Both the position numbers and the translations under genes were made by a program. Of a stretch of DNA of 64,000 nucleotides, positions 1 through 64,000 are shown piece after piece. The stretch lies in NCBI RefSeq assembly GCF_000293885.2, contig NZ_CP010945.1, positions 3,554,001 through 3,618,000 on the forward strand. The letters are read 5' to 3'. The notes below the pieces were generated by a model. That model saw only the letters and a program-made list of their open reading frames with translations, was not told the origin of the DNA and searched no databases. Positions within the stretch are counted from its first letter, which is position 1. Each line of letters opens with the position of its first letter. This stretch comes from Pseudomonas fluorescens NCIMB 11764. Its GTDB lineage: Bacteria > Pseudomonadota > Gammaproteobacteria > Pseudomonadales > Pseudomonadaceae.

Positions 1-2
1 GA

Positions 3-308
3 GGAACATCCGGTACCGACTGGGTAAAAATTCCATTCCGGGATAAGACGACAGGGGTTCGAAGGGAGCTGATTATTCAGTGGACTACCGTGACTAGCGT
101 TGGAGCGTCAGCCCCAAACTTTAGCGGTTCTTGGCCCATGACATTTCCAAACGGACTTCTGGGGTGTGTTGCTACTCCGGTCACCTCGACAAGTGGGTTG
201 TTCGCACAATACAACACCAGAAGTCTGTCTGGGTTTACTGGGCAGGCGCAAGCTTATAACGCGCTTTCCAATGGCATTCCTGTCTCTCTTATAGCGGTTG
301 GGTGGTGA
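3..308 (+). CDS. phage tail fibre protein, C-terminal part (5' end outside window)
   Basis: The reading frame is open from the first bases of the window to the stop at 306-308, so only about 101 C-terminal residues are seen and the start lies to the left. The segment is rich in Ser, Thr, Gly and aromatic residues (QWTTVTSV near the start, SLSGFTGQAQAYN, and the ending IPVSLIAVGW). This pattern resembles the beta-rich receptor-binding tip at the C-terminus of phage tail fibres of the gp53-like type; that match is from memory of the family. The tail-assembly chaperone gene follows after 1 bp, the usual order in Pseudomonas tailed prophages. It would form the distal fibre contacting the host surface. 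Family call fairly sure; host-range role is inference. Confidence 0.7.
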   Translation, partial: GTSGTDWVKIPFRDKTTGVRRELIIQWTTVTSVGASAPNFSGSWPMTFPNGLLGCVATPVTSTSGLFAQYNTRSLSGFTGQAQAYNALSNGIPVSLIAVGW

Positions 309-309
309 A

Positions 310-753
310 ATGAACGTTTACTATTATCTTGAAGAGAACAGTGGCTGGTATAGCGACGAGTTTCATGGGCCTCGATTCATTGAAGGAAAGCCAAACCCGG
401 ATACGCTCATACCTCTAGCCGCGGTTGAAGTTACGGCCGCAGACTACGAGCGCTTAAAGTCGTTGCCCACAGAAGGCGACGAAAATGGTTACCCGGTTGT
501 AGCCCCGCCGCGAACCCCTACGCTAGAAGAGCTCCTCGTCGTCGCCAGGGCTGAGCGTGATCGTCTCTTGGTGTACGCAACGCTGCGCATCAACCCACTG
601 CAATATGCCGCGGACGTCGACGAAGCGAGTGAAGAGGACTTGGCGCTGTTGAAACTCTGGAAAAAGTACAGCGTTGCTGTCAGCAAAACCGAAACCAAAC
701 CAGGTTGGCCTGAAGCTCCACAATGGCCGATACCGCCAGTCGCGATTGAATAG
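310..753 (+). CDS. phage tail fibre assembly chaperone
   Basis: This 147-residue protein has the layout of tail-fibre assembly chaperones (Caudo_TAP family). The N-terminal half is divergent (MNVYYYLEENSGWYS). The charged middle helix (TLEELLVVARAERDRLL) leads to the typical C-terminal block LLKLWKKYSVAVSKTE, then a Trp/Pro-rich tail (GWPEAPQWPIPP). Such proteins help fold or attach the fibre and are not part of the finished virion. The start at 310 is chosen because GGTGG lies just upstream; an in-frame codon at 298 would overlap the fibre gene without a ribosome site. A terminator follows at 768-792, closing the tail operon. Confidence 0.85.
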   Translation: MNVYYYLEENSGWYSDEFHGPRFIEGKPNPDTLIPLAAVEVTAADYERLKSLPTEGDENGYPVVAPPRTPTLEELLVVARAERDRLLVYATLRINPLQYAADVDEASEEDLALLKLWKKYSVAVSKTETKPGWPEAPQWPIPPVAIE

Positions 754-767
754 ACAAATGTATTGAT

Positions 768-792
768 GCCCGCACCTTGCGGGTATTTTTTT
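768..792 (+). terminator. rho-independent terminator after tail genes
   Basis: Five-base stem CCCGC/GCGGG, extended by a G-T pair, with a 5-nt loop (ACCTT), followed by TATTTTTTT. It sits 15 bp after the tail chaperone stop and just ahead of the endolysin ribosome site, so it would separate tail and lysis transcription or attenuate read-through. Confidence 0.75.
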
Positions 793-807
793 GCGTGGAG
801 AAAAGTA

Positions 808-1233
808 ATGCCTGTAACTGAAAAGGATCGTGACGTCCTCGCTCGCACATTGTGGGGGGAGGCACGCGGCGAAAGCCTGGCCGGCCAGATCGCTGTGGCT
901 TGGACCATTCGCAACCGAGTGGACGACGGCAAGGATAAATCATGGTGGGGGGAGGGCTACGCTGGCGTATGCCAGAAGCCGTATCAGTTCAGTTGCTGGA
1001 ACAAGAACGACCCGAACTATCCGTTCCTGAGTGGCGCGAGGCAGATCCCGTTCCGCGAGCTTGCTCAGGCGAGGATCGCCGCTGACCAAGTGATTGATGG
1101 AAAGGTGCCGGATCCGACCGGCGGCGCCACACACTACTACGCGACAACGATGCCGAAGCCACCAAACTGGACGAAGGGGGCAAAGCAGACGCTGAAGCTC
1201 GGCCACCACCTCTTCTTCAAGGATGTGCCGTGA
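808..1233 (+). CDS. SleB-type cell-wall hydrolase (prophage endolysin)
   Basis: The 141-residue product matches the cell wall hydrolase SleB / Hydrolase_2 family, used as endolysins by many Pseudomonas prophages. Visible family blocks are LARTLWGEARGES (residues about 10-22, with the presumed catalytic Glu in GEARGE), AVAWTIRNRV, KPYQFSCW and GATHYYA. No signal peptide or membrane segment is seen, so it would need a holin; none is recognisable in the window and it probably lies to the left. The start at 808 has GGAG eight bases upstream. It would cleave peptidoglycan during lysis. Its place after the tail genes is normal for prophages of this type. Confidence 0.88.
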   Translation: MPVTEKDRDVLARTLWGEARGESLAGQIAVAWTIRNRVDDGKDKSWWGEGYAGVCQKPYQFSCWNKNDPNYPFLSGARQIPFRELAQARIAADQVIDGKVPDPTGGATHYYATTMPKPPNWTKGAKQTLKLGHHLFFKDVP

Positions 1234-1239
1234 GCTGGG

Positions 1240-1572
1240 CTACCCACGATCCCTCTTTTCCTTGAGCAGCCTCTGGTTTTCTCTAAACAGGTGATCCCGC
1301 TGGTCAGATATCAGGAGGCGACTGCGAACCCTCCCGGAGAGCTCAGAGTTTTCCTCGGTGACACGATTTAATTCCGCTCTCAGCCGGTCCCGCTCCGTGG
1401 ATACGTCAGCATGCATTTGCACCAGGCCGAAGATGTCCTCCCGGGCCTTGCGCAATTGCAGGTTGAGCTCTTGGATCTCGTTCTCGTACATGCGCAGAAA
1501 GTGACGGCAGGTTTGAAGCTCTGTCGGACAGCCAAGCCAGTCGCTGGTGTCTTCAATTTCATGCGGGTCCAC
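1240..1572 (-). CDS. small coiled-coil protein, prophage accessory
   Basis: A 110-residue minus-strand frame with a GTG start preceded by AAGG seven bases upstream. From about residue 28 onward it is almost wholly charged heptad-type sequence (ENEIQELNLQLRKARED, ERDRLRAELNRVTEENSEL, RENQRLLKEKRDR), predicting a long coiled coil. No signal peptide or membrane helix is present, so it does not look like a spanin. It converges on the endolysin gene with a 6-bp gap. I do not recognise a family; it could be a prophage regulator or scaffold. An overlapping plus-strand open frame looks like its shadow because it lacks a ribosome site and low-complexity bias. Confidence 0.5.
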   Translation of the reverse strand: MDPHEIEDTSDWLGCPTELQTCRHFLRMYENEIQELNLQLRKAREDIFGLVQMHADVSTERDRLRAELNRVTEENSELSGRVRSRLLISDQRDHLFRENQRLLKEKRDRG

Positions 1573-1781
1573 GGTGGTGCCTTATCGATACTGTTTGGAT
1601 ATACAGTAATCGAGGTTTATCAATTCGGCGAGGGCGGGGCGACGAGTTGCTGTCGGAACAGAGATAAGCCGCTCCCGACTTTTGGCTGCGGTTCGCGTTT
1701 TAGCAGCCTGGGGCGGATACTCGGAAACACTGATTCCGTGAATATCAGTTTTATCTTAATGCGAGATGAAATGGGGGCAAG

Positions 1782-2465
1782 ATGCCATCTAATGAAAGTA
1801 TGACCATCAATATGCAGCAGGTCGAACCGAGCCAATCGCTAGGGCCTTTACCGGAAGGCCAGGTACCCATGTACGAGGTCCGTCACGAAAGCGCGCGACG
1901 CTGGGTAGACTTCAGTCTTCACCTCTCCGATCTCAACGTCACTCTCAGTTGGCTTGAACTTCTCGTTCACAAGCACACTCAGCGAACGCCAGAAGCAGAT
2001 GCCTTGTGGACGGCAGCGCTCACCATGTTTTTCAAGTGTTTCCAGCACAGCGAAAGTCGGAACAAACTTAATGCAGCATTGGCCCTCGCGAACGAGCCAG
2101 AGGAAGGGCGCGCACAGTTTGCGGTTCTCAAGTCGTTGAGGAATAAGACAGTTGTGCATGATCAAAATGCGTACACGCAAGGCGCCGTGTTGGTGCCAAT
2201 CGCCAACGCCGATGGACCAGCAAAGAGGGGCTCAGCGAGTGTGACTATCTTTAAGGCGTCAACGCTCGATGATGGGCACATCAACAATTTACGGCTACTT
2301 ACCTTGGCATCAATCACTTACGTGAATTCTGAAATTTCAGTTGCTTCAGCAGAAGTCGAGGCTTACTTGTGTTCGGCTACCTGTGCCGATCTTGTGGCGG
2401 CTGGTCCTTACCTCTATACATCACCTTCCGTAGAAACTGTAAACCGGAGCAGAAACGATCGATAA
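1782..2465 (+). CDS. hypothetical alpha-helical protein with RX5H (HEPN-like) motif
   Basis: A 227-residue product, ATG preceded by GGGGC. I do not recognise the family. The middle (residues about 40-130) is helical: LSWLELLVHKHTQ, LWTAALTMFFKCFQHS and the motif RNKTVVHD, giving Arg120 and His126 (RX5H). An RX4-6H motif after several helices is the hallmark of HEPN ribonucleases, found in toxins and anti-phage systems, but many unrelated helical proteins also match so short a motif. The C-terminal third is mixed and has no transmembrane segment. It lies alone between the lysis genes and the attachment site, where prophages carry accessory 'moron' genes. Coding call fairly sure; function open. 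Confidence 0.6.
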   Translation: MPSNESMTINMQQVEPSQSLGPLPEGQVPMYEVRHESARRWVDFSLHLSDLNVTLSWLELLVHKHTQRTPEADALWTAALTMFFKCFQHSESRNKLNAALALANEPEEGRAQFAVLKSLRNKTVVHDQNAYTQGAVLVPIANADGPAKRGSASVTIFKASTLDDGHINNLRLLTLASITYVNSEISVASAEVEAYLCSATCADLVAAGPYLYTSPSVETVNRSRNDR

Positions 2466-2560
2466 AAAATCAGCCAAGAACGACGGGAGCGTAGCGATAG
2501 CAGGCGCATGGCGATGCCCTTGGCACCGACAAATATTCGCCTATAGCTATCCGTCTGCCC

Positions 2561-2770
2561 TCACTCGGGCGACATCAGCACCGCGAGTGTTAGCTTGATG
2601 AACTCTTCGTTCTTGTCGATGGTGTCCAGGGCCCCGCGCACGTTGTCCGCGACTTCGGCGGCACCTTGCTGCTCGACCCAGTTGGACAGTTCAAGGATGG
2701 CGGCCTCAAGGGCCAATTGGTTTTCGTTGATCTTGTAGAGCAGGGAAGGGAGCAGGTCTGAATTTGGCAT
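2561..2770 (-). CDS. small conserved Pseudomonas prophage protein
   Basis: A 69-residue acidic, helical protein with a strong ribosome site (GGAGG seven bases before ATG). Sequence blocks such as LLYKINENQLALEAAILELSNWVEQ and VADNVRGALDTI resemble a small hypothetical protein found repeatedly near Pseudomonas prophages (recalled, not searched). No known domain, signal or membrane helix. It is monocistronic on the minus strand between two other accessory genes. Function unknown; coding status is well supported by the ribosome site and amphipathic pattern. Confidence 0.7.
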   Translation of the reverse strand: MPNSDLLPSLLYKINENQLALEAAILELSNWVEQQGAAEVADNVRGALDTIDKNEEFIKLTLAVLMSPE

Positions 2771-3050
2771 GGTGTTCCTCCGTGGAAGAGGAAAGCGTAG
2801 CAGTCAAAAAGGATTGGCACTCGTTCGGCAGAACGCCGGAGAAGGGGGGTACTACTGTAGGAATATATAACGCAAAGTTATTGATTCTTATAGGGTGATA
2901 TGCGGGTTTTGAGAGTATCGAAAATCACCATATTTACCTTTTACATCAATAGGTTACAACTAGCTATCGGTCACCTTGACATGGTGGGTGCCTAATTGTT
3001 TAGGCTAGGCGTAGCGCTTGTAGCGCAATGCAATCGATGTGCTTCGTCGA

Positions 3051-3491
3051 CTAGGACTTTGCCTTGAAATCACACGCGATGGCATCAATGATCTCTGACC
3101 CCGATCGGAAGTGTCTGTACGTGAGATAACCTTCTAAATTTTTTCCCTCAAGACGTCGTAGGAATGTACCAGCCCCCTGGCTGGTTACGGACTTCTCTTC
3201 GGAAAAGAACGTGAAGGTTAGAAATTCTTTATTGTAGCGGCCTACGATTTTGTATTCCTTTCCTTTAAAGAAGATTGCGCCAGTCACCTTGTGGCCTAAT
3301 TTTTTAAGGTTGAGTGATATTTCTTGCTCTCCCGATTCAGCCCAGGTCAGCACTCCCGAGTAAAAAGGCTCTAGCTTAGTGTCTTCTTGTGTTTTTTCGA
3401 TAAAAAGGGGATACAAAAAATCTTTGTAGATAGCAACGAATATGCCTCCCACGATTGCAGCAATGACTTCAGAAGCTAGGGATTCGAACAT
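3051..3491 (-). CDS. membrane-anchored small protein with beta-rich domain, prophage accessory
   Basis: A 146-residue product with one N-terminal membrane helix (about residues 6-24, SEVIAAIVGGIFVAIY) followed by a basic stretch and a domain of short hydrophobic strands (YSGVLTW, EISLNLKKL, KVTGAIFF, KIVGRYN, FLTFTFF, LEGYLTYRH). The layout (short membrane anchor plus small beta domain) is seen in some anti-phage effectors and in superinfection-exclusion proteins, but I see no motif that assigns it to either. The gene and its flanks (about 2850-3700) are visibly richer in A and T than everything after 3800, consistent with horizontally acquired accessory DNA beside the attachment site. Function unknown. 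Confidence 0.62.
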   Translation of the reverse strand: MFESLASEVIAAIVGGIFVAIYKDFLYPLFIEKTQEDTKLEPFYSGVLTWAESGEQEISLNLKKLGHKVTGAIFFKGKEYKIVGRYNKEFLTFTFFSEEKSVTSQGAGTFLRRLEGKNLEGYLTYRHFRSGSEIIDAIACDFKAKS

Positions 3492-3710
3492 GATGCGCTC
3501 CGCTGTTCATTTCTGAGTGAACCGGAATCTAGGGGGCTCGCTTGTAAATCATAGCAGTTGGCGGTTGATTGGCTCTGCAGTAAAAGTTTGCGCAAAACCT
3601 CCTCTGGAGGCCGTGTATTTCCGTTTGCAAAAGCACAAAAAAACGGATTTTTTGCGACGCTGAGAAGGGCATGTATTCTTTTTAAAACAATGGGTTAGGC
3701 CGCTACAGTC

Positions 3711-3761
3711 CCCAGCATGGGGTGCTAGGGGTCGAGTGTTCGAATCACTCCGTCCCGACCA
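3711..3761 (+). other. attachment site: 3' portion of tRNA-Pro(GGG) at prophage right end
   Basis: The stretch holds the anticodon loop ATGGGGT (anticodon GGG), the variable region, the T arm with GTTCGAATC and the acceptor 3' strand CGTCCCG-ACCA, ending with genomic CCA. The D arm and 5' acceptor strand are missing, and the 5' anticodon-stem strand CCAGC pairs imperfectly with GCTAG, so this is a truncated copy and not a working tRNA. Integration at a tRNA regenerates the full gene at one end and leaves a 3' fragment at the other. The fragment lies right of the phage genes on the + strand, so the intact tRNA should lie left of the window. The core probably starts near 3714, where the match to tRNA-Pro begins. 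Confidence 0.82.
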
Positions 3762-3772
3762 TATATTTCAAA

Positions 3773-3806
3773 GGGTTGCGAGATTTTATCTCGCGACCCT
3801 TTTTTA
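3773..3806 (+). terminator. strong rho-independent terminator of the former tRNA-Pro unit
   Basis: Eleven-base stem GGGTTGCGAGA/TCTCGCGACCC (one G-T pair) with a 5-nt loop, followed by a run of seven T. It starts 12 bases after the tRNA CCA end, the normal spacing for a tRNA terminator, which supports this being the host DNA that originally followed tRNA-Pro. Confidence 0.9.
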
Positions 3807-4234
3807 TTTTTGGTCGTTTTTACCCCCACAAAACCACCGGCTCTGGGTGGATCCTCACGACTCCCGCGTGGGCGGACGCAGGCTTTGGCGCTCACGCCTG
3901 GTCTCTTTACCGATGTTGTTTGGTCTTTCTCTCGAGAAGCGCCTGGCACTGCTTTAGGTAACTCACCAAGTTCTTCGTGCATTTGCTCCTAGAGGAATCC
4001 GACGGTGCCATCGACATTTTCCCACGCTTGGCTCGCTTTGCATGCTTCATACGTGGCGAGCTCATCGCGAGCGCGAACCGCCAGGCGCAAGCGAATGCGC
4101 AGCTAGCGCTGCTCCGTCTTCTCGCCCCACTGGTATTCCGCCTGAACCGCTTCGATACCTTGAACCTTGCAGTCGATCGTTTGCGTACAAACTTGCTGCG
4201 CGCGACCTTCAGAGGCACTGGCAGAGTGGGGAGG
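3807..4234. other. gene-poor host DNA next to the attachment site
   Basis: No intact gene is supported here. On the minus strand a frame reading VCTQTIDCKVQGIEAVQAEYQW stops near 4103 and similar charged text resumes after in-frame stops (ARDELATYEACKASQAWENV), which looks like a decayed small protein. Open frames that run leftward across 3725-3761 are only translations of the tRNA remnant. Confidence 0.4.
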
Positions 4235-4336
4235 TTTTCGATTATGGGGTACAGCACGGCCTCTGCATTGATTGCAATGTTTCAGCGCCAAGGAGGCCTC
4301 ACGCCGGAGCAGTACCGCCGACACATGCTTAAGTGA
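4235..4336 (+). pseudogene. AraC-family regulator, C-terminal remnant
   Basis: The last 33 codons of a plus-strand frame read FSIMGYSTASALIAMF followed by RQGGLTPEQYRRHML, matching the second helix-turn-helix and the closing 'P-x-x-Y-R' signature of AraC/XylS regulators. Nothing upstream in any frame gives the rest of an AraC DNA-binding domain, so only the 3' end survives. The remaining 238 bp before the porin stop at 4575 hold no gene that I can support. Confidence 0.6.
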
Positions 4337-4574
4337 AGGGGCAATGTAAATTGAGCCAAACCTGCAGTTTTATGGACGAAGTGGGCACAACGGTTAATAG
4401 ATGTCGTAGTGTGGTTAGCTAAAATTTTGTTGCTGATACTACGTTGGGACTGAACATTTGCAACGGCTCACTAGCTATAAGCCAGAAGGCAAGCCATTGA
4501 GGGTCTGCCTTTTAGCCAAATTTACTGTTCCTGGAAAACAGATTTTAAGAATACTTGCATGTCGGCCCACGTCA

Positions 4575-5936
4575 TTAGAAATACACCAGTGCTTCCACAG
4601 TCCCGGTCAGCTGGTTTCGCGCATCACCCTGGCCGAACGGTCGTGCGTCGTCACGACCGTCGAACCAGTCGTAGCGCAGCTCCGGGCGCAGGGACAGGTA
4701 TTTGTTGAAGTCGTAGCGCAGCCCCGTGGTCAGTGCATTAAAGGCACCGCGGGCGGTGGAAGAGGGGAACAGTACATAACCGTCCGGGTCATCGAAATGC
4801 TCGGCTCGTACGGAAAACGACAAGTCCTTGCGCTGCTGATACGTCAACACGACGTTGGCCCCCCACCAGTGCGCGCCATCGAAACCGGGGCCGGTGACGA
4901 TGTCCACGGTCGAGGCTTTGCCGTCCCCCGATTGACGGCCATAGACCATTTCCCCGCCCATCGACCACTGCTCGTTGAGCTTGTGCCAGCCATTGAGCGA
5001 GTGCTGCTGCTTGAACTGACCGTCCGCAGAGATAAGCCGACCGCGTGGCGTCTGGATGTCGTTGCGACTGTCATTCTGTGAATCGCCGACGAGAAACTCA
5101 TAGTCGATCCAGGTGTTCATGTCGGGCGTGCGCCAGCGCAGGGCGCCGAGCAGCGCCTTGCTGTCGTTGTTGTCGCGCAGGTTGCCTTGCCCCTGGATCA
5201 CACCCAGTTCGGCACCGAGCAACATGTTGGAGTTGTTGATCAGGCGCTTGCCCAGCAAGAAACCGGACACCGCGCCGGACTCGGTCATGAACGCGTAGGA
5301 ACGGCTGGCGAACGGGTTGCGCGCAGCACGTACGTTGGGCGGGATTTCGTAGCCGAGCGCCGGGCCGAAAATGCCGGCGATTGCGGTAAATCCGCCCGCG
5401 TATGGCAGGTAAGCCGTGGCAGCGATGTTCGGTACGGCGAGGAAGTTCTGTTTGTCTCGGCGGGCCTTGTCCGGGTCGTCATCACCTGGAGAGTTGATGC
5501 CCCAATGCATGTCCCAACCATAGGTGCGGGCTTGCTGGGCGTTGCGGCCATAAGCGGTTTCGAAGGTGAAACCGAACGACGCTTCAGTCGGCGCCGGGCC
5601 TGGCAAGGGCGTGACTCGCGGGATGAAATTGGCCTTCAGTGCCTTGTCGGCAAACAGGTGCAGGGTGGCGAGTTCGAAGTTTTCATCGCCGAATCCGGCC
5701 ACAGGCGTGTTGGTCTGCCCGGACTCGCGGTCCACATGGGACGAGTTGTTGTTGCGCGAATAACCGGCATCCAGCAGACCGGAGACCTTGATGCCGTAGT
5801 CGCGCTCCAGTGAGTCACCAAAAATACCGCGAAACACAGTGCCTTCGCCGGTATCGGCCGTTTGGCCAGCCAGGCAATGACCCGTTGCGAGGGCGAACAG
5901 AACCGCACCGAACGATTTGACGTTGATGTTCTTCAT
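4575..5936 (-). CDS. outer-membrane beta-barrel porin, BBP2/OmpL-like (copy 1)
   Basis: A 453-residue protein with a signal peptide (MKNINVKSFGAVLFALATGHCLAG) and a body of alternating strands ending in VEALVYF, the terminal Phe typical of outer-membrane barrels. It resembles the putative beta-barrel porin-2 (OmpL-like) group. The start at 5936 is chosen because the signal peptide begins there; the frame extends further upstream but without a signal or ribosome site. It is a clear paralog of the protein at 15596-16957: equal length and shared blocks such as PGPAPTEASFGFTFE, AARNPFAS and GPGFDGAHWWGAN. It lies 58 bp downstream of an MFS permease gene on the same strand, so the pair probably carries one aromatic acid across both membranes. 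Confidence 0.85.
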   Translation of the reverse strand: MKNINVKSFGAVLFALATGHCLAGQTADTGEGTVFRGIFGDSLERDYGIKVSGLLDAGYSRNNNSSHVDRESGQTNTPVAGFGDENFELATLHLFADKALKANFIPRVTPLPGPAPTEASFGFTFETAYGRNAQQARTYGWDMHWGINSPGDDDPDKARRDKQNFLAVPNIAATAYLPYAGGFTAIAGIFGPALGYEIPPNVRAARNPFASRSYAFMTESGAVSGFLLGKRLINNSNMLLGAELGVIQGQGNLRDNNDSKALLGALRWRTPDMNTWIDYEFLVGDSQNDSRNDIQTPRGRLISADGQFKQQHSLNGWHKLNEQWSMGGEMVYGRQSGDGKASTVDIVTGPGFDGAHWWGANVVLTYQQRKDLSFSVRAEHFDDPDGYVLFPSSTARGAFNALTTGLRYDFNKYLSLRPELRYDWFDGRDDARPFGQGDARNQLTGTVEALVYF

Positions 5937-5994
5937 GGGGTTTCTCTTGTTTTTATCGGGGGAGCAGCCATCCGCTGGCCGCAGTGCGGAACGC

Positions 5995-7329
5995 TTAGTT
6001 GGTGACTGGCACAGCCGTCGTCCGGTTGAGGCGCCAGAAGCCGATGATGCCGATGGCAGCAATAGCGGCCGGGATGGCGGCGGCTACCAGCAAATCACTC
6101 GTCGACCATTGCAGGGTCAGGAGCAGGGCGCCAATGAACGGGCCCCAGATGCCACCCAGGCGACCGACTCCCAAGGTCCATCCGGTACCGGTGGCGCGCA
6201 GTGCCGTCGGATAGAACGTGGAGGTCATGGCGTTCAGCGCCGCCTGGCCGCCAAGGATGCCGAAGCCGGCGACGGCAATGCTCAGGTATGCCAGGTTGAT
6301 CGAGGTGTAGAAGTGACTGAACAGGACGATGGCCACGGCCGAAACGATGAACGTGGGCACCAGCACCGCACCGAAGCCGCGACGGTCGACAAACCAGCCC
6401 AGCAACCAGCCGCCCGCCAGTCCACCCAGCCACATCGATGTGCCGGCCAGGACCGCTTGCGACGGTGAATGACCCGCGCCGCTCATCAGCACCGGCGTCC
6501 ACGAGGCAAGGAAGTACACGCAGAGCATGTTCATGAAGTTGATCAGCCACAACAGCAGGGTGCCGGGCAGACGGCCGTCGGCAAACAACAGAGAGAACGA
6601 CAGGCCTTTCTTGCGCGGCTCACCGATCACCAGAGTGGTTTGGGGATCAATCTGCAGACCAGGCTCGATGCGTTTGAGGATGGCCCGGACGCGGTCCAGC
6701 TGGCGGCCGCGCAGTACGCACCATTGCAATGATTCGGGAAGGGCGAAAAACATCAGCACGCCCAGCAACAAGGGTGCGACGGCCCCGAGGTAAAACACCG
6801 CCTGCCAGCCGTACAGCGGAATCAGCGCGGCGGCAATGGCACCGCCGACCAGCCCGCCGACCACCATGCCCGACGAGACCAGCGTCAACAGCATCACCCG
6901 GTTATGGCGAGGGGCGTATTCGGTTACCAGCGTGGCGACGTTGGGCACGATGGCACCCATGGCGATGCCGGTAAAAAAGCGCAGGGCAAGCAGGCTGTCC
7001 ACCGTGGTGGCCTGGGCAGTGAAGTACATCAGGACAGCCATTACCAGCGAAGCGGTGACCAGCACTGGCCGTCGACCGACGCGGTCCGCCACCGAGCCCA
7101 GTGCAAGCGAGCCGATCAACATGCCGAGCATGCTGATGCTGAATACTGGGCCAAGGTTGGCTTTGGCGATGCCCCAATCGGCAATGAGGCTGGGGGCGGC
7201 GTAGGCCATGGCCTGGATGTCGAAGCCATCGACGACCATGCACAGGAAGCATTGGATGAGCACGAGCAGCTGAAAGGCGCCCAAGCGACTCCTTTCGACA
7301 ATCACGCTGATGTCGAGTTGATTGTTCAC
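5995..7329 (-). CDS. MFS aromatic-acid:H+ symporter (AAHS type)
   Basis: A 444-residue inner-membrane permease with twelve hydrophobic segments. It carries the AAHS features seen in PcaK/BenK/MhpT-type carriers: an acidic DGFD in helix 1 (DGFDIQAM) and the loop 2-3 motif SVADRVGRRPV. The start is GTG at 7329 with GAGG nine bases upstream. It lies between an NTF2-like gene and porin copy 1, all on the minus strand, so the three are probably co-transcribed. Uptake of an aromatic or phenylpropanoid acid is inferred from family and context; substrate cannot be read from the sequence. Confidence 0.87.
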   Translation of the reverse strand: MNNQLDISVIVERSRLGAFQLLVLIQCFLCMVVDGFDIQAMAYAAPSLIADWGIAKANLGPVFSISMLGMLIGSLALGSVADRVGRRPVLVTASLVMAVLMYFTAQATTVDSLLALRFFTGIAMGAIVPNVATLVTEYAPRHNRVMLLTLVSSGMVVGGLVGGAIAAALIPLYGWQAVFYLGAVAPLLLGVLMFFALPESLQWCVLRGRQLDRVRAILKRIEPGLQIDPQTTLVIGEPRKKGLSFSLLFADGRLPGTLLLWLINFMNMLCVYFLASWTPVLMSGAGHSPSQAVLAGTSMWLGGLAGGWLLGWFVDRRGFGAVLVPTFIVSAVAIVLFSHFYTSINLAYLSIAVAGFGILGGQAALNAMTSTFYPTALRATGTGWTLGVGRLGGIWGPFIGALLLTLQWSTSDLLVAAAIPAAIAAIGIIGFWRLNRTTAVPVTN

Positions 7330-7435
7330 GAGCGAATACCTCTGTTGTAGTTATTTTCGGTAAGTGTTGAACGCAGGATCAAAGCGGTGACCGGGTGTTG
7401 AAAACCTCTGTCGTGCAGGTGCCGAAGGAAGATGA

Positions 7436-8011
7436 TCAGGCCGCGAGCCAGGCGCTGGCCTCGGCGCGCATGACTTGCTCCAGCTCGCTGCCACGGGTGG
7501 CAAACACGCGGTCGAGCGGGAAGCCGCTCTTGTCCAGCAGATAAGCCAGCGGCGCATATTCCCGTGGGTAGCGCGCTACGGTGTCGCGATCGATTTCGAC
7601 CAGGCCCTGGGGGAAGGTGAAGCTGCCCATGTCGTAGATGCTCTGGCGCTTGACCAGCTTCCACAGGCCATCGCGTTTTTCCACCAGGTCATAGAAACGG
7701 TTGTGCACGCTGCAACCCAGGTTCAGGCGGACGTTATCGGCAACGATCACCGCGTTGGTTTCCACCACGGCCTTGTTGCCATTGAAGGTGACCACCGGTG
7801 TGCCGATCAGGTGTTTGGTGCGCAGGTCGGATTTGCCCATGCGCTTGGAGCCTTCGACGAACTCGGCGAACGGCCCTTCGAACCAGGTGATCTCGATAAC
7901 GGCGTCCGGGTGCGCGAGGTCCGCCAGTTGCTCCCACTGGCCCAGATCTCGGTGCATCCAGCCCGTGATCAGGTCGGTAATTTGAATCCGGTCTTCCAGG
8001 TAGTTCTGCAT
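7436..8011 (-). CDS. NTF2/SnoaL-like family protein
   Basis: A 191-residue soluble protein with the cone-shaped NTF2-like fold pattern: an N-terminal helix (EDRIQITDLITGWMHRD), acidic turn (HPDAVIEITWFEGPF), central strands (VVTFNGNKAVVETNAVIV) and a closing strand (GLWKLVKRQSIYDM). The same fold occurs in ring-hydroxylating dioxygenase beta subunits, isomerases, dehydratases and cyclases, so chemistry is not fixed. Two further NTF2-like genes occur at 55318 and 61672. GAGGAAAA lies five bases before the ATG. It is first in a minus-strand unit with the permease and porin, transcribed away from the LysR gene at 8123, a normal arrangement for LysR control. Confidence 0.75.
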   Translation of the reverse strand: MQNYLEDRIQITDLITGWMHRDLGQWEQLADLAHPDAVIEITWFEGPFAEFVEGSKRMGKSDLRTKHLIGTPVVTFNGNKAVVETNAVIVADNVRLNLGCSVHNRFYDLVEKRDGLWKLVKRQSIYDMGSFTFPQGLVEIDRDTVARYPREYAPLAYLLDKSGFPLDRVFATRGSELEQVMRAEASAWLAA

Positions 8012-8066
8012 GATTTTCCTCGGCAGGGTGTGTAGTGGGATTCAGCATCTGCCGCTGGACAGATAA

Positions 8067-8088
8067 CTTCAAATAGATTGATATGAAG
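8067..8088. promoter_or_regulatory. candidate LysR operator between 8011 and 8123
   Basis: An inverted repeat CTTCA(12 nt)TGAAG lies in the 111-bp divergent space between the NTF2-like gene and the LysR gene. It fits the size of a LysR recognition site with imperfect dyad and AT-rich centre. Assignment is by position and symmetry only. Confidence 0.4.
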
Positions 8089-8122
8089 GATCGATCATTA
8101 AATCTGATGGGGTGTCGGGCCG

Positions 8123-9025
8123 ATGGATTTGCGTCATTTGCGGTATTTCCTGGCGGTGGCCGAGGAAGGTCATTTTGGCCGGGCAGCCCAGCGTCTGCAC
8201 ATCGTGCAGTCGGCGCTGAGCATGCAGATCCGCGCCTTGGAAGAAGAGCTCGGCGGTCCGTTATTCCTGCGCACCAGTCGTCGCGTCGAGCTCACCGAAG
8301 CCGGGATCCTGTTGCGTGCCGAGGCGCAGCGCACCCTCGATCAGGCGGCGCATGCCCAGCGTGTGGTGCAGCGCTCGTTGCGCGGGGAGATGGGCACGGT
8401 GCGGATCGGCTTCGCTGGCAATGCGGTGTTCAGCGGGCGACTGATGGCTGACGTACGAGCTTTTCGCGCGGCGTACCCGGATGCGGAAGTCATCCTGCGC
8501 GAGCTGGCGCCACAACAACAGGTTGAAGCCATTCAGAACGGTCAGTTGGACCTGGGCTATGCGCCGAGTCATGGCGGTCAGGTGCACGACAATGACCTGT
8601 TATTCGAGCGAATCGGCACCTGGCCGCTGGTCGTCGCCTTGCCGGAGGATCATCCGCTGGCCATCCAGAAAACCTTGCGCGTGCCGATGCTCGCCGCCGA
8701 GTCGTTGATCATCTATGCCGCCCACGGCGCCGACGAATACATGCTGGCCGGGTTGCGCCGGGCGCTGGGTCGCGAGCCCAAGGTGCAACGGACCACCAGC
8801 ACCTTGAGCGTGCTGGCGCTGGTGGCCGCGGGCATGGGCGTCGCGATGGTGCCGGCGCCGTTGATGCAGGTCACGATCCCGGGCCTGACCTACCGCCCGT
8901 TCGACGACGTGGAACCGCACACCGACTTGCTGCTGATCAGTCGCGTCAACGAAATCGGCGGTGCGGTGCGGGCGTTTTTGCGGGTTGCGCATCAGGGTGG
9001 TTTGGCGGCTGCGACGCTTCGCTAG
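8123..9025 (+). CDS. LysR-type transcriptional regulator
   Basis: A 300-residue regulator with an N-terminal winged helix (MDLRHLRYFLAVAEEGHFGRAAQRLHI, residues 1-27, then ALSMQIRALEEELG) and a substrate-binding-like effector domain from about residue 90 (GTVRIGFAGNAVFSG). Length and layout are standard and the HTH is intact. It is divergent from the NTF2-permease-porin unit and converges on the flavin reductase gene with an 11-bp gap. Control of one or both aromatic units, with a pathway intermediate as co-inducer, is inferred. Confidence 0.92.
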   Translation: MDLRHLRYFLAVAEEGHFGRAAQRLHIVQSALSMQIRALEEELGGPLFLRTSRRVELTEAGILLRAEAQRTLDQAAHAQRVVQRSLRGEMGTVRIGFAGNAVFSGRLMADVRAFRAAYPDAEVILRELAPQQQVEAIQNGQLDLGYAPSHGGQVHDNDLLFERIGTWPLVVALPEDHPLAIQKTLRVPMLAAESLIIYAAHGADEYMLAGLRRALGREPKVQRTTSTLSVLALVAAGMGVAMVPAPLMQVTIPGLTYRPFDDVEPHTDLLLISRVNEIGGAVRAFLRVAHQGGLAAATLR

Positions 9026-9036
9026 TGTGGGGTGCG

Positions 9037-9519
9037 TCAAGCCGCATTCAGCTTTCCGTATTGGCCAGAGAAGAACAACAGCGGTCGCGCCTGTGCCGCC
9101 TCGACAAGTTCGATCACTTCAGCGATGTACAACTGGTGATCGCCGGCGGCATGGATCTGCACCACCCGGGCAACAATGTGCGCCAGGCTGCCTTCGATGA
9201 TTGGCACGCCCTGAAGCTTGTTCATGGCCACGTCCAGTCCCTCCACGGCGCGGCCGGCAAAGTGGCCACTGATGTGCTCCTGTTGTTCGGTGAGGAAATT
9301 CACGCCGTAACAGTCGCCTTGCTTGATGTGTTTGCAGAAGCGTGACTCGTTCTTGATCGACACCAGGATCAGTTGCGGCTCCAGCGACACCGACAGGAAG
9401 GCATTGGCCGTCATGCCTGCGGCTTCATTTTCTCGTTCGTAGGTCACCACGGTGACCCCGGTGGCAAAGCGGCCCATCACGCGGCGAAACTTGGCGGCGT
9501 CATTGTGTGCATCGTTCAT
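9037..9519 (-). CDS. flavin reductase of a two-component monooxygenase (short form)
   Basis: A 160-residue member of the HpaC/flavin-reductase family. Visible blocks are FRRVMGRFATGVTVVTY (residues about 9-25), GMTANAFLSVSLEPQLILVSI with the conserved T-A-N-x-F-x-S-V-S-L flavin site, and DHQLYIAEVIEL, here as GDHQLYI. It would reduce FMN or FAD with NAD(P)H and pass it to the oxygenase encoded just upstream. The second of two ATG codons (9519) is chosen because GGGGA is six bases before it and directly abuts the first. It has no C-terminal regulatory domain, unlike the reductase at 43922. Confidence 0.87.
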   Translation of the reverse strand: MNDAHNDAAKFRRVMGRFATGVTVVTYERENEAAGMTANAFLSVSLEPQLILVSIKNESRFCKHIKQGDCYGVNFLTEQQEHISGHFAGRAVEGLDVAMNKLQGVPIIEGSLAHIVARVVQIHAAGDHQLYIAEVIELVEAAQARPLLFFSGQYGKLNAA

Positions 9520-9576
9520 GGTCATTCCCCATTGGTTTGCAAGCGGTCAGTACGCCTGACCGCGCGAGTCGTGCAA

Positions 9577-10794
9577 TCACACCAGCGGTGTGTTCGCCTC
9601 TTTGCCACACAGGATTCTTCCGAACAGCTCCAGGTTGGTGGAGGTGCACACCACGCCATGCAGGTTGGCTACCCTGGCGTCGCGCCACAGTCGATTGAAT
9701 GGGTTGGCACTGCCAGCCAGGGAACCGCCGCTGGCTGTGGCCAACAGGTCGACACCTTCCCAGATCAACTGACTGGCATAACCGGTGTCGCGACGAATGC
9801 GCGCGCGAGTCTGCCGGTCCATCGTGGTGCCGGCAGCGGCGCAGGCGTCGATTTCATCTACACAACGCTCCACCACCAAGCGCGCAGCGTCGAGCTTGGC
9901 CGAGGCTTCACCCACCTGCAGGTGAGTGACGGCGGCCTCGTCCTGTTGGCTGTACCAGGTGTACTGGATGCCGCGACCAGGCAGTTTGGCGAGGAAAGTT
10001 TCCAGGGCGGCCTTGGCGATGCCCAAGGCCGGAAACACAAGGATAATGGCCAGCAACGGGATGAACGCGCCGCGATACAGCGCTTCACCTTGCAAATGGG
10101 TGGAGGCATATTCGCCGGCGATGGCTTTGGACACCGAAGCAATACGCTCATCGGGCACGAACAGATTTTTCACCGACACCGAGGTGCTGCCGCTGCCGCG
10201 CAGCGCCATGGTGTCCCAGTCGTGCAGCAACGTGATGTCTTCAATCGGAATGAGCGCCAAGCCCTGGTCCACGGTTTCACCGGCTTCATTGACGATGGGA
10301 ATCCCGAGCAGGTCCCACTGAGCGTGATACACGCCGCTGTTGAAACCCCACAGGCCTTCCTCGATGAGGATACCGCCGGCCACGCGCTTGACCTGGGCCT
10401 TGCGCGGCGACAGCACGCCACTGCTGCGCACCTTGCCGCCACTGGCGAAGATCGGGTCACTGACGGTTTTGGAATACAAGGTGGCGAGCATCCAGTTGCA
10501 GATATTGATCAGGGCGCAGGCCCAGCCCGCCGACCCATCGCCACGACCGATTTCACTGACTACTTCCATGTAGGTTCTGACGCTGGTTTGCAGACCGCCA
10601 TGCTGGCGTGGAATCATCAGGTCGAAGGCGCCGATGGCGTCAAGATCGTTCACGGTATTCTCGGGCAGACGCGCCAATTCATCGACTTCACGGGTACGCG
10701 AGCGCAGGGTTGCGACAAGACCGCTGGCGCGAGCGATCAAATCGTTGCTATCCACTTGGGCGTTGACAGTTACGTTGGCGAGGAGGGAATTCAT
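9577..10794 (-). CDS. group D flavin-dependent monooxygenase, acyl-CoA-dehydrogenase-like oxygenase
   Basis: A 405-residue protein with the acyl-CoA dehydrogenase fold used by reduced-flavin-dependent hydroxylases such as HsaA and the C2 component of Acinetobacter p-hydroxyphenylacetate hydroxylase. Blocks include LARLPENTVNDLDAIGAF, MIPRQHGG, EIGRGDGSAGWA, MALRGSGSTSV and the C-terminal GGSLAGSANPFNRLWRDAR. The motif with ...GS-STS.. and absence of a catalytic Glu base are as in these oxygenases. ATG at 10794 has AGGAAAA upstream. The matching reductase gene follows 57 bp downstream. It should ortho-hydroxylate a phenol to a catechol for the extradiol enzyme at 18751; substrate unknown. It is divergent from a TetR gene. 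Confidence 0.83.
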   Translation of the reverse strand: MNSLLANVTVNAQVDSNDLIARASGLVATLRSRTREVDELARLPENTVNDLDAIGAFDLMIPRQHGGLQTSVRTYMEVVSEIGRGDGSAGWACALINICNWMLATLYSKTVSDPIFASGGKVRSSGVLSPRKAQVKRVAGGILIEEGLWGFNSGVYHAQWDLLGIPIVNEAGETVDQGLALIPIEDITLLHDWDTMALRGSGSTSVSVKNLFVPDERIASVSKAIAGEYASTHLQGEALYRGAFIPLLAIILVFPALGIAKAALETFLAKLPGRGIQYTWYSQQDEAAVTHLQVGEASAKLDAARLVVERCVDEIDACAAAGTTMDRQTRARIRRDTGYASQLIWEGVDLLATASGGSLAGSANPFNRLWRDARVANLHGVVCTSTNLELFGRILCGKEANTPLV

Positions 10795-10840
10795 GGCTTT
10801 TCCTGTTATTGAGATTATTGGATGAGCTTCTGACACAATA

Positions 10841-10862
10841 GTGACGAATCTGTCACGGTGAC
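10841..10862. promoter_or_regulatory. candidate TetR operator
   Basis: In the 158-bp space between the oxygenase and TetR genes, three GTGAC/GTCAC half-sites alternate: GTGAC, 6 nt, GTCAC, 1 nt, GTGAC, and GTGACGAAT occurs twice as a direct repeat. Just beyond lies an AT-rich tract (10865-10915) suited to a promoter. A TetR dimer binding here could control both genes. Confidence 0.5.
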
Positions 10863-10952
10863 GAATTCGATATTAATAGAAATATATTTTTTTAGTAAAG
10901 ATATAAATTCATCTATTCGCCCGTGCGATTCGAGGCGAAAAGGCATAACGCA

Positions 10953-11633
10953 ATGGAAATTATGGCAACACAGACAATCGAGTTGGACGCACCGCTGGAT
11001 CACCGCAGCGTCACCGCCCAGCGCAAGCGCGATGCGATGCGCGCGCGGATACTATCGGCGACCATGGATTTACTGGAGGACCCGTCGAAGGTTTCAGTTA
11101 CCATCGAAGACGTGGCACGGGTGGCGAACATTTCCCGAGGCGCTTTCTACAAACACTTTGCTTCGCTGGAGGAGGCCGTGGCCGCCATCGGCCAGGAAGC
11201 CACCGACGGCATGACGTTGCACATCCTGCCGGTGTATGACGTGCTGACCCATCCGCTGGAGCGCATCAGCACGGCGATGCGCCTGTTTTTGCTGCGCGCC
11301 CACACCGACCGGCGTTGGGCGGCGTTTTTCCTGCGGGCGGATTTGGTCCAGGACCAATCGATCCTGCTCAAGTACGTGCTGGCCGACCTGCAGGCGGGGC
11401 GCGATGCAGGCCTGCTTGACCTGCCCTCGATGCAGGCCGGGGTCGACGCGTTGATTGGCGCGACCCTGGAAGGGGTGCGAAGCATGAACCAGCGCCGGGT
11501 CGACGACCCGCAGGCTTACATCGACGCGGTCATTCTGATGGTGCTGCGCGGTTTTGGCGTGGAGAACATGTCGGCGCATGAGGCCGTGACGTTTTCCCGG
11601 TCCTACCTGCAAACGCAAGCTCAGGTCGACTGA
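10953..11633 (+). CDS. TetR/AcrR-family transcriptional regulator
   Basis: A 226-residue regulator from the ATG at 10953, which has AAAAGG about nine bases upstream. The N-terminal HTH is clear: RARILSATMDLLED, then VTIEDVARVANISRGAFYKHFASLEEA, the standard TetR recognition helix. The C-terminal ligand-binding half is divergent and helical (LERISTAMRLFLLRAH, AGVDALIGATLEGVRSM). It is divergent from the oxygenase-reductase pair, which it most likely represses until a substrate or intermediate binds. It converges on the ABC ATPase gene with a 4-bp gap. Confidence 0.9.
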   Translation: MEIMATQTIELDAPLDHRSVTAQRKRDAMRARILSATMDLLEDPSKVSVTIEDVARVANISRGAFYKHFASLEEAVAAIGQEATDGMTLHILPVYDVLTHPLERISTAMRLFLLRAHTDRRWAAFFLRADLVQDQSILLKYVLADLQAGRDAGLLDLPSMQAGVDALIGATLEGVRSMNQRRVDDPQAYIDAVILMVLRGFGVENMSAHEAVTFSRSYLQTQAQVD

Positions 11634-11637
11634 ACCC

Positions 11638-12411
11638 TCAATCGTGCCAGCAGCGATACCAGCCGTTTTTCTCGCTGATGTGCAACGGCGTCTCGTAGAG
11701 GTCCGACAGGTGTGCGCTGGTCAAGAGTTCCGATTTAGGGCCATCGGCAACAATCTGCCCCTGCCTGATCAACACCACGCGCTCGATTTCCGGAATGATC
11801 TCGTCGACGTGGTGGGTGGTAATCAGCAGCGCGCGACCCTCACTGCAAAAGCCGCGCAACAGCGTCAGCATGGCCAGGCTCGCGCCCATGTCGAGGCCGT
11901 TGGCCGGTTCGTCGAAAATCAGCGCCTGGGGTTCATGCACCAGTGCTCGGGCGAGCAACAGGCGCCTTTTCTGCCCGGTGGACAGGCGCTGGAACATGCA
12001 GGATTCATCGTGTGAAATCCCCAGCCTGGCCATCATCGCGCGCGCCTGCTCGCGCTGCAGTTCGGTAGGCTGCAAGTGTTCATGAGCGCCAATGGCACCG
12101 AAAAAACCGGACACCACCACGTCCAGCGCGCTGGTGTATGGCGTGTAATCTTCCTGCAGGTCCTGAGACACGAAACCGATCCTGTTGCGCAGTTGCCACA
12201 GGTTCAGGGTCTCGCTGCCGAACAGCTTCAAATAGCTGCCGTCCTGAGCGACGGGGTAGAGTTCCCGGTTGATCAATTTCAGTAAGGTGCTTTTCCCCGC
12301 ACCGTTGGGGCCGAGAATCGCCACGCGCTCCTGCGGGCCGATGTTCAGGGACAACTGGTCCAGCACTCGGGTCTGTTGCTGATACGCCGTGACTTGATGC
12401 AGTTCGATCAT
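11638..12411 (-). CDS. orphan ABC transporter ATP-binding protein
   Basis: A 257-residue single ATPase domain with intact Walker A (GPNGAGKST, about residues 34-42), Q-loop (FVSQDL), signature LSTGQKRR, Walker B ALIFDEP and the switch His in TTHH. It resembles the ModF/YlmA class of cytosolic ABC ATPases that lack a dedicated permease. No permease or binding protein gene adjoins it. AAGG lies eight bases before the ATG. It is transcribed in the same direction as the chemoreceptor gene upstream with a 39-bp gap, but a functional link is not evident. It interrupts the aromatic cluster. Role unknown. Confidence 0.88.
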   Translation of the reverse strand: MIELHQVTAYQQQTRVLDQLSLNIGPQERVAILGPNGAGKSTLLKLINRELYPVAQDGSYLKLFGSETLNLWQLRNRIGFVSQDLQEDYTPYTSALDVVVSGFFGAIGAHEHLQPTELQREQARAMMARLGISHDESCMFQRLSTGQKRRLLLARALVHEPQALIFDEPANGLDMGASLAMLTLLRGFCSEGRALLITTHHVDEIIPEIERVVLIRQGQIVADGPKSELLTSAHLSDLYETPLHISEKNGWYRCWHD

Positions 12412-12450
12412 GTGAAAAACCTTGCAGGAAAAGAGGCAGAAATAGCCGGG

Positions 12451-14076
12451 CTAAATGCGAAATCTGTCGATGTGTCCACGTAGCCCTGCGGCCAAGTGTG
12501 ACAACTCTTCGCTGGTCGAGTGTATCTGTACAGCGCTGTTCGAGCTTTGCAACGACAGATCGCGAATATTGACCAGGCTGCGGTCGATTTCCCGAGACGC
12601 CAGTGCCTGTTGTTCTGAAGCGCTGGCGATGACCACGTTCATCTGGCTGATCGTCTCCACGGCAACGGTGACCTCTTGCAGGGCCGAGTACGCTTCCCGG
12701 GCAATGCCCAAGGTCGAATGGACACGCTCGGTGCTCAGCTGCATGGACGACAGCGCGTGTGTCGCCACGCTGCGCACCGAGCTGACCATCTGCTCGATTT
12801 CGCCCGTCGATTGCTGGGTCCTGAAGGCCAGCGCCCTGACTTCCTCGGCGACCACTGCAAAGCCGCGACCCGCTTCGCCAGCCCGGGCAGCTTCAATGGC
12901 GGCGTTGAGGGCCAGCAGGTTGGTCTGTTCGGCGATCGAGCGTATCACCTCCAGCACCCGGTTGATCCCGGTCACACTGCTCGCCAGTTCCTGGACCCGA
13001 TCTGCGGTAATCGAAATGCCCTCGGTCAACAGCGAGAGCGATTCGAGGGTCTGCATGACCCGGGATTTGCCGGTTTGCGCCGCGCTGTCCGTGGTCCGTG
13101 AAGCCAGGGCGGTAGCCGATGCGTGCCTTGCCACTTCATCAACAGCGGCGGTCATTTCATTGACTGCCGTGGCGGCTTGTTCGATTTCCTGGTTCTGTTG
13201 CTGAAGCCCGCTGGTCGTTGTCGCGATCACGCCATGAAATTGTTGTGAAGACAGCGCCAGCCGGGTGGATGAGTCGGTGATGCGCAGGACCGTGTCGTGA
13301 AGATGAACCTGCATGGTCTTCAACGCCTGGAGCAATAAGGCCGGTTCGTCCTTGCCCGTATCGTTGATGGCGGATGTCAGGTCGCCGCGTGCGATGTTCT
13401 GCGCAACCTTGAGCGCATCGAGCAGTGGCTGGTTGATGCTTCGGGTGTAGAAGGTCGCCAGCAGTACTGTCAACAGAGCGGCGAGGGCAATGGCCGCAAC
13501 CACGCCTGTCACCACGCGCTGGCGGGTTTGTTGTTCAAGCTCGGCCACCAGTTGATATTGCTGCAGATAGAAATCCTGCAATTGACTGGAGCGTGCGCCC
13601 AGTTCCATGGCGAACTTGTCGATCGGGCCGTTGAGAATGTCAGTGGCTGCCTGGCGCTGGCCTTCGCCTGCCAGGCGGATCACTTCAAGCTGTTCATGTC
13701 GGAACGCCGTTGAAGCGTCCAGATAACGTTGAAAAATCTGCCGTTCCGAGGGCTGCCGAAGTTGCGCAGTGAACGCCTCTTGCTGCTGGCGCACGGTGTC
13801 GAGAACTTCCATCAGCGAATGCTGGTTGGCTGCCATGGCGGCCGGGTCCTGCAGGACGACCATGCGGAAGGTCATGATCCCGGCTCGATCCTCTGCGTTG
13901 TTCAGCGCTGCCAGACGAATGATCCCCGGCACCCAGACCTCTCTGATCGCGTCGGCCTGCACGCTCATCTGCTTGACCATGGCCAGCGAGAACAATCCCA
14001 GCAGCAGGACAACCACGCCGAACAGGCCAAAGCCGAAGATTGAGCGGGGTGCCAATTTCATTTTTCTGAAAAACAA
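12451..14076 (-). CDS. methyl-accepting chemotaxis protein with 4HB-type sensor
   Basis: A 541-residue receptor. Membrane helices lie at about residues 13-36 and 190-212 and enclose a helical periplasmic sensor of about 150 residues of the four-helix-bundle type. A HAMP domain follows ([20 protein letters not shown]), then the signalling domain with its conserved hairpin tip ([18 protein letters not shown]). The start is TTG at 14076: GAGGAAAA lies seven bases upstream, whereas the internal ATG at 14061 has no ribosome site. No C-terminal CheR-binding pentapeptide is seen. Being inside an aromatic cluster suggests sensing an aromatic substrate, but ligand identity is not readable. Confidence 0.92.
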
Positions 14077-14158
14077 CGGATTTTCCTCAAAGAAGAAATG
14101 ATTTGGCGCCAGCTTGTGGCCGGCGCCGTTGTTTTAACGAAACGCTATGGGAGAGTTC

Positions 14159-14239
14159 AGTGCCGAGTGTTCGTGGCACTCGGCACTGGCATGCACCCCC
14201 TGTGCATGACGGGGCGTTTTACTGCATGCACAAACGCCC
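14159..14239. promoter_or_regulatory. three nested inverted repeats between MFS and chemoreceptor genes
   Basis: This 202-bp gap holds a perfect 11-bp inverted repeat AGTGCCGAGTG/CACTCGGCACT (14159-14187), then CATGCAC/GTGCATG, then GGGCGTTT/AAACGCCC (14212-14239). None has a good T run on the minus strand. They could be intrinsic or factor-dependent terminators after the MFS gene, or operators for the chemoreceptor promoter. Confidence 0.4.
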
Positions 14240-14278
14240 ATTCCGACATCCTGTCGCTCCCCGAAAGGAGTGAATGAG

Positions 14279-15535
14279 TCAAACGCTGTCGATGCCCTCG
14301 GCGGCCGGAGCAGAAACCCTGGCCGGTGCGGTTTCGCGCAGGCAGGTGGCGACCAGCAGCCCGACCAGCACAGCGCCGAGTGCCAGATACATGGTGTTTT
14401 CGATGCCATGGTGCTGGGCGATATAACCGGCGATGGCCGGCGCGACGCCGCCACCGAAAATCTCGCCGATGCCGACTACCAGGCCGGTGGCGGTGGAGGT
14501 CAGCGCCGCTGGAACCGACTCGCTGGTCAGCGGCCCGACGGTCATGCAGATCATGCTGAAGTTGAAAAAAATAGTCAGGAACAGCAGCGCGAACAGTTTC
14601 ACCGGCTCGGCACCCGTGCCCATCAGCAGCCACAGGAACACCCCGGTGGCCACGAACGAGATGAGCACCACCGGTTTGCGGCCGATACGGTCCGACACTG
14701 CCGGCATGATCAACTGCCCGAGAAAACCACCGAGGCCGATGGCCGACATCACAAAGCCCATCTGCTGCACTTGCAGGTGCAGATAGTCCATCAGGTAGTT
14801 GGGCATCATCACGCTGATGACGAACAGGCAGGTGAGCATGCAGAACATGCCGACGATATTCAGCCACACATTGCGAAAGCGCAGGGCATCCAGCCAGCCC
14901 GGTTGATCAGCGGCGGTGCGGCTTTTGGCTTTTTGCGGCGTGGCGGTGCGGGTTTCCCGCAGGTAGCGGTACATCGCCACAGCCAATAGGAAACCCGGCA
15001 GCGAGACGATCACGAACACCCAGCGCCAGGACGGCACCACCAACAGCAACTGCGTGGCCAGAATCGGTGCAAGCCCCAGGCCCATGATCGGGAAGAACGC
15101 CTGTTGAATGCCGATGTTCATGCCGCGTCGGGCCGGGTGCGAAGATTCCGCCGTGGCCGCCAGCGCCGTTGGGGTGAAGGCGCCTTCGGAGATGCCCATG
15201 ATCGCCCGAATCAGCATCAAACCGCCGATACCGGTGGCCAGACCGGAAAGCCCCGCAAGCAACGAAAACACCAGCACCGCAGGGATCAGCACCTTGCGCC
15301 GGCCGATTCGGTCGGACAGTCGGCCCATGAAAATCGAAGAAATGCCCCAGGCCAGGCCCAGGATGGCGGTCACATTACCGAGGTCCTGATAATCCAGGCC
15401 GAGGTCTTTCATCATTACCGGGAACAGCGGCAGGATGATGAACCGGTCCAGGCCCACCAGGCCGAAACCCAGTGCCAGCAAGGCCACCGCTTTGAACTCG
15501 TAGCGAACATCCCACGCATGCTTATTGTTGTTCAT
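14279..15535 (-). CDS. MFS transporter, probable aromatic/organic acid uptake
   Basis: A 418-residue inner-membrane protein with twelve predicted helices in two repeats. The loop motif GRLSDRIGRRKV in the N-half and SDRIGRKPVV in the C-half are the duplicated MFS signatures. The N-terminus (ALLALGFGLVGLDRF) carries a charged Asp-Arg pair in helix 1. It lies 60 bp downstream of porin copy 2, both minus strand, repeating the MFS-plus-barrel pairing at 4575-7329, and is probably the permease for the 15.6-20.6 kb operon (porin, hydroxylase, dioxygenase, FAH enzyme). Exact substrate not determinable. Confidence 0.87.
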   Translation of the reverse strand: MNNNKHAWDVRYEFKAVALLALGFGLVGLDRFIILPLFPVMMKDLGLDYQDLGNVTAILGLAWGISSIFMGRLSDRIGRRKVLIPAVLVFSLLAGLSGLATGIGGLMLIRAIMGISEGAFTPTALAATAESSHPARRGMNIGIQQAFFPIMGLGLAPILATQLLLVVPSWRWVFVIVSLPGFLLAVAMYRYLRETRTATPQKAKSRTAADQPGWLDALRFRNVWLNIVGMFCMLTCLFVISVMMPNYLMDYLHLQVQQMGFVMSAIGLGGFLGQLIMPAVSDRIGRKPVVLISFVATGVFLWLLMGTGAEPVKLFALLFLTIFFNFSMICMTVGPLTSESVPAALTSTATGLVVGIGEIFGGGVAPAIAGYIAQHHGIENTMYLALGAVLVGLLVATCLRETAPARVSAPAAEGIDSV

Positions 15536-15595
15536 GGTTGTTACTCGGATGGAGTTGAGGAGGGCAGCCGCCTCAGTGACGCGACTGCCACGGGC

Positions 15596-16957
15596 TTAGA
15601 AATAAACCAGCGCTTCGACCAGCCCGGTCAGTTGCGTGCGGTCACGCCCGGCGCCGAACGGGTGGTCATCGGCATCGCCATCGAACACGTCGTAGCGCAC
15701 TTCGGGACGCAGCGAGATGTACTTGTTCAGGTCATAACGCAGGCCGGCGGTGACGGCATTGAAGTTGCCGCGGGCGGTGGAGGCGGGCAGCAGGATGAAA
15801 CCGTCCGGGTCGGCGAAATGCTCGGCGCGCACCGAGTACGAAAGGTCCGGCCGCTGCTGGTAAGTCAGCACCGCGTTCGCGCCCCACCAATGCGCGCCAT
15901 CGAAACCGGGGCCGTTGATGATGTCGACGGTGCTGGCTTTGCCGTCGCCGTCCTGATGGCCGTAGACCACTTCGGCGCCCATCGACCAGTTCGAGTCGAA
16001 GCGATGCCAGCCGTTAAGCGAGTGCTGCTGTTTGAATTGGCCGTTTGCCGACACCAGGCGCGAGGTCGGCGCCTGCACATCGCTGAAGCTGTCGTTCTGT
16101 TCATCGCCGAGGATGAATTCATAATCGATCCAGGTCTGCATGTCGGCGGTGCGCCAGCGCACCGCACCCATCAGCGACTTGCTGTCGTTGTTGTCGCGCA
16201 GGTTGTTCCAGCCCTGCACCACGCCCAGTTCCACACCGAGAATCCCCGACTCGCCGTTGTACAGGCGGGTGCCGAACTGGACGCCCCCCACCGTGCCGGG
16301 CTCGCTGACAAAGGCGTAGGTCTTGCTGGCGAACGGGTTGCGCGCGGCACGGATGTTCGGCGGGATTTCATAGCCGAGCGCCGGGCCGAATACCCCGGCC
16401 ATGGCGGTGATGCCGGGGCCGTAAGGCAAGTAAGCCGTGGCGGCGATGTTGGGAATGGCGAGGAATTTCTGTTTGTCACGCTGAGCCTTCGCCAGGTCGT
16501 CATCTCCCGGGGAGTTGACGTCCCAATGCATGTCCCAGCCTTGGGTACGGGCGAATTGCGCGTTGCGGCCGTAGTTCATTTCGAAGGTGAAGCCGAAGGA
16601 CGCTTCGGTCGGTGCCGGGCCGGGCAGGGGAGTAATGCGCGGGATCATGTCGCCCTTGAGTGCTTTGTCGACGAACAGGTGCAGGCCGCCCCATTCCAAG
16701 CCTTCATCGGCGAAGCCCACCAACGGCAGGTTGCTCAAGCCATCCTGACGCTCGTCGTGGGTCGAGCGGTTGTTGCGCGAGTAGCCAACGTCGAACAGAC
16801 CGGAGACCGTGATCCCGTAATCCTTTTCCAGCGTGTCGCCGAACAGGCTGCGAAACAGCGTGCCTTCGCCGGTCTCGGGCGTTTCTGCCGCGTGAACATT
16901 GAGCGTCGCGAAGGCGGCCAGAACCGCACCAAGGGTTTTCACTTTGATGGTGTGCAT
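15596..16957 (-). CDS. outer-membrane beta-barrel porin, BBP2/OmpL-like (copy 2)
   Basis: A 453-residue barrel with signal peptide (MHTIKVKTLGAVLAAFATLNVHA) and terminal VEALVYF. It is the paralog of the protein at 4575-5936, equal in length and alike along the whole chain (TGEGTLFRSLFGDTLEKDYGI versus the matching segment of copy 1; PGPAPTEASFGFTFE identical). Differences cluster in segments expected to be extracellular loops, suggesting related but different substrates. It sits between the MhpA-like hydroxylase and an MFS gene in a minus-strand operon. A shadow frame of 691 codons on the other strand has no ribosome site and is rejected. Confidence 0.85.
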   Translation of the reverse strand: MHTIKVKTLGAVLAAFATLNVHAAETPETGEGTLFRSLFGDTLEKDYGITVSGLFDVGYSRNNRSTHDERQDGLSNLPLVGFADEGLEWGGLHLFVDKALKGDMIPRITPLPGPAPTEASFGFTFEMNYGRNAQFARTQGWDMHWDVNSPGDDDLAKAQRDKQKFLAIPNIAATAYLPYGPGITAMAGVFGPALGYEIPPNIRAARNPFASKTYAFVSEPGTVGGVQFGTRLYNGESGILGVELGVVQGWNNLRDNNDSKSLMGAVRWRTADMQTWIDYEFILGDEQNDSFSDVQAPTSRLVSANGQFKQQHSLNGWHRFDSNWSMGAEVVYGHQDGDGKASTVDIINGPGFDGAHWWGANAVLTYQQRPDLSYSVRAEHFADPDGFILLPASTARGNFNAVTAGLRYDLNKYISLRPEVRYDVFDGDADDHPFGAGRDRTQLTGLVEALVYF

Positions 16958-17024
16958 TGTCTCTCTCTTGTTTTTATTGTCAGAGTTTCAGAGGAAAGGG
17001 GCGTCCATGCCCGGCAGATCGGTG

Positions 17025-18644
17025 TCAGACGTGACAAGCCTTCGCGTCGTTATCGACGGCGTTGTGGCGGGGGCTGTGTTGCAGTTGCTGGCGCAGTGAA
17101 CCGAGCAGCTTCGGCAGTGCCGACAGCTCGGCCACGCCGCCGTAGCAGTAGTAATCCGGACGCACGACCAGGGCCTTGAGCCCGGCCTCGGCCATGAACT
17201 GCAAGTACTTGCCCGACACGTCGCGGTAGATGCCCTTGGCGCTGTCGGCGACAGTGGCCAGTCGCACGACCTTGAGGTCGTATTCGTTGATGAACGTCAG
17301 CAGTTGCGGATCGAGTGGCGCCAGAGGGTCTTCGTCTCCCCTGACCAGCAAGTGGAAACCACGGCCGATGACGTCGTCGTAGCGGCCGACCTTGCCGTTG
17401 ATTTCAATCGAGCCGTGTACTCCGAGAATGCCGCGCAATTCACTGCCCTCCTGTAAAAGCCCATCGGTCAGGCCGGGGAACGGCGGCAGCGGCGCAACGT
17501 TGCCGCTCAAATACGCCGCATCGCGCTCGGCGGCTTGCACCGGGTCCGACACACACACCACTTTGCCCATGGCCATCGACGCTTCGATCACCGCGCGGAT
17601 CTGCGGCTTGCGCTCCAGGGTGTAGCTGTCCAGCAGGGTGTTGTCGGCCAGACCGCGCAGCAGCAAGTCCAGGCGCCATGACAGGTTCCATGCATCGCGA
17701 ATGCCCGAGCACATGCCCTGGCCCATGAACGGCGGCATCACGTGGGCCGCGTCGCCGGCCAGCAGCACCCGCCCGCTGTGCCAGTTCGCGGCGATGCGCG
17801 AGCGGAATTGATAGACCGCGTGGCGCACCAGGTCGGCGGTGTCCGGCGTGACCCAGCGCGACAGCAACGACCAGACCTTGTCGGTGTCTTGCAGGTCTTC
17901 GATGGTTTCATGGGGCAGGCGCATGAATTCCCAGCGGCGATAGCCGGGGCCGCCGGGCACCATGGTGGTCGGGCGTTCGGGGTTGCACCATTGGCCGATG
18001 TCCGGCACGTCCAGTTGCACACCGGGTTTTGGCTGCAGGTCGACCACCAGCCAGTCTTCCTGGAAACCGAGGTCCTGCCATTCAATGCCCAGCGACTGGC
18101 GCACGAAACTGTTGGCGCCGTCGGCACCGATCACGTAGCGAGCGCGCACGCTTTGCTGTTCTTCACCGAGGGAGAATTTGCCGTCCTGGCGAATTGCCCG
18201 ATTGAGCACCATGTCGCAGCCATTCGCGTCCTGCTTGAGTGCAGTGGCTTCCCAGCCCTGATGAATCTGTACGTTGCCGATGCTCTTGGCCTTGCGGTCC
18301 AGTGCGGCTTCCAGAGAAGGCTGGTTGAACAGGTAGCCGAACGGTCCGTCGCTGATGGATTCGGCCGACCAGTCGATTTCTACCAGCACTTTCCAGTCGG
18401 CGTTGAACCACTGGTAGCGCGCCGACGGCTGGGAGATTTTCGCCAGCTCTTCGCCAAGGCCCATGGACAGGAAAATGCGGCGGATTTCATGATCGTAAAA
18501 CACCGCGCGCGGCAGCGGATAAAGCGCCGGCCAGCGTTCGAAGACGGCGACCGAGTAACCCATCTGACCCAACAGAATGGCCAGGGTCTGGCCGACAGGA
18601 CCGTAACCGGCGATGGCGACATCGACTGTGGTGTGCTGATTCAT
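17025..18644 (-). CDS. FAD-dependent aromatic hydroxylase, MhpA-like
   Basis: A 539-residue class A flavoprotein monooxygenase. Motifs in order: dinucleotide fold AGYGPVGQTLA (about residues 12-22), FERWP with PRAV, the DG motif VIGADGANSFVRQ (about 170) and the FAD ribityl motif VLLAGDAAHVMPPFMGQGM (about 290). It matches 3-(3-hydroxyphenyl)propionate hydroxylase and relatives, which use NAD(P)H and O2 to make catechols. GAGG is seven bases before the ATG. The extradiol dioxygenase gene lies just upstream in the same operon, so the product is probably its catechol substrate. The exact phenol is unknown. Confidence 0.88.
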   Translation of the reverse strand: MNQHTTVDVAIAGYGPVGQTLAILLGQMGYSVAVFERWPALYPLPRAVFYDHEIRRIFLSMGLGEELAKISQPSARYQWFNADWKVLVEIDWSAESISDGPFGYLFNQPSLEAALDRKAKSIGNVQIHQGWEATALKQDANGCDMVLNRAIRQDGKFSLGEEQQSVRARYVIGADGANSFVRQSLGIEWQDLGFQEDWLVVDLQPKPGVQLDVPDIGQWCNPERPTTMVPGGPGYRRWEFMRLPHETIEDLQDTDKVWSLLSRWVTPDTADLVRHAVYQFRSRIAANWHSGRVLLAGDAAHVMPPFMGQGMCSGIRDAWNLSWRLDLLLRGLADNTLLDSYTLERKPQIRAVIEASMAMGKVVCVSDPVQAAERDAAYLSGNVAPLPPFPGLTDGLLQEGSELRGILGVHGSIEINGKVGRYDDVIGRGFHLLVRGDEDPLAPLDPQLLTFINEYDLKVVRLATVADSAKGIYRDVSGKYLQFMAEAGLKALVVRPDYYCYGGVAELSALPKLLGSLRQQLQHSPRHNAVDNDAKACHV

Positions 18645-18750
18645 GACTGTGCCTCGTTTACTGCGCAATGATTTCCGGACATGGCCGGGCCCGTCGCGCG
18701 GTTCGGTGGAATCGCGCGATGCAGGAATTCAGGATGGTTGGTGGGGGGGC

Positions 18751-19671
18751 TTAGGCCGGCGCCGGAGGCTCTGCTTCAGTATTGAAAATGAAGTTGTCCG
18801 GTACGTTCGGCCCCCACAGGTACAGGGAGTTTTCCGGGGGGAAATCACCGGCGGGCCATTCGACGCCCTGGTCGATGTAGTCGATGTCAGCCGAGTACTC
18901 GCAGAACGAACCCCACGGGTCCTGCACGTAATGGAAGTAGTTCGAGCCCAGGCAATGGCGACCGGTACCCCAGCCTTTTGCATGCCCGGCAGCGGCCATC
19001 TGTGATGCGCCGGCGCCGACTTCGTTGATGTTGTCGACTTCCCACGCCGCGTGGTGCCAGCCCTTGGCGCTGCTTTTGGCAAAGGCTACCAGGTGATGAT
19101 CGCAGCCGTGGGGCGCGTGGCTGAAGGCGATGATGTCCAGGGACTTGTCGGAAAGCTTCAGGCCCAGCGCTTGTTCGTAAAAGTGCAAGGCGCCGAGGAC
19201 ATCCGGCGTGAACAACAGGACATGAGACAGGCGGCGCGGACGGATCCGGACCTGGTCATCGCGTGTGGTTGCGCCACGGTTATTGGCTGGCGTGCTGCTG
19301 CTGAGGTGGGCGGTCTTCTGGTCGGGCATGGTTTTCTCGCCGACCTTGACCTGCAACAGGTTGCCATCAGGATCGCGGAACCAGATGCCGTCGCCAGGAT
19401 GATTTTCAAAGCGACCACCTGCCGTTTCGATCTGCTGGCGGAGCGCGGTGAAATCCTGCTCGTAGCAATTGAAGCTCAGGTAGGCCATGGACTTGGCGGC
19501 GGCGGGCAGGATTTTTGCCCACACATGCCCGTCGGCGGCCCGTAGCAGGAGCTGGTCGGGTTGACGTTCCACATCGAGGCCGAAGCTATCGAAGAACTGG
19601 CAGGCTTCGTCCAGCGACGGAACGTTCAGCGCGTAGTGATCGATTGAATGCACACCATGGGACACGCTCAT
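18751..19671 (-). CDS. two-domain extradiol (VOC) dioxygenase
   Basis: A 306-residue type I extradiol dioxygenase with two VOC modules (residues 1-115 and 145-270). The metal triad is visible in the C-terminal module: His150 (RRLSHVLLF), His207 (KGWHHAAWEV) and Glu258 (SFCEYSADI), with a candidate acid-base His in CDHHLVAF near 193. A linker rich in Ser, Thr and Asn (about 118-140) joins the modules. GGAGG is six bases before the ATG. It should open a catechol next to one hydroxyl. It sits between the FAH enzyme gene (upstream) and the hydroxylase (downstream). Substrate is not fixed by sequence. Confidence 0.87.
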   Translation of the reverse strand: MSVSHGVHSIDHYALNVPSLDEACQFFDSFGLDVERQPDQLLLRAADGHVWAKILPAAAKSMAYLSFNCYEQDFTALRQQIETAGGRFENHPGDGIWFRDPDGNLLQVKVGEKTMPDQKTAHLSSSTPANNRGATTRDDQVRIRPRRLSHVLLFTPDVLGALHFYEQALGLKLSDKSLDIIAFSHAPHGCDHHLVAFAKSSAKGWHHAAWEVDNINEVGAGASQMAAAGHAKGWGTGRHCLGSNYFHYVQDPWGSFCEYSADIDYIDQGVEWPAGDFPPENSLYLWGPNVPDNFIFNTEAEPPAPA

Positions 19672-19751
19672 GATTGCCTCCATTTTCAATTATTGTAGTT
19701 ATTGTGCGCAGGGCCGTCGGGCAGCCCTGCGCAAGCGTTGAAACAGTGCGA

Positions 19752-20585
19752 TCAGGCTTCGTCGACCACCGGGTTGACCAGCTTGCCGATGCCTTCGATG
19801 GACACTTCCACCACATCACCGGCCTTCAGGTACACCTTAGGGTTCATGCCGAAGCCGACGCCTGCCGGGGTGCCGCTGACGATCACGTCGCCGGCTTCCA
19901 GGGTCACCGCTTCGCTGAGGGTCGAAATGATGGTGGCCACGTCGAACAGCATGTCGTTGGTATTGGCGGATTGTACGACCTTGCCGTTGACCCGGGTTTC
20001 CAGGAGCAAGCCTTTACCACCGGCCGGCAGTTCATCAGCGGTGACCAGTACCGGACCGAAGGCGCCGGTGTCATCGAAGTTCTTGCCGACGGTCCACTGC
20101 GGCGAAATGAACTGATACTCGCGCACCGAACCTTCGTTGAACAGCGCATAACCGGCGACATGACTCAGCGCATCTTCCTTGCTGATGTGACGGCCACCGC
20201 TTTTCAGCACCACCGCCATTTCACCCTCGTAGTCGAGGCTGTCGGATACCCGTGGACGAATCAGCGGCTTGTTGTGGGCCGTCAGGCTGGAATTCCAGCG
20301 CGGGAACAGCGTCGGGTAATCCGGTTGGGCGTACGGCGATTCCTTGGTGTGGTCGGCGTAGTTCAGACCCACGCAAACGATCTTGGTAGGGCGCGCCATC
20401 AGGGGCAGGTAGGCGTCTTCGGCGATTTCGACCAGCGCCCCGTTGGCTTCGGCACCGTGGGTGGTCAGGTTGACACCGCGAGCCAGCAGGGACTCCAGCG
20501 ACTCGGTACCCAGTAAACGGACGCCTTCGGCGGTGACGACACCCAGGACCGGTTGACCTTGATTGAGGAAGCGAACGTAGCGCAT
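19752..20585 (-). CDS. fumarylacetoacetate hydrolase (FAH) family enzyme
   Basis: A 277-residue FAH-fold enzyme. The N-terminal cap (MRYVRFLNQGQPVLGVV) is followed by the core with the catalytic His loop KIVCVGLNYADHTKES (about residues 68-83), the metal ligands in SLDYEGEMAVVL, and VSGTPAGVGFGMNP near the end. Family members hydrolyse C-C bonds of acylpyruvates, isomerise HHDD or decarboxylate meta-cleavage products. As first gene of the operon with a hydroxylase and extradiol dioxygenase, it should process the ring-opened product. No separate hydratase or aldolase gene is in the cluster. It is divergent from a GntR gene and probably controlled by it. Confidence 0.87.
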   Translation of the reverse strand: MRYVRFLNQGQPVLGVVTAEGVRLLGTESLESLLARGVNLTTHGAEANGALVEIAEDAYLPLMARPTKIVCVGLNYADHTKESPYAQPDYPTLFPRWNSSLTAHNKPLIRPRVSDSLDYEGEMAVVLKSGGRHISKEDALSHVAGYALFNEGSVREYQFISPQWTVGKNFDDTGAFGPVLVTADELPAGGKGLLLETRVNGKVVQSANTNDMLFDVATIISTLSEAVTLEAGDVIVSGTPAGVGFGMNPKVYLKAGDVVEVSIEGIGKLVNPVVDEA

Positions 20586-20640
20586 GACGGTTTCTCTTGT
20601 TGGAGTGGAAAGGGCCGGTGTGATGGGCAGCCGACCGCGT

Positions 20641-20689
20641 AGCCCTAAAGCTAGGGCTAAAAAAATATATCGTCAACAAAAAAATATAT
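20641..20689. promoter_or_regulatory. candidate GntR operator: dyad plus direct repeats
   Basis: The 173-bp space between the FAH and GntR genes holds a perfect dyad AGCCCTA-AAGC-TAGGGCT (20641-20658) and two copies of AAAAAAATATAT (20659-20670 and 20678-20689) spaced 19 bp apart, close to two helical turns. Either could bind the regulator and cover both promoters. Confidence 0.5.
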
Positions 20690-20758
20690 ATTTCATTGGA
20701 TGTGAGAAATTTTGAAGTCTGTGTATGATTCGTCCAGACAGCGTAAAAGGAGTCGAGC

Positions 20759-21460
20759 GTGAATTCCCCTCAGATCAACTGGCAATCCGCGGAACCCGCC
20801 GAAAAGCGCACCATGGCCTCGCAACTTGAAGCCAGGATTCGCCAGGACATCATCAACGGCCATCTGGCCCCGGGCAGTCGCCTGCGCCTCAAGGAGCTGG
20901 CCGAAGCCTACGACGTCGGGGTCATTCCGTTGCGCGAAGCGCTGTCGCGCCTGGCCAGCAGTGGCTTCGTCTCGGCAGCGGACCAGAAGGGCTTCAGCGT
21001 CGGGCAGATTTCCGCCGCGGAAATTGCCGACATCACCGCCGCCCGCCTGCACATCGAATGCAAAGCGCTGGCCGACTCTATTCGCCAGGGTGACGTGGAG
21101 TGGGAGAGCCGCGTACTGGCCGCGCATCATCGGCTTGATCGCCTGACCATCGTCGAAGGTCCCGAGCGCCTGCTGAAGCCGGAATGGGAAAATGCCCATG
21201 AAGTCTTTCACCAGGCGTTGATTTCCAGCTGCAACTCTCCGACGTTGTTGCGGCTGTGCTCAGCGTTGCGGGATCAGACTGCGCGCTATCGCTTTCTGTC
21301 GATGCATTACAAGGAAAGCAGCCAACGGGATGTTCCCCACGAACATCGACAGCTAATGGATGCTGCGCTGGCCAAGGACGTCGACAAGGCGTGCGAGCTG
21401 TTGTCCAGCCATTACCAGACGACGACGGATTCGGTGTTGAAGCACGCGTTGCTGGTCTAG
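20759..21460 (+). CDS. GntR-family regulator, FCD type
   Basis: A 233-residue regulator starting at GTG with AAGGAG seven bases upstream. The N-terminal winged helix is typical: RIRQDIINGHLAPGSRLRLKELAEAYDVGVIPLREALSRLASSGFV split over residues about 28-74, then the all-helical FCD effector domain with metal-type His/Asp positions (EVFHQALISSC, HEHRQLMDAAL). It is divergent from the FAH-dioxygenase-hydroxylase-porin-MFS unit, the expected arrangement for its regulator. FCD members usually release DNA on binding an organic acid. Confidence 0.92.
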   Translation: MNSPQINWQSAEPAEKRTMASQLEARIRQDIINGHLAPGSRLRLKELAEAYDVGVIPLREALSRLASSGFVSAADQKGFSVGQISAAEIADITAARLHIECKALADSIRQGDVEWESRVLAAHHRLDRLTIVEGPERLLKPEWENAHEVFHQALISSCNSPTLLRLCSALRDQTARYRFLSMHYKESSQRDVPHEHRQLMDAALAKDVDKACELLSSHYQTTTDSVLKHALLV

Positions 21461-21687
21461 GCCTGCGGACCCCTTGGCGTGCAATCAATACTCTTTCGGC
21501 AGCCTGGGAACGAGGTACGGCAGGCCTCCAGCACCTGACGGAAGTCTTCGGCGCCGCTCAAAGCATGAGGTGGGTGCCACGATTGCGACGGCATGAGGGC
21601 CCATGAAGTCGGAATCGGAATGCTGCAGGCACTGATACATCCCAGCCAATCATCTTCTGCGCAGCATTGATCAGTGTCTCGATCTGA

Positions 21688-22064
21688 GTGACCTGCGCCA
21701 TTACCTCGCCGGAGTACGTGCGCTCTCGCCACGAACGTGAGACGGTTGAAATGTTGTTTGCCCACCTCAAGCGCATACTGAAACTGGATCGCTTGCGACT
21801 ACGTGGCATGAGTGGCGCGTCCGATGAGTTCACGCTGGCGGCCGCGGTACAGAACCAGCGACGTCTGGCCAAACTTGCATCTCAAGGGCCATCTTCTACG
21901 GGATAGGTGCGCCTGCACTAAGCCAAAAACCTAAAATTAACCCAATAACAGAGCAGCAAAGGTCAACGCCGGGCTGAGAAACCACACAAAGTGGTGAGTC
22001 GACTCTCCTGGTAGCCGTGCTTGATTTTACGCAGGCTGAAAATCCGACTTTTCCAACAGAATCG
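21688..22064 (+). mobile_element. insertion sequence remnant (IS1182-like transposase 3' end)
   Basis: A plus-strand frame at 21688-21906 includes TVEMLFAHLKRILKLDRLRLRG and ASDEFTLAAAVQNQRRLAKL, the C-terminal end of DDE transposases of the IS1182 type. The N-terminal three quarters are gone and no catalytic Asp is present. Downstream, CGACTTTTCCAACAGAATCG at 22045-22064 resembles the outer end of such elements, so the right boundary is placed there. No left end is identifiable. The element is dead and marks the border between the two catabolic regions. Confidence 0.6.
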
Positions 22065-22617
22065 CCCGTTGGCTACCCGTCACCCGCGCGGTTTTTGGAA
22101 GTGATTGCGCTCAAGATGTTAAAGAGCCGGTCGCCATTTCGACGTACATCCCACGGTTCTCAATGACAGATCCACCGTCCTAAGAGTTTAGGGCCGCCGA
22201 GGTGAATCAAATGGTCGCGTCAGGTTCGATTGCAATCAGCGTTTGACATTCACATCAAAGTACACCTCAAAATTATCGTCCTGCAGATATCAAGCGATAA
22301 GCGCCTGCTCGTCCTACGGGGCTGGCCTCTAAGCAATGCTCTCCAGACATCTGTGAGTCCGACACCGCTGCAGCGGATGCAGACGTCCCCGATCCAATGC
22401 CCCCGAATTTATTGCCCGAACGTTGACGGTTAACTCATCGCGGTTGCCCGCTGTTTTTCCAGCACAGCACTCCGTCCAACCTTTCACTTGCCATTTATCT
22501 CAACTGCTGTTGATATAAATTGCGTGTGGACGTAGGCTCGTGAACAAGCCGGGTCCGTTGCGTCATCGACCCAAAGCTCAAAGCGCGTGTGCCATTACAA
22601 AAATAAGGACGCAAGAG
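22065..22617. other. gene-free stretch before the catabolic island
   Basis: No open frame here has a ribosome site or recognisable product. The last part (22500-22617) is richer in A/T (TTGATATAAATTG) and is the likely promoter region for the 39-kb plus-strand gene run beginning at 22618. Confidence 0.4.
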
Positions 22618-23835
22618 ATGAAACGTTGGTCAGTACTTGTTGGATGTTTTCTCGGAATGAGCATCGCGTCGCCGGCCATTCTACTGATTCCGCTGGGCCT
22701 GTTCATGAAGGCGGTGACGGCTGAGTTCGGTTGGTCGCGTACCGATTTTGCGATCATCATTTCCGTCGCGTCCATCTGTAACGCGCTGGTGATGCCACTG
22801 GCTGGCTTCCTCGTTGACCGCTTTGGCGCGCGCCGTGTCGCGCTGGTCGGAACGCTGTTGGGATGTGGCAGCTACATGTGCCTGTCGCTCATTCACTCGT
22901 TCCCTGCGTTCGTTGCGATCACGGCGCTTAGCGTGGCGTTCGGCAATCTGGCGAGTTATCCCGCCTTCCTGTTTTTGACCCAGCGCTGGTTCGATAAACA
23001 CCTGGGGCTGGCCTTTGCGATTACTTCATCGGGCCTTGCGGTCGGCACCGGTGCGTTCTCGTATCTGATTTCGCAAAACATTGCATTGAACGGCTGGCGC
23101 GAGGCGTTTCTGGTGGCTGGGGCGATTGCTCTGGTGATTGGCCTGGTCAATCTGGCCGTGTTTGTCCGTGACAACAAAGGGCCGATTCCGGAGGCCGAAC
23201 GCCGCACTGAAAAAAGCCAGCTGGAGGTGGTCGGTATGACGCTGCGGGAGGCCATGGTCACCCGTGATTTCTGGCTGTATTCGCTGGCCTTTGTACTGGT
23301 GCTGTTTGGCGTCGTGGGGGCCAGCGTGCACTTGCCGGCGATGCTCTCGGATTGGGGCGCATCCGCCAATCAGATCGCCGGCATTGTTGCGGCGGGTTCT
23401 GCCGGGTCGTTGCTCGGGCGACTGTTTGGCGGTGCCTTGCTCGATCATCTGCACACCCGAACCGTCGCGGGGATTTTCCTCACTTGCCAGTTGGTTGGCT
23501 TTCTGATGTTGCTGGACGGGCTGCACTGGGCGCTGGCGGCCAGTTTCCTGATTGGCGCGACCCAGGGTGCCGAGATCGACATTCTCGGTTATTTGATTTC
23601 CCGCCGCTTTGGCAAATTGGCGTATGCGCGGATCTTTGGCAGCGCCTTTTCGGTGACCCTGCTAGGCGCCATTATCGGCCCGTTCGTGTTGGGCATGGTG
23701 TTCGATAAAAGCGGTTCATACCGCACAGCCCTGATGCTGTTTCCGATACTCCCGGTTGTGGCGTTTGGTTTGTTGTGCCTGTCTGCCAAGTCACCCGATC
23801 AACCACAGCGTGTGATCGCGCCTGAAGCCACCTAG
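22618..23835 (+). CDS. MFS transporter, monocarboxylate-porter-like
   Basis: A 405-residue permease with twelve hydrophobic segments. The N-terminus (MKRWSVLVGCFLGMSIASPAI) and FGWSRTDFAIIISV, with GFLVDRFGARRVALVG in loop 2-3, resemble bacterial members of the oxalate/formate and monocarboxylate porter group. ATG at 22618 is chosen because AAGGA lies eight bases upstream; an earlier in-frame codon at 22540 adds a polar, non-membrane extension. It is first gene of the plus-strand island and precedes an OprB-like porin, so the pair likely imports the island's substrate. Substrate unknown. Confidence 0.85.
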   Translation: MKRWSVLVGCFLGMSIASPAILLIPLGLFMKAVTAEFGWSRTDFAIIISVASICNALVMPLAGFLVDRFGARRVALVGTLLGCGSYMCLSLIHSFPAFVAITALSVAFGNLASYPAFLFLTQRWFDKHLGLAFAITSSGLAVGTGAFSYLISQNIALNGWREAFLVAGAIALVIGLVNLAVFVRDNKGPIPEAERRTEKSQLEVVGMTLREAMVTRDFWLYSLAFVLVLFGVVGASVHLPAMLSDWGASANQIAGIVAAGSAGSLLGRLFGGALLDHLHTRTVAGIFLTCQLVGFLMLLDGLHWALAASFLIGATQGAEIDILGYLISRRFGKLAYARIFGSAFSVTLLGAIIGPFVLGMVFDKSGSYRTALMLFPILPVVAFGLLCLSAKSPDQPQRVIAPEAT

Positions 23836-23850
23836 TAAAAACAAGCAATA

Positions 23851-23880
23851 CGGCCACCGTGCGTGCCTGCGCCGTGGCCG
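23851..23880. terminator. hairpin between MFS and porin genes
   Basis: Perfect 7-bp inverted repeat CGGCCAC/GTGGCCG with a 16-nt loop, 15 bp after the MFS stop, not followed by a T run. It may be a weak terminator or RNA-stabilising element within the transcript. Confidence 0.35.
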
Positions 23881-23926
23881 GCTACAACGCTAATGACTGC
23901 CGAAAATAAGAATAAAAGGAAATTGT

Positions 23927-25396
23927 ATGCGGCCCCATCAAAACGGGACGAACCGAATCCGTAAGCATGCGCCTGAATTTGTCCGCGTGACGCTGGCGGC
24001 ACTGTTGGCAATCTGGGCGGCTCACTCGATGAATGCTCGTGCTGAAACAAACCCGACGCCGCAGAACGTTGTGGGTCAGGTTGCCCCGGAATTGAAGCAA
24101 CCGGCTAAAAGTCTTGATCAGGCGGCTACAGAAAAAAACTTGCCCGACAGCCAACTGCTGGGCCACATCATCGAACGCAAAAAGCAGTTCGCGAAGATCG
24201 ATGCACTGGTTGAACACGGGCAATTGACCGAGTTGCCGCCACCGTCGGAAAGCATCCTTGGGGACGCCGGCGGACTTCGCAGTGATCTGGCTGATTACGG
24301 CATTGGTTTCAACATGTTGAACATGACCACCTTCGCCAATAACTACCTCGATCACGACCGCCACAAACCGCAGGCTTATGGCGGGGAGCGTCCAACTTAC
24401 TCGTCAAACCTGCTGCTCGGGTTTACCTACGATCTGGGTCAGGTAGGGCTCGACAACGGACAGTTCATTTTCGGTGTGGGCAGTTACTACTCCAGCTGGG
24501 ATGAAGTGAATCCGTCCTCAAAATTCAGCTACACGCGCATCGCCTACTACCAGAGCCTGTGGGATAAAACCGTCGAATTCAAAATCGGCGTGCTGCCCAA
24601 CGACCTGGAATTTATCGGCCCGTTTACCGGCGGCACGTTGGTGGGCGGCACTCAGGGTTTACAAGCGGTGATCCCGTTTCAAGTGGGTTTGAGCCACGCG
24701 CCGGTGTCCAGCCCGGCAGCCAACTTCACGCTGAATTACGGCAACTTCTATAACAAATTCGGCGTTCAACGCTCTATTAGTCCTGACGGCATGGGGCCGG
24801 AGATCGACCGCCATGCCGGTGAGCTCGACTTGCACGTTGATCACGCCGGCGCGCTGTACATCGATGAGCTCGGCTACAAACGCGCCTCTGCGCCGGGCAC
24901 ACCGTACGCGTGGCTGCGAGCCGGTTACATCCATAACACCTCGGAATACACGCAGTTCCTCAGCAACGAGCGCAGTGATGACAACTACGCCGGCTACGTG
25001 CTGGGCGACTACCAGTTTTACCAATTCGACAGCGCCATCGCTTCCCGTGGCTTGTACGCCGGGTTTACCTGGATGACCGCGCCTGAAGATCGCAACCTGT
25101 TTGACCTGTATTACGGCTTGCGCGTGTTTGCCAAAGGGCCGTTGGACTCGCGTCCATTCGACATGGTGATGCTGGAGTACGGCTACACCAGCTACAGCGA
25201 CGACGCCAATAAAAAGCTCGATACGCTGCATGTGTCCAATGCCGACGACTCGAAATCGACAACGCTCGCTTACAACATGCGCGTTGCCGCCGGCACTTAT
25301 GTACGCGCGGGGCTGAGTTACGTCGAACATCCGGCGTTCAGTCCGGACGTCAAAGACGCCCTCAACCTGCAAGCCAGTTTCACGCTGTTTTTCTAA
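23927..25396 (+). CDS. OprB-family outer-membrane porin
   Basis: A 489-residue protein with a signal peptide (about residues 18-41, VRVTLAALLAIWAAHSMNARA), a helical or coiled periplasmic segment (SQLLGHIIERKKQFAKIDALVEHGQL, broken here over residues 75-100) and a barrel domain ending in ASFTLFF with terminal Phe. LRSDLADYGIGFNMLNMTTFANN is the start of the OprB carbohydrate-selective porin domain. Members pass sugars but also other solutes. AAGGAAA precedes the ATG. It lies between the MFS permease and the CocE hydrolase, both co-directional, so it probably admits the ester or glycoside that the island degrades. Confidence 0.8.
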   Translation: MRPHQNGTNRIRKHAPEFVRVTLAALLAIWAAHSMNARAETNPTPQNVVGQVAPELKQPAKSLDQAATEKNLPDSQLLGHIIERKKQFAKIDALVEHGQLTELPPPSESILGDAGGLRSDLADYGIGFNMLNMTTFANNYLDHDRHKPQAYGGERPTYSSNLLLGFTYDLGQVGLDNGQFIFGVGSYYSSWDEVNPSSKFSYTRIAYYQSLWDKTVEFKIGVLPNDLEFIGPFTGGTLVGGTQGLQAVIPFQVGLSHAPVSSPAANFTLNYGNFYNKFGVQRSISPDGMGPEIDRHAGELDLHVDHAGALYIDELGYKRASAPGTPYAWLRAGYIHNTSEYTQFLSNERSDDNYAGYVLGDYQFYQFDSAIASRGLYAGFTWMTAPEDRNLFDLYYGLRVFAKGPLDSRPFDMVMLEYGYTSYSDDANKKLDTLHVSNADDSKSTTLAYNMRVAAGTYVRAGLSYVEHPAFSPDVKDALNLQASFTLFF

Positions 25397-25461
25397 AGCT
25401 TGATTGACCAACGAATTAGTTGCCCCCGGTGAGTACCGGCGCCAGACAAGGGAGTCTCTCC

Positions 25462-27201
25462 ATGAGCGATACGCAAAAAGTTTACACACCGTCCACGCCA
25501 CTGCCACCTGCCCGAACCGGCTTGTTGACCGCTTTCGAGCCGGGCACGCGGACGCTGGAAAAAGGCTTTCAAATCGCCCCACAGTTTCGCCCGATTCCCG
25601 TCGACATCGTGTTCGAGAAGGACGTCGCGGTGCAGTTGCGCGATGGCGTGACGATTTACGTCGACGTGTTCCGCCCGGCCGGTAGCGAAAAAGTGCCGGT
25701 GATTGTTGCGTGGAGTCCTTACGGCAAAGGGCAGGGCACCTCCGTCAGTGTTATGGGCGTGTTTGGTCTGGTCGGTTTGAACAACAATGTCGTGTCGGGG
25801 CTGGCCAAGTTCGAAGCGCCGGATCCTGCGTATTGGTGCGCCAACGGTTACGCGATCTGCAACCCGGACATTCGTGGCTGCGTTGATTCTGAAGGCAACA
25901 GCGTGCTTTGGGATCGTCAGGACGGTCGCGATTGCCACGACCTGATCAACTGGCTCGCGGAGCAGTCGTGGTGCAGCGGCAATGTCGGCATGAGCGGAAC
26001 CTCGTATCTGGCCGTTTCGCAGTGGTTTACCGCCGCCGAGCAGCCTGCGGCGCTGAAAGCGATCAACCCGTGGGAAGGTGTCAGTGACGTGTACCGCGAC
26101 CTGGTGCTGCGTGGCGGCATGCCCGATCTCGCCTTCGCCGGGCTGTTGCAGAACGGCAGTTTCTTCGGCAAGAACAACAAGGAAGACATTCTTGCTGAAG
26201 CCGCGCGCTACCCGTTGATGAACGAACTTTGGGAAAACAAGATTCCAGAGTTCGAACGCATCAATGTGCCGGCTTACATTGTCGCTAGCTATTCCAACAC
26301 ATTGCACACCGCCGGTACGTTCCGCGGGTGGCGACGAATTGCTTCGCATGACAAATGGCTGCGCATCCACAACACTCAAGAGTGGCCGGATTACTACGAC
26401 GAAGCGAACGTCGAAGACTTGCGGCGCTTCTTTGACCGCTACCTCAAAGGCCAGGCTAACGACTGGGAATCCACCCCGCGCGTGCGTTACGCCGTGCACG
26501 ACTTCGAAGGCGGCGACCAAGTTAACGTCGCGGCTGAAGAGTTTCCGCCACAAGGCGCGGTATCGACCAGGTTCTACCTTGACGGTCGCTCGCGTATGTT
26601 GACCTCCGACGCACCGGCGGCCGATGTCGCGGTGTCCTATGGTGTTGCCAACAATCCGAATGCGGTCTCGTTTATCACCCGTTTCGATCAGGTCACCGAG
26701 CTGGTCGGCTACCCCAAAGCGCACCTTTGGGTAGAAGCCAAAGGCGCCGACGACATGGATTTGTTTGTGCTGGTGCAGAAACTCGATGCCTATGGCACAC
26801 CGCTGCAGCAGTTCACCACGCCTAATCACAGCGCGATGATTCACGATCTCACCGATCACGGCGCGACCATTCTTCGCTACAAAGGCTCGGACGGCCGCTT
26901 GCGTGTCTCGGCGCGGCATCTGGACAAAGCGCTTTCAAGCGTGGACGTGCCGGCCCACAGCTTTGATCGCGTGGAAAAACTCGCTCCGGGCGAGATCGTC
27001 GATGTCGAGATCGACCTGCTGCCGCTCGGCATCAAGTTCTACCCCGGCGAACAGCTGCGTTTCGTCATCAGCTCGCGCAACTTGATGGGAACGATGATGC
27101 CCGGCATCGCCGAATACACCGGCGCCAACAGCGGCGAACACGTGATCCACACCGGCGGTGAACACGCCTCCTACCTGCAACTCCCCGTCAAACTCAGCTG
27201 A
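25462..27201 (+). CDS. CocE/NonD-family serine hydrolase (copy 1)
   Basis: A 579-residue alpha/beta hydrolase of the X-Pro dipeptidyl-peptidase S15 superfamily. The N-terminal domain has VQLRDGVTIYVDVFRPAG, the oxyanion strand YGKGQG, and the nucleophile Ser181 in GNVGMSGTSYLAVSQW. A His in WLRIHNTQEW is the likely triad His. The C-terminal jelly-roll domain (from about 370) ends with HTGGEHASYLQLPV. Such enzymes cleave esters or amides (cocaine esterase, acylases). GGGAG precedes ATG 25462. No signal peptide. It probably does the first hydrolysis of the imported compound. A related gene lies at 62251-64000 at the far end of the island. Confidence 0.87.
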   Translation: MSDTQKVYTPSTPLPPARTGLLTAFEPGTRTLEKGFQIAPQFRPIPVDIVFEKDVAVQLRDGVTIYVDVFRPAGSEKVPVIVAWSPYGKGQGTSVSVMGVFGLVGLNNNVVSGLAKFEAPDPAYWCANGYAICNPDIRGCVDSEGNSVLWDRQDGRDCHDLINWLAEQSWCSGNVGMSGTSYLAVSQWFTAAEQPAALKAINPWEGVSDVYRDLVLRGGMPDLAFAGLLQNGSFFGKNNKEDILAEAARYPLMNELWENKIPEFERINVPAYIVASYSNTLHTAGTFRGWRRIASHDKWLRIHNTQEWPDYYDEANVEDLRRFFDRYLKGQANDWESTPRVRYAVHDFEGGDQVNVAAEEFPPQGAVSTRFYLDGRSRMLTSDAPAADVAVSYGVANNPNAVSFITRFDQVTELVGYPKAHLWVEAKGADDMDLFVLVQKLDAYGTPLQQFTTPNHSAMIHDLTDHGATILRYKGSDGRLRVSARHLDKALSSVDVPAHSFDRVEKLAPGEIVDVEIDLLPLGIKFYPGEQLRFVISSRNLMGTMMPGIAEYTGANSGEHVIHTGGEHASYLQLPVKLS

Positions 27202-27305
27202 TCCTGGTGTGCGCCGTGCTCTTCAAAGGGCAGGGCGTACCTCACCTGTGGCGTTGAAAAGCCTGTATCGATCGCGCCATGGATTCCTTTCAGGAGAAAA
27301 ATCCA

Positions 27306-28196
27306 TTGATCCTTATCACCTCGGCTAACGGTAACCAGGGCAAACGGCTGGTGCCCAAACTGCTCGCGTCCGGCCATCAAATACGGGCTTGCGTCAGAAC
27401 CGAATCCTCCGCCGAGCAACTGCACAAGCTCGGCGTACACCAAGTGCGGGTAGGCGATCTCGCCGATCCGGCGTTTATTGCCCAAGCCATGAAGGGCGTC
27501 AAAAGCGTGTACCACATCGGCCCGACGCTGCATCACGACGAACGCGCGATGGGCTTCGCCATGATTGATGCCGCCAGAGCAGAGGGCGTCGAGCATTTCG
27601 TGTTCAGTTCTGTGCTGCACGCCATCGCCAGCGACTTGATCCAGCATGAAATCAAGCGCGACATTGAAGAACACCTGCTGTCCTCAGGACTCGAATACAC
27701 CATTTTGCAACCCGCCAATTACATGCTGCCAACACGACTGAAAGCGGTGTTCGAGGAAGGCGTGTTCCGCTTGGCGTGGTCGCTGGACAGACGCCAGTCG
27801 ATGGTCGATCTGGAAGACTTTACGGACGTGGTTGCGTTGGTGTTGTCTGATCGCAAACGTCACGGCGGGGCCACCTACGAGCTGGTCGGCCCCGGACGGT
27901 TCACTGCGCACGAGATTGGCGCGGTTGCTTCGCAAGTGGTGGGGCGCGAGATCAAAGTCGAACGCTTCGATGTCGAGGTGTTTGTCCGCGAACGTTTCGG
28001 CAATCTGGAGCCCGAAGCGCTTCAACATATGTTGCGGATGAACCTGGCGATCGCCAGGCATTACAGTAACCACGACTTTGTCGGTAATTCCAATGTGCTG
28101 GCCTTTCTATTGGGCCGCGCGCCGACGGCGTTCGAAACGTTTGTCCGCAGGGAATACGCGCGTTTCAAGGAAGCCCAGAAAACGCTTTCTAATTGA
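27306..28196 (+). CDS. NmrA-like NAD(P)-binding protein
   Basis: An atypical SDR of the NmrA/HSCARG type. The Rossmann motif is ILITSANGNQGKRLV, later blocks are GVKSVYHIGPT, VEHFVFSSVLH and YTILQPANYM. There is no YxxxK pair, as usual for NmrA-like members, which are reductases or redox sensors. A TTG start at 27306 (296 residues) is preferred: AGGAG is nine bases upstream and the protein then begins right at the first strand. An in-frame ATG at 27279 has no ribosome site and would add nine residues including that AGGAG. Between the hydrolase and a broken chemoreceptor; a role in reduction of a pathway ketone or enone is possible. Confidence 0.8.
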   Translation: MILITSANGNQGKRLVPKLLASGHQIRACVRTESSAEQLHKLGVHQVRVGDLADPAFIAQAMKGVKSVYHIGPTLHHDERAMGFAMIDAARAEGVEHFVFSSVLHAIASDLIQHEIKRDIEEHLLSSGLEYTILQPANYMLPTRLKAVFEEGVFRLAWSLDRRQSMVDLEDFTDVVALVLSDRKRHGGATYELVGPGRFTAHEIGAVASQVVGREIKVERFDVEVFVRERFGNLEPEALQHMLRMNLAIARHYSNHDFVGNSNVLAFLLGRAPTAFETFVRREYARFKEAQKTLSN

Positions 28197-28474
28197 GGCG
28201 CTCGACGTATTTCTGTTCCCTGAGCCGCTCGTGCAATGCGACGGCTCACCTGTAAATCCAAGGCTATTAGCGTTTCAACTGACGCCCATCTTTATTGGCC
28301 ATTGGCCGAGCCACATGCCTACGCGATAGGCTCTGAACGTACGAAATGCAGCGCCTCTGAATCCAAAAAAACAACAACAAGAAGCCCTCATATGCTCAGT
28401 TTGCCTTGGTGTTTTCTGCCGTTTCCGTTCGGGTTCAGATTTGCCTCGCCTGCGTGCCAAGGTGCGTTCCGGTG

Positions 28475-30405
28475 ATGGGCCGCGCACTCGGCAACCTGTC
28501 GGTTGGCAGCAAACTGTGGCTGGGTTTTGGCTTGGTGTTGTTGTCGACATTAGCCGTAGCGGCGACTGCGTTTTACGCCTTCAACGTACTCGAAACCCGC
28601 GCCAGGAAGATGAACGATGTGGCCGCCGTTGAGTCGTTGATTCTGCAAGCGCAGGTCGCGGTCAAGGCGTTCGGCCTGAACCTGGCCGAGGACGAAGCCA
28701 AAAAGGTCGCCGGGCTTACCGCCGAGCTGGTGGCGTTGCTGGAAAAATCGCAAATGGACAGCGGGCAGGGTGCCTCCAAAGAAGCCGCCCACTATTATCT
28801 CGCCCAGTTCGAACGGTATGCCCAGGCCCTGCGAGATGCCCGCGAGGCACGCCTGCGCATGCAACAGTTGGCGCAAGTGGTGGGCGAGCGTTTCACCGTG
28901 GTAATGCTCGATCAACTCGACGCGGTCAACTTTCTGGCTTCGCGGACCCAGCCGGCGGACGCGGTACGCATGCTGCAGCTGGAACAAGCCTCCACGCTGC
29001 GCGACAAATTGGCGAACCTGCGTGACAGCGAACTCTATTTCACTCTGCAAGGCAGCACCGAAGAGCGCAACGCCTGGGAAGCGCGAGTTATTGAACTGCG
29101 CTCTTACATGGAAAACCTCGAACTGCGCCTCGAAGGCGCCGAGCGCGAATCGCTGACCCAGGCTCGTACAGCGCTGGATGAATACCGCGCCGCGTTCAAT
29201 GGTTACGCCGCGAGCCGCGAGCAAACCAGCGACAGCCAGGCGGCAATGAACGTCGCCGCTGACAAAGTCAGTCAATTGCTCAGCGAAGTACGCGCCACAC
29301 AGGTTCAAGCCTCGCAGGCAATGGGTCAGAGGGTATCGCGGCTGCTAGCGGGGATGGTGCTGTTGGCGCTCGCCCTTGGCATCGGGGCGAGTCTGTTGAT
29401 TCGTCACTTGATACTGCAACCGCTGCGCCAAGCGGTTGAATTGACGCGCCGTGTAGCGTCAGGCGATCTCAGCGCGCAGATCGATGCTGCAGGACGCCGC
29501 GATGAGCTGGGCCAGTTGCTCGGCAGCGTCGGCGTCATGCTGGAAAGTTTACGCGGGCTGATTGGTCGGATTGGCCAAGGCGTCGGGCAGTTGAACCACG
29601 CCGCCGACAGTCTGGTGCAGGTCACCGAGCGCACGCGTCAAGGCGTCGAATCGCAGCGTGAAGAAACCGAGCTGGCGGCCACCGCGATGCAACAGATGGC
29701 CGCAACGGCCCAAGACGTTACGCGCAATGCCAGCCAGACCCGCCACGCCGTCGAACAGGCCAATGATCAAGCGCGCAAAGGCGAAGCACTGGTGCATCAG
29801 GCGACCAGCAAGATCGGTCACCTGCCGTAGAAATGAGCGGCTGTTCCGACGCCATGGGCTCATTGCTCAACGAGAGCGCAGCGATCGGCAAGGTACTCGA
29901 CGTGATCAGTGCCCTGGCCGGGCAGACCAATCTGCTCGCCCTCAATGCAGCAATTGAAGCGGCACGGGCCGGCGAAAACGGTCGTGGTTTTGCTGTAGTC
30001 GCCGATGAGGTACGCAACCTGGCCCGGCGCACCCAAACCTCCACTGACGACATCGCCGCCATCATTCAACAGTTGCGAATCGTCGCTGAGCACGCCGCCA
30101 GCCGCTTGCAGGGCAGTCAAGTGCTGACCGGCGAAAGCGTGGTGCTTGCCGCACAAGCGTCACAAGCGCTGCAGGAAATTGCAGCGGCGGTGTCGACGGT
30201 CGAGCAGATGAGTCAGCAGATCGCGGCGGCGGCAGAACAGCAGAGTGCCGTGGCAGAACAGGTTGGAGAAAGCATGCAACGGGTACGTGCAGTGTCTGAG
30301 CAAAGCACTGCTGCCAGCGGCTTGCTCGACGCCTCGGTGCGCGGCCTGGAACAGGTGGGCGGCGCGCTCAACGCAGCCGTTGGTGGTTTTCGCACGGTGT
30401 CTTGA
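28475..30405 (+). pseudogene. methyl-accepting chemotaxis protein, frameshifted
   Basis: The first part (28475-29830) encodes a receptor N-half: membrane helix (KLWLGFGLVLLSTLAVAATAFYAF), a long helical sensor resembling the HBM double-bundle type, a second helix (LLAGMVLLALALGIGASLLI), HAMP (LQPLRQAVELTRRVASGDLS) and the start of the signalling domain, ending at TAG 29828-29830. The remainder continues in another frame (to 30405) with the hairpin tip [20 protein letters not shown]. Adding one G after position 29824 restores [14 protein letters not shown] and a single 643-residue receptor. So this is a recent single-base deletion or a sequencing error. Otherwise it would sense a substrate of the island. 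Confidence 0.88.
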
Positions 30406-30495
30406 AACAGGTTCATTTGCAGTTATGAGGCTGAGTACGGCGGCACGTTCTGTCGGTTCATCTCTAAGCAAACAACAACAAGAGTGGAGGCAGAT

Positions 30496-33186
30496 ATGAG
30501 TTCGCTAAATGAAAATTCGATCCCTGGGTCGTTGGCTTCACTGGATAGCGACCGGGATGAAACGCAGGAATGGCTCGAGTCGCTGGAGGCCGTCGTGCGC
30601 GATGGCGGCTCCGAGCGCGGCCAGTTTCTGCTCAAACAGTTAGAGCAACACGCAAGAGCACTTGGCATCACCTCGCATGTGCACCCGTACTCGGCGTATC
30701 GGAACACAATTCCGATTGAACGGCAGGGTCCCTACCCAGGGGACCTTGCTGTCGAGGAACGGATCACGTCGATCATTCGCTGGAATGCATTGGCCATGGT
30801 GGTGCGCGCCAATCAGGCATATGGGGATCTGGGTGGGCATATCGCAAGTTATGCGTCCGCCGCAGAAATCTTCGAGGTCGGTTCCAACCATTTCTTCCGT
30901 GCTCGCGACGAAAGTCACGGCGGCGATCTGGTGTTTTATCAGCCGCACTCGGCGCCGGGTGTCTACGCCCGGGCGTTCCTGGAGGGCAGGCTGTCCGAGG
31001 AACAACTGGCCAACTATCGCCAGGAAGTCGGCGGCAACGGCTTGAGTTCCTACCCACACCCTTGGTTGATGCCGGACTTCTGGCAGTTCCCGACCGGCTC
31101 GATGGGTATTGGTCCGATCAGTGCGGTTTATCAAGCGCGCTACATGCGCTACCTCGAACACCGCAACTTGGCCGAAACCGCCGACCGTCATGTGTGGGGC
31201 GTGTTTGGTGACGGTGAAATGGACGAACCCGAATCGATCGCCGGGCTCACGCTCGCGGCGCGGGAAAAACTCGACAACCTGACCTTTATCGTCAACTGCA
31301 ACTTGCAGCGGCTGGACGGACCCGTGCGGGGCAACGGTCAAGTCATTCAAGAGCTCGAAGCGTTGTTCACGGGCGCCGGCTGGAATGTGGTCAAAGTCAT
31401 TTGGGGCTCGGACTGGGATCCGTTGTTTTCGCGGGACACCAACAACGCCTTGCTACAACGTTTTGCCCAAACCGTCGACGGTCAATATCAGACGCTCGGT
31501 TCCAAGGACGGCGCCTACAACCTGCTGCACTTTTTCCAGCAGGACCCAGAGATCAAAGAATTGGTCTCGCACATGTCGGATGCTGAAATCGATGCACTGA
31601 AGCGCGGCGGTCACGATTTCCGCAAGCTACATGCAGCGTTCGCCGCAGCCAAAGCGCACAAGGGCCGGCCAACTGTCATCCTGGCGAAAACCAAAAAAGG
31701 TTACGGCATGGGCGGCGCCGGCGAATCGCGGATGACCTCGCACCAGGCCAAGAAGCTCGATATCGATGCACTGAAGGCTTTCCGTGACCGTTTCGCGCTG
31801 CCACTGTCCGACGATGACGTCGCGCAACTGCGCTTCTATCGCCCGGCCGAAGACAGCCAGGAAATGCGTTATCTGCGTGAGCGCCGAACATCGCTAGGCG
31901 GCTACATGCCGGCTCGGCAGAAGGGCCGCGAGCACGTCGCCATCCCGGCATTGGCGGACTACGCACGTTTCGCTTTTGAAGCTGACGGCAAGGAAATGTC
32001 CACCACCATGGCCGTGGTGCGCATGCTTGGCGGTTTGCTCAAAGACAAAGAACTCGGGCCGCGCGTTGTTCCGATCGTCGCCGATGAAGCGCGTACCTTT
32101 GGCATGGCCAACCTGTTCCGTCAGATCGGTATCTACTCGCCACTCGGGCAACTGTACGAGCCAGAAGATGCCGGCTCGATGCTGTATTACCGTGAAGCCC
32201 GTGACGGTCAGCTGCTGGAGGAGGGCATCACCGAAGCTGGTGCATTGTCTTCGTGGGTCGCTGCCGCGACGTCTTACAGCGCGCACGGCAAACCCATGCT
32301 GCCGTTCTACATCTACTACTCGATGTTCGGTTTCCAGCGGGTCGGCGACCTGATTTGGGCCGCGGCCGACCAACGCGCACGTGGTTTCTTGCTCGGCGCC
32401 ACCGCCGGGCGCACGACGCTGGGCGGGGAAGGGCTGCAACACCAGGACGGTAGCAGCCATGTGGTGGCCGCCACCGTTCCCAACTGCCGAGCCTACGACC
32501 CGGCGTTCGCTGGTGAACTTGCGGTGATTGTCGACCATGGCATGCGCCAGATGATGGAACGCGATGTCGATGAGTTCTATTACATCACCGTGATGAACGA
32601 GAACTACGCCCAGCCTTCTTTGCCCTCCGGTGTGGAAGATCAAATCATTCGCGGCATGTATCGCTACGCCGTGACACATGCACCTGCGTCGCGTGGAACC
32701 GTGCGGCTGCTGGGTTCCGGCACGATTCTGCGCGAAGTCATCGCGGCATCTGAACTGTTGGCAGCTGACTGGCAGGTGTCGAGCGAGGTCTTCAGCGTCA
32801 CCAGTTTCAGCGAACTGGCACGAGAAGCGCGGGAAGTGGAGCGACGTAATCGTCTGAATCCAACTGAACCTGAGCAAGTCAGCCATCTGTGTGCCTCGCT
32901 GACCGGCAACGCGCCGGTGATTGCCGCCACCGACTATGTCCGCGCCTGGCCGCAACTGATCGCCAGTTACGTCGATGCACGTTTCATTGCCCTGGGCACC
33001 GACGGCTTTGGTCGCAGCGATACCCGGGCCGCGTTGCGCAGCTTCTTCGAAGTCGATCGCCATCAAGTGGTACTGGCTGCACTGGACGGTCTGGTGCGTG
33101 ACGGCAGCTTGTCGCGTCAGGTGCTGGCCGAGGCTGTTGAACGCTATGGCCTGAAAGGTGATAGCCCGGCGCCGTGGACACGCTAA
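30496..33186 (+). CDS. aceE: pyruvate dehydrogenase E1 component (homodimeric type)
   Basis: An 896-residue ThDP enzyme of the AceE type, close to the usual 880-890. The ThDP motif begins with GDGEMDEPES (residue about 238) and ends with NCN (about 267). Other blocks are SYPHPWLMPDFWQFPTGSMG (split at 178-197), GYGMGGAGE, and FYIYYSMFGFQRVGDLIWAAADQRARG in the C-terminal half, with the GEGLQHQDG segment. It decarboxylates pyruvate and acetylates the E2 lipoyl group. TGGAGG lies five bases before ATG 30496. It heads an E1-E2-E3 set followed directly by a C5-acyl-CoA module, so it appears dedicated to pyruvate made by this island, not the housekeeping copy. Confidence 0.93.
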   Translation: MSSLNENSIPGSLASLDSDRDETQEWLESLEAVVRDGGSERGQFLLKQLEQHARALGITSHVHPYSAYRNTIPIERQGPYPGDLAVEERITSIIRWNALAMVVRANQAYGDLGGHIASYASAAEIFEVGSNHFFRARDESHGGDLVFYQPHSAPGVYARAFLEGRLSEEQLANYRQEVGGNGLSSYPHPWLMPDFWQFPTGSMGIGPISAVYQARYMRYLEHRNLAETADRHVWGVFGDGEMDEPESIAGLTLAAREKLDNLTFIVNCNLQRLDGPVRGNGQVIQELEALFTGAGWNVVKVIWGSDWDPLFSRDTNNALLQRFAQTVDGQYQTLGSKDGAYNLLHFFQQDPEIKELVSHMSDAEIDALKRGGHDFRKLHAAFAAAKAHKGRPTVILAKTKKGYGMGGAGESRMTSHQAKKLDIDALKAFRDRFALPLSDDDVAQLRFYRPAEDSQEMRYLRERRTSLGGYMPARQKGREHVAIPALADYARFAFEADGKEMSTTMAVVRMLGGLLKDKELGPRVVPIVADEARTFGMANLFRQIGIYSPLGQLYEPEDAGSMLYYREARDGQLLEEGITEAGALSSWVAAATSYSAHGKPMLPFYIYYSMFGFQRVGDLIWAAADQRARGFLLGATAGRTTLGGEGLQHQDGSSHVVAATVPNCRAYDPAFAGELAVIVDHGMRQMMERDVDEFYYITVMNENYAQPSLPSGVEDQIIRGMYRYAVTHAPASRGTVRLLGSGTILREVIAASELLAADWQVSSEVFSVTSFSELAREAREVERRNRLNPTEPEQVSHLCASLTGNAPVIAATDYVRAWPQLIASYVDARFIALGTDGFGRSDTRAALRSFFEVDRHQVVLAALDGLVRDGSLSRQVLAEAVERYGLKGDSPAPWTR

Positions 33187-33223
33187 GCGGTTTTCTCTTC
33201 GCACGCGCTCGATGAGCGCTCCC

Positions 33224-33247
33224 TCCGTTGCGTGAGCGCGCAACGGA
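33224..33247. promoter_or_regulatory. intercistronic hairpin between E1 and E2 genes
   Basis: Perfect 9-bp stem TCCGTTGCG/CGCAACGGA with a 6-nt loop, 25 bp before the E2 start and not followed by T. It could stabilise or process the transcript and set the E1:E2 ratio. Confidence 0.4.
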
Positions 33248-33271
33248 TCTAATTCTGGGCGACGGTACGTC

Positions 33272-34558
33272 ATGAGTGAAATCAGAGAAATTCATGTCCC
33301 TGACATCGGGGACTTCAAAGACCTGCCGGTGATCGAGGTATTGGTCAAACCGGGCGATAAAGTAGCGTTCGATGACCCACTGCTGACGCTGGAATCGGAC
33401 AAGGCCTCAATGGACGTGCCCAGCCCAGGCGCCGGCACCGTTGTGGCGGTGACGATCAAGGAAGGCGATCGCGTTTCCAAAGGCAGTTCGATCCTCACGT
33501 TGCAGATGGCGATTGATGAAGCGCCTGTTGCGCAACCGCTGGTCATTAGCCCGGTCGCGGCCGAACCCATCGCCTACGTTACTCCGCAGCCAGCCGTCGC
33601 CAAAGCGCCTGCGCCAGTGGTGAGTATTTCTGGGCCGAAACCCCACGCCAGCCCTTCGGTACGCAGCTATGCGCGAAAACTGGGCGTGGATGTCAGCCGC
33701 GCAATTGCCACCGGCAAGGGCGGGCGACTGCTTCGTGAAGATATCGAACGTTTCGTCAAAGACGCTCTGCTGCGTCTGGACAGTTCCGCGCCGCGTGCCG
33801 ATCAAACCGGTGGGCTCAATCTGCTGCCGTGGCCGGACATCGACTTTGCCAAATTCGGCACGGTCGAGAAGGTCGCGATGTCGCGTATCAAAAAGATCTC
33901 CGGCGCAAATCTCGCGCGCAACTGGGTGATGATCCCCCACGTCACCAACAACGAAGAAGTCGATATTACCGAGCTGGAAGCATTTCGCGTGCAGCTCAAT
34001 CTGGAGGGCGGCAAGGACGCGATCAAGTACACCATGCTCGCGTTTTTGATCAAGGCCGCGGTCGCCACCTTGAAAGCCTTCCCGTCGTTCAACAGTTCGC
34101 TGGGCAACGAAGACGGCGAGCCGATCCTGATTCTCAAACAGTACTTCCACATCGGTTTTGCCGCTGACACGCCGAACGGTCTGGTGGTGCCGGTCATTCG
34201 CGATGCCGATCAGAAAGGCATTGGCCAGATCGCCACCGAATGCGCCGAACTGGCGCGCAAAGCTCGGGACGGCAAGTTGGGGCCCGCCGACATGAGCGGC
34301 GGAACCTTCACCGTTTCCAGCCTGGGCGGCATTGGCGGCACCGGTTTTACGCCGATTATCAATGCGCCGGAAGTGGCAATCCTCGGCGTCACTCGCGCGC
34401 AAATCAGACCGGTGTGGGATGGCAACGCCTTCGCGCCGCGACTGATTCTGCCCATGGCGTTGTCATGGGATCACCGCGTCGTCGATGGCGCGGCGGCTGC
34501 ACGGTTCCTTCAGCATCTGGCGGCTCTGTTGGCAGATTTCCGTCGAATTACGCTGTGA
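33272..34558 (+). CDS. aceF: dihydrolipoamide acetyltransferase (E2), single lipoyl domain
   Basis: A 428-residue E2. Domains: one lipoyl domain (residues 1-78, lipoyl Lys in ESDKASMDV near residue 43), a Pro/Ala linker (about 85-125), the E1/E3-binding domain (SPSVRSYARKLGVDVSRA, about 130-165) and the acyltransferase domain with catalytic HRVVDG near residue 403. The housekeeping Pseudomonas E2 has two lipoyl domains and about 550 residues, so this is a short form. It transfers acetyl to CoA. The E3 gene starts 10 bp downstream and carries an additional lipoyl domain. It is in the same transcript as the E1 gene. Confidence 0.92.
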   Translation: MSEIREIHVPDIGDFKDLPVIEVLVKPGDKVAFDDPLLTLESDKASMDVPSPGAGTVVAVTIKEGDRVSKGSSILTLQMAIDEAPVAQPLVISPVAAEPIAYVTPQPAVAKAPAPVVSISGPKPHASPSVRSYARKLGVDVSRAIATGKGGRLLREDIERFVKDALLRLDSSAPRADQTGGLNLLPWPDIDFAKFGTVEKVAMSRIKKISGANLARNWVMIPHVTNNEEVDITELEAFRVQLNLEGGKDAIKYTMLAFLIKAAVATLKAFPSFNSSLGNEDGEPILILKQYFHIGFAADTPNGLVVPVIRDADQKGIGQIATECAELARKARDGKLGPADMSGGTFTVSSLGGIGGTGFTPIINAPEVAILGVTRAQIRPVWDGNAFAPRLILPMALSWDHRVVDGAAAARFLQHLAALLADFRRITL

Positions 34559-34568
34559 GGGAATGCCA

Positions 34569-36329
34569 ATGAGTCAGGTGATTGAAGTGAAGATGCCCGG
34601 CATCGGCGATGCCGCCGCCATGCCGGTGATTGAAATACTGGTCAAGATTGGCGATGTGGTGGCCGTCGATGACCCGCTCTGCACGCTGGAGTCCGACAAG
34701 GCGACCATGGATGTACCGTCTTCTGCCGCCGGTGTGGTCAAGGAAATTAGAGTCAAGGTTGGCGAGAAGGTCGGCGAAGGCGCGGTGTTGTTGACGCTGG
34801 AATCGAATGGGTCGGCGATTCAGCCAACGCCAACAACAGCAGCGGCCGCAACCGCCAGCGGCACAGAGCTGCAGTGCGACGTGCTGGTGCTCGGCGGCGG
34901 TCCCGGCGGTTACTCCGCCGCGTTCCGCTCGGCCGATCTGGGCCGGAAAACCATCATTGTCGAGCGCTACGCCTCATTGGGCGGCGTGTGCCTGAACGTC
35001 GGTTGCATCCCTTCCAAAGCGCTGTTGCATATCGCTTCGGTCATGGAGGAAGTTCCGCATCTAGCGTCGCTGGGCATCGACTTCGGTGCCCAAAAGGTCG
35101 ATATCGACAAGTTACGCGCGCACAAAGATTCGGTGGTCAACAAGCTCACGGGCGGCCTTGCCGGCATGGCTAAGGGGCGCAAAGTCGAGGTCGTGCGCGG
35201 CGTTGGCCGATTCCTCGATCCGCAGCGCATCGAGGTCGCTCTGTGTTCCGGCTCCGGGCAGGAGCAGACGGGCGAGAAACAGGTAATTCGCTTCAAACAA
35301 TGCGTGATTGCCGCCGGCAGTCAGGCCGTGAAGTTGCCGTTTATGCCCCAGGATCCGCGCATCGTTGACTCAACCGGTGCTCTGGAACTCAGGTCTGTGC
35401 CGAAACGCATGTTGGTGGTCGGCGGTGGGATTATCGGCCTGGAAATGGCTACGGTTTATTCGGCCCTGGGCGCACGTATCGATGTGGTCGAGATGCTGGA
35501 CGGCTTGATGCAAGGCCCGGATCGCGACCTGGTCAAAGTCTGGGAAAAGCACAACAGCCATCGTTTCGATCACCTGATGTTGAACACGCGCACGCTGAAA
35601 GCCGAGGCGAGCGAGCAGGGCATCTGGGTGACCTTCGAGGGTGAAAAAGCGCCCGCCGAGCCTCAATGCTATGACTTGGTGCTGGTCGCAGTCGGTCGCA
35701 AACCCAATGGAAACCAGCTCGATGCCGACAAGGCCGGCGTCAATATCAATGAGCGCGGTTTCATCCCCGTCGATAAGCAACTGCGCACCAACGTGCCGCA
35801 TATCTTCGCGATTGGCGACATCGTCGGCCAACCGATGCTGGCCCACAAAGCCGTTCACGAGGGCCATGTCGCCGCTGAAGTCGCGGCAGGCGAAGCCTTG
35901 AACAATGCCGAACTGGCCCGCAGCCGCTTTGATACGTTGCAGATTCCCGGCGTGGCCTACACCAATCCCGAAGTGGCTTGGGCCGGCCTGACCCAGCAAG
36001 AAGCCAAAGACCAAGGCATCAAGGTCGAGACGGCGGTTTTCCCATGGGCGGCATCTGGCCGTGCCATTGCCAATGGTCGCGATGAAGGCTTCACCAAGCT
36101 GCTGTTCGACGCACACACCCATCGCGTGGTCGGCGGCGGCATCGTCGGTACCGGTGCGGGTGATCTGATCAGCGAGGTGTGCCTCGCTATCGAAATGGGC
36201 GCCAACGCCGAGGACATCGGCAAAACCATCCACCCGCATCCGACATTGGGTGAAACCGTGGGGATGGCGGCAGAAGTTGCCCACGGCAGCTGCACCGACT
36301 TGCCGGCGGCACGGCGTAAAGAGGCGTGA
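34569..36329 (+). CDS. lpdA: dihydrolipoamide dehydrogenase (E3) with N-terminal lipoyl domain
   Basis: A 586-residue fusion of a lipoyl domain (residues 1-80, lipoyl Lys in ESDKATMDV near 44), a short Pro/Thr/Ala linker, and a full E3. E3 motifs: FAD fold VLVLGGGPGGYSAAF, redox disulfide GGVCLNVGCIPSKALL (about 138-153), NAD fold VVGGGIIGLEMA, FAD motif HIFAIGDIVGQPML and catalytic HPHPTLGE at the C-terminus. The start at 34569 is chosen over ATG 34563 because GAGGGA is seven bases upstream. It reoxidises dihydrolipoamide. Lipoyl-E3 fusions are known in PDH clusters of several bacteria; here the extra lipoyl arm may offset the single-lipoyl E2. Confidence 0.93.
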   Translation: MSQVIEVKMPGIGDAAAMPVIEILVKIGDVVAVDDPLCTLESDKATMDVPSSAAGVVKEIRVKVGEKVGEGAVLLTLESNGSAIQPTPTTAAAATASGTELQCDVLVLGGGPGGYSAAFRSADLGRKTIIVERYASLGGVCLNVGCIPSKALLHIASVMEEVPHLASLGIDFGAQKVDIDKLRAHKDSVVNKLTGGLAGMAKGRKVEVVRGVGRFLDPQRIEVALCSGSGQEQTGEKQVIRFKQCVIAAGSQAVKLPFMPQDPRIVDSTGALELRSVPKRMLVVGGGIIGLEMATVYSALGARIDVVEMLDGLMQGPDRDLVKVWEKHNSHRFDHLMLNTRTLKAEASEQGIWVTFEGEKAPAEPQCYDLVLVAVGRKPNGNQLDADKAGVNINERGFIPVDKQLRTNVPHIFAIGDIVGQPMLAHKAVHEGHVAAEVAAGEALNNAELARSRFDTLQIPGVAYTNPEVAWAGLTQQEAKDQGIKVETAVFPWAASGRAIANGRDEGFTKLLFDAHTHRVVGGGIVGTGAGDLISEVCLAIEMGANAEDIGKTIHPHPTLGETVGMAAEVAHGSCTDLPAARRKEA

Positions 36330-36340
36330 AGGAGATGACC

Positions 36341-37198
36341 ATGAATGCCTGTAATGAGGCGATTCTCGCGGACTTGAGCGATTGGGTGGGCCGCGAGGAA
36401 CTGCGTAGCGATCGTATCGATCAACGCACTGCGCAAGCGCTGGCAGCGACGCTCGACCTCGATCCCGACACCCTGCAGGAAGGCTGTGAATTGCCGCCCT
36501 TGTGGCACTGGGTGTACTTCTCGCCAAATGCCCGACACAGCGAAATCGGCGTCGACGGCCATCCGCAACGCGGTGGATTCCTGCCGCCAGTGAACCTGCC
36601 CAACCGTATGTGGGCGGGCGGACGCTTGAACTTCGAGCAGCCGCTGCGCGTCGGGGAAGCCGTCACCAGGGTTTCGCGCATCCTGCGCTGCGAACGCAAA
36701 TCCGGGCGCAATGGCGAGCTGCTGTTTGTCACCGTCGAACACAAGATTTCCGGTGAGCGTGGTGTGTGCGTGGTGGAGGAACAGGACATTGTCTACCGCC
36801 AACCAGCGCCTGCAGGAGCGCCCCTTGCCGGCGAAGCGACGGAGCGCCAAGGCGAATTCCGACGACTGATTCATCCCGACCCGGTGTTGCTGTTCCGTTA
36901 TTCGGCACTGACGTTCAACGGCCATCGCATTCACTACGACAAGCCCTACGCCACGCTGAAAGAAGGCTATCCGGGCCTCGTCGTGCAGGGCCCGCTGGCC
37001 GCGACATTGCTGCTCGAAGCCTTTCGCGCGGTGCACCCGAACAAGCGCATACGACGCTTCGCTTTCCGTGCGATCGGCCCGCTGTTCGATACGGCGGACT
37101 TTGCAGTGTGCGGACAGGCCACCGGCCCGGGCAATGCCGATCTTTGGATCGACTGCAACAGGCGCTCGACGATGAAAGCTGAAGTCACGTTCGACTGA
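36341..37198 (+). CDS. MaoC/FAS1-like acyl-CoA hydratase, itaconyl/mesaconyl-C4-CoA hydratase-like
   Basis: A 285-residue double hot-dog protein of the FAS1-like dehydratase (HTD2) group, the family of Pseudomonas itaconyl-CoA hydratase and mesaconyl-C4-CoA hydratase. The first hot-dog has RMWAGGRLNFEQPLRVGEAVTR; the second holds the catalytic-type segment RYSALTFNGHRIHYDKPYA (Asn-His pair, about 188-206) followed by VVQGPLAATLLLEAF. AAGGAG lies seven bases before ATG 36341. Followed by acyl-CoA dehydrogenase, CoA-transferase and CitE-like lyase genes, in an order like that of the P. aeruginosa itaconate genes, it should hydrate an unsaturated C5 dicarboxylyl-CoA to citramalyl-CoA or a homologue. 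Confidence 0.82.
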   Translation: MNACNEAILADLSDWVGREELRSDRIDQRTAQALAATLDLDPDTLQEGCELPPLWHWVYFSPNARHSEIGVDGHPQRGGFLPPVNLPNRMWAGGRLNFEQPLRVGEAVTRVSRILRCERKSGRNGELLFVTVEHKISGERGVCVVEEQDIVYRQPAPAGAPLAGEATERQGEFRRLIHPDPVLLFRYSALTFNGHRIHYDKPYATLKEGYPGLVVQGPLAATLLLEAFRAVHPNKRIRRFAFRAIGPLFDTADFAVCGQATGPGNADLWIDCNRRSTMKAEVTFD

Positions 37199-37289
37199 CA
37201 CCCAAGCGTTTTCAAAAAAGGTGCCGCTGTGCAGAAGCGCCAAGGGCACTGCTGCGCCGCGATCACCACAAACAAGACAGGAAACCGAC

Positions 37290-38456
37290 ATGACCATGCT
37301 CTACGCCCCCGATGAACACCAGGAAATCCGCGACGCCGTCCGTGCCTTGTGCAGTGAGTTTCCAGACGAATACCACCGCAAGATCGACGAGCAGCGGGCC
37401 TACCCTGAGGCCTTTGTCGATGCACTGATCAGCGCGGGCTGGCTCTCGGCGATGATCCCGGAAGAATACGGCGGCTCGGGTCTGGGGCTGACCGAGGCGT
37501 CGGTGATCATGGAAGAGATCAACCGTTCCGGCGGCAACTCCGGCGCAGTCCATGGCCAGATGTACAACATGAGCACGCTGCTGCGTAACGGCAGTACCGC
37601 GCAGAAAGAAAAATACCTGCCAAAGATTGCCGCCGGCGAGTTGCGCATCCAGTCGATGGCGGTCACCGAGCCAACCACGGGCACAGACACCACCAAGATC
37701 AAAACCAACGCCGTGAAGAAAGACGGCCGCTACGTGGTCAACGGCCAAAAAGTCTGGATTTCGCGGGTGCAGCACTCCGACCTGATGATCCTGCTTGCAC
37801 GCACCACGCCGCTGACCGAGGTGAAGCGCAAGTCTGAAGGCATGTCGATTTTCATCGTCGACCTCAAAGACGCCATCGGCAAGGGCCTGACCGTGCAGCC
37901 AATCCCCAACATGGTCAACCACGAGACCAACGAGCTGTTCTTCGACAGCCTGGAGATCCCTGAGGAAAACCTGATTGGCGAGGAGGGCAAGGGCTTCAAA
38001 TACATCCTCGACGGGCTTAATGCCGAGCGCACCTTGATCGCCGCCGAATGCATCGGCGACGGTTACTGGTTCATGGAGCGCGCGGTCAAATACGCCAACG
38101 AACGCGTGGTGTTCGACCGTCCGATCGGACAGAACCAAGGCGTGCAATTCCCGATTGCCGACGCCTTCATCGAGATCGAAGCCGCCAACCTGATGCGCTT
38201 CAAGGCCTGCCAGCTATTCGACGCGCACCAACCCTGTGGCGCCCAGGCCAACATGGCCAAGTACCTCGCCGCCAAAGCGTCGTGGGAAGCCGCCAACGTT
38301 TGCCTGCAAACCCACGGCGGGTTTGGGTTCGCCAATGAATACGACATTGAGCGCAAGTTCCGCGAGACCCGGCTGTACCAGGTCGCGCCGATCTCCACCA
38401 ATCTGATCTATTCCTACGTCGCCGAGCACTTGCTCGGGCTGCCGCGTTCTTTCTGA
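37290..38456 (+). CDS. acyl-CoA dehydrogenase
   Basis: A 388-residue flavoprotein of normal length for the family. Visible blocks: MIPEEYGGSGLGLTEASVIMEEI, the FAD-binding AVTEPTTGTDTTKIKT, and the C-terminal QTHGGFGFANEYDIERKFRETRL with YQVAPISTNL. AGGAAA precedes ATG 37290. The family oxidises an acyl-CoA to the trans-2-enoyl-CoA, passing electrons to ETF. Placed between the hydratase and CoA-transferase genes, it may convert a saturated branched C5 acyl-CoA, such as a methylsuccinyl-CoA, to the enoyl-CoA that the hydratase uses. That substrate is inference. Confidence 0.87.
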   Translation: MTMLYAPDEHQEIRDAVRALCSEFPDEYHRKIDEQRAYPEAFVDALISAGWLSAMIPEEYGGSGLGLTEASVIMEEINRSGGNSGAVHGQMYNMSTLLRNGSTAQKEKYLPKIAAGELRIQSMAVTEPTTGTDTTKIKTNAVKKDGRYVVNGQKVWISRVQHSDLMILLARTTPLTEVKRKSEGMSIFIVDLKDAIGKGLTVQPIPNMVNHETNELFFDSLEIPEENLIGEEGKGFKYILDGLNAERTLIAAECIGDGYWFMERAVKYANERVVFDRPIGQNQGVQFPIADAFIEIEAANLMRFKACQLFDAHQPCGAQANMAKYLAAKASWEAANVCLQTHGGFGFANEYDIERKFRETRLYQVAPISTNLIYSYVAEHLLGLPRSF

Positions 38457-38466
38457 GGACTCTGTC

Positions 38467-39660
38467 ATGGCTTCTACCCAACCGGTACTTGCGCTAGAAG
38501 GGATCACGGTGGTCTCGCTCGAACACGCCATCGCAGCACCTTTGGCCACGCGTCATCTGGCTGATCAGGGCGCACGGGTGATCAAGGTCGAGCGTCCGGG
38601 CAGCGGCGATTTTGCCCGCGCCTATGACGCACGCGTCGATGGTTTGGCCTCGCATTTTGTCTGGGTCAATCGCTCGAAAGAGAGCCTTGCGCTCGACCTG
38701 AAACAACCCGAGGCTCAGGAAATTCTGATGAAGCTTCTGGCCGAAGCCGATGTGCTGGTGCAAAACCTTGCGCCGGGCGCGGCTGCCCGATTGGGGCTTT
38801 CGTTTGAAGCACTGGCTGCGAAAAACCCAAAGCTGATCGTCTGTGATATTTCGGGATACGGCGAGGGCGGCCCGTACACCGAGAAAAAGGCTTACGACTT
38901 GCTGATTCAGAGCGAGGCCGGCTTCCTGTCGATCACCGGTACACCGGATGAGCAGGTCAAGGCCGGCATTTCCATCGCCGACATTGCTGCGGGCATGTAC
39001 GCCTACACCAATATCCTTGCGGCGCTGATCGAGCGCGGCAAAACCGGCCGTGGCCGGCGCATCGAGATCGCGATGATTGATGCGATGGTCGAGTGGATGG
39101 GCTTCCCGATGTACTACGCCTACGAAGGGCAGGAACCGCCGCGCCGCACCGGTGCTTCCCACGCGACGATTTACCCGTACGGGCCGTTCCGTGCCGGCGA
39201 TGGCCGTACCGTCATGCTCGGCCTGCAGAACGAACGCGAGTGGGCGGTGTTCTGCGACAAGTTGCTGGGCGACGCGGCACTCACCACGGATGTGCGGTTT
39301 GCCAGCAACGCGCTGCGCACCGCTAACCGGGAGGTCTTGAGCAAGTTGATCGAGCACAACTTCGCCAGCCTCAGCGCTGATGAAGTGATGGCCCGCCTCG
39401 ATGCCGCTGACATCGCCAATGCCAACGTCAGCACCATGAACGACATCTGGAACCATCCGCAACTTGCTGCGCGCCAACGCTGGACGAGCGTGGATACGCC
39501 CTCAGGCCGGGTGCCTGCACTGCAGCCACCGGGCATGGGCGGTGAGCATCCCGCGCGCATGGGGCCGGTGCCGGCACTCGGGGAACATACCGCTGCGATT
39601 CTTCGCGAACTTGGCTATGCCGTGCATGCCGATGAACTGCGCGACAGGAAGGTGGTGTGA
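38467..39660 (+). CDS. class III (CaiB/BaiF) CoA-transferase
   Basis: A 397-residue CoA-transferase. Blocks: EGITVVSLEHAIAAPLATRHLADQGARVIKVERPG over the first 45 residues, LALDLKQPEAQ, DISGYGEGGPY, and KAYDLLIQSEAGFLSITG holding the catalytic Asp (about residue 142). It activates a dicarboxylate by moving CoA from succinyl-CoA or another donor. Its stop overlaps the start of the CitE-like lyase gene (TGATG at 39658-39662), implying translational coupling. The pairing resembles the Ict-Ccl pair of Pseudomonas itaconate degradation. Substrate here is probably a C5 dicarboxylate released by ring cleavage. Confidence 0.88.
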   Translation: MASTQPVLALEGITVVSLEHAIAAPLATRHLADQGARVIKVERPGSGDFARAYDARVDGLASHFVWVNRSKESLALDLKQPEAQEILMKLLAEADVLVQNLAPGAAARLGLSFEALAAKNPKLIVCDISGYGEGGPYTEKKAYDLLIQSEAGFLSITGTPDEQVKAGISIADIAAGMYAYTNILAALIERGKTGRGRRIEIAMIDAMVEWMGFPMYYAYEGQEPPRRTGASHATIYPYGPFRAGDGRTVMLGLQNEREWAVFCDKLLGDAALTTDVRFASNALRTANREVLSKLIEHNFASLSADEVMARLDAADIANANVSTMNDIWNHPQLAARQRWTSVDTPSGRVPALQPPGMGGEHPARMGPVPALGEHTAAILRELGYAVHADELRDRKVV

Positions 39661-40514
39661 TGGCGATTCGACAATTGAATCTGGCGCGGGCACGCACCTT
39701 TCTGTTCGTGCCGGCGAACCGTCCGGAACGCATTGGTAAAGCACTGAACAGCGGCACCGACGTGGTCGTGGTCGATCTTGAAGACGCGGTGGCACCGGTC
39801 GACAAACCGGCGGCGCGCCTGGCCTTGCTGGCCTGGCTGGATGAGCATCCCGATGAGCGCGTGACGGTGCGCATCAATGCCGCCGACACGCTGTGGCATG
39901 AGCAAGATTTGGCAGCCTGCCGTCACACCGGCGTCGCTGCCGTGATGCTGCCAAAAGCCGACAACGCGGCGCAGGTGCAGCACGCCCATCATGCCACTGG
40001 TAAACCGCAGTTGTGCATCATCGAGACCGTGCAAGGCATTGACGCCCTGGCGCATATCGCCGGCGCGCCGGGTTGCGCGCGGTTGATGTTCGGCAAGCTG
40101 GATCTGGCCGTCGAACTGGATCTGATCCCCGACGAGTCAGACCCTGAAGAGCTGGTGTTCCTGCCATGGCGCGCCATGCTCGTGCTCGCGAGCAAACGGG
40201 CGCGATTGCCGGCGCCGGTCGATGGCGTGTTCACCGCCATCGGTGATCAATCAGGCTTGGCCCGCTACGCCGCGCGTGCGCGGCGGCACGGCTTCAGTGG
40301 CCAGTTGTTGATTCATCCCAGTCAGGTCACAGAAGCCGCGGCGGCCTTCACGCCCTCGGCGCAGGACATCGAATGGGCGCAAGCCGTTTGCCAGCTGGGT
40401 GACGCGGCCGGCGGCGGGGTGGTGGTGCTCAATGGCCGGATGATCGATGCCCCGGTGATGGCGCGGGCGCGGAACATTCTTGCCTTGGCGGCGGAGTTTG
40501 GCCTCGCTACCTGA
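39660..40514 (+). CDS. CitE/HpcH-family lyase, citramalyl-CoA lyase-like
   Basis: A 284-residue TIM-barrel lyase. Key blocks: FLFVPANRPERIGKAL, VVVVDLEDAVAP, VTVRIN, AAVMLPKAD with the catalytic Glu in CIIETVQGI, and metal-site Asp in MFGKLDLAVEL. The C-terminal GFSGQLLIHPSQV is characteristic of CitE-like malyl- and citramalyl-CoA lyases. The start overlaps the CoA-transferase stop. Expected reaction is Mg-dependent cleavage of citramalyl-CoA or a homologue into acetyl-CoA and pyruvate. The PDH genes just upstream would oxidise that pyruvate. Assigned by family and neighbours. Confidence 0.87.
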   Translation: MAIRQLNLARARTFLFVPANRPERIGKALNSGTDVVVVDLEDAVAPVDKPAARLALLAWLDEHPDERVTVRINAADTLWHEQDLAACRHTGVAAVMLPKADNAAQVQHAHHATGKPQLCIIETVQGIDALAHIAGAPGCARLMFGKLDLAVELDLIPDESDPEELVFLPWRAMLVLASKRARLPAPVDGVFTAIGDQSGLARYAARARRHGFSGQLLIHPSQVTEAAAAFTPSAQDIEWAQAVCQLGDAAGGGVVVLNGRMIDAPVMARARNILALAAEFGLAT

Positions 40515-40676
40515 AGCGTCGTTCTTTTCTATTTCGGAACAACTCTTCGGCCCATTCACAAATTCTTAAAAGCGGCCCATCTCAATACTATCGAGGTGTG
40601 GCAACCGCAGCCGAATTCGCCTTGCGCCGGGCACTCCCGCCGCAGGCCAAACGTTTCAAATGCAGGAGCATGACCC

Positions 40677-42197
40677 ATGGAAAATAACGCAAACAAAAAA
40701 CCGATGGCCATGAGTGGAGCCCGCAACGGAGTACGCAACGGGGCCGATTATATCGCCTCGCTGCAAGACGGTCGCTCCGTGTGGATTGATGGCGAGCGCA
40801 TCAAGGACGTGACGGTGGATCGCCGTTTCCGTGGCGCGATTCAATCCATCGCTGATCTGTATGACATCCAGTGCGATCCCGCCTTGCAGGACAAGATGAC
40901 CTTCGAATCACCGACCTCAGGTGCGCGTGTTGGTCGCTCGTTCATGTTGCCGCGTTCGGCTGACGATCTGCGGCTGCGCCGGGAAATGATGAAGACCTGG
41001 ATGGACGCTGTCGGCGGCATGATGGGCCGCACACCGGACTTCCTTAACGTCATGGTCAGCGCGCATGCATCGGCGCACGAACTGTTCGCTGCCGGCGGTG
41101 AGCAATTCGGCCAGAACATTCTCAAATACCATGAGTTCATCCGCGAAAACGATCTCGCGCTGACGCACTCGCTGGTGTCGCCGGACATCGACAAGCGCCT
41201 GCAAATGTTCGAGCAGCCGGGTGACATGGTCATGCGCGTGGTGCGCGAATCCGATGCCGGCATCTACGTATCCGGCGCGCGCTCAGTAGCCACCCTCGGC
41301 CCGTTGGCCAACGAAGTATTGATCATGCCGGCGGCGGCGAAATTCCCGCTGGTGGCGGATGCCGAAGCCTACGCGGTGGGTTTCGCAGCACCGATCGACA
41401 CCCCCGGGATGAAGATGATTTGCCGTCCTTCGCTGCCAGCGAAGGGCCGTTTCGCCAACGACCCGCTGACCGGACGCATGGACGAAATGGACGCCGTGCT
41501 CTGGTTCGAAGAGGCGTTTATCCCGTGGGAACGGGTGTTCATGTACCGCAGCATCAAAGCGGTTGAATCGGCGATGAAGTCGCCTTCCGGCCCGCACGGT
41601 TCGCACCAGTCCGCCACCCGGTCACTGGCGAAGATGGAGTTCCTGTTGGGCATCGCCTACAACCTGACCGAAGTGAACCACAGCCGTTTCCCCAACGTCA
41701 TGGTGCAGCTGTCGGAACTGGTCGCTTATGTTGAAACCCTGCGCGCGATGATTCGTGTCGCTGAAATCGACTGCGTGCCGGGCCCCGGCGGCACCGTTGT
41801 GCCGTACGAGCAACCGCTGAATGTGGTGCGCGCGCAATACCCGGCGATGCATGCGCGAGCGCTGGAAATCCTGCAATTGTTGGGTGCTGGCAACGTGGTG
41901 GTCGCGCCAACGGTCGAAGACCTCTACAGCGAAAACGGCCCTGCCATCGAGCGTTATTGCGCCGGGGCAGACATCCCTGCCGAACGCAAAATGCAGCTAT
42001 TGCGGCTGGCCTGGGATGCGTCCTGCTCATCGTTTGCCGGACGCCAGAACCTGTACGAGAAGTTCTTCTCTGGCGATCCATGGCGCAACGCACAGATGCG
42101 CGGTGAACGCTATCCGGGTGCTCGCGAGGCGCAAGACCGTGTGTGGGCGTTCCTTGATCGCAATAGCGAATGGGATCAGCGCATCAACGGCCAATAA
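40677..42197 (+). CDS. HpaB-type FADH2-dependent aromatic monooxygenase
   Basis: A 506-residue protein of the 4-hydroxyphenylacetate 3-monooxygenase oxygenase (HpaB) family, of normal length. Blocks: NGADYIASLQDGRSVWIDGERI, PDFLNVMVSAHA, RESDAGIYVSGARSVATLGPL, and the C-terminal LLRLAWDASCSSFAGRQNLYEKFF (split at 440-463), typical of HpaB. GGAG precedes the ATG. The enzyme uses reduced FAD from a partner reductase, here most likely the MarR-fused reductase at 43922, to add a hydroxyl ortho to a phenol hydroxyl. It starts a second block of the island, 162 bp after the lyase gene. Substrate may be larger than 4-hydroxyphenylacetate. Confidence 0.88.
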   Translation: MENNANKKPMAMSGARNGVRNGADYIASLQDGRSVWIDGERIKDVTVDRRFRGAIQSIADLYDIQCDPALQDKMTFESPTSGARVGRSFMLPRSADDLRLRREMMKTWMDAVGGMMGRTPDFLNVMVSAHASAHELFAAGGEQFGQNILKYHEFIRENDLALTHSLVSPDIDKRLQMFEQPGDMVMRVVRESDAGIYVSGARSVATLGPLANEVLIMPAAAKFPLVADAEAYAVGFAAPIDTPGMKMICRPSLPAKGRFANDPLTGRMDEMDAVLWFEEAFIPWERVFMYRSIKAVESAMKSPSGPHGSHQSATRSLAKMEFLLGIAYNLTEVNHSRFPNVMVQLSELVAYVETLRAMIRVAEIDCVPGPGGTVVPYEQPLNVVRAQYPAMHARALEILQLLGAGNVVVAPTVEDLYSENGPAIERYCAGADIPAERKMQLLRLAWDASCSSFAGRQNLYEKFFSGDPWRNAQMRGERYPGAREAQDRVWAFLDRNSEWDQRINGQ

Positions 42198-42203
42198 GCG
42201 AAA

Positions 42204-42240
42204 GCTGCCGCAGCGGTCTTGATAGCCACGCTGCGGCGGC
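42204..42240. promoter_or_regulatory. intercistronic hairpin after the HpaB-type gene
   Basis: A 12-bp stem GCTGCCGCAGCG/CGCTGCGGCGGC with one mismatch and a 13-nt loop, starting 7 bp after the stop. No T run follows. It may protect the upstream message or tune expression of the next gene. Confidence 0.4.
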
Positions 42241-42270
42241 TGACTAAAACAATAATGTGCGGAGTTTTGT

Positions 42271-42807
42271 ATGCCTCGTATCCAGCTGCCCACCCCCGAC
42301 GACGAACCCGAAGCCTTTGCCCTGCTGCGCGCCAAGCGTGGCCACGCGCCGAATGCGCAGATCTTTCGCACTCTGGCGACATGCCCGGAGATTCTCGAGG
42401 TTTTCATTCCCATGGCCGACGCGGTGCGCGACGGCTGTGGCATTGATCCGAAATTACGTGAGATGGCCATCGTCATGGCGTGCCAGACCATGGGCACTCA
42501 TTACGAACACGATCCGCATTGGAATCGGGCCCTCAAGGAAGGCGTGCTAAAGGAACAGATGCAAGCGCTGTGGGATTTTGAAAAGAGCGCGCTGTTCTCC
42601 GATCTGGAGAAGGCCGTGCTGCGCCTGGCCCGGGACGCAACCCGCGCGCCGGCGCAGGTCAGCGACAAGGTCTGGGGAGACGTTTACCACGGCCTCGGGC
42701 AAAAGCAGAGCGTGGCGCTGCTGTTCAATATTGGTTGGTACAACATGACCGGTCGGTTGACTGGCCCCCTCGAGTTGAGCAACGAGGCCGATTTCACTCG
42801 GCTCTGA
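42271..42807 (+). CDS. carboxymuconolactone decarboxylase (CMD)-like protein
   Basis: A 178-residue helical protein of the CMD/AhpD superfamily. The diagnostic segment is LREMAIVMACQTMGTHYEHDPHWNRALKEGV (about residues 67-97, read in parts), where AhpD-type peroxidases have CxxC; only one Cys is present, so a thiol peroxidase role is unlikely and a decarboxylase or isomerase-like role is more plausible. CGGAG precedes the ATG. It lies between the HpaB-type oxygenase and the extradiol dioxygenase genes, 21 bp before the latter, so it probably acts on a pathway intermediate. Confidence 0.8.
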   Translation: MPRIQLPTPDDEPEAFALLRAKRGHAPNAQIFRTLATCPEILEVFIPMADAVRDGCGIDPKLREMAIVMACQTMGTHYEHDPHWNRALKEGVLKEQMQALWDFEKSALFSDLEKAVLRLARDATRAPAQVSDKVWGDVYHGLGQKQSVALLFNIGWYNMTGRLTGPLELSNEADFTRL

Positions 42808-42828
42808 AAAGACATCAGGAGAATTAAC

Positions 42829-43848
42829 ATGCCATTGCCAACACCGGTCTATTACCCGCCGTTCAATATCACCCGCTCGAGTCACGCCGTCATCACTTCA
42901 CGCGACCTGGAAGCCAGTCGCGATTTTTACGAACAGGTCATTGGCCTGGTGCTGACCGAACTCGATGCCGACACCCTGTATTTCCGCGGTCTGGAAGAGG
43001 TTTGCCACCACAGTCTGGTGATCAAGCGCCACGACGGCGAGCACTCTGCCGAAGCCATCGGTTTTCGGGTGTACACCGAAGAAGAGCTGGACAAGGCCGC
43101 GCACTTCTATAAATCCAAAGGCTTGCCGGCCCGCTGGATCGAAGTGCCGCATCAGGGCCGTACGCTGCTGGTCAATGACCCGGCCGGCACCCCGGTGCAG
43201 CTCTGCGCCACGATGACCACGACGCCGCGCGTGTACACGCAATTTCAGGACTTCAAAGGTGGCGCGGCGATGCGCTTCGACCACTACCAGATCCAAGTGC
43301 CGAACGTGCAGGAGCAGACCGATTTCTACGCTGAGATGGGTTTTCGCATCTCCGAATACATGGCGCTGGACGAGAAGTTGATTGCGACTTTCATGTTCCG
43401 CAAGCCCGGCACCCAGGACATCGTATTCCTGGAGAACCCGGGCCCGCGTCTGCACCATTTTGCCTACACCGTATCCGACTCCCACAGCATCCTGCGCGCC
43501 TGCGATATCGCCGGCAATCTGGGCATGGGCGATGTCGTGGAGCGTGGCCCGGGTCGGCATGGCCCGGCCGGTGTGCTGTTCGTTTACCTGCGCGATCCAG
43601 ATGGCCATCGGGTCGAGTTGTTCTGTGATCACTACCTGCTGATCGATATCGAGGTCGAGCCCGTTGCGTGGGACGTGCGCAAGCCCGGCCTGGCGCTGCG
43701 TTGGGGCATGCCCCCGCAGGAATGCTGGTTCAACGAGACCACCGCGTTCAGCGGCATTGCGACCAAACAGCTCGATCACGAGCGTGGCCCGTTGGTCACC
43801 CTGGAAACTTATCTGGCGGACAAGGCCCGCGTCAGAGCCGCCAAATAG
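42829..43848 (+). CDS. extradiol dioxygenase related to homoprotocatechuate 2,3-dioxygenase (VOC)
   Basis: A 339-residue two-domain VOC dioxygenase, similar in length and sequence to type I homoprotocatechuate 2,3-dioxygenase (HPCD; recalled reference sequence). Metal ligands appear as His152 (MRFDHYQ), His210 (GPRLHHFAY) and Glu263 (DPDGHRVELF). The block VVERGPGRHG is nearly identical to HPCD and Tyr253 aligns with its Tyr257. Two second-sphere residues differ: HPCD His200 aligns with Gln196 (GTQDIVF) and Asn157 with Gln154. It should open a catechol-type ring next to a hydroxyl with Fe(II) or Mn(II). The HpaB-type enzyme presumably makes its substrate. Confidence 0.86.
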   Translation: MPLPTPVYYPPFNITRSSHAVITSRDLEASRDFYEQVIGLVLTELDADTLYFRGLEEVCHHSLVIKRHDGEHSAEAIGFRVYTEEELDKAAHFYKSKGLPARWIEVPHQGRTLLVNDPAGTPVQLCATMTTTPRVYTQFQDFKGGAAMRFDHYQIQVPNVQEQTDFYAEMGFRISEYMALDEKLIATFMFRKPGTQDIVFLENPGPRLHHFAYTVSDSHSILRACDIAGNLGMGDVVERGPGRHGPAGVLFVYLRDPDGHRVELFCDHYLLIDIEVEPVAWDVRKPGLALRWGMPPQECWFNETTAFSGIATKQLDHERGPLVTLETYLADKARVRAAK

Positions 43849-43921
43849 TCAAGCAGGGGCCACTTCGGTGGCCCATCGCAGCGCGGCGGTTTCGATAATA
43901 AGAAGACTGGAGGCATTCACC

Positions 43922-44893
43922 ATGACGACACAGACAGCAACTCAAACAGATCCTTCCAAAGCCGGGCCGAGCTTCGATAGCCGCGCGCTGCGTGACGCTT
44001 TTGGCTCGTTTGCTACGGGCGTGACGATTGTCACTACTGCGGGGCCTGACGGCGTCGACATCGGTTTGACCGCGAACAGTTTCTCTTCGGTGTCGCTGGA
44101 TCCACCGATGGTGCTTTGGAGCCTGGCGCGCACCTCGTTGAACATGGATGCCTTCCGCAACAACGGGCATTTCGCCGTGCATATCCTCTCCGCGGATCAG
44201 GAAGCGTTGTCGTCGCGCTTTGCGAGCAAAGGCATTGACCGTTTCGAAGGGCTTACGCTGGATCGCGGCCCGGACGGCGTGCCTTTGCTACCCGACTGCA
44301 TGGCGCGCTTCACCTGCAAACTCGCCTATCAGTACGAGGGCGGCGATCACGTCATTTTCGTCGGCGAGATTGTCGATTTCGGCCATTCGGCGCGCAAACC
44401 ACTGGTGTTCCATGGCGGCCGCTACGGCATGTTGCTGCCAAAGCAAGCCGTCGCCTCAGTTGAATCGGCAGACGAGTTCAGTAACCTGTCTTCTGATGAT
44501 CTGCTGTATCAGGTTTCGAATGCTTATTTGCGCACGCGCCAAAGCGTGATTGAAAAGCTCGAATCCCGGCAGTGGACGGCCGAGGAATACGCAGTGCTTA
44601 GCATCATTGGCCGTGAAGACGGCTTGTGCATGCCGGAAATCGTTGCGCGCAGCGAGAAGGTACGCGGTCAGGGCATTTCCGCTGCGATCGTACAACAGCT
44701 CATCACGCGAGGCCTGTTGGAGGAGGTGGACGCCAGTGACGGCCGTATTGCCGTCAGGTTGACTGCCGATGGCCGTCACGCGGTGCTGGAACTGATCGCC
44801 ATCCGCAAGTCGAGCGAGGCCGATGTGCAGGGCAAGCTCGATCCGAGTGAAGTGCAATTGCTCAAGCACCTTCTGGCCAGGCTCGACGCATGA
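43922..44893 (+). CDS. flavin reductase with C-terminal MarR-like domain
   Basis: A 323-residue two-domain protein. Residues about 20-180 are a flavin reductase (RALRDAFGSFATGVTIVTT, GLTANSFSSVSLDPPMVLWSL, GGDHVIFVGEIVDFG, and a closing PLVFHGGRYG). Residues about 200-320 form a MarR-type winged helix (RQSVIEKLESRQWTAEEYAVLSII, GRIAVRLTADGRHAVLEL). This architecture is that of the C1 reductase of Acinetobacter p-hydroxyphenylacetate hydroxylase, where the MarR part makes flavin reduction depend on binding the aromatic substrate. GGAGG precedes the ATG; the stop overlaps the next start (ATGA at 44890). Probable partner of the HpaB-type oxygenase. Confidence 0.88.
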   Translation: MTTQTATQTDPSKAGPSFDSRALRDAFGSFATGVTIVTTAGPDGVDIGLTANSFSSVSLDPPMVLWSLARTSLNMDAFRNNGHFAVHILSADQEALSSRFASKGIDRFEGLTLDRGPDGVPLLPDCMARFTCKLAYQYEGGDHVIFVGEIVDFGHSARKPLVFHGGRYGMLLPKQAVASVESADEFSNLSSDDLLYQVSNAYLRTRQSVIEKLESRQWTAEEYAVLSIIGREDGLCMPEIVARSEKVRGQGISAAIVQQLITRGLLEEVDASDGRIAVRLTADGRHAVLELIAIRKSSEADVQGKLDPSEVQLLKHLLARLDA

Positions 44894-45822
44894 AGATCGC
44901 ACGCTACCAATCATCCGCAGGGCCCGAACGACTCGGGATCGTCACTGCCGCGTCGGGGCGTGAACACCTCATTGATGTCGCGAAAGCGGCGGCTGTGCGA
45001 GGCGGCCCAGCCACACCTACATCGGTAATGGCCCTGATCGAGGGCGGCGCAGCGGCGATGGACGCCACCCGCGAGTTGCTCCGGTGGGCGGCGGATCGTC
45101 AGGATCCGCTGTGGATGGATGACCCCAATACCGTCGAGTGGCTGACGCCGGTGCCGGAGAAATCGATCTTCTGCGCCGGGCGCAATTTTGGCCGGCACAA
45201 GCTGGAGTCGATGAAGGGCAATGCCGACAACGCCAGCAAACTGCACAGCGATTTCCCGACCGGTTTCATCAAACTCGGGCGCACGCTGGTGCCGCATAAA
45301 AGTCAGGTGAAGCGGCCCGACGATGTGCTCGATTTCGACTACGAAGTCGAGATCGTGCTGGTGATCGGCAAGGCGATCGACGCGCGCCGCGATATCGATC
45401 CAGCCAGCGCCATTTTCGGCTACACCATTTTCAATGACCTGTCGGCACGGGAATGGCAGCTGCGCGAAATGCAGAACGGCATGATCATGCTCGGCAAGAA
45501 CTTTCCGGGGTTTGGCCCGATCGGCCCCTACATTTTGACCGCCGACGAAGTACCGGACCCCAAAGCCCTGGTGCTGTGGCTGAAGGTCAATGGCGAGTTG
45601 CGCCAGCACTCCGACTGTCGCGATTTGATTTTCGGTTTCGCCGAAATGCTCGCGTTCTGGTCGCGTTTCGGTCTGGTGCCCGGCGATTTGATCAGCACCG
45701 GTACGCCTGAAGGCGTGGCCTTGCACCACAAGCCCGATCCGCATGAGTGGTACCTCAAACCGGGCGACCGGGTGGAGGCGGGCGTTGACGGTATCGGCGT
45801 CCTCGAAACGTTCATCGTCTAG
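44890..45822 (+). CDS. FAH-family hydrolase/isomerase
   Basis: A 310-residue FAH-fold enzyme that starts inside the reductase stop codon (ATGA), so the two are translationally coupled. Visible parts: N-terminal cap (LGIVTAASGREHLIDV), catalytic loop FCAGRNFGRHKLES, metal ligands in LDFDYEVEIVLVIG, FNDLSAREWQLREM, GKNFPGFGPIGPY and ISTGTPEGVALHHKP. Family members hydrolyse acylpyruvates such as fumarylpyruvate or isomerise/decarboxylate meta-cleavage products. With the upstream dioxygenase and downstream GST, it likely splits the ring-opened keto acid to pyruvate plus a dicarboxylate that feeds the CoA-transferase. Confidence 0.88.
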   Translation: MKIARYQSSAGPERLGIVTAASGREHLIDVAKAAAVRGGPATPTSVMALIEGGAAAMDATRELLRWAADRQDPLWMDDPNTVEWLTPVPEKSIFCAGRNFGRHKLESMKGNADNASKLHSDFPTGFIKLGRTLVPHKSQVKRPDDVLDFDYEVEIVLVIGKAIDARRDIDPASAIFGYTIFNDLSAREWQLREMQNGMIMLGKNFPGFGPIGPYILTADEVPDPKALVLWLKVNGELRQHSDCRDLIFGFAEMLAFWSRFGLVPGDLISTGTPEGVALHHKPDPHEWYLKPGDRVEAGVDGIGVLETFIV

Positions 45823-45862
45823 TCACCGCGTTGCGTTGGCGACCCCACAATAAGGAATGTTT

Positions 45863-46477
45863 ATGAAATTGTTCTTTTTGCCCGGTGCCTGCCAGATTGG
45901 CATCCATGCCTTGCTTGCTGAAATCGGCAAGCCGTTCGAGATCGAGAAAGCAGCGCGCGCGGGCACGCCAGAGTTCGAGGCGTACACGCAGATCAACCCC
46001 AAGGGCAAAGTCCCCGCGCTGATTCGCGACGATGGTTCGCTGCTCACCGAGTTCCCGGTGATCGCGCTCTATCTCGCCCGGACGAACCCCGAGCGAGAGC
46101 TGATCCCGACGGACATCGAAGGCGAGATTCGTGTGCTGGAAATGACTGAGTATTTGGTATCTACCGTGCACATGCAAGGCTACACTCGCGCTCGCCGGCC
46201 AGAGAAGTTTGCGCCGAGCGAAGCAGATCATGCGGCGGTGAAAGCGCAGGGTCTGAAGATATTCCAGGCCGGGCTCGACCGGGCAGAACGACAGATCAAC
46301 GGCAAAGACTGGCTCTTCGAAAAAATGACCATCGCCGATTTCGCGCTCTTCTATCTGGAGCATTGGTGCGTGGTCAACGGCATCGGCAAGCTGGGGCAAA
46401 GTTGTCAGGCGCACCACGATCGTCTGTGGGCGAACGTTGAAATCCGTCGCGCGATCGAGTCCGAACTCATTACTTGA
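45863..46477 (+). CDS. glutathione S-transferase, possible maleylpyruvate-type isomerase
   Basis: A 204-residue GST. The thioredoxin-like N-domain shows LFFLPGACQIGIHALLAEIG, where the usual active Cys/Ser position of beta-class GSTs (PGACS) reads PGACQ, then NPKGKVPALI with the cis-Pro and LTEFPVIALYL. The helical C-domain includes MTIADFALFYLEHW. AAGGA is six bases before ATG 45863; the ATG at 45857 overlaps it. In ring-cleavage operons GSTs often isomerise cis ring-opened acids before FAH hydrolysis, the role suggested by adjacency. The gene is followed closely (17 bp) by a LysR gene. Confidence 0.85.
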   Translation: MKLFFLPGACQIGIHALLAEIGKPFEIEKAARAGTPEFEAYTQINPKGKVPALIRDDGSLLTEFPVIALYLARTNPERELIPTDIEGEIRVLEMTEYLVSTVHMQGYTRARRPEKFAPSEADHAAVKAQGLKIFQAGLDRAERQINGKDWLFEKMTIADFALFYLEHWCVVNGIGKLGQSCQAHHDRLWANVEIRRAIESELIT

Positions 46478-46493
46478 TGTTGAGCGCTCCACC

Positions 46494-47381
46494 ATGGACA
46501 TGCTGTTGAAGCTGAAGGCTTTCGTCGTCACCGCCGACACCGGTAACTTCTCAGCCGCTGCGCGCACGCTGTACACCTCGCCCTCGGTCATCATGAAGCG
46601 GGTTGACGAACTCGAATGGGATTTCAAAACCACCTTCTTCGATCGCTCAACCCGCCGTTTGACCCTGACTGACACCGGGCAAAGCTACCTGACTCATGCC
46701 CGGCAGCTGCTGCGCGCTTACAGCGACATGGCCAGTGGCGCGATCTTAAGCCCCGGCGCCATCGAAGGCCCGATCAGGATCAAAGCCCCGGCGGTGCTGA
46801 TCCGCCAGGGCCTCGGCGATCTGTTTACCCGTTACCGTGCTGAACATCCGATGGTGCAACTGGAGATTGTTGCGTCTGATCGGGGCGGTAATCCGGCGGA
46901 GGAGGGCTTCGATATCTCGGTCGGCATGGATCAGATGGCCTACTCGGATGTGGTCGAGCAGGTCATCCGCCCCTTTCCTCGGGTGATGTGTGCGGCGCCG
47001 GCGTATCTCGCGCGATGTGAAGCGCTGTTGCATCCTCGCGACCTGGTCGATCATCCCTGTCTGTCGTTTTCCCTTGCCGGGTCAATCTGGGCGTTCAACT
47101 CGCCCGAAGGCCGGATAGAAGTGGACGTGCGTCCGGTGCTCATCACCAACGATGAAGGCTATTTGTGCGCCGCCGCCCGCGATGGCCAGGGGATTGTGCA
47201 ACTGGCCTTGCCGATCGTTGCCGATGCTCTGACAGCGGGGGAGTTGGTGCCGGTGCTGGAGCAATTCCCGCTGGTGGAGCGCTGGGTGAAAATCATGGTG
47301 CCGACGGCGCGACTGGAGCTGACGCGGGTGAAGCTGCTGTTCGATAAAATGGCACTGCATTTAACCAGCGACAACTCCTGA
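46494..47381 (+). CDS. LysR-type transcriptional regulator
   Basis: A 295-residue regulator with the HTH in LLKLKAFVVTADTGNFSAAARTLYTSPSVIMKRVDELE (residues 3-41, read in parts) and an effector domain from about 90 (GPIRIKAPAVLIRQGLGDLF). Its recognition helix reads SPSVIMKRVDEL, somewhat unlike the common SQSALS. The gene is in the same direction as, and 17 bp after, the GST gene, so it is likely co-transcribed and may give positive feedback. It ends the HpaB-to-GST block. Confidence 0.9.
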   Translation: MDMLLKLKAFVVTADTGNFSAAARTLYTSPSVIMKRVDELEWDFKTTFFDRSTRRLTLTDTGQSYLTHARQLLRAYSDMASGAILSPGAIEGPIRIKAPAVLIRQGLGDLFTRYRAEHPMVQLEIVASDRGGNPAEEGFDISVGMDQMAYSDVVEQVIRPFPRVMCAAPAYLARCEALLHPRDLVDHPCLSFSLAGSIWAFNSPEGRIEVDVRPVLITNDEGYLCAAARDGQGIVQLALPIVADALTAGELVPVLEQFPLVERWVKIMVPTARLELTRVKLLFDKMALHLTSDNS

Positions 47382-47392
47382 GGCGAACTCTG

Positions 47393-47520
47393 TTGTGAGG
47401 GGTTTATCCCCGACGGGCTGCACAGCAGCCGTGAATCAGCCACCGCAGTTTTTCAGAGACATCGCATTGGCAGGGTTTGGGTCTGCTTCGCAGCCCATCG
47501 GGGATAAATCCCCTCGCTAC
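47393..47520. repeat. REP-type inverted pair (REPIN-like)
   Basis: GAGGGGTTTATCCCCGACGGGCTGC at the left (47397-47421, given in parts) recurs inverted at the right as GCAGCCCATCGGGGATAA-ATCCCCTC (47490-47515). Arms of about 28 bases frame a 68-nt spacer. Each arm itself can fold (GGGG..CCCC). This is the form of Pseudomonas extragenic palindromes spread by RAYT proteins. It separates the LysR-ended operon from the DUF1302 module. Confidence 0.72.
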
Positions 47521-47985
47521 AATTTTCTGCGCCAACCTGCCATCTCTGCCAGTCCTGCGGTTCTTGCGAGTCCTGCCAAGTCCTGCCAAATTCGATCAGA
47601 TTTCCTGTGTATTTCCCGCTTGTCTGCACGCCTATTTAGCGCTCGCAGCTGTGTCTCTTTGCGCCTTTTCCCAAAGAATCCGCGTCTTCATTGCACCATC
47701 AGTTTTCTGGCTGCGGTGTAGCGGGTTTTATCATTGTTCAGGCCGAAAAGGGCCTGCATATACTCGGGCCAACACAGAAACACCGTCACGGCTGGGAACA
47801 ATAAAACCATCTCAAACCAAGACTCTGTGTTGCCTGCACATGATTTGTCCGTGCATGAATTCAACCGGTACCACAACTTCATGGGAGGTTTTTCTTGTGG
47901 GTCGCTGTGACTGGCCAACGTTCATGTAATCGGCCTGATCAGCAACCGGAGTTCATGCGTCACACAATCCCTCTAGGTAGCAAAA
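47521..47985. other. intergenic leader of the DUF1302 module
   Basis: No gene is supported. The stretch is less GC-rich than its flanks and carries near repeats (AGTCCTGCGGTTCTTGCGAGTCCTGCCAAGTCCTGCC region, 47548-47586, with the unit AGTCCTGC three times). It probably contains the promoter and leader for the genes from 47986. Confidence 0.4.
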
Positions 47986-49695
47986 ATGCAAATAATAAAA
48001 ATAAGATTTGCAGTGCCGCACGACGTTTTGTATCGCCAGAGTCTTCGCTCCATGCTGGTTGCCACCAGCCTGATGGCGGCAGGCTCGACGCTGGCCGCAC
48101 CGATTGATGTGGGTAACCCTGACATCAAACTGCGCTGGGACAACACGTTCAAATACTCTGCCGGTATGCGTCTCAAGGATCAGGATGACACGCTGACCCA
48201 AAACGTTCCTGCCACGCCGGGCGGCGGCAAGGGGCCGGCGGCGCTCAACGCTGACGATGGCGACCGTAACTTCAAAAAAGGCCGGCTGATTTCCAACCGT
48301 CTCGATGTGCTGTCCGAGATGGATCTGGTTATTCACGACGATTACGGCCTGCGCATCAGCGGCGCGGCCTGGTACGACGACGTCTATAACCAGAAAAACG
48401 ATAACAACTCGCCAGCGACCAACAACTCGTTGTCGGTGCCGAGTGACCATTTCACCCACGACACCCGCGATTTGCACGGTCGCCAAGCCGAGATTCTCGA
48501 CGCCTTCGTTTTTGGTGGTGCTGACGTCGGCGACGCGCGAGTCAGTGGCCGTTTGGGCCAACACACCGTGCTGTGGGGCGAGAGTCTGTTCTTCGGCGCC
48601 AATGCCATTGCCGGCACCCAGTCTCCGGTGGACGCGGTCAAGGCTTCCTCGGTACCTGGCTCGACCACCAAAGAAATCATCAGGCCGGTGGGCCAGTTTT
48701 CCGGGCAGATCCAGTTTTCCCCAGCGCTGACCCTGATGGGTTACTACCAATACGACTGGGAAGCTACTCGCTTGCCGGCCGCAGGTAGCTACTTCTCGGT
48801 CAACGACTTCATCGCCGATGGCGGCGAACGAATTCGCTTTGCACCAGGTTTACCGGGAATCGGTTTGTCGCGCGGTGCTGACATCAAGGCTAAAGATAGC
48901 GGCCAGTTCGGTCTTGGACTGCGCACGCAATTGGGCGACTGGGAACTGGGTGCCTACGCGATCCGTTACCACGCCAAAACGCCTGTGCTTTATTCACACG
49001 CAGGACGCACCCCTGTCACAGGTGCCGGGTTCGGAACATACCAATGGGTGTACCCCGAGGACATCAAGGCGTTCGGTATCAGTGCCACCACTACAGTGGA
49101 TACGATCAACTACGCCGGAGAGATCTCCGTACGTCGCGACACGCCGTTGACCAGCCTGCCGGTGGAGGTTGGAGCCCAAGAGGCGGACAACAACAACCAC
49201 GCGTTTTATGCCATCGGTAATTCAGCGCATGCCAACGTGTCGATGATCTGGACTATGCCGCGCAACTTCATGTCCGACGAACCTTCGTTCAGCATGGAAG
49301 TGGCCTACAACCAGCTGACCAGTTGCACCAGTAATTGCTCGGCCATGGATCCGGATCTGGATCGACGCGCTGCTGCGGTGCGGGCCTTGTACGCGATACC
49401 GCAGCGCAACGTCATGGACGGCCTCGACCTCACGCCTTCCTTCACCGTTGGCTACAACAATGGCAAATCCCCGGTGGCGATCATGGGGCCAGACGATGGC
49501 GGCGACATGACCTTCACGCTCGCCGGTAACTATCTGACCGTGTGGGATTTCACGATGGCGTACACCCATTACTACGGCGGCGCAAACACCGCCACGTATG
49601 CGTCGAGCGACCCGAGCGTCAACGGCACGTACACCTTCGCTCAGACCTTGAAAGATCGTGATTTCGTCTCAGTCTCGCTGCGTCGCACCTTCTAA
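47986..49695 (+). CDS. DUF1302-family outer-membrane/envelope protein
   Basis: A 569-residue exported protein. Signal sequence about residues 20-38 (LRSMLVATSLMAAGSTLAAP) follows a basic leader. The mature chain starts DVGNPDIKLRWDNTFKYSAGMRL, typical of DUF1302, is strand-rich and ends in SVSLRRTF with terminal Phe, as for an outer-membrane barrel. AGGTAG precedes the ATG. The order DUF1302, DUF1329, YCF48-like protein, RND permease is a recurrent unit in Proteobacteria degrading hydrophobic compounds or esters. It likely forms the outer-membrane part of a lipophilic-substrate transport path; exact role is unsettled. Confidence 0.87.
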   Translation: MQIIKIRFAVPHDVLYRQSLRSMLVATSLMAAGSTLAAPIDVGNPDIKLRWDNTFKYSAGMRLKDQDDTLTQNVPATPGGGKGPAALNADDGDRNFKKGRLISNRLDVLSEMDLVIHDDYGLRISGAAWYDDVYNQKNDNNSPATNNSLSVPSDHFTHDTRDLHGRQAEILDAFVFGGADVGDARVSGRLGQHTVLWGESLFFGANAIAGTQSPVDAVKASSVPGSTTKEIIRPVGQFSGQIQFSPALTLMGYYQYDWEATRLPAAGSYFSVNDFIADGGERIRFAPGLPGIGLSRGADIKAKDSGQFGLGLRTQLGDWELGAYAIRYHAKTPVLYSHAGRTPVTGAGFGTYQWVYPEDIKAFGISATTTVDTINYAGEISVRRDTPLTSLPVEVGAQEADNNNHAFYAIGNSAHANVSMIWTMPRNFMSDEPSFSMEVAYNQLTSCTSNCSAMDPDLDRRAAAVRALYAIPQRNVMDGLDLTPSFTVGYNNGKSPVAIMGPDDGGDMTFTLAGNYLTVWDFTMAYTHYYGGANTATYASSDPSVNGTYTFAQTLKDRDFVSVSLRRTF

Positions 49696-49707
49696 GGGAA
49701 AACAATA

Positions 49708-51072
49708 ATGACTATGTTCAATCGCATGACCTTGCTGGCTCTGACGTGCGCCGTACTGACGGCACCGGTTATCCAGGCTGCTGTTTCGGCAGACGAAGCC
49801 GCCAAGCTGAAGACCACGCTGACGCCTCTGGGCGCCGAGCGCGCCGGCAACAAGGACGGGACGATTCCGCCTTGGGAGGGGGGGTATCCGGTCGACAACT
49901 CGTACAACTCAGCGGCGATTCCGGATCTGTTCAAGGATAAGCCTCTGCTGACTATCACTGCGCAGAATGCCGATCAGTACAAAGACAAGTTGACCGAAGG
50001 CACCTTGGGCCTTTTGAAGAAGTTTCCGAGCTTCAATGTTCAGGTGTTCCCAACCCGGCGCACCGCAGCGGCGCCGCAGTGGGTATACGACAACACCTTA
50101 GCCAACGCCACTCGAGCGACAATGGATCCATCTGGCGAACTCGGTCCGTTCCCGAAAGGCACCTACGGCGGCATCCCGTTCCCGATTCCGAAAAACGGGG
50201 AAGAGGCGATCTGGAACCACCTGTTGCGATGGACAACCCCCAGCTACCAGACCACGCCTAGCCTGGCTCGCGTAACGCCAGAAGGCAAAGTGATTCCGGT
50301 CTCGCAGAACGTCGCCAAGAGCTCGTTCCCTTACTACGACCAGAACAGCAACCTGGAGAAATGGCAGGCCGCCGGCTCCAACATTGTCGTGCGTCGCGTC
50401 GACACGTCCGGCCCGCCGATCCGTGCCGGCGAGATCCTGCTGCAACGCGTCAACATCAACGACATCGAGTCTAAAACCTGGGTCTATCTGACCGGCCAGC
50501 GTCGCGTCCGCCGTCTGCCGCTGACCTGCTGCGATGTACCGAGCCCGGTGGCGGGCGGCATCCTCAATTTCGACGAAGTCGAGGTGTATTCCTCGTCCAT
50601 CGGACGTTACGACTGGAAGCTGGTCGGCAAGAAAGAAATGTACGTGCCGTACAACACCAACAGCTATCACCAGGCGCCGTCGCTGGAAAAGCTCATGTCT
50701 GAAAAGACCGTCAACCCGGACTTCGTGCGCTTCGAGCAGCATCGGGTGTGGGTGGTGGAGGGCACGCTCAAGGCCGGTCAGCGCCACGTGATTCCGCGTC
50801 TGCGCGTGTATCTGGATGAAGACACCTGGATCGCTGTCGCCGGCGAACGTTGGGATGCCCAGGGGCAACTGTGGAAAGTGACGTACAACTTGCCAACCGT
50901 GTTCCCGGCAGGTCCCGGCACCATCGTCGCAGGCTATATGTCGTACGACCTGATCGGCGGCGGCTACTTCGCCTCTGCCTATTTCCCGCGTGATAAACAA
51001 GTCGACCTGAAGGCCACGTTGCCAGACCGCATCTTCACGCCCGAGTCCCTGTCTGGAGAGGGCGTGCGCTAA
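49708..51072 (+). CDS. DUF1329-family periplasmic/lipid-carrier-like protein
   Basis: A 454-residue exported protein (signal about residues 1-25, MTLLALTCAVLTAPVIQA) with DUF1329 hallmarks: LTPLGAERAGNKDGTIPPWEGG near the mature N-terminus, VYLTGQRRVRRLP, GILNFDEVEVYSSSIGRYDWKLVGKKEMYVPYN (split over residues 285-320) and a C-terminal beta domain. DUF1329 resembles LolA/LolB-type lipid-binding folds, suggesting carriage of a hydrophobic ligand between membranes. AAGGGA precedes the ATG, 12 bp after the DUF1302 stop. Partner genes on both sides support a single complex. Confidence 0.87.
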   Translation: MTMFNRMTLLALTCAVLTAPVIQAAVSADEAAKLKTTLTPLGAERAGNKDGTIPPWEGGYPVDNSYNSAAIPDLFKDKPLLTITAQNADQYKDKLTEGTLGLLKKFPSFNVQVFPTRRTAAAPQWVYDNTLANATRATMDPSGELGPFPKGTYGGIPFPIPKNGEEAIWNHLLRWTTPSYQTTPSLARVTPEGKVIPVSQNVAKSSFPYYDQNSNLEKWQAAGSNIVVRRVDTSGPPIRAGEILLQRVNINDIESKTWVYLTGQRRVRRLPLTCCDVPSPVAGGILNFDEVEVYSSSIGRYDWKLVGKKEMYVPYNTNSYHQAPSLEKLMSEKTVNPDFVRFEQHRVWVVEGTLKAGQRHVIPRLRVYLDEDTWIAVAGERWDAQGQLWKVTYNLPTVFPAGPGTIVAGYMSYDLIGGGYFASAYFPRDKQVDLKATLPDRIFTPESLSGEGVR

Positions 51073-51116
51073 AGACTGTATCTGGCTTGAACGATGAACC
51101 TGATGAGATGACCCGT

Positions 51117-52229
51117 ATGAATAACAATAACAATGAAGGCGTCGACGTTTCCCGTCGCGGGCTGTTGCTGGTGGGGTTGGGCCTGGGTTTGCAAGTGTTG
51201 TTGGCCCCGACACTGGCCTCTACCACGGTAGCGTTCGCTTCGGCAGCCATGCCTGGGCTGCTCGGCCAACCTGCGACCATGACCCCACGGGCAGCACAGG
51301 CTGTGCTGACCCGCGTGGTGGTGGCCGGTGAGCGTTTGGTGGCATTGGGCGAACGCGGCATGGTCGTGCTGTCCGACGACGGCGGCCGGCATTGGCGCCA
51401 GGCCCGCGTACCGGTCAGTGTGACGCTGACATCAGCGAGTTTTGTCGATGCCCGTCAGGGCTGGATCGCTGGCCACAGTGGTGTTGTGTTGCATACCTCT
51501 GACGGTGGTGAGAATTGGTCCATTCAGACCGATGGAATCGCCCTGGCACAGGCCAGTCTCGTTCAGGCGCAGGCGTTGCCCGATACCGATGCCGATCGCG
51601 AACACCGCGTCCAGCAGGCTCAGCGTCTGGTGGATGACGGTGCAGACAAACCGCTGCTGTCGATCTGTTTTGCCGACGCATTGCACGGGATGGTGGTGGG
51701 CGCCTTCGGCCTCGCCGCCAGCACCGATGACGGCGGTAAAACCTGGACGCCTTGCCGCGAGCGTCTGGTCAATCCCATGAGCATGCATCTGTATGCGGTT
51801 GCCCACCATGCCAAGACCTGGGTGGTGGCGGGCGAGCAGGGCGTGCTGATGCGCAGCGACGACGATGGCGCTAGCTTCACGGCCTTGGCGGCACCTTCCG
51901 AACGCACTCTGTTCACCGCAACGGCCACGCTCGGTGGGAGTTTTGTCTTTGCCGGGCTGTTGGGGGCTGCGTGCCGCATCGACTCGGGGAGTACAACCGT
52001 GAACGCGATCGAACTGACAGCGCCGTTGACGATTCTGTCCAGCGTTGAGCTGCGCGATGGTCGGGTGATGCTGTTGGCGTCAGGCGGGCGAGTGCTTGCC
52101 AGTCGCGACGGTGGTGTCCATTTCGCCGAACAGCAACTGCAGCGACGCGTGCCGCTGACCTCGCTGGTCGAAGCCGCAGACGGTGGGCTGGTGGCCACCA
52201 GCATGGGTGGAGTCTCCCGGCTTGGTTGA
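51117..52229 (+). CDS. YCF48/BNR-repeat beta-propeller protein with Tat-like signal
   Basis: A 370-residue exported beta-propeller. The N-terminus has VSRRGLLLVGLGLGL, a twin-arginine signal with the hydrophobic core to about residue 40. Repeats of the BNR/YCF48 kind follow: MVVLSDDGGRHWRQ, GVVLHTSDGGENWSI, AASTDDGGKTWTPC, VLMRSDDDGASF and VLASRDGGVHFAE. In plants and cyanobacteria the family aids photosystem assembly; in this module it would assemble or couple the envelope transporter. The start is uncertain: 51117 has GATGAG nine bases upstream; 51108 abuts that site. It precedes the RND gene by 50 bp. Confidence 0.83.
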   Translation: MNNNNNEGVDVSRRGLLLVGLGLGLQVLLAPTLASTTVAFASAAMPGLLGQPATMTPRAAQAVLTRVVVAGERLVALGERGMVVLSDDGGRHWRQARVPVSVTLTSASFVDARQGWIAGHSGVVLHTSDGGENWSIQTDGIALAQASLVQAQALPDTDADREHRVQQAQRLVDDGADKPLLSICFADALHGMVVGAFGLAASTDDGGKTWTPCRERLVNPMSMHLYAVAHHAKTWVVAGEQGVLMRSDDDGASFTALAAPSERTLFTATATLGGSFVFAGLLGAACRIDSGSTTVNAIELTAPLTILSSVELRDGRVMLLASGGRVLASRDGGVHFAEQQLQRRVPLTSLVEAADGGLVATSMGGVSRLG

Positions 52230-52279
52230 CGACATCCACCTGCACGCTCACTCGACGCGCCTTATAAGAGTCCAATGAC

Positions 52280-54754
52280 ATGACCACAGTGAAACCTGCT
52301 GAGACCGGCGCTTGCCGGCTCGAAGACTTTGATCCGCGCTCGGGCAATGTGCTCGAACGCGCCGTGTTCAACCACCGCATCCTGGTGCTGTGTTTGTGCG
52401 TGCTGGTCACCGTCCTGCTGGGCTTCAGCGCGCTGAGCCTGAAGCTCAATGCCAGCTTCGAAAAGACCATTCCGACCGGCCACCCGTACATCACCAATTA
52501 TCTGGAACACAAAAAAGAGCTGACGGGCCTGGGTAACTCGGTGCGCATTGCGGTGGAGGCACGCAAGGGCGACATTTACAACGCGCGCTATCTGGAAACG
52601 CTGCGTCAGATCAACGATGACGTGTTCACCCTGCAGGGCGTGGATCGCGCATTCATGAAATCGCTGTGGACGCCGAACGTGCGCTGGACAGCGGTGACCG
52701 AAGACGGACTGGACGGTGGTCAGGTGATCCCTGCGCACTACGACGGCTCGCCAGCCAAAATCGAAGAGTTGCGCATGAACGTGCAGCGCTCGGGCGAAAT
52801 CGGCCAGTTGGTCGCGGTCAACGGCGGCTCGACGGTGATTCAGGTGCCGCTGCTGGAACATGACGCGGCCGGCAAACCGCTGGACTACGCGGCGCTGTCC
52901 AAGCAGCTTGAGCAGTTGCGCGCCAAGTACAGCAGTGACGAGGTGGCCATTCACATCACCGGGTTTGCCAAGCTGTCCAGCGACCTCATGGATGGCATGC
53001 AGGAGGTGATCGGCTTCTTCTTCATCGCACTGATCATCTGTGCGGCAATGGTTTTTCTGTACAACCGTGACGTGATCAGCACCGCGCTGGTGGTGATCAC
53101 CTCTGTGACCGGCGTGCTCTGGCAACTGGGCCTGCTGCCGCTGCTGGGTTACTCGCTGAACCCGTATTCGATGCTGGTGCCGTTTCTGATCTTCGCCATC
53201 GGCATCAGCCATGGCGCGCAGAAAATGAACGGCATCCTGCAGGACATCGGTCGTGGTACGCACCGCTATGTCGCGGCACGTTTCACCTTTCGCCGCCTGT
53301 TCCTCGCGGGCTTGACTGCTCTGTTGGCGGACGCCGTTGGCTTCGCAGTGCTGCTGATGATCGACATTCCGGTGATCCGCGAACTGGCGATCGCCGCCAG
53401 CCTCGGTGTGCTGGTGCTGGTGATTTCCAATCTGATCCTGCTGCCGGTTTTGTTGAGCTACGTCGGTGTCAGCCGTAAAGCCGCCGAGCGCGCAGTGCGC
53501 CGGGAATCGGCCACCGCTGCAGGCGAGAGCAGTGCGTTCTTTATCTGGCTGGTGCGCTTCACCGAAGGTCGACGTGCCACCGCGGCGATCGTCTCGGCGC
53601 TGGTGCTGGCGGTGGTCGGCGTTGCCGTCGGCACGCAACTGAAGGTGGGCGATCTCGACCCTGGCGCTCCAGAGCTGCAAGCCGACTCGCGCTACAACCG
53701 CGACGTCAGCTACCTGACTACAAACTACGGCGCGAGCAATGATCTCTTCGCGATCATGGTCAAGACATCCGAAGGCAACTGTAGCCAGTACGACGTATTG
53801 CGTCGGGTCGACCAACTGGAATGGGCGTTGATGGATCTGCCCGGCGTCGAATCCACGCAGTCGATTGCGCGGCTGCAACGGCGCCTGATGGTCGGCATGA
53901 ACGAGGGCAGTCCGCTGTGGTACGACCTGTCGAGCAATCAAAGCATGCTCAACACCATCACCGCCCGGGCGCCACGTGAACTGTACAACGAAGAATGCAA
54001 CCTGTTGACGGTGTACGCCTACCTGCGTGACCACCGCGCCGAGACCTTGCAGCAAGTGGTCGATCTGGTCGAGCGCTTTGCCGCCAAAAACAATGACAAG
54101 GACGCCACCTTCCTGTTGGCGGCCGGTTCCGCCGGGATCGACGCGACCACCAACATCGTGGTTCACAAGGCCTGGTACCAGATGTTGTTCATGGTTTACG
54201 GGGCCGTGGCGCTGCTGTGCTTTGTGACGTTCCGCTCATGGCGAGCGGTACTGGTGGCTATGCTGCCGCTGATGCTCACCTCGATTCTGGCCGAAGCCTT
54301 GATGGTCGCGCTGGGCATGGGCGTCAAGGTGGCGACCTTGCCGGTGATCGCCCTTGGCGTCGGCATCGGCGTGGATTACGCGCTGTACGTATTGAGCGTA
54401 ACGCTTGCGCAAATGCGTGCCGGTGCCACGTTGAAACAAGCCTATGCCACGGCGCTGCAGTTCACCGGCCGCGTGGTGTTGCTGACCGGTATCACGCTGG
54501 CGGCGGCGGTCGCGACCTGGCATTTCTCCAGCATCAAGTTCCAGGCCGACATGGGTCTGCTGCTGGCGTTCATGTTCTTGTGGAACATGCTCGGCGCCCT
54601 GGTACTGATCCCGGCACTGGCGCGGTTTCTGCTGCCCGGCGCACGCGTCGGAGCCGTCGTCGAGGTCACCGAACAAGCACCGCCGCCAGCGGCCGCAGCA
54701 CCCTTATCCGCCACCAAACCCGAGAAGCCGGTATTCGAAAGATGCCTGCCGTAA
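52280..54754 (+). CDS. RND/MMPL-family transporter
   Basis: An 824-residue inner-membrane protein with the RND duplicated plan: one N-terminal helix (LVLCLCVLVTVLLGFSALSL), a large periplasmic loop (about 55-245), five helices, then the same again with loop 455-620 and six helices (LFMVYGAVALLCFVTF onward). Conserved Asp/Gly positions for proton relay appear in VDYALYVLSV in the second half (GVGIGVDYALY). It is of the MMPL/HAE3 group that moves lipids and hopanoids, not the three-component drug pumps. Part of the DUF1302-DUF1329-YCF48 module. Direction of transport and ligand are unknown; import of a lipophilic substrate or export of toxic intermediates are both possible. Confidence 0.9.
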   Translation: MTTVKPAETGACRLEDFDPRSGNVLERAVFNHRILVLCLCVLVTVLLGFSALSLKLNASFEKTIPTGHPYITNYLEHKKELTGLGNSVRIAVEARKGDIYNARYLETLRQINDDVFTLQGVDRAFMKSLWTPNVRWTAVTEDGLDGGQVIPAHYDGSPAKIEELRMNVQRSGEIGQLVAVNGGSTVIQVPLLEHDAAGKPLDYAALSKQLEQLRAKYSSDEVAIHITGFAKLSSDLMDGMQEVIGFFFIALIICAAMVFLYNRDVISTALVVITSVTGVLWQLGLLPLLGYSLNPYSMLVPFLIFAIGISHGAQKMNGILQDIGRGTHRYVAARFTFRRLFLAGLTALLADAVGFAVLLMIDIPVIRELAIAASLGVLVLVISNLILLPVLLSYVGVSRKAAERAVRRESATAAGESSAFFIWLVRFTEGRRATAAIVSALVLAVVGVAVGTQLKVGDLDPGAPELQADSRYNRDVSYLTTNYGASNDLFAIMVKTSEGNCSQYDVLRRVDQLEWALMDLPGVESTQSIARLQRRLMVGMNEGSPLWYDLSSNQSMLNTITARAPRELYNEECNLLTVYAYLRDHRAETLQQVVDLVERFAAKNNDKDATFLLAAGSAGIDATTNIVVHKAWYQMLFMVYGAVALLCFVTFRSWRAVLVAMLPLMLTSILAEALMVALGMGVKVATLPVIALGVGIGVDYALYVLSVTLAQMRAGATLKQAYATALQFTGRVVLLTGITLAAAVATWHFSSIKFQADMGLLLAFMFLWNMLGALVLIPALARFLLPGARVGAVVEVTEQAPPPAAAAPLSATKPEKPVFERCLP

Positions 54755-54798
54755 CCCATCAACCTGATTTTTCACACCACCTAAAATAAGGAAACACC

Positions 54799-55272
54799 AT
54801 GGATCGCTATATCAATCGCCTGTTTCACGTGTGCATCACCGTCGCTGATATCGATGCTGCACTTGAGTTCTACTGTGGCGTGCTCGGCCTTGAGTCCATC
54901 GGCAAACTGCGCCACGAAAGGGCGCCCGGTGAAATCCTTGGTTTCCCGAATCAGATCATTGAAATCCACGCTGACCACCTCGTCGGCAAAGACAAGGACA
55001 ACGCCACCGTTATCGACCTGATCGAGTTCGTCGAACCAAAAACCATGGTCAACAAAAACGCTTCCGCGCCGCTGAACCACGCTGGCATCAACCGTATGGC
55101 GTTTGGTGTAGACGACACCGATGCCATTCATGAGAAGCTCAAGGCGCGCGGCGACATCGTTTTCCTGTGCGAGCCGCAAGTGGTGATCGCGCCAACCGGC
55201 GGCAAATTCAAGATCCTGACGTTTAAAGACCCGTTCGACAACGTTCTGGAAGTGATTGAGTACTGCAAGTAA
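54799..55272 (+). CDS. single-domain VOC protein (glyoxalase/dioxygenase fold), copy A
   Basis: A 157-residue VOC module pair. It starts MDRYINRLFHVCITVADIDAALEFYCGVLGLE (first half), has the second beta-alpha unit at about 90 (NHAGINRMAFGVDDTDAI) and closes KILTFKDPFDNVLEVIEY with a potential metal-binding Glu. Candidate metal ligands are His10, Glu in IIEIHAD, His in LNHAGIN and Glu in VLEVIEY. It is related to the protein at 56343 (same MNxLxxxLxHVCITVxDxDxALxFY start). Starting 44 bp after the RND gene, it begins a cassette of small enzymes. Could be a lyase, isomerase or epimerase. Confidence 0.82.
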   Translation: MDRYINRLFHVCITVADIDAALEFYCGVLGLESIGKLRHERAPGEILGFPNQIIEIHADHLVGKDKDNATVIDLIEFVEPKTMVNKNASAPLNHAGINRMAFGVDDTDAIHEKLKARGDIVFLCEPQVVIAPTGGKFKILTFKDPFDNVLEVIEYCK

Positions 55273-55317
55273 CCCGTGTTTGTAGAATTTATTACTCGGA
55301 AAAATCGGAGAATTTAA

Positions 55318-55842
55318 ATGAGTGTCACACAAGACAAGTCCGAAATTATTGATGTCATCAACCTGTATGGCGTCGCGTTGGACGCTCACGCCTGGGACTT
55401 GCTGGACGAGGTGTTTACCGAGGATGCCCACGCTGATTTCGGGCCGGCCGGCGCGGTCTGGAAGTCGGTCGGTGCGCTGAAGTTCGCCTTCAAGGACTTC
55501 CACGAAACACTGACCAATCACATGCACACCATGACCGGTTCCTGCGTACACGTGGAGGGCGATACGGCCTACGCGCTGACCTACGGCGACTGGCTGCTGT
55601 CCCGTGATTCGGCAGTGGGTGGCCCTGACTGGGTTGGCCGTGGCTGGTACGACGATATCCTGGTGCGCACCGATAAGGGCTGGCGCATCAGCAATCGCGT
55701 GTGCCGACTGATTTCCTGGACAGGCAACCCGAATGTGCCTGAACCCGCGTATGAACAGCATCCAGTGATGACCACCCACACGCTGCGCAGTCATCGCGAA
55801 GAAGGCAAGGTCCGGTTCTTCGAAGCCATCGCCAAAAAGTAA
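55318..55842 (+). CDS. SnoaL/NTF2-like family protein
   Basis: A 174-residue NTF2-like protein: EIIDVINLYGVALDAHAWDLLDEVFTEDAHADFG (early part, residues 9-42), HMHTMTGSCVHVEGDTAYALTYGDWLL with the His/Asp pocket positions, and the closing strand KGWRISNRVCRLISW. The family includes scytalone dehydratase-like and steroid-isomerase-like enzymes. The Asp in LDAHAWDLLD and His in NHMHTMTG are plausible catalytic residues. Between VOC and EthD-like genes. Likely a dehydratase, isomerase or cyclase on a pathway intermediate. Confidence 0.8.
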   Translation: MSVTQDKSEIIDVINLYGVALDAHAWDLLDEVFTEDAHADFGPAGAVWKSVGALKFAFKDFHETLTNHMHTMTGSCVHVEGDTAYALTYGDWLLSRDSAVGGPDWVGRGWYDDILVRTDKGWRISNRVCRLISWTGNPNVPEPAYEQHPVMTTHTLRSHREEGKVRFFEAIAKK

Positions 55843-55864
55843 ACAGCTAATAGCAACGACGGAT

Positions 55865-55891
55865 CCACTTCCGATTGTTTGACGGAAGTGG
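55865..55891. terminator. hairpin after NTF2-like gene
   Basis: Perfect 9-bp stem CCACTTCCG/CGGAAGTGG with a 9-nt loop, 22 bp after the stop. It is followed by TCTGGGGTTTCT, too weak for a confident intrinsic terminator; may attenuate or protect the transcript. Confidence 0.5.
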
Positions 55892-55966
55892 TCTGGGGTT
55901 TCTATTGCCCGAAATTCCATTGTGGAGCTCTGGCGAAGAGTAACTTTTTATATTGGAAACCTAATC

Positions 55967-56323
55967 ATGAATGACCAGAGCGTTATCTGGACAGTGGGCA
56001 TCAATTGCTCAGCGGAAGACGAAGACAAGTTCAATGTTTGGTACGACGACGTGCATGTACCGATGTTGATGCAGGGCGACTGCGTGAGAAAAGTCAGCCG
56101 CTTCAAACTGGCCGAGGAGACCTATCACGTCGGCGTAACCACCCAGCCGTGCCCGACGTACCTGACGATTTATGAATTCGACAGCCAGGAAAAATTCGAA
56201 GACTGGATGAAGAGCCCGTCGCGCATTGAAGCCGGTGAAGACAAGACAAAGACCTGGGGCGACAAGGTGTATGACGTCCAATGGGCAACGCGCTACGACC
56301 TCACTAACACCTGGAACGGTTAA
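55967..56323 (+). CDS. small EthD-like dimeric alpha/beta-barrel protein
   Basis: A 118-residue protein with the ferredoxin-like (dimeric alpha/beta barrel) pattern: strand SVIWTVGINC, helix EDKFNVWYDDVHVPMLMQG, strand VRKVSRFKL, strand PTYLTIYEFDS, helix EKFEDWMKSPSRIEAGED. The WYDDVHVPML segment resembles the WY-x-x-x-H-P motif of EthD and related small monooxygenases or cyclases. Start at 55967 is chosen since GGAAAC lies nine bases upstream; an upstream in-frame codon (55922) lacks one. It may be an auxiliary oxygenase, cyclase or decarboxylase. Function is not known. Confidence 0.72.
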   Translation: MNDQSVIWTVGINCSAEDEDKFNVWYDDVHVPMLMQGDCVRKVSRFKLAEETYHVGVTTQPCPTYLTIYEFDSQEKFEDWMKSPSRIEAGEDKTKTWGDKVYDVQWATRYDLTNTWNG

Positions 56324-56342
56324 TTAAAGGGCGGTAAAAGTC

Positions 56343-56834
56343 ATGAACGCACTGGTTAAAAAACTGCTTCACGTTTGCATCACCGTCCCGGACGTTGATC
56401 AGGCCCTCAAGTTCTACCGCGACGTACTGGGTTTTGTTTCGACCTTTGAAACCAGAACCGATGAAGCGGATGGCCCGCTGCTGGGTTTCGCCGAAGATGA
56501 GATCAGCATTTACGCCCATCACATCCTTACCGCAGGTGCCGATGCCAAGCACGCCACCGAAATCAACCTGATCGAGTACACCAAACCGGCAACGATCATC
56601 GGCGATGGCCCGTATGACTTGATGAATCAGGTCGGGATTACCCGTCTTGCACTGCTGGTTGAAAACACTCGCGAAGCCTTTGAAAAGATCAGCGCGTACG
56701 AAGGTGTTGAAGTGGTTTGCGAGCCCAAAGACATCATTATCCGCAAGCCTGGGCAGAACCTGACGATGACCTGGTTCAGCTTCAAAGATCCTTACGGCGT
56801 GTTCATCACCATCGCCGAACCACCAAAAGCTTAA
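56343..56834 (+). CDS. single-domain VOC protein, copy B
   Basis: A 163-residue VOC protein related to copy A: MNALVKKLLHVCITVPDVDQALKFYRDVLGF at the start, EINLIEYTKPATIIGDGPYDLMNQVGITRLALLV in the middle (residues 75-108, read in parts) and MTWFSFKDPYGVFITIAE at the end. The metal-type residue His10 is kept, but the His at the start of the second module in copy A (LNHAGIN) reads MNQVGIT here and the terminal Glu differs, so the two may have different or no metal. It overlaps no neighbour; 19 bp separate it from the EthD-like gene. Role unknown. Confidence 0.82.
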   Translation: MNALVKKLLHVCITVPDVDQALKFYRDVLGFVSTFETRTDEADGPLLGFAEDEISIYAHHILTAGADAKHATEINLIEYTKPATIIGDGPYDLMNQVGITRLALLVENTREAFEKISAYEGVEVVCEPKDIIIRKPGQNLTMTWFSFKDPYGVFITIAEPPKA

Positions 56835-56909
56835 GCAGCTCCGTTCAATATCGCGGTTCAGTTTGGGTCGGATCGCCTCATTCCAGTTCAGGAAAATCCA
56901 GGAGATAAC

Positions 56910-57785
56910 ATGCAGATCGATGTTCTGGTGGACGTAAAAACCACCATCGGTGAGGGCCCTGTATGGGATGTGCAGGAGCAGCGCCTGTACTGGATCGACG
57001 TCGTCGGCGGTCGCGTTTATCGCTGCACCGCTGACGGGCGCGAGGTGCGTACGTGGGAAATGCCCGACACCATCGGTTCGATGGCGCTGCGCCGTAATGG
57101 CGGTGCCATTGTGGCGCTGGGTTCGGGGTTTCACTTCCTCGACTTCGACACGGGTGAGACCGAGCTGATCGTCAATCCCGAGGCTGACAAGCCGCATAAC
57201 CGTTTGAATGACGGCAAGGTCGACGCCCGTGGGCGTTTCATCGTCGGCAGCATGGACACCCGCGAGGGCTTCGCTGATGGCACGCTGTTTCGCATCGACC
57301 CGGATCTGTCGGTGCATAAGCTCGACTCAGGTTTTGCGATTTCCAACGGGCCGTGCTGGAGCCCCGACGGTTCAACGTTCTATTTCTCCGATACTTTTTC
57401 CGGTGAAATCTGGGCGTATGACTACGACCTCGAAACCGGCGGCATCGCCAATCGTCGCACCTTCACCAAAGCAGGTTTTACCGAGACGACAACCACTGAC
57501 GGCTCCACGGTCGATGCCGAAGGCTACCTCTGGAATGCTCAGGTCTACGCCGGCAAGCTGTGCCGCTTTGCGCCGGACGGCAGTCTCGATCGGGTTATCG
57601 AAATGCCGGTGAAGAAGGTCACCAGCGTCAACTTCGGCGGGCCTGAGATGGACACGTTATTTGTCACTTCGATGGCCAAGCCACCGTTGCCGCGCTATCC
57701 GGGTGACAACGTGATGCGCGGGAGTCTTTTCGCGGTTCGTGGTTTGGGTGTGCAAGGGCTGCCAGAGCCGCGTTTTGGTGGCTGA
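56910..57785 (+). CDS. SMP-30/gluconolactonase-family lactonase
   Basis: A 291-residue six-blade beta-propeller of the SMP-30/gluconolactonase/LRE-like family. The metal-binding residues are visible in the standard places: Glu in IGEGPVWD (about residue 15), Asn in HNRLNDGKVD (about 98), Asn in ISNGPCWSPDG (about 147) and Asp in TTTDGSTVDAEG (about 195). CAGGAGA precedes the ATG. Such enzymes hydrolyse lactones with a divalent metal. In this cassette it probably opens a lactone made by an SDR or present in the substrate. Confidence 0.89.
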   Translation: MQIDVLVDVKTTIGEGPVWDVQEQRLYWIDVVGGRVYRCTADGREVRTWEMPDTIGSMALRRNGGAIVALGSGFHFLDFDTGETELIVNPEADKPHNRLNDGKVDARGRFIVGSMDTREGFADGTLFRIDPDLSVHKLDSGFAISNGPCWSPDGSTFYFSDTFSGEIWAYDYDLETGGIANRRTFTKAGFTETTTTDGSTVDAEGYLWNAQVYAGKLCRFAPDGSLDRVIEMPVKKVTSVNFGGPEMDTLFVTSMAKPPLPRYPGDNVMRGSLFAVRGLGVQGLPEPRFGG

Positions 57786-57856
57786 ATACGAGTCCGTCGA
57801 ACGCGATTTCGGAGCTGCTTCGAAATTGACATTTCCACCGTTACAGGATCGTTGCG

Positions 57857-58648
57857 ATGCCTGAGTTCAAAGACAAAGTCGTACTGATTTCAGGAACCGG
57901 CGGGCGTATGGGGCGGATAGCTGCCCAAATGTTTGCCAGAGAAGGCGCGAAAGTACTTGGCTGCGATGTCGCAATCCAGCGATCTGAAGAAACCTGCAGG
58001 CTGGTGAGAGAGGAGGGTGGAGATTTTTTTTCGCTGGAACCTCTCGATCTGGCCAGCCCCATTGATGCACAACGATGGATAGATGAAGCCATATCGCGCT
58101 GGGGGCGAATCGATGTCCTCTATAACAATGCCGCAGGTGTCAGCATTGCCGCTTTTGAAGATGCGTCGATTGAGCATTGGAATTACACCATTCGCAACGA
58201 GTTGACGATCGCCTACGTGGCAGCTCGCGCGGTTTGGCCGCAAATGCTGAAACAGCAAAAAGGAGTAATAGTCAACGTGGCGTCGATTGCCGGCCATCTT
58301 GAGCTATCCGGTTTTCCTGCAGTTGCGCATGGTGTGACTAATGCAGGCGTACACGCACTTACGCGTATGCTCGCCGCCCAAGGCGCACCACACGGCATAC
58401 GTTCGGTAAGTATCAGTCCAGGGCTGATTGCCGATCCAGACGCGCAGCCCTCTCCAGCGCTTGATGAATACGGCTTACCGACAGCGCGACAACTGTGGAA
58501 ACACGCGGCACTGGGCCGCCCGGCCCGAGCTGAGGAGATTGTTGAAGCCGCTCTGTTTCTTGCATCCGACAGAGCGTCGTATATCACTGGAACCGATATA
58601 GCCGTAGACGGTGGAATGTCCAGCATCATCTGGAAATCAGAAGCGTGA
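57857..58648 (+). CDS. SDR-fold protein with altered catalytic residues
   Basis: A 263-residue short-chain dehydrogenase/reductase fold. The nucleotide motif is ISGTGGRMGRIAAQMF, NNAAG is intact (about residue 93) and VNVASIAG holds the usual Ser. Where classical SDRs have YxxxK (YSASKA), it reads AHGVTNAGVHALTR, giving His in place of Tyr and Asn in place of Lys. Thus normal hydride-transfer catalysis is doubtful. The C-terminal ITGTDIAVDGGMS is typical of the family. It is followed by a normal SDR at 58703, so it may be a partner or have taken another function. Confidence 0.85.
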   Translation: MPEFKDKVVLISGTGGRMGRIAAQMFAREGAKVLGCDVAIQRSEETCRLVREEGGDFFSLEPLDLASPIDAQRWIDEAISRWGRIDVLYNNAAGVSIAAFEDASIEHWNYTIRNELTIAYVAARAVWPQMLKQQKGVIVNVASIAGHLELSGFPAVAHGVTNAGVHALTRMLAAQGAPHGIRSVSISPGLIADPDAQPSPALDEYGLPTARQLWKHAALGRPARAEEIVEAALFLASDRASYITGTDIAVDGGMSSIIWKSEA

Positions 58649-58702
58649 GCAATTTACGCTGACCATTTTGCAATGAATCCCGAGATGCTTGAGGTGAAAA
58701 CT

Positions 58703-59446
58703 ATGCAAACCCATAAAAATCGCGTTGCCGTTGTTTCGGGCGCCGCCAAGGGCATTGGCCAGGAACTGGCGATTCAACTGGCACAACGAGGCGCCGCTCT
58801 GGCGCTGCTGGACATCGCCGATCTTTCGCAAACCTGCGAGCTGATTGAGGAGGCGGGCGGCCAAGCCATTGCCATTCATTGTGATGTCAGCCAGGAAACC
58901 GACTGGATCGCTGCCGGCGAGGTCGTCAAAAACCACTACGGTCGCTGCGACATTTTGGTCAACAACGCCGGGATCTACCCCAATGTGCACTTCGATGAGC
59001 TGGACTTCAAAACCTGGCGGCGCACCTTTGAGATCAATCTCGACAGCATGTTTTTGAGCGCAAAAGTGTTCGTGCCGATGATGCGCGCTAATGGCTGGGG
59101 GCGCATCGTCAACGTCTCTTCGACATCCATCGTCACCAACGCCGTCGGCGTCAGCCATTACATGGCAAGCAAGATGGGCATCATTGGCTTCACCCGAGGA
59201 TTGGCAAATGACCTGGGCAAGGACTTCATTACCGTCAATTCGCTCGCGCCTGCACTGACCGCGACACCCGGCACCAGCCATATACCGGACGTCGTACGCG
59301 ATAACATTGTCAATTTACAGGCCTTCAAGAGAATGGCGGTGCCCAACGATATTGTCGGGCCCATGCTGTTTCTGACCAGCGAGGACGCACAGTTCGTGAC
59401 GGGACAGGTGCTGGCTGTCGATGGCGGCATGATGAAAACCTGCTGA
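58703..59446 (+). CDS. short-chain dehydrogenase/reductase (classical)
   Basis: A 247-residue classical SDR, with cofactor motif VVSGAAKGIGQELA (about residues 10-23), an acidic residue after strand 2 (LDIAD) pointing to NAD(H), NNAG (NNAGIY), active-site Ser in VNVSSTS and YMASK (Tyr-Lys about 153-157). The closing VTGQVLAVDGG is standard. Start at 58703 is chosen since GAGGTG is eight bases upstream; ATGs at 58673 and 58685 lack sites. It should oxidise an alcohol or reduce a ketone in the island pathway. Confidence 0.9.
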   Translation: MQTHKNRVAVVSGAAKGIGQELAIQLAQRGAALALLDIADLSQTCELIEEAGGQAIAIHCDVSQETDWIAAGEVVKNHYGRCDILVNNAGIYPNVHFDELDFKTWRRTFEINLDSMFLSAKVFVPMMRANGWGRIVNVSSTSIVTNAVGVSHYMASKMGIIGFTRGLANDLGKDFITVNSLAPALTATPGTSHIPDVVRDNIVNLQAFKRMAVPNDIVGPMLFLTSEDAQFVTGQVLAVDGGMMKTC

Positions 59447-59469
59447 ACGGCGTCATCCTCCGGTTCATG

Positions 59470-59500
59470 GACGATCGGCAAGCGCTGTCTTGCCATCGTC
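59470..59500 (+). terminator. hairpin after the SDR pair
   Basis: Stem GACGATcGGCAAG/CTTGCC-ATCGTC (12 bp with one bulged base) and a 6-nt loop, 23 bp after the SDR stop. The following TCCCTCGTTAAA is a poor T run; a moderate or factor-dependent terminator ending the cassette is likely. Confidence 0.45.
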
Positions 59501-59665
59501 TCCCTCGTTAAACCCCTTCTTTCGCCTGTCCGGAACCGTTGATTTTGCACCTGTTCATCGAGGTTGGATCAGGGCTGGCAAGCCATTCCCGATATGGATA
59601 GAGTACGAGCCACCTATAAATTGCTGACGGTGTTCAGCAAGCAATAACAAGAGACGATTCCGCGC

Positions 59666-60646
59666 ATGATGCTCCCCAAGTTGATGCACATCCGCATGTT
59701 TGTTGCCGTGTACGAGGAAGGCTCCTTCACTGTCGCTGCCAGCCGCGAAGGGCTGGGACAGTCCGGCGTGTCTGCGCATGTTCGGCAGTTGGAAAATCAA
59801 TTGGGCGTGCGGCTGTTCGCCCGCGATCGCACGATTATTCCCACGCCCGCCGGGCATGCCTATTACCAGCAATGTGTGCAATTGCTGCGTCAGCACGAAA
59901 GCGCCTGCAACGCAGTTGGTCATCGTGCAGAGCCATCGGACGGTTCGCTGCGCATAGGCATGATTCCGACCATGACGCGTTCGGTATTCAGCCGCGCACT
60001 GCTGGCTTTTGAAGCCGCTTATCCCAACGTTTCAGTTCACCTTACCGAAGGCGCAGGCAGCGTGATTGCGACCGCAGTACGTCGTGGCATGCTGGATTTC
60101 GCCATCACCCAGCGCATGTCTTACGACGGCGGTGGCGGGGCGGTCGGGCTGAGTACATCGTTGTTCACGAGAACGCCAGCGTTTCTGGTGTCCTCACCCG
60201 ACTCAGGCTTGCCGCACTGCGAACCGGTGCGCCTCAGCGACATCAATGACTTGCACCTGGTACTGCCGATCGGGCGACGACCGCTGCTGGAGCAGTATCT
60301 GATCGACCACAAGGTGCAAGTCGTGCAGCGTCTCAACTGGTTCGAGTCCATGCTGGGCGCCATGGATCTGGTGCGCTCCAGCCACTGGGCGGCGATTATT
60401 TCCGGCCTGTTTATCGCCGACGATCTGCGGCGCAAGCGCTTCACACTTAACCCGCTGGCCGATCCAATTCTCTGGGACGAAATGTTGTTGGTGGAGCCGG
60501 CGCGCAAACCCTTGTCGACGATTGCCCAGAACTTCATCGAGTTTTTGAAGAAGGCCACCGAAGACATCAACGCGATACCGATCCGTATCGCCCATGGCGA
60601 GCATTCGTCAAACGCAGACTTCAATGAGATATCGCGCCATGAATGA
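59666..60646 (+). CDS. LysR-type regulator, tandem copy 1
   Basis: A 326-residue LysR protein: HTH in HIRMFVAVYEEGSFTVAASREGLGQSGVSAHVRQLENQL (residues 8-47, read in parts), then effector domain (GSLRIGMIPTMTRSVFSRALL). It is similar along its length to the next gene (MFVAVYExxSFTxAAxRE, LFxRxxxxxPTxAGxxxYQxC, TPAFLVSS in both), indicating a tandem duplication. The start may be 59666 or the adjacent ATG 59669. Last eight bases overlap the next start. It probably controls the cassette upstream, or the divergent hydrolase unit. Confidence 0.9.
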   Translation: MMLPKLMHIRMFVAVYEEGSFTVAASREGLGQSGVSAHVRQLENQLGVRLFARDRTIIPTPAGHAYYQQCVQLLRQHESACNAVGHRAEPSDGSLRIGMIPTMTRSVFSRALLAFEAAYPNVSVHLTEGAGSVIATAVRRGMLDFAITQRMSYDGGGGAVGLSTSLFTRTPAFLVSSPDSGLPHCEPVRLSDINDLHLVLPIGRRPLLEQYLIDHKVQVVQRLNWFESMLGAMDLVRSSHWAAIISGLFIADDLRRKRFTLNPLADPILWDEMLLVEPARKPLSTIAQNFIEFLKKATEDINAIPIRIAHGEHSSNADFNEISRHE

Positions 60647-61613
60647 CTCGCTGCCCGGTTTGCGGGAAATGCAAATGTTCGTGGCGGTGTACGAGACGCG
60701 ATCGTTCACGGCGGCGGCAGCACGTGAGTTTGCCACTCAGTCGGGCATCTCCCAGCACATCAAGCAGATCGAAGAAATGCTCGGCGTGCAGCTGTTTGAC
60801 CGACAGAAAGGTGTAGAGCCTACCGCAGCAGGCACCTCGTTTTACCAGCATTGTCTGGAAGTGGTGGCGGCCAATTCCAGGGCACTGCAGGCGCTGGATA
60901 CCTTCGAGCAGGGCCTGTCCGGCGAAGTCCGTTTTGGGGTGACACCGACACTGGCGACCTATCAGCTCGCGCCGGCCTATCTGCGCCTGATGTCGCAGAA
61001 CCCCAATGCCTCAATCGCGGTGATCGACGCCCCCAGTAACATGCTGATCGACATGGTCCGGGCCGGCGAACTCGACTTTGCGATCATTCCGTCGATTTCG
61101 CAGCCACCGGCGGATCTGTCCACGACGGTATTTGCCGCCACGCCTGCGTTTCTGGTCTCGTCAATCACCCATGACAGTGGCTTTGAGCATGGCGAACTCA
61201 TTGAGCTCGACGAGCTGACGGGGTTCAAGCTGCTGGCACCTGACAGTCGTGAGTATGCGCAGTGGATCGGTTCACAGCTGGACGCTCTTTCGGGGCCGGG
61301 CCCCTGTTACCAGCTCGATGCGGTGCTGGCCACGCTCGACCTGATCAGGCAGAGCGAGTGGATGGCGATTCTTCCCGGTCTGCTATTCGTGCACGATTTC
61401 AGTGTTGAACCAGCAGAGCGAGACTTCAGGATCAACCCCTTTGCCGGTGCCGGCCTGACGCTGGAGTTGCTGTTGGTGCAGCCGGCGCGGCCAACGCCTT
61501 CAGCGCTGATGATGGCGGCGATCAGTGCAATCCAACAGGTGGCCCAGGAGCACATTCAGTTGCTCAGCCGTTTCCGGTTTGGCAACCAGCCGGCCGTTCG
61601 CAGGTTGCAATAA
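60639..61613 (+). CDS. LysR-type regulator, tandem copy 2
   Basis: A 324-residue LysR protein beginning at ATG 60639, inside the end of copy 1 (ATGAATGA: start and stop overlap by eight bases), so translation is coupled. HTH: MQMFVAVYETRSFTAAAAREFATQSGISQHIKQIEEML (residues 11-48, read in parts); effector domain GEVRFGVTPTLATYQLAPAY. Upstream ATG 60624 is possible but GAG is not placed for it. Two coupled paralogs could form a heterodimer or respond to two ligands. Downstream, a minus-strand unit converges at 61672. Confidence 0.9.
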   Translation: MNDSLPGLREMQMFVAVYETRSFTAAAAREFATQSGISQHIKQIEEMLGVQLFDRQKGVEPTAAGTSFYQHCLEVVAANSRALQALDTFEQGLSGEVRFGVTPTLATYQLAPAYLRLMSQNPNASIAVIDAPSNMLIDMVRAGELDFAIIPSISQPPADLSTTVFAATPAFLVSSITHDSGFEHGELIELDELTGFKLLAPDSREYAQWIGSQLDALSGPGPCYQLDAVLATLDLIRQSEWMAILPGLLFVHDFSVEPAERDFRINPFAGAGLTLELLLVQPARPTPSALMMAAISAIQQVAQEHIQLLSRFRFGNQPAVRRLQ

Positions 61614-61640
61614 TCGCGGCGGTTTTGCGGGGGAGGGTGC

Positions 61641-61659
61641 AGAGGGGCATTGCCCCTCT
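61641..61659. terminator. convergent hairpin between LysR and NTF2-like genes
   Basis: Perfect 8-bp stem AGAGGGGC/GCCCCTCT with a 3-nt loop in the 58-bp gap between converging genes. No T run on either side, so a bidirectional, perhaps weak, terminator. Confidence 0.5.
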
Positions 61660-61671
61660 GGTGTTCGTCGA

Positions 61672-62226
61672 TCAAGCGTCTGCGAGTGATTTTTGCCCAA
61701 TCGGGGTGCCCGAGTAACCGGCCACCTTGCGCAATACCCGATCAGTGCCGTCACGCGGACTGCCGGAAGCGTCTGGATGATCGTCGAACCAGTTTCCCTT
61801 CGGATAGCGGTACATCAAATCGACCATGAGACGCCGCTCGGCAATCAGCCAAACACCGTCGCGACGTTCAAATCGATCAAAATAGCGCGCCCATAATTTA
61901 ACCGTATCGCCGTTCCAGTGATGACGCTCTGAAGCGGCGTGGTCAGCCTGCAGATAGGTTTCAACGAACGCAATCTCAGGGCCATCGAATTCAACCAGGC
62001 TATTTCCGAGGAAATGTTGAGTACGGTTAAACCGTGGCATTTCGTCAGTCAGGAATTGAAAGAATCCCTCGGCGCTGCCGACATGAAGGCTTTCGGGAAA
62101 GTGGATGTAGGCGTCTTTATGGAAAGCGCCACGCACCAGTGACATGTCAATCCGGTCAAGGCCACGGCAATAGCGCAGCAGGACATCGTGAATTTCGGTG
62201 CGCGCGGCAAGTTCTTCGAGCGTCAT
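61672..62226 (-). CDS. SnoaL/NTF2-like family protein
   Basis: A 184-residue NTF2-like protein: LEELAARTEIHDVLLRYCRGLDRID (start), LVRGAFHKDAYIHFPESL, then strands AFVETYLQADHAA and WLIAERRLMVDLMYRY. The pattern YCRGLDR and a later His-rich turn are typical of SnoaL-like members that include dehydratases and ring-hydroxylating-dioxygenase beta-like proteins. AGGAGA is five bases before the ATG. It follows the CocE-type hydrolase by 24 bp on the minus strand, so it is in that operon. The family is the third in this window. Confidence 0.82.
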   Translation of the reverse strand: MTLEELAARTEIHDVLLRYCRGLDRIDMSLVRGAFHKDAYIHFPESLHVGSAEGFFQFLTDEMPRFNRTQHFLGNSLVEFDGPEIAFVETYLQADHAASERHHWNGDTVKLWARYFDRFERRDGVWLIAERRLMVDLMYRYPKGNWFDDHPDASGSPRDGTDRVLRKVAGYSGTPIGQKSLADA

Positions 62227-62250
62227 AGCTATCTCCTGTACTCATCGTTG

Positions 62251-64000
62251 TTAGAGGTGCAACGGTGCTTTCGCTGGAACAATCGGAAGCTGAATAAAAC
62301 CCTGGCGATCCGGCCCGGTGTAGACCGTGTTGCGCGCGCCGTCGTGGCAGGCACTGTCATATCCGTGCCGGGGGCCATGATCGACGCCGTCGAAAGGCTG
62401 TATGTCCACGCGCAAGCGGTAACCCTTGCGGATCAACGCTGTGTTGGGAATGATCTCGATTTCCACCATCACCACTTCATCGCTTTCGAGCGGTGCATGG
62501 TCGGCTTTGAGGTGCGTGTGCTTGACCGTGTACTCGGTGGTACGCGACGCATCCACTTGGCGATGCGACGCCTTCAACCAGCCCTTGGCCAAGGGATAGT
62601 TGGGCACGTTCATGCCCATTGTGGTCGGGCCGGCGTAGTCGACTTCCAGGCCGTTTTCATCGAGTACACGCAGGCTCACGAAGATGTCCATGTCCTCGCT
62701 GGTGGAAGACACCCACAGCCGCGCTTTGCCATACCCCGCGAACACCATGTCTTGCGTCACGGGATCACTGATGAACGAAATGCCGGTTTTCCATATTTCC
62801 AGTACTGAAGGGGGTTTGACGGGAAGAAAGCACGGCGGGATGCCCGTGCGCAGCGCCAAGGGAATTTGCGCGGAATAATCTGCCTGCCCGCTGACGACCT
62901 GAGGGGTCAACGACAGACGTAGAAAATCATCGCGGTGCTCGTCGCCTTGCCAGTCTGATGGCGTGGTGTCGAAGAACCATTGCGGATAGTTCGTTCTTGC
63001 AATGGGCCATTCTTGTTCTTCCTGAATATAGGAAGCGCCATTGCCACTTCGAATCTCAAGACGCACCGGCGGGGTGTCCATGATGCCGTTGTCGATGCCT
63101 TTCAACCAATGGTCAAAAAACGCCCGGTGATCGGCGATGGCAGTTCGCGAATAGGCTTTGGTGAACCAGTCTTCCCAGAAATCGATCTTCTTCGATGCCG
63201 TGTTCGTGGCCAGATAAGCCTCGCTGCTGCCGAGCTGATGGAAGTGCGCCATGTGCGTTGTGCAGGCGATCGCCCATAGCGGTACCTTCACCTTGCTCAT
63301 GTCCGGGTTCATCAGAATCGTCGAGCGTGGGCCGAACGCCTTGGTGGTATCCGAGTCCTTGAACGTGGCCTCCTTGAGCATGCCGATAAAGTCGACTGCA
63401 TTGGGCTCGCCACACACCGCGGCCAGCACGCCGGCCTTGTACCAGTGACTGAAGAACTCCTCGTTGAGGATGCCGCCGGTATAGGCGACCTCGTCGTACA
63501 GATCAACATCGGTGCCGATGGCGATCATTGCTTTAAGATGTTGTGGCTCAAGGCTTGCCGCTGCGTGCTGGCTCATCGCGTAGTACGACATACCCCACAG
63601 CCCGACATTGCCGTTTGACCAATTCTGTACCCCGGCCCAGTCAATCGCATCGCGAAAGGCTTCGGCCGTTTCTATGCCAAATGGCGCCAGTGTTCCCGGG
63701 TTTTTGCCTGAGCCCGGGCCATCCACACGCACCAGCACATAGTCATGCGGCACCCAATCCACCGAGTTGGCTGTTTCGTGGTTCTCAAACACCTGCCCTT
63801 CGGGATTGCCGTGGAAATAGCGCTCCTCCATGTCCTCGTGGGCGACAAAGTCGGCGTCGTCGGCAATCGAGTGATGGTAGAACGCTCGGCCGTAAGGGCC
63901 GCAGTTCATGATGACCGGGAAGCGGCCAGGCTTGGCCGGACGGAACACGTCCGCGTACACGTGCAGGCCGTTTTTCAGGGGGATTCTGACGTCCTTGAAA
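62251..64000 (-). CDS. CocE/NonD-family serine hydrolase (copy 2), 5' end outside window
   Basis: The frame is open to the right edge: upstream of the first Met near 63960 the reading continues KDVRIPLKNGLHVYADVFRP, the normal N-terminal text of the family, so the start lies beyond 64000. About 583 residues are seen. Features: PYGRAFYHH, nucleophile Ser in GNVGLWGMSYYAMSQHAAA, C-terminal jelly-roll ending YTGPDRQGFIQLPIVP. It is related to the gene at 25462 (DVFRP, SGNVGM..SY.A.SQ, HTGG/YTG..ending) but is not a close copy. No signal peptide can be judged. It probably hydrolyses a second ester or amide bond of the island substrate. Confidence 0.85.
   Translation of the reverse strand, partial: FKDVRIPLKNGLHVYADVFRPAKPGRFPVIMNCGPYGRAFYHHSIADDADFVAHEDMEERYFHGNPEGQVFENHETANSVDWVPHDYVLVRVDGPGSGKNPGTLAPFGIETAEAFRDAIDWAGVQNWSNGNVGLWGMSYYAMSQHAAASLEPQHLKAMIAIGTDVDLYDEVAYTGGILNEEFFSHWYKAGVLAAVCGEPNAVDFIGMLKEATFKDSDTTKAFGPRSTILMNPDMSKVKVPLWAIACTTHMAHFHQLGSSEAYLATNTASKKIDFWEDWFTKAYSRTAIADHRAFFDHWLKGIDNGIMDTPPVRLEIRSGNGASYIQEEQEWPIARTNYPQWFFDTTPSDWQGDEHRDDFLRLSLTPQVVSGQADYSAQIPLALRTGIPPCFLPVKPPSVLEIWKTGISFISDPVTQDMVFAGYGKARLWVSSTSEDMDIFVSLRVLDENGLEVDYAGPTTMGMNVPNYPLAKGWLKASHRQVDASRTTEYTVKHTHLKADHAPLESDEVVMVEIEIIPNTALIRKGYRLRVDIQPFDGVDHGPRHGYDSACHDGARNTVYTGPDRQGFIQLPIVPAKAPLHL

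Follow-up and report, generated by a model that had tools for sequence, protein, structure and literature searches.

A candidate catabolic gene cluster for a hydrophobic phenol in Pseudomonas fluorescens NCIMB 11764, with an HPCD-like dioxygenase carrying glutamine at the His200 position

The window analysed is a 64,000 nt stretch of the Pseudomonas fluorescens NCIMB 11764 genome, and nt 22618–61613 carry 32 Pfam-supported genes (a frameshifted chemotaxis gene is counted once; the family scan of this stretch covered its plus-strand ORFs). All 32 lie on the plus strand, as the initial annotation had described, and the short gaps and overlaps it reported are mostly below 220 bp, with one exception of about 600 bp at nt 47382–47985. 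A 150-aa ORF within that gap (nt 47477–47929) was assigned to no family and has partial matches of 39–69% in four of 11 relatives. The features are as follows.

22618..25396, +, MFS transporter and OprB-type porin (Pfam MFS_1, OprB)
25420..27201, +, CocE/NonD-type hydrolase 1 (Pfam Peptidase_S15 and PepX_C; TIGR00976 above cut-off; GTSY nucleophile motif)
27279..28196, +, NmrA-family reductase (Pfam NmrA; 66–92% in 7 relatives)
28406..30405, +, methyl-accepting chemotaxis protein (MCP), frameshifted (two ORFs out of frame with each other, with Pfam HAMP and MCPsignal)
30484..33186, +, 2-oxoacid dehydrogenase E1, TIGR03186 type (Pfam, TIGR03186, tree)
33272..34558, +, dehydrogenase E2 with one lipoyl domain (Pfam 2-oxoacid_dh, Biotin_lipoyl, E3_binding)
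34569..36329, +, lipoyl-bearing dihydrolipoyl dehydrogenase E3 (Pfam; TIGR01350 above cut-off)
36326..37198, +, itaconyl-CoA-hydratase-like protein (itaconyl-CoA hydratase 8khg, 284 bits)
37221..38456, +, acyl-CoA dehydrogenase (Pfam)
38467..39660, +, class III CoA-transferase (Pfam CoA_transf_3)
39657..40514, +, CitE-like (citramalyl-CoA-lyase-like) lyase (acyl-CoA lyase beta chain 9nzb/8khl, 224 bits)
40677..42197, +, HpaB-family flavin-dependent phenol hydroxylase (Pfam HpaB_N, HpaB; Thermus enzyme 2yyg, 320 bits)
42271..42807, +, carboxymuconolactone-decarboxylase-family protein (Pfam CMD)
42829..43848, +, HPCD-like ring-cleavage dioxygenase, Gln at the His200 position (family models, alignments, Foldseek)
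43922..44893, +, flavin reductase whose C-terminal part is regulator-like (Pfam Flavin_Reduct)
44890..45822, +, fumarylacetoacetate-hydrolase-family (FAH) protein (Pfam FAA_hydrolase)
45857..46477, +, glutathione transferase family protein, GST (Pfam GST_N)
46494..47381, +, LysR-type regulator, ORF from 46437 (Pfam HTH_1, LysR_substrate)
47986..54754, +, DUF1302, DUF1329, YCF48-like and MMPL genes, together a putative module for uptake of hydrophobic compounds (Pfam)
54799..57785, +, VOC, SnoaL_4, EthD/DUF4286, VOC and SMP-30 genes (Pfam)
57857..59446, +, two short-chain dehydrogenases, SDR (Pfam adh_short)
59666..61613, +, two LysR-type regulators (Pfam; 69–98% in 8 relatives)
61672..62226, −, SnoaL_4 protein 2 (Pfam; 78–96% in 8 relatives)
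62251..64000, −, CocE-type hydrolase 2, 784 aa, extending past the window edge (TIGR00976 above cut-off)

The families named in the initial annotation are confirmed; genes for the MCP, an acyl-CoA dehydrogenase and the NmrA reductase were missing from its list. The right boundary it placed at nt 61613 has to be moved, since the minus-strand SnoaL and 784-aa CocE genes further right recur in 8 of the 11 relatives. The full ORF of the latter, read in L104, reaches the window-equivalent position 64605 (minus strand), and beyond the right end of the window lie a third CocE gene and TetR genes. Among the matches listed, two TetR genes (family confirmed) are the conserved flanking genes, the remaining ORFs being taken as shadows. 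A separate match to the second TetR occurs in six of eight genomes, because in Polaromonas and Pelomonas a single gene matches both TetR proteins. For the flavin reductase, a start at nt 43922 is more likely than one at nt 43664, and 34569 is the more likely start of E3.

Related regions were found by way of the HPCD-like protein, the gene for which is rare (5 of 398 genomes of the genus, that of NCIMB 11764 included). Eight of the 11 relatives, spanning two classes, had enough contig to be judged: five Pseudomonas, Aestuariicella, Polaromonas and Pelomonas. The other three are two short contigs from metagenome-assembled genomes and a Variovorax with a truncated set. All eight carry the HpaB block and the CocE, SnoaL, VOC, EthD and SMP-30 genes, and seven carry the DUF1302 module. 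The hydratase, CoA-transferase and lyase genes also occur in seven, as does a nearby E1 gene (in GM21 across a contig break, in Pelomonas as a contig-end fragment). No C5 genes were found on the Pelomonas contig, and that of Aestuariicella has no DUF1302 module and no intact E1, only a decayed remnant that was not counted. The gene-neighbourhood comparison called for earlier thus finds the HPCD-like block together with CitE-like and with E1 genes, each in seven of the eight. Between the window and the other genera, HpaB is 86–89% and the dioxygenase 81–86% identical.

The earlier interpretation is partly supported, its single-pathway reading largely so, in that the blocks mostly stay together in the eight judgeable relatives, but the porin, MFS and MCP genes were seen in the Pseudomonas alone, the SDR genes vary, and E1-E2-E3 stands alone in one genome (G059). 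The MFS and porin genes are 80–96% conserved in all five Pseudomonas relatives, and the MCP gene, frameshifted in NCIMB 11764, is a single open stretch of 658–721 codons in each of the five; none of the three genes was found in the stretches of the non-Pseudomonas relatives. The first SDR gene is absent in strains 14P and Irchel 3E13, and the second in Irchel 3E13. CocE hydrolase 1 (66–95% in 8 relatives) has a right-flank position in several of them, and adjoins the porin only in 14P. A minus-strand block to the left (14.3–20.6 kb; MhpA, extradiol dioxygenase, FAH, MFS and BBP2) was rejected as part of the core, being conserved at 94–96% only in strain 14P. It is partial and 39–58% similar in Variovorax and weaker or absent elsewhere, and Polaromonas has relatives of 45–60% lying 20–40 kb past its E1. 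This block outside the conserved cluster resembles hcdABC of 7-hydroxycoumarin degradation.

The ring-modifying enzymes appear to retain their main catalytic residues and to be altered at substrate-side positions, going by alignments. The dioxygenase has the HPCD fold and its metal ligands (His155, His214, Glu267). Gln (residue 196 of the dioxygenase) replaces HPCD His200, presumably the acid-base residue, in all 12 cluster rows of the alignment. His occupies this position in 14 of 18 non-own matches from the phylum, Leu in all seven rows of a related group. HPCD Trp192 and Asn157 are likewise changed. In the hydroxylase, Arg100 and His142 of the Thermus enzyme are kept, Tyr104 aligns with Phe, and Ser197/Thr198, next to an alignment insertion, with Ala/Ala; the changed residues probably include the carboxylate site. 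The cluster provides a natural context for a change known from engineered HPCD, PDB titles listing the variants H200Q, H200N, H200E and H200C. That H200Q came first in the Foldseek list is no evidence, because the HPCD entries were tied. Arg293 of HPCD was dropped as a substrate marker because the 14 HpaD-like control rows of the alignment carry Gln there, and a single-sequence model was useless (pLDDT 35.3).

The 4-hydroxyphenylacetate pathway (HpaB/HpaC/HpaD) likewise pairs a two-component flavin hydroxylase with a type I extradiol-fold dioxygenase and a FAH-family protein. With HpaB-, HpaC- and HpaD-like families all present, an ordinary homoprotocatechuate route was considered, but it is very improbable. 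The hydroxylase scores 387.5 bits against TIGR02309 (HpaB; curated cut-off 480.2) and the dioxygenase 300.2 against TIGR02295 (HpaD; 321.4), the three HPCD positions above are changed, and HpaE-, HpaH- and HpaI-type genes are absent among the scanned block genes. In place of the Hpa lower pathway, the cluster has GST, CMD, esterase and C5-CoA genes. The flavin reductase reaches 206.5 against NF045919 (cut-off 340).

The hydratase, CoA-transferase and lyase of the C5-CoA lysis block proposed earlier are indeed present, more exactly as a second, diverged set of the itaconyl-CoA hydratase/citramalyl-CoA lyase type. With an Ich-like hydratase, a Ccl-like lyase and a class III CoA-transferase together, it is a set of the itaconate-degradation kind, with putative activity on itaconate, mesaconate or methylsuccinate; the lyase scores 166.1 against the RipC model (cut-off 375), and the transferase reached no NCBIfam equivalog cut-off. 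Genome G000 carries, at a distance, a second set of itaconate type; the window hydratase and lyase are 47–48%, the transferase 65% and the acyl-CoA dehydrogenase 75.5% identical to its members. The itaconate operon of P. aeruginosa is a known system of the ich/ict/ccl type; the window shares its hydratase, acyl-CoA dehydrogenase, class III CoA-transferase and CitE-like lyase, ordered as in the second set of G000, but here they sit inside an aromatic cluster and without a MmgE/PrpD gene. No hydratase or lyase copies beyond those of the cluster were found in the five Pseudomonas relatives, so these two enzymes may serve free itaconate, which counts against the single-pathway reading.

A complete E1-E2-E3 pyruvate dehydrogenase had also been proposed. 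All three components are present, but E1 is of the TIGR03186 type ('AKGDH_not_PDH'; 1589.5 bits, cut-off 1408.3). It also passes the aceE model TIGR00759 (1471.7 bits, cut-off 859.9), but falls outside the AceE clade: 15 rows including the window separate from six AceE-type rows with 100/100 support. E2 lies just under the TIGR01348 cut-off (551.0 against 552.1 bits). By sequence, E1 would be AceE-like and homodimeric, like the MdeB-type 2-oxobutyrate dehydrogenase E1, from which it differs in having its own E2 and lipoyl-bearing E3 within a catabolic cluster. A Variovorax E1 located on the same contig as the truncated set was not counted as part of the cluster; it sits near HsaA-like genes, 33 kb from the L012 end, and neither E2 nor E3 has a match next to it.

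Trees of the cluster-side genes conflict with a single ancestry. Constraining them to one clade across genera gave p-AU values of 6e-97 (E1), 2e-8 (hydratase) and 2.4e-4 (lyase), with groups chosen after the trees had been seen and the Aestuariicella hydratase flagged as a long branch. From genus to genus, the E1, hydratase and lyase genes adjoining the cluster are non-orthologous, yet the functions they provide recur next to the same ring-cleavage genes. We read this as repeated recruitment, and as a hint that the products of ring cleavage are a methyl-branched C5 acid together with a 2-oxoacid. The tree conflict could also arise by displacement in place.

Recurrence of two functions as non-orthologous copies adjoining the same ring-cleavage genes in several genera argues against two or three pathways sharing one island, in which an aromatic/ester pathway would carry along a C5 operon of itaconate type together with a 2-oxoacid dehydrogenase for other substrates. 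Several observations favour such an assembly. In G059, which has no match to the cluster dioxygenase, E1-E2-E3 stands amid IS66 transposase, integrase-core and phage-integrase genes. E1 relatives of 65–74% are common elsewhere in the genus sample (at least 54 matches), the second itaconate-type set of G000 is remote, and the contigs of some carriers are without lower modules. On balance we consider separate pathways unlikely.

We lean, by a little, towards a catabolic regulon that is horizontally mobile and dedicated to one hydrophobic phenol, probably bearing an ester. Gene content, conservation, rarity, active-site differences and the mixed ancestry of the C5 and E1 genes are observations, from which we infer each reaction, and the order of reactions, as follows. 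The DUF1302/DUF1329/YCF48/MMPL module would take up the substrate, CocE-type hydrolases would de-esterify it, and the SnoaL, VOC, EthD, SMP-30 and SDR proteins may trim it. HpaB with its flavin reductase would hydroxylate the phenol, and the dioxygenase, with its altered second sphere, would open the ring. Isomerisation and C–C hydrolysis by the GST and FAH proteins could then yield a methyl-branched C5 dicarboxylate of the mesaconate, itaconate or methylsuccinate kind. CoA transfer, dehydrogenation and hydration would convert this to citramalyl-CoA, which would be split to acetyl-CoA and pyruvate, and the TIGR03186-type dehydrogenase would oxidise pyruvate or 2-oxobutyrate. The substrate is probably a hydrophobic phenol ester; the data do not discriminate between the candidates considered, which were lichen depsides, tocopherols, lignans and alkylphenols.

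Xylenol and methylgentisate routes end in citramalate, the ring methyl passing into a C5 acid that is split into acetyl and pyruvate units, much as proposed here, but they use other oxygenase families and are not known to involve esterases or a hydrophobe-uptake module. One chemical variant within the regulon reading is cleavage of a hydroquinone-type ring, as by LinE/PcpA and gentisate enzymes, in place of a catechol, with GST and FAH acting as in the gentisate/homogentisate route and a methylfumarate released directly. The GST and FAH genes close behind the dioxygenase gene, the Gln at the His200 position and the absence of a semialdehyde dehydrogenase family among the scanned block genes fit this variant, whereas the fold and metal-ligand set match catechol-type HPCD, and we regard it as improbable.

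More speculatively, the cluster might encode a pathway not yet described, built on an HPCD-like enzyme that naturally carries the His200Gln change. This enzyme would open a substituted ring in a manner not shared by His200 enzymes and release a methyl-branched C5 acid, and the modules for C5-CoA and 2-oxoacid oxidation would have been added beside it independently in several lineages. This reading is tentative; if true, the Leu-bearing group would represent another type of enzyme that lacks the acid-base His. That one set of ring-cleavage genes is combined with citramalyl-CoA and 2-oxoacid-dehydrogenase genes that are not orthologous would allow the kind of ring-cleavage product to be predicted ahead of any knowledge of the substrate, and the cross-genus gene set is a place to seek that substrate. 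SMP-30 relatives of 63–67% occur in 15 of 199 genus genomes and were set aside as a substrate anchor, the five of these 15 inspected having SDR and MFS genes as neighbours. Relatives of the dioxygenase on plasmids (101 records, each below 60% identity) gave no anchor from six regions, two of them unannotated; a CMD gene adjoins the HPCD-like gene in three of the six plasmid relatives inspected.

Pfam and NCBIfam scans of the window place genes for MFS, OprB, CocE, NmrA, MCP (frameshifted) and the E1, E2 and E3 of a 2-oxoacid dehydrogenase at the left of the cluster, followed by the itaconyl-CoA-hydratase-like, acyl-CoA dehydrogenase, class III CoA-transferase and CitE-like lyase genes (C5 genes), and then HpaB, CMD, HPCD-like dioxygenase, flavin reductase, FAH, GST (the aromatic block) and LysR. 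The right part carries DUF1302, DUF1329, YCF48-like, MMPL, VOC, SnoaL_4, EthD/DUF4286, VOC, SMP-30, two SDR and two LysR genes. All are on the + strand. The initial annotation, which had placed every gene of 22618..61613 on that strand, was right in substance. Two − strand genes extend the cluster:

G000:C1:3554001-3618000: the window, in the strain's own genome (G000; 6,998,154 bases)
61672-62226, −: SnoaL
from 62251, extending beyond the window, −: CocE (784 aa)

Both genes are present again in 8 of 11 relatives, the other three being two short MAG contigs and a truncated Variovorax set. Beyond this second CocE gene, G000 carries a third one, 48% identical to it, and a pair of TetR genes; after these, just right of the cluster, comes a phage-integrase gene (L044:5178-6248, −) that may mark an island border. 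In two CocE-type hydrolases (L104:452-2806, −, and L044:1590-3851, −), the S15 domain is preceded by about 200 extra N-terminal residues, for which no Pfam match was found. The chemotaxis receptor gene (window 28406-30405), frameshifted in G000, is one open stretch in 5/5 Pseudomonas relatives.

The 11 dioxygenase loci, from one scan of a species-genome collection that reached close relatives only, belong to five Pseudomonas, Aestuariicella, Polaromonas, Pelomonas, a Rhizobacter MAG, a betaproteobacterial MAG and Variovorax (70%). Dioxygenase matches at 1e-100 occurred in 5/398 genomes of a genus sample and, at 1e-80, in 19/398 of a phylum sample (own genome included in each), the other 18 of the latter at 36–50% identity. 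By position, the remaining four genus-sample matches (G107, G178, G151, G332) coincide with named Pseudomonas contigs among the 11 loci. The five Pseudomonas share the order MFS/OprB, E1-E2-E3, C5 genes, aromatic block, DUF1302 module, VOC/SnoaL/EthD/SMP-30 cassette, SnoaL and CocE; the left-hand CocE adjoins OprB in strain 14P only, the other four having a 79–81% copy at the right flank. NmrA is elsewhere in UYIF39, the SDR genes differ among these relatives, and the GM21 cluster is split over two contigs at E2/E3/hydratase. One Polaromonas contig holds, within about 57 kb, the aromatic block, C5 genes, E1-E2-E3, DUF1302 module, cassette, a LysR pair, SnoaL and four CocE genes, together with electron-transfer-flavoprotein genes at the C5 genes and a TPP-enzyme gene at E1-E2-E3. 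In Pelomonas the aromatic block, cassette, DUF1302 module and CocE genes are all present, an E1 match begins 26 bases past the end of the GST match, at the contig end, and the C5 genes sit on other contigs. The 40.6-kb Aestuariicella contig carries the aromatic block, cassette, CocE genes and C5 quartet; the DUF1302 module was not found on it, and E1 is reduced to a decayed 29-residue stretch (L007:7349-7435) between the lyase and HpaB genes, 86–90% like the Pseudomonas cluster E1. In another genome, G059, E1-E2-E3 (96/86/85% to the window) lie among IS66 transposase, integrase-core and phage-integrase genes (L053, G059:C1:2545000-2564999); MCP relatives are the only other window-gene matches in 60 kb, and the dioxygenase has no match in this genome. 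The cluster is real, rare, transferable and catabolic. The proposal that its blocks form one pathway is favoured by their association in five Pseudomonas and Polaromonas, and is weakened by the solitary E1-E2-E3 of G059 and by the modules missing from the Aestuariicella and Pelomonas contigs. Probably the blocks make up a single pathway whose lower part is exchangeable; the order of its steps is inferred.

Tree reconstructions bear on that lower part. The cluster E1 of Polaromonas falls with paralogs from Polaromonas itself and from Variovorax, apart from the Pseudomonas cluster E1, and forcing the two together was rejected (p-AU 6e-97); the Pelomonas E1 fragment shares 76% identity with an E1 of Variovorax and 65% with that of the window. 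The Aestuariicella hydratase branches with the second copy of G000 (100/100, with a long-branch flag) and the Polaromonas hydratase with beta copies. A single cluster clade was rejected for the hydratase at 2e-8 (Aestuariicella alone 5e-4, Polaromonas alone 7e-3) and for the lyase at 2.4e-4 (0.036 and 2e-4, respectively), although all of these AU values flatter, as the groupings were chosen after the trees had been inspected. The CoA-transferase tree resolves the Pseudomonas cluster clade only, and the acyl-CoA dehydrogenase of the Pseudomonas clusters falls in a group with copies from Variovorax and Pelomonas. Aestuariicella sits among the Pseudomonas rows of the dioxygenase tree. The same functions are therefore supplied, next to one and the same set of ring-cleavage genes, by genes of different ancestry. 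Besides recruitment, displacement in place could account for this conflict; by either course, function seems to have been kept at the E1 and C5 positions.

The window's hydratase matches itaconyl-CoA hydratase 8khg (284 bits), and its lyase the acyl-CoA lyase beta chains (224 bits). G000 has a second itaconate-type set around C1:4796573-4801973, with an additional MmgE/PrpD gene; identities between the two sets are 48% (hydratase), 75.5% (dehydrogenase), 65% (transferase) and 47% (lyase). With 380 bits on 8khg for its hydratase, the second set is, as judged from sequence, the better itaconate candidate, the window's set being a diverged copy. In the five Pseudomonas relatives the cluster copy is the sole hydratase and lyase found at the E-value used.

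The window's E1 passes TIGR03186 and falls outside the AceE rows. It is one of three E1 genes in G000, the others being a 68% paralog, with a PALP-family gene in its neighbourhood, and a 55% AceE-type gene. Pyruvate and 2-oxobutyrate are both possible substrates of E1-E2-E3.

The dioxygenase is predicted to adopt the HPCD fold (model pLDDT 84.1). In an alignment with HPCD, the metal ligands are conserved, as are Arg243, His248 and Tyr257; His200 is replaced by Gln, Trp192 by Phe and Asn157 by Gln (Arg in the Variovorax fragment). Gln200 is found in 12/12 cluster rows. Position 200 is Leu in 5/6 and His in 1/6 of the plasmid relatives, and His (14), Leu (2) or Gln (2) in the 18 other phylum matches. 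The seven Leu rows form one group; together with L043, which has His, and the cluster rows they make up a 19-row set, within which branching is not firm because of long-branch warnings. The Leu-at-His200 group (L038-L042, L084, L085) consists of related HPCD-like proteins, five encoded on plasmids (Rhizobium, Rhodococcus, Cupriavidus, Paraburkholderia, Sphingobium) and two in further genomes; each of the five plasmid regions has a CMD-family gene within 10 kb. The window also contains a second aromatic block (14279-20585, −) of MFS, BBP2 porin, MhpA-type hydroxylase, extradiol-family dioxygenase and FAH genes, which recurs at 94–96% in strain 14P only, with partial relatives (39–58%) in Variovorax.
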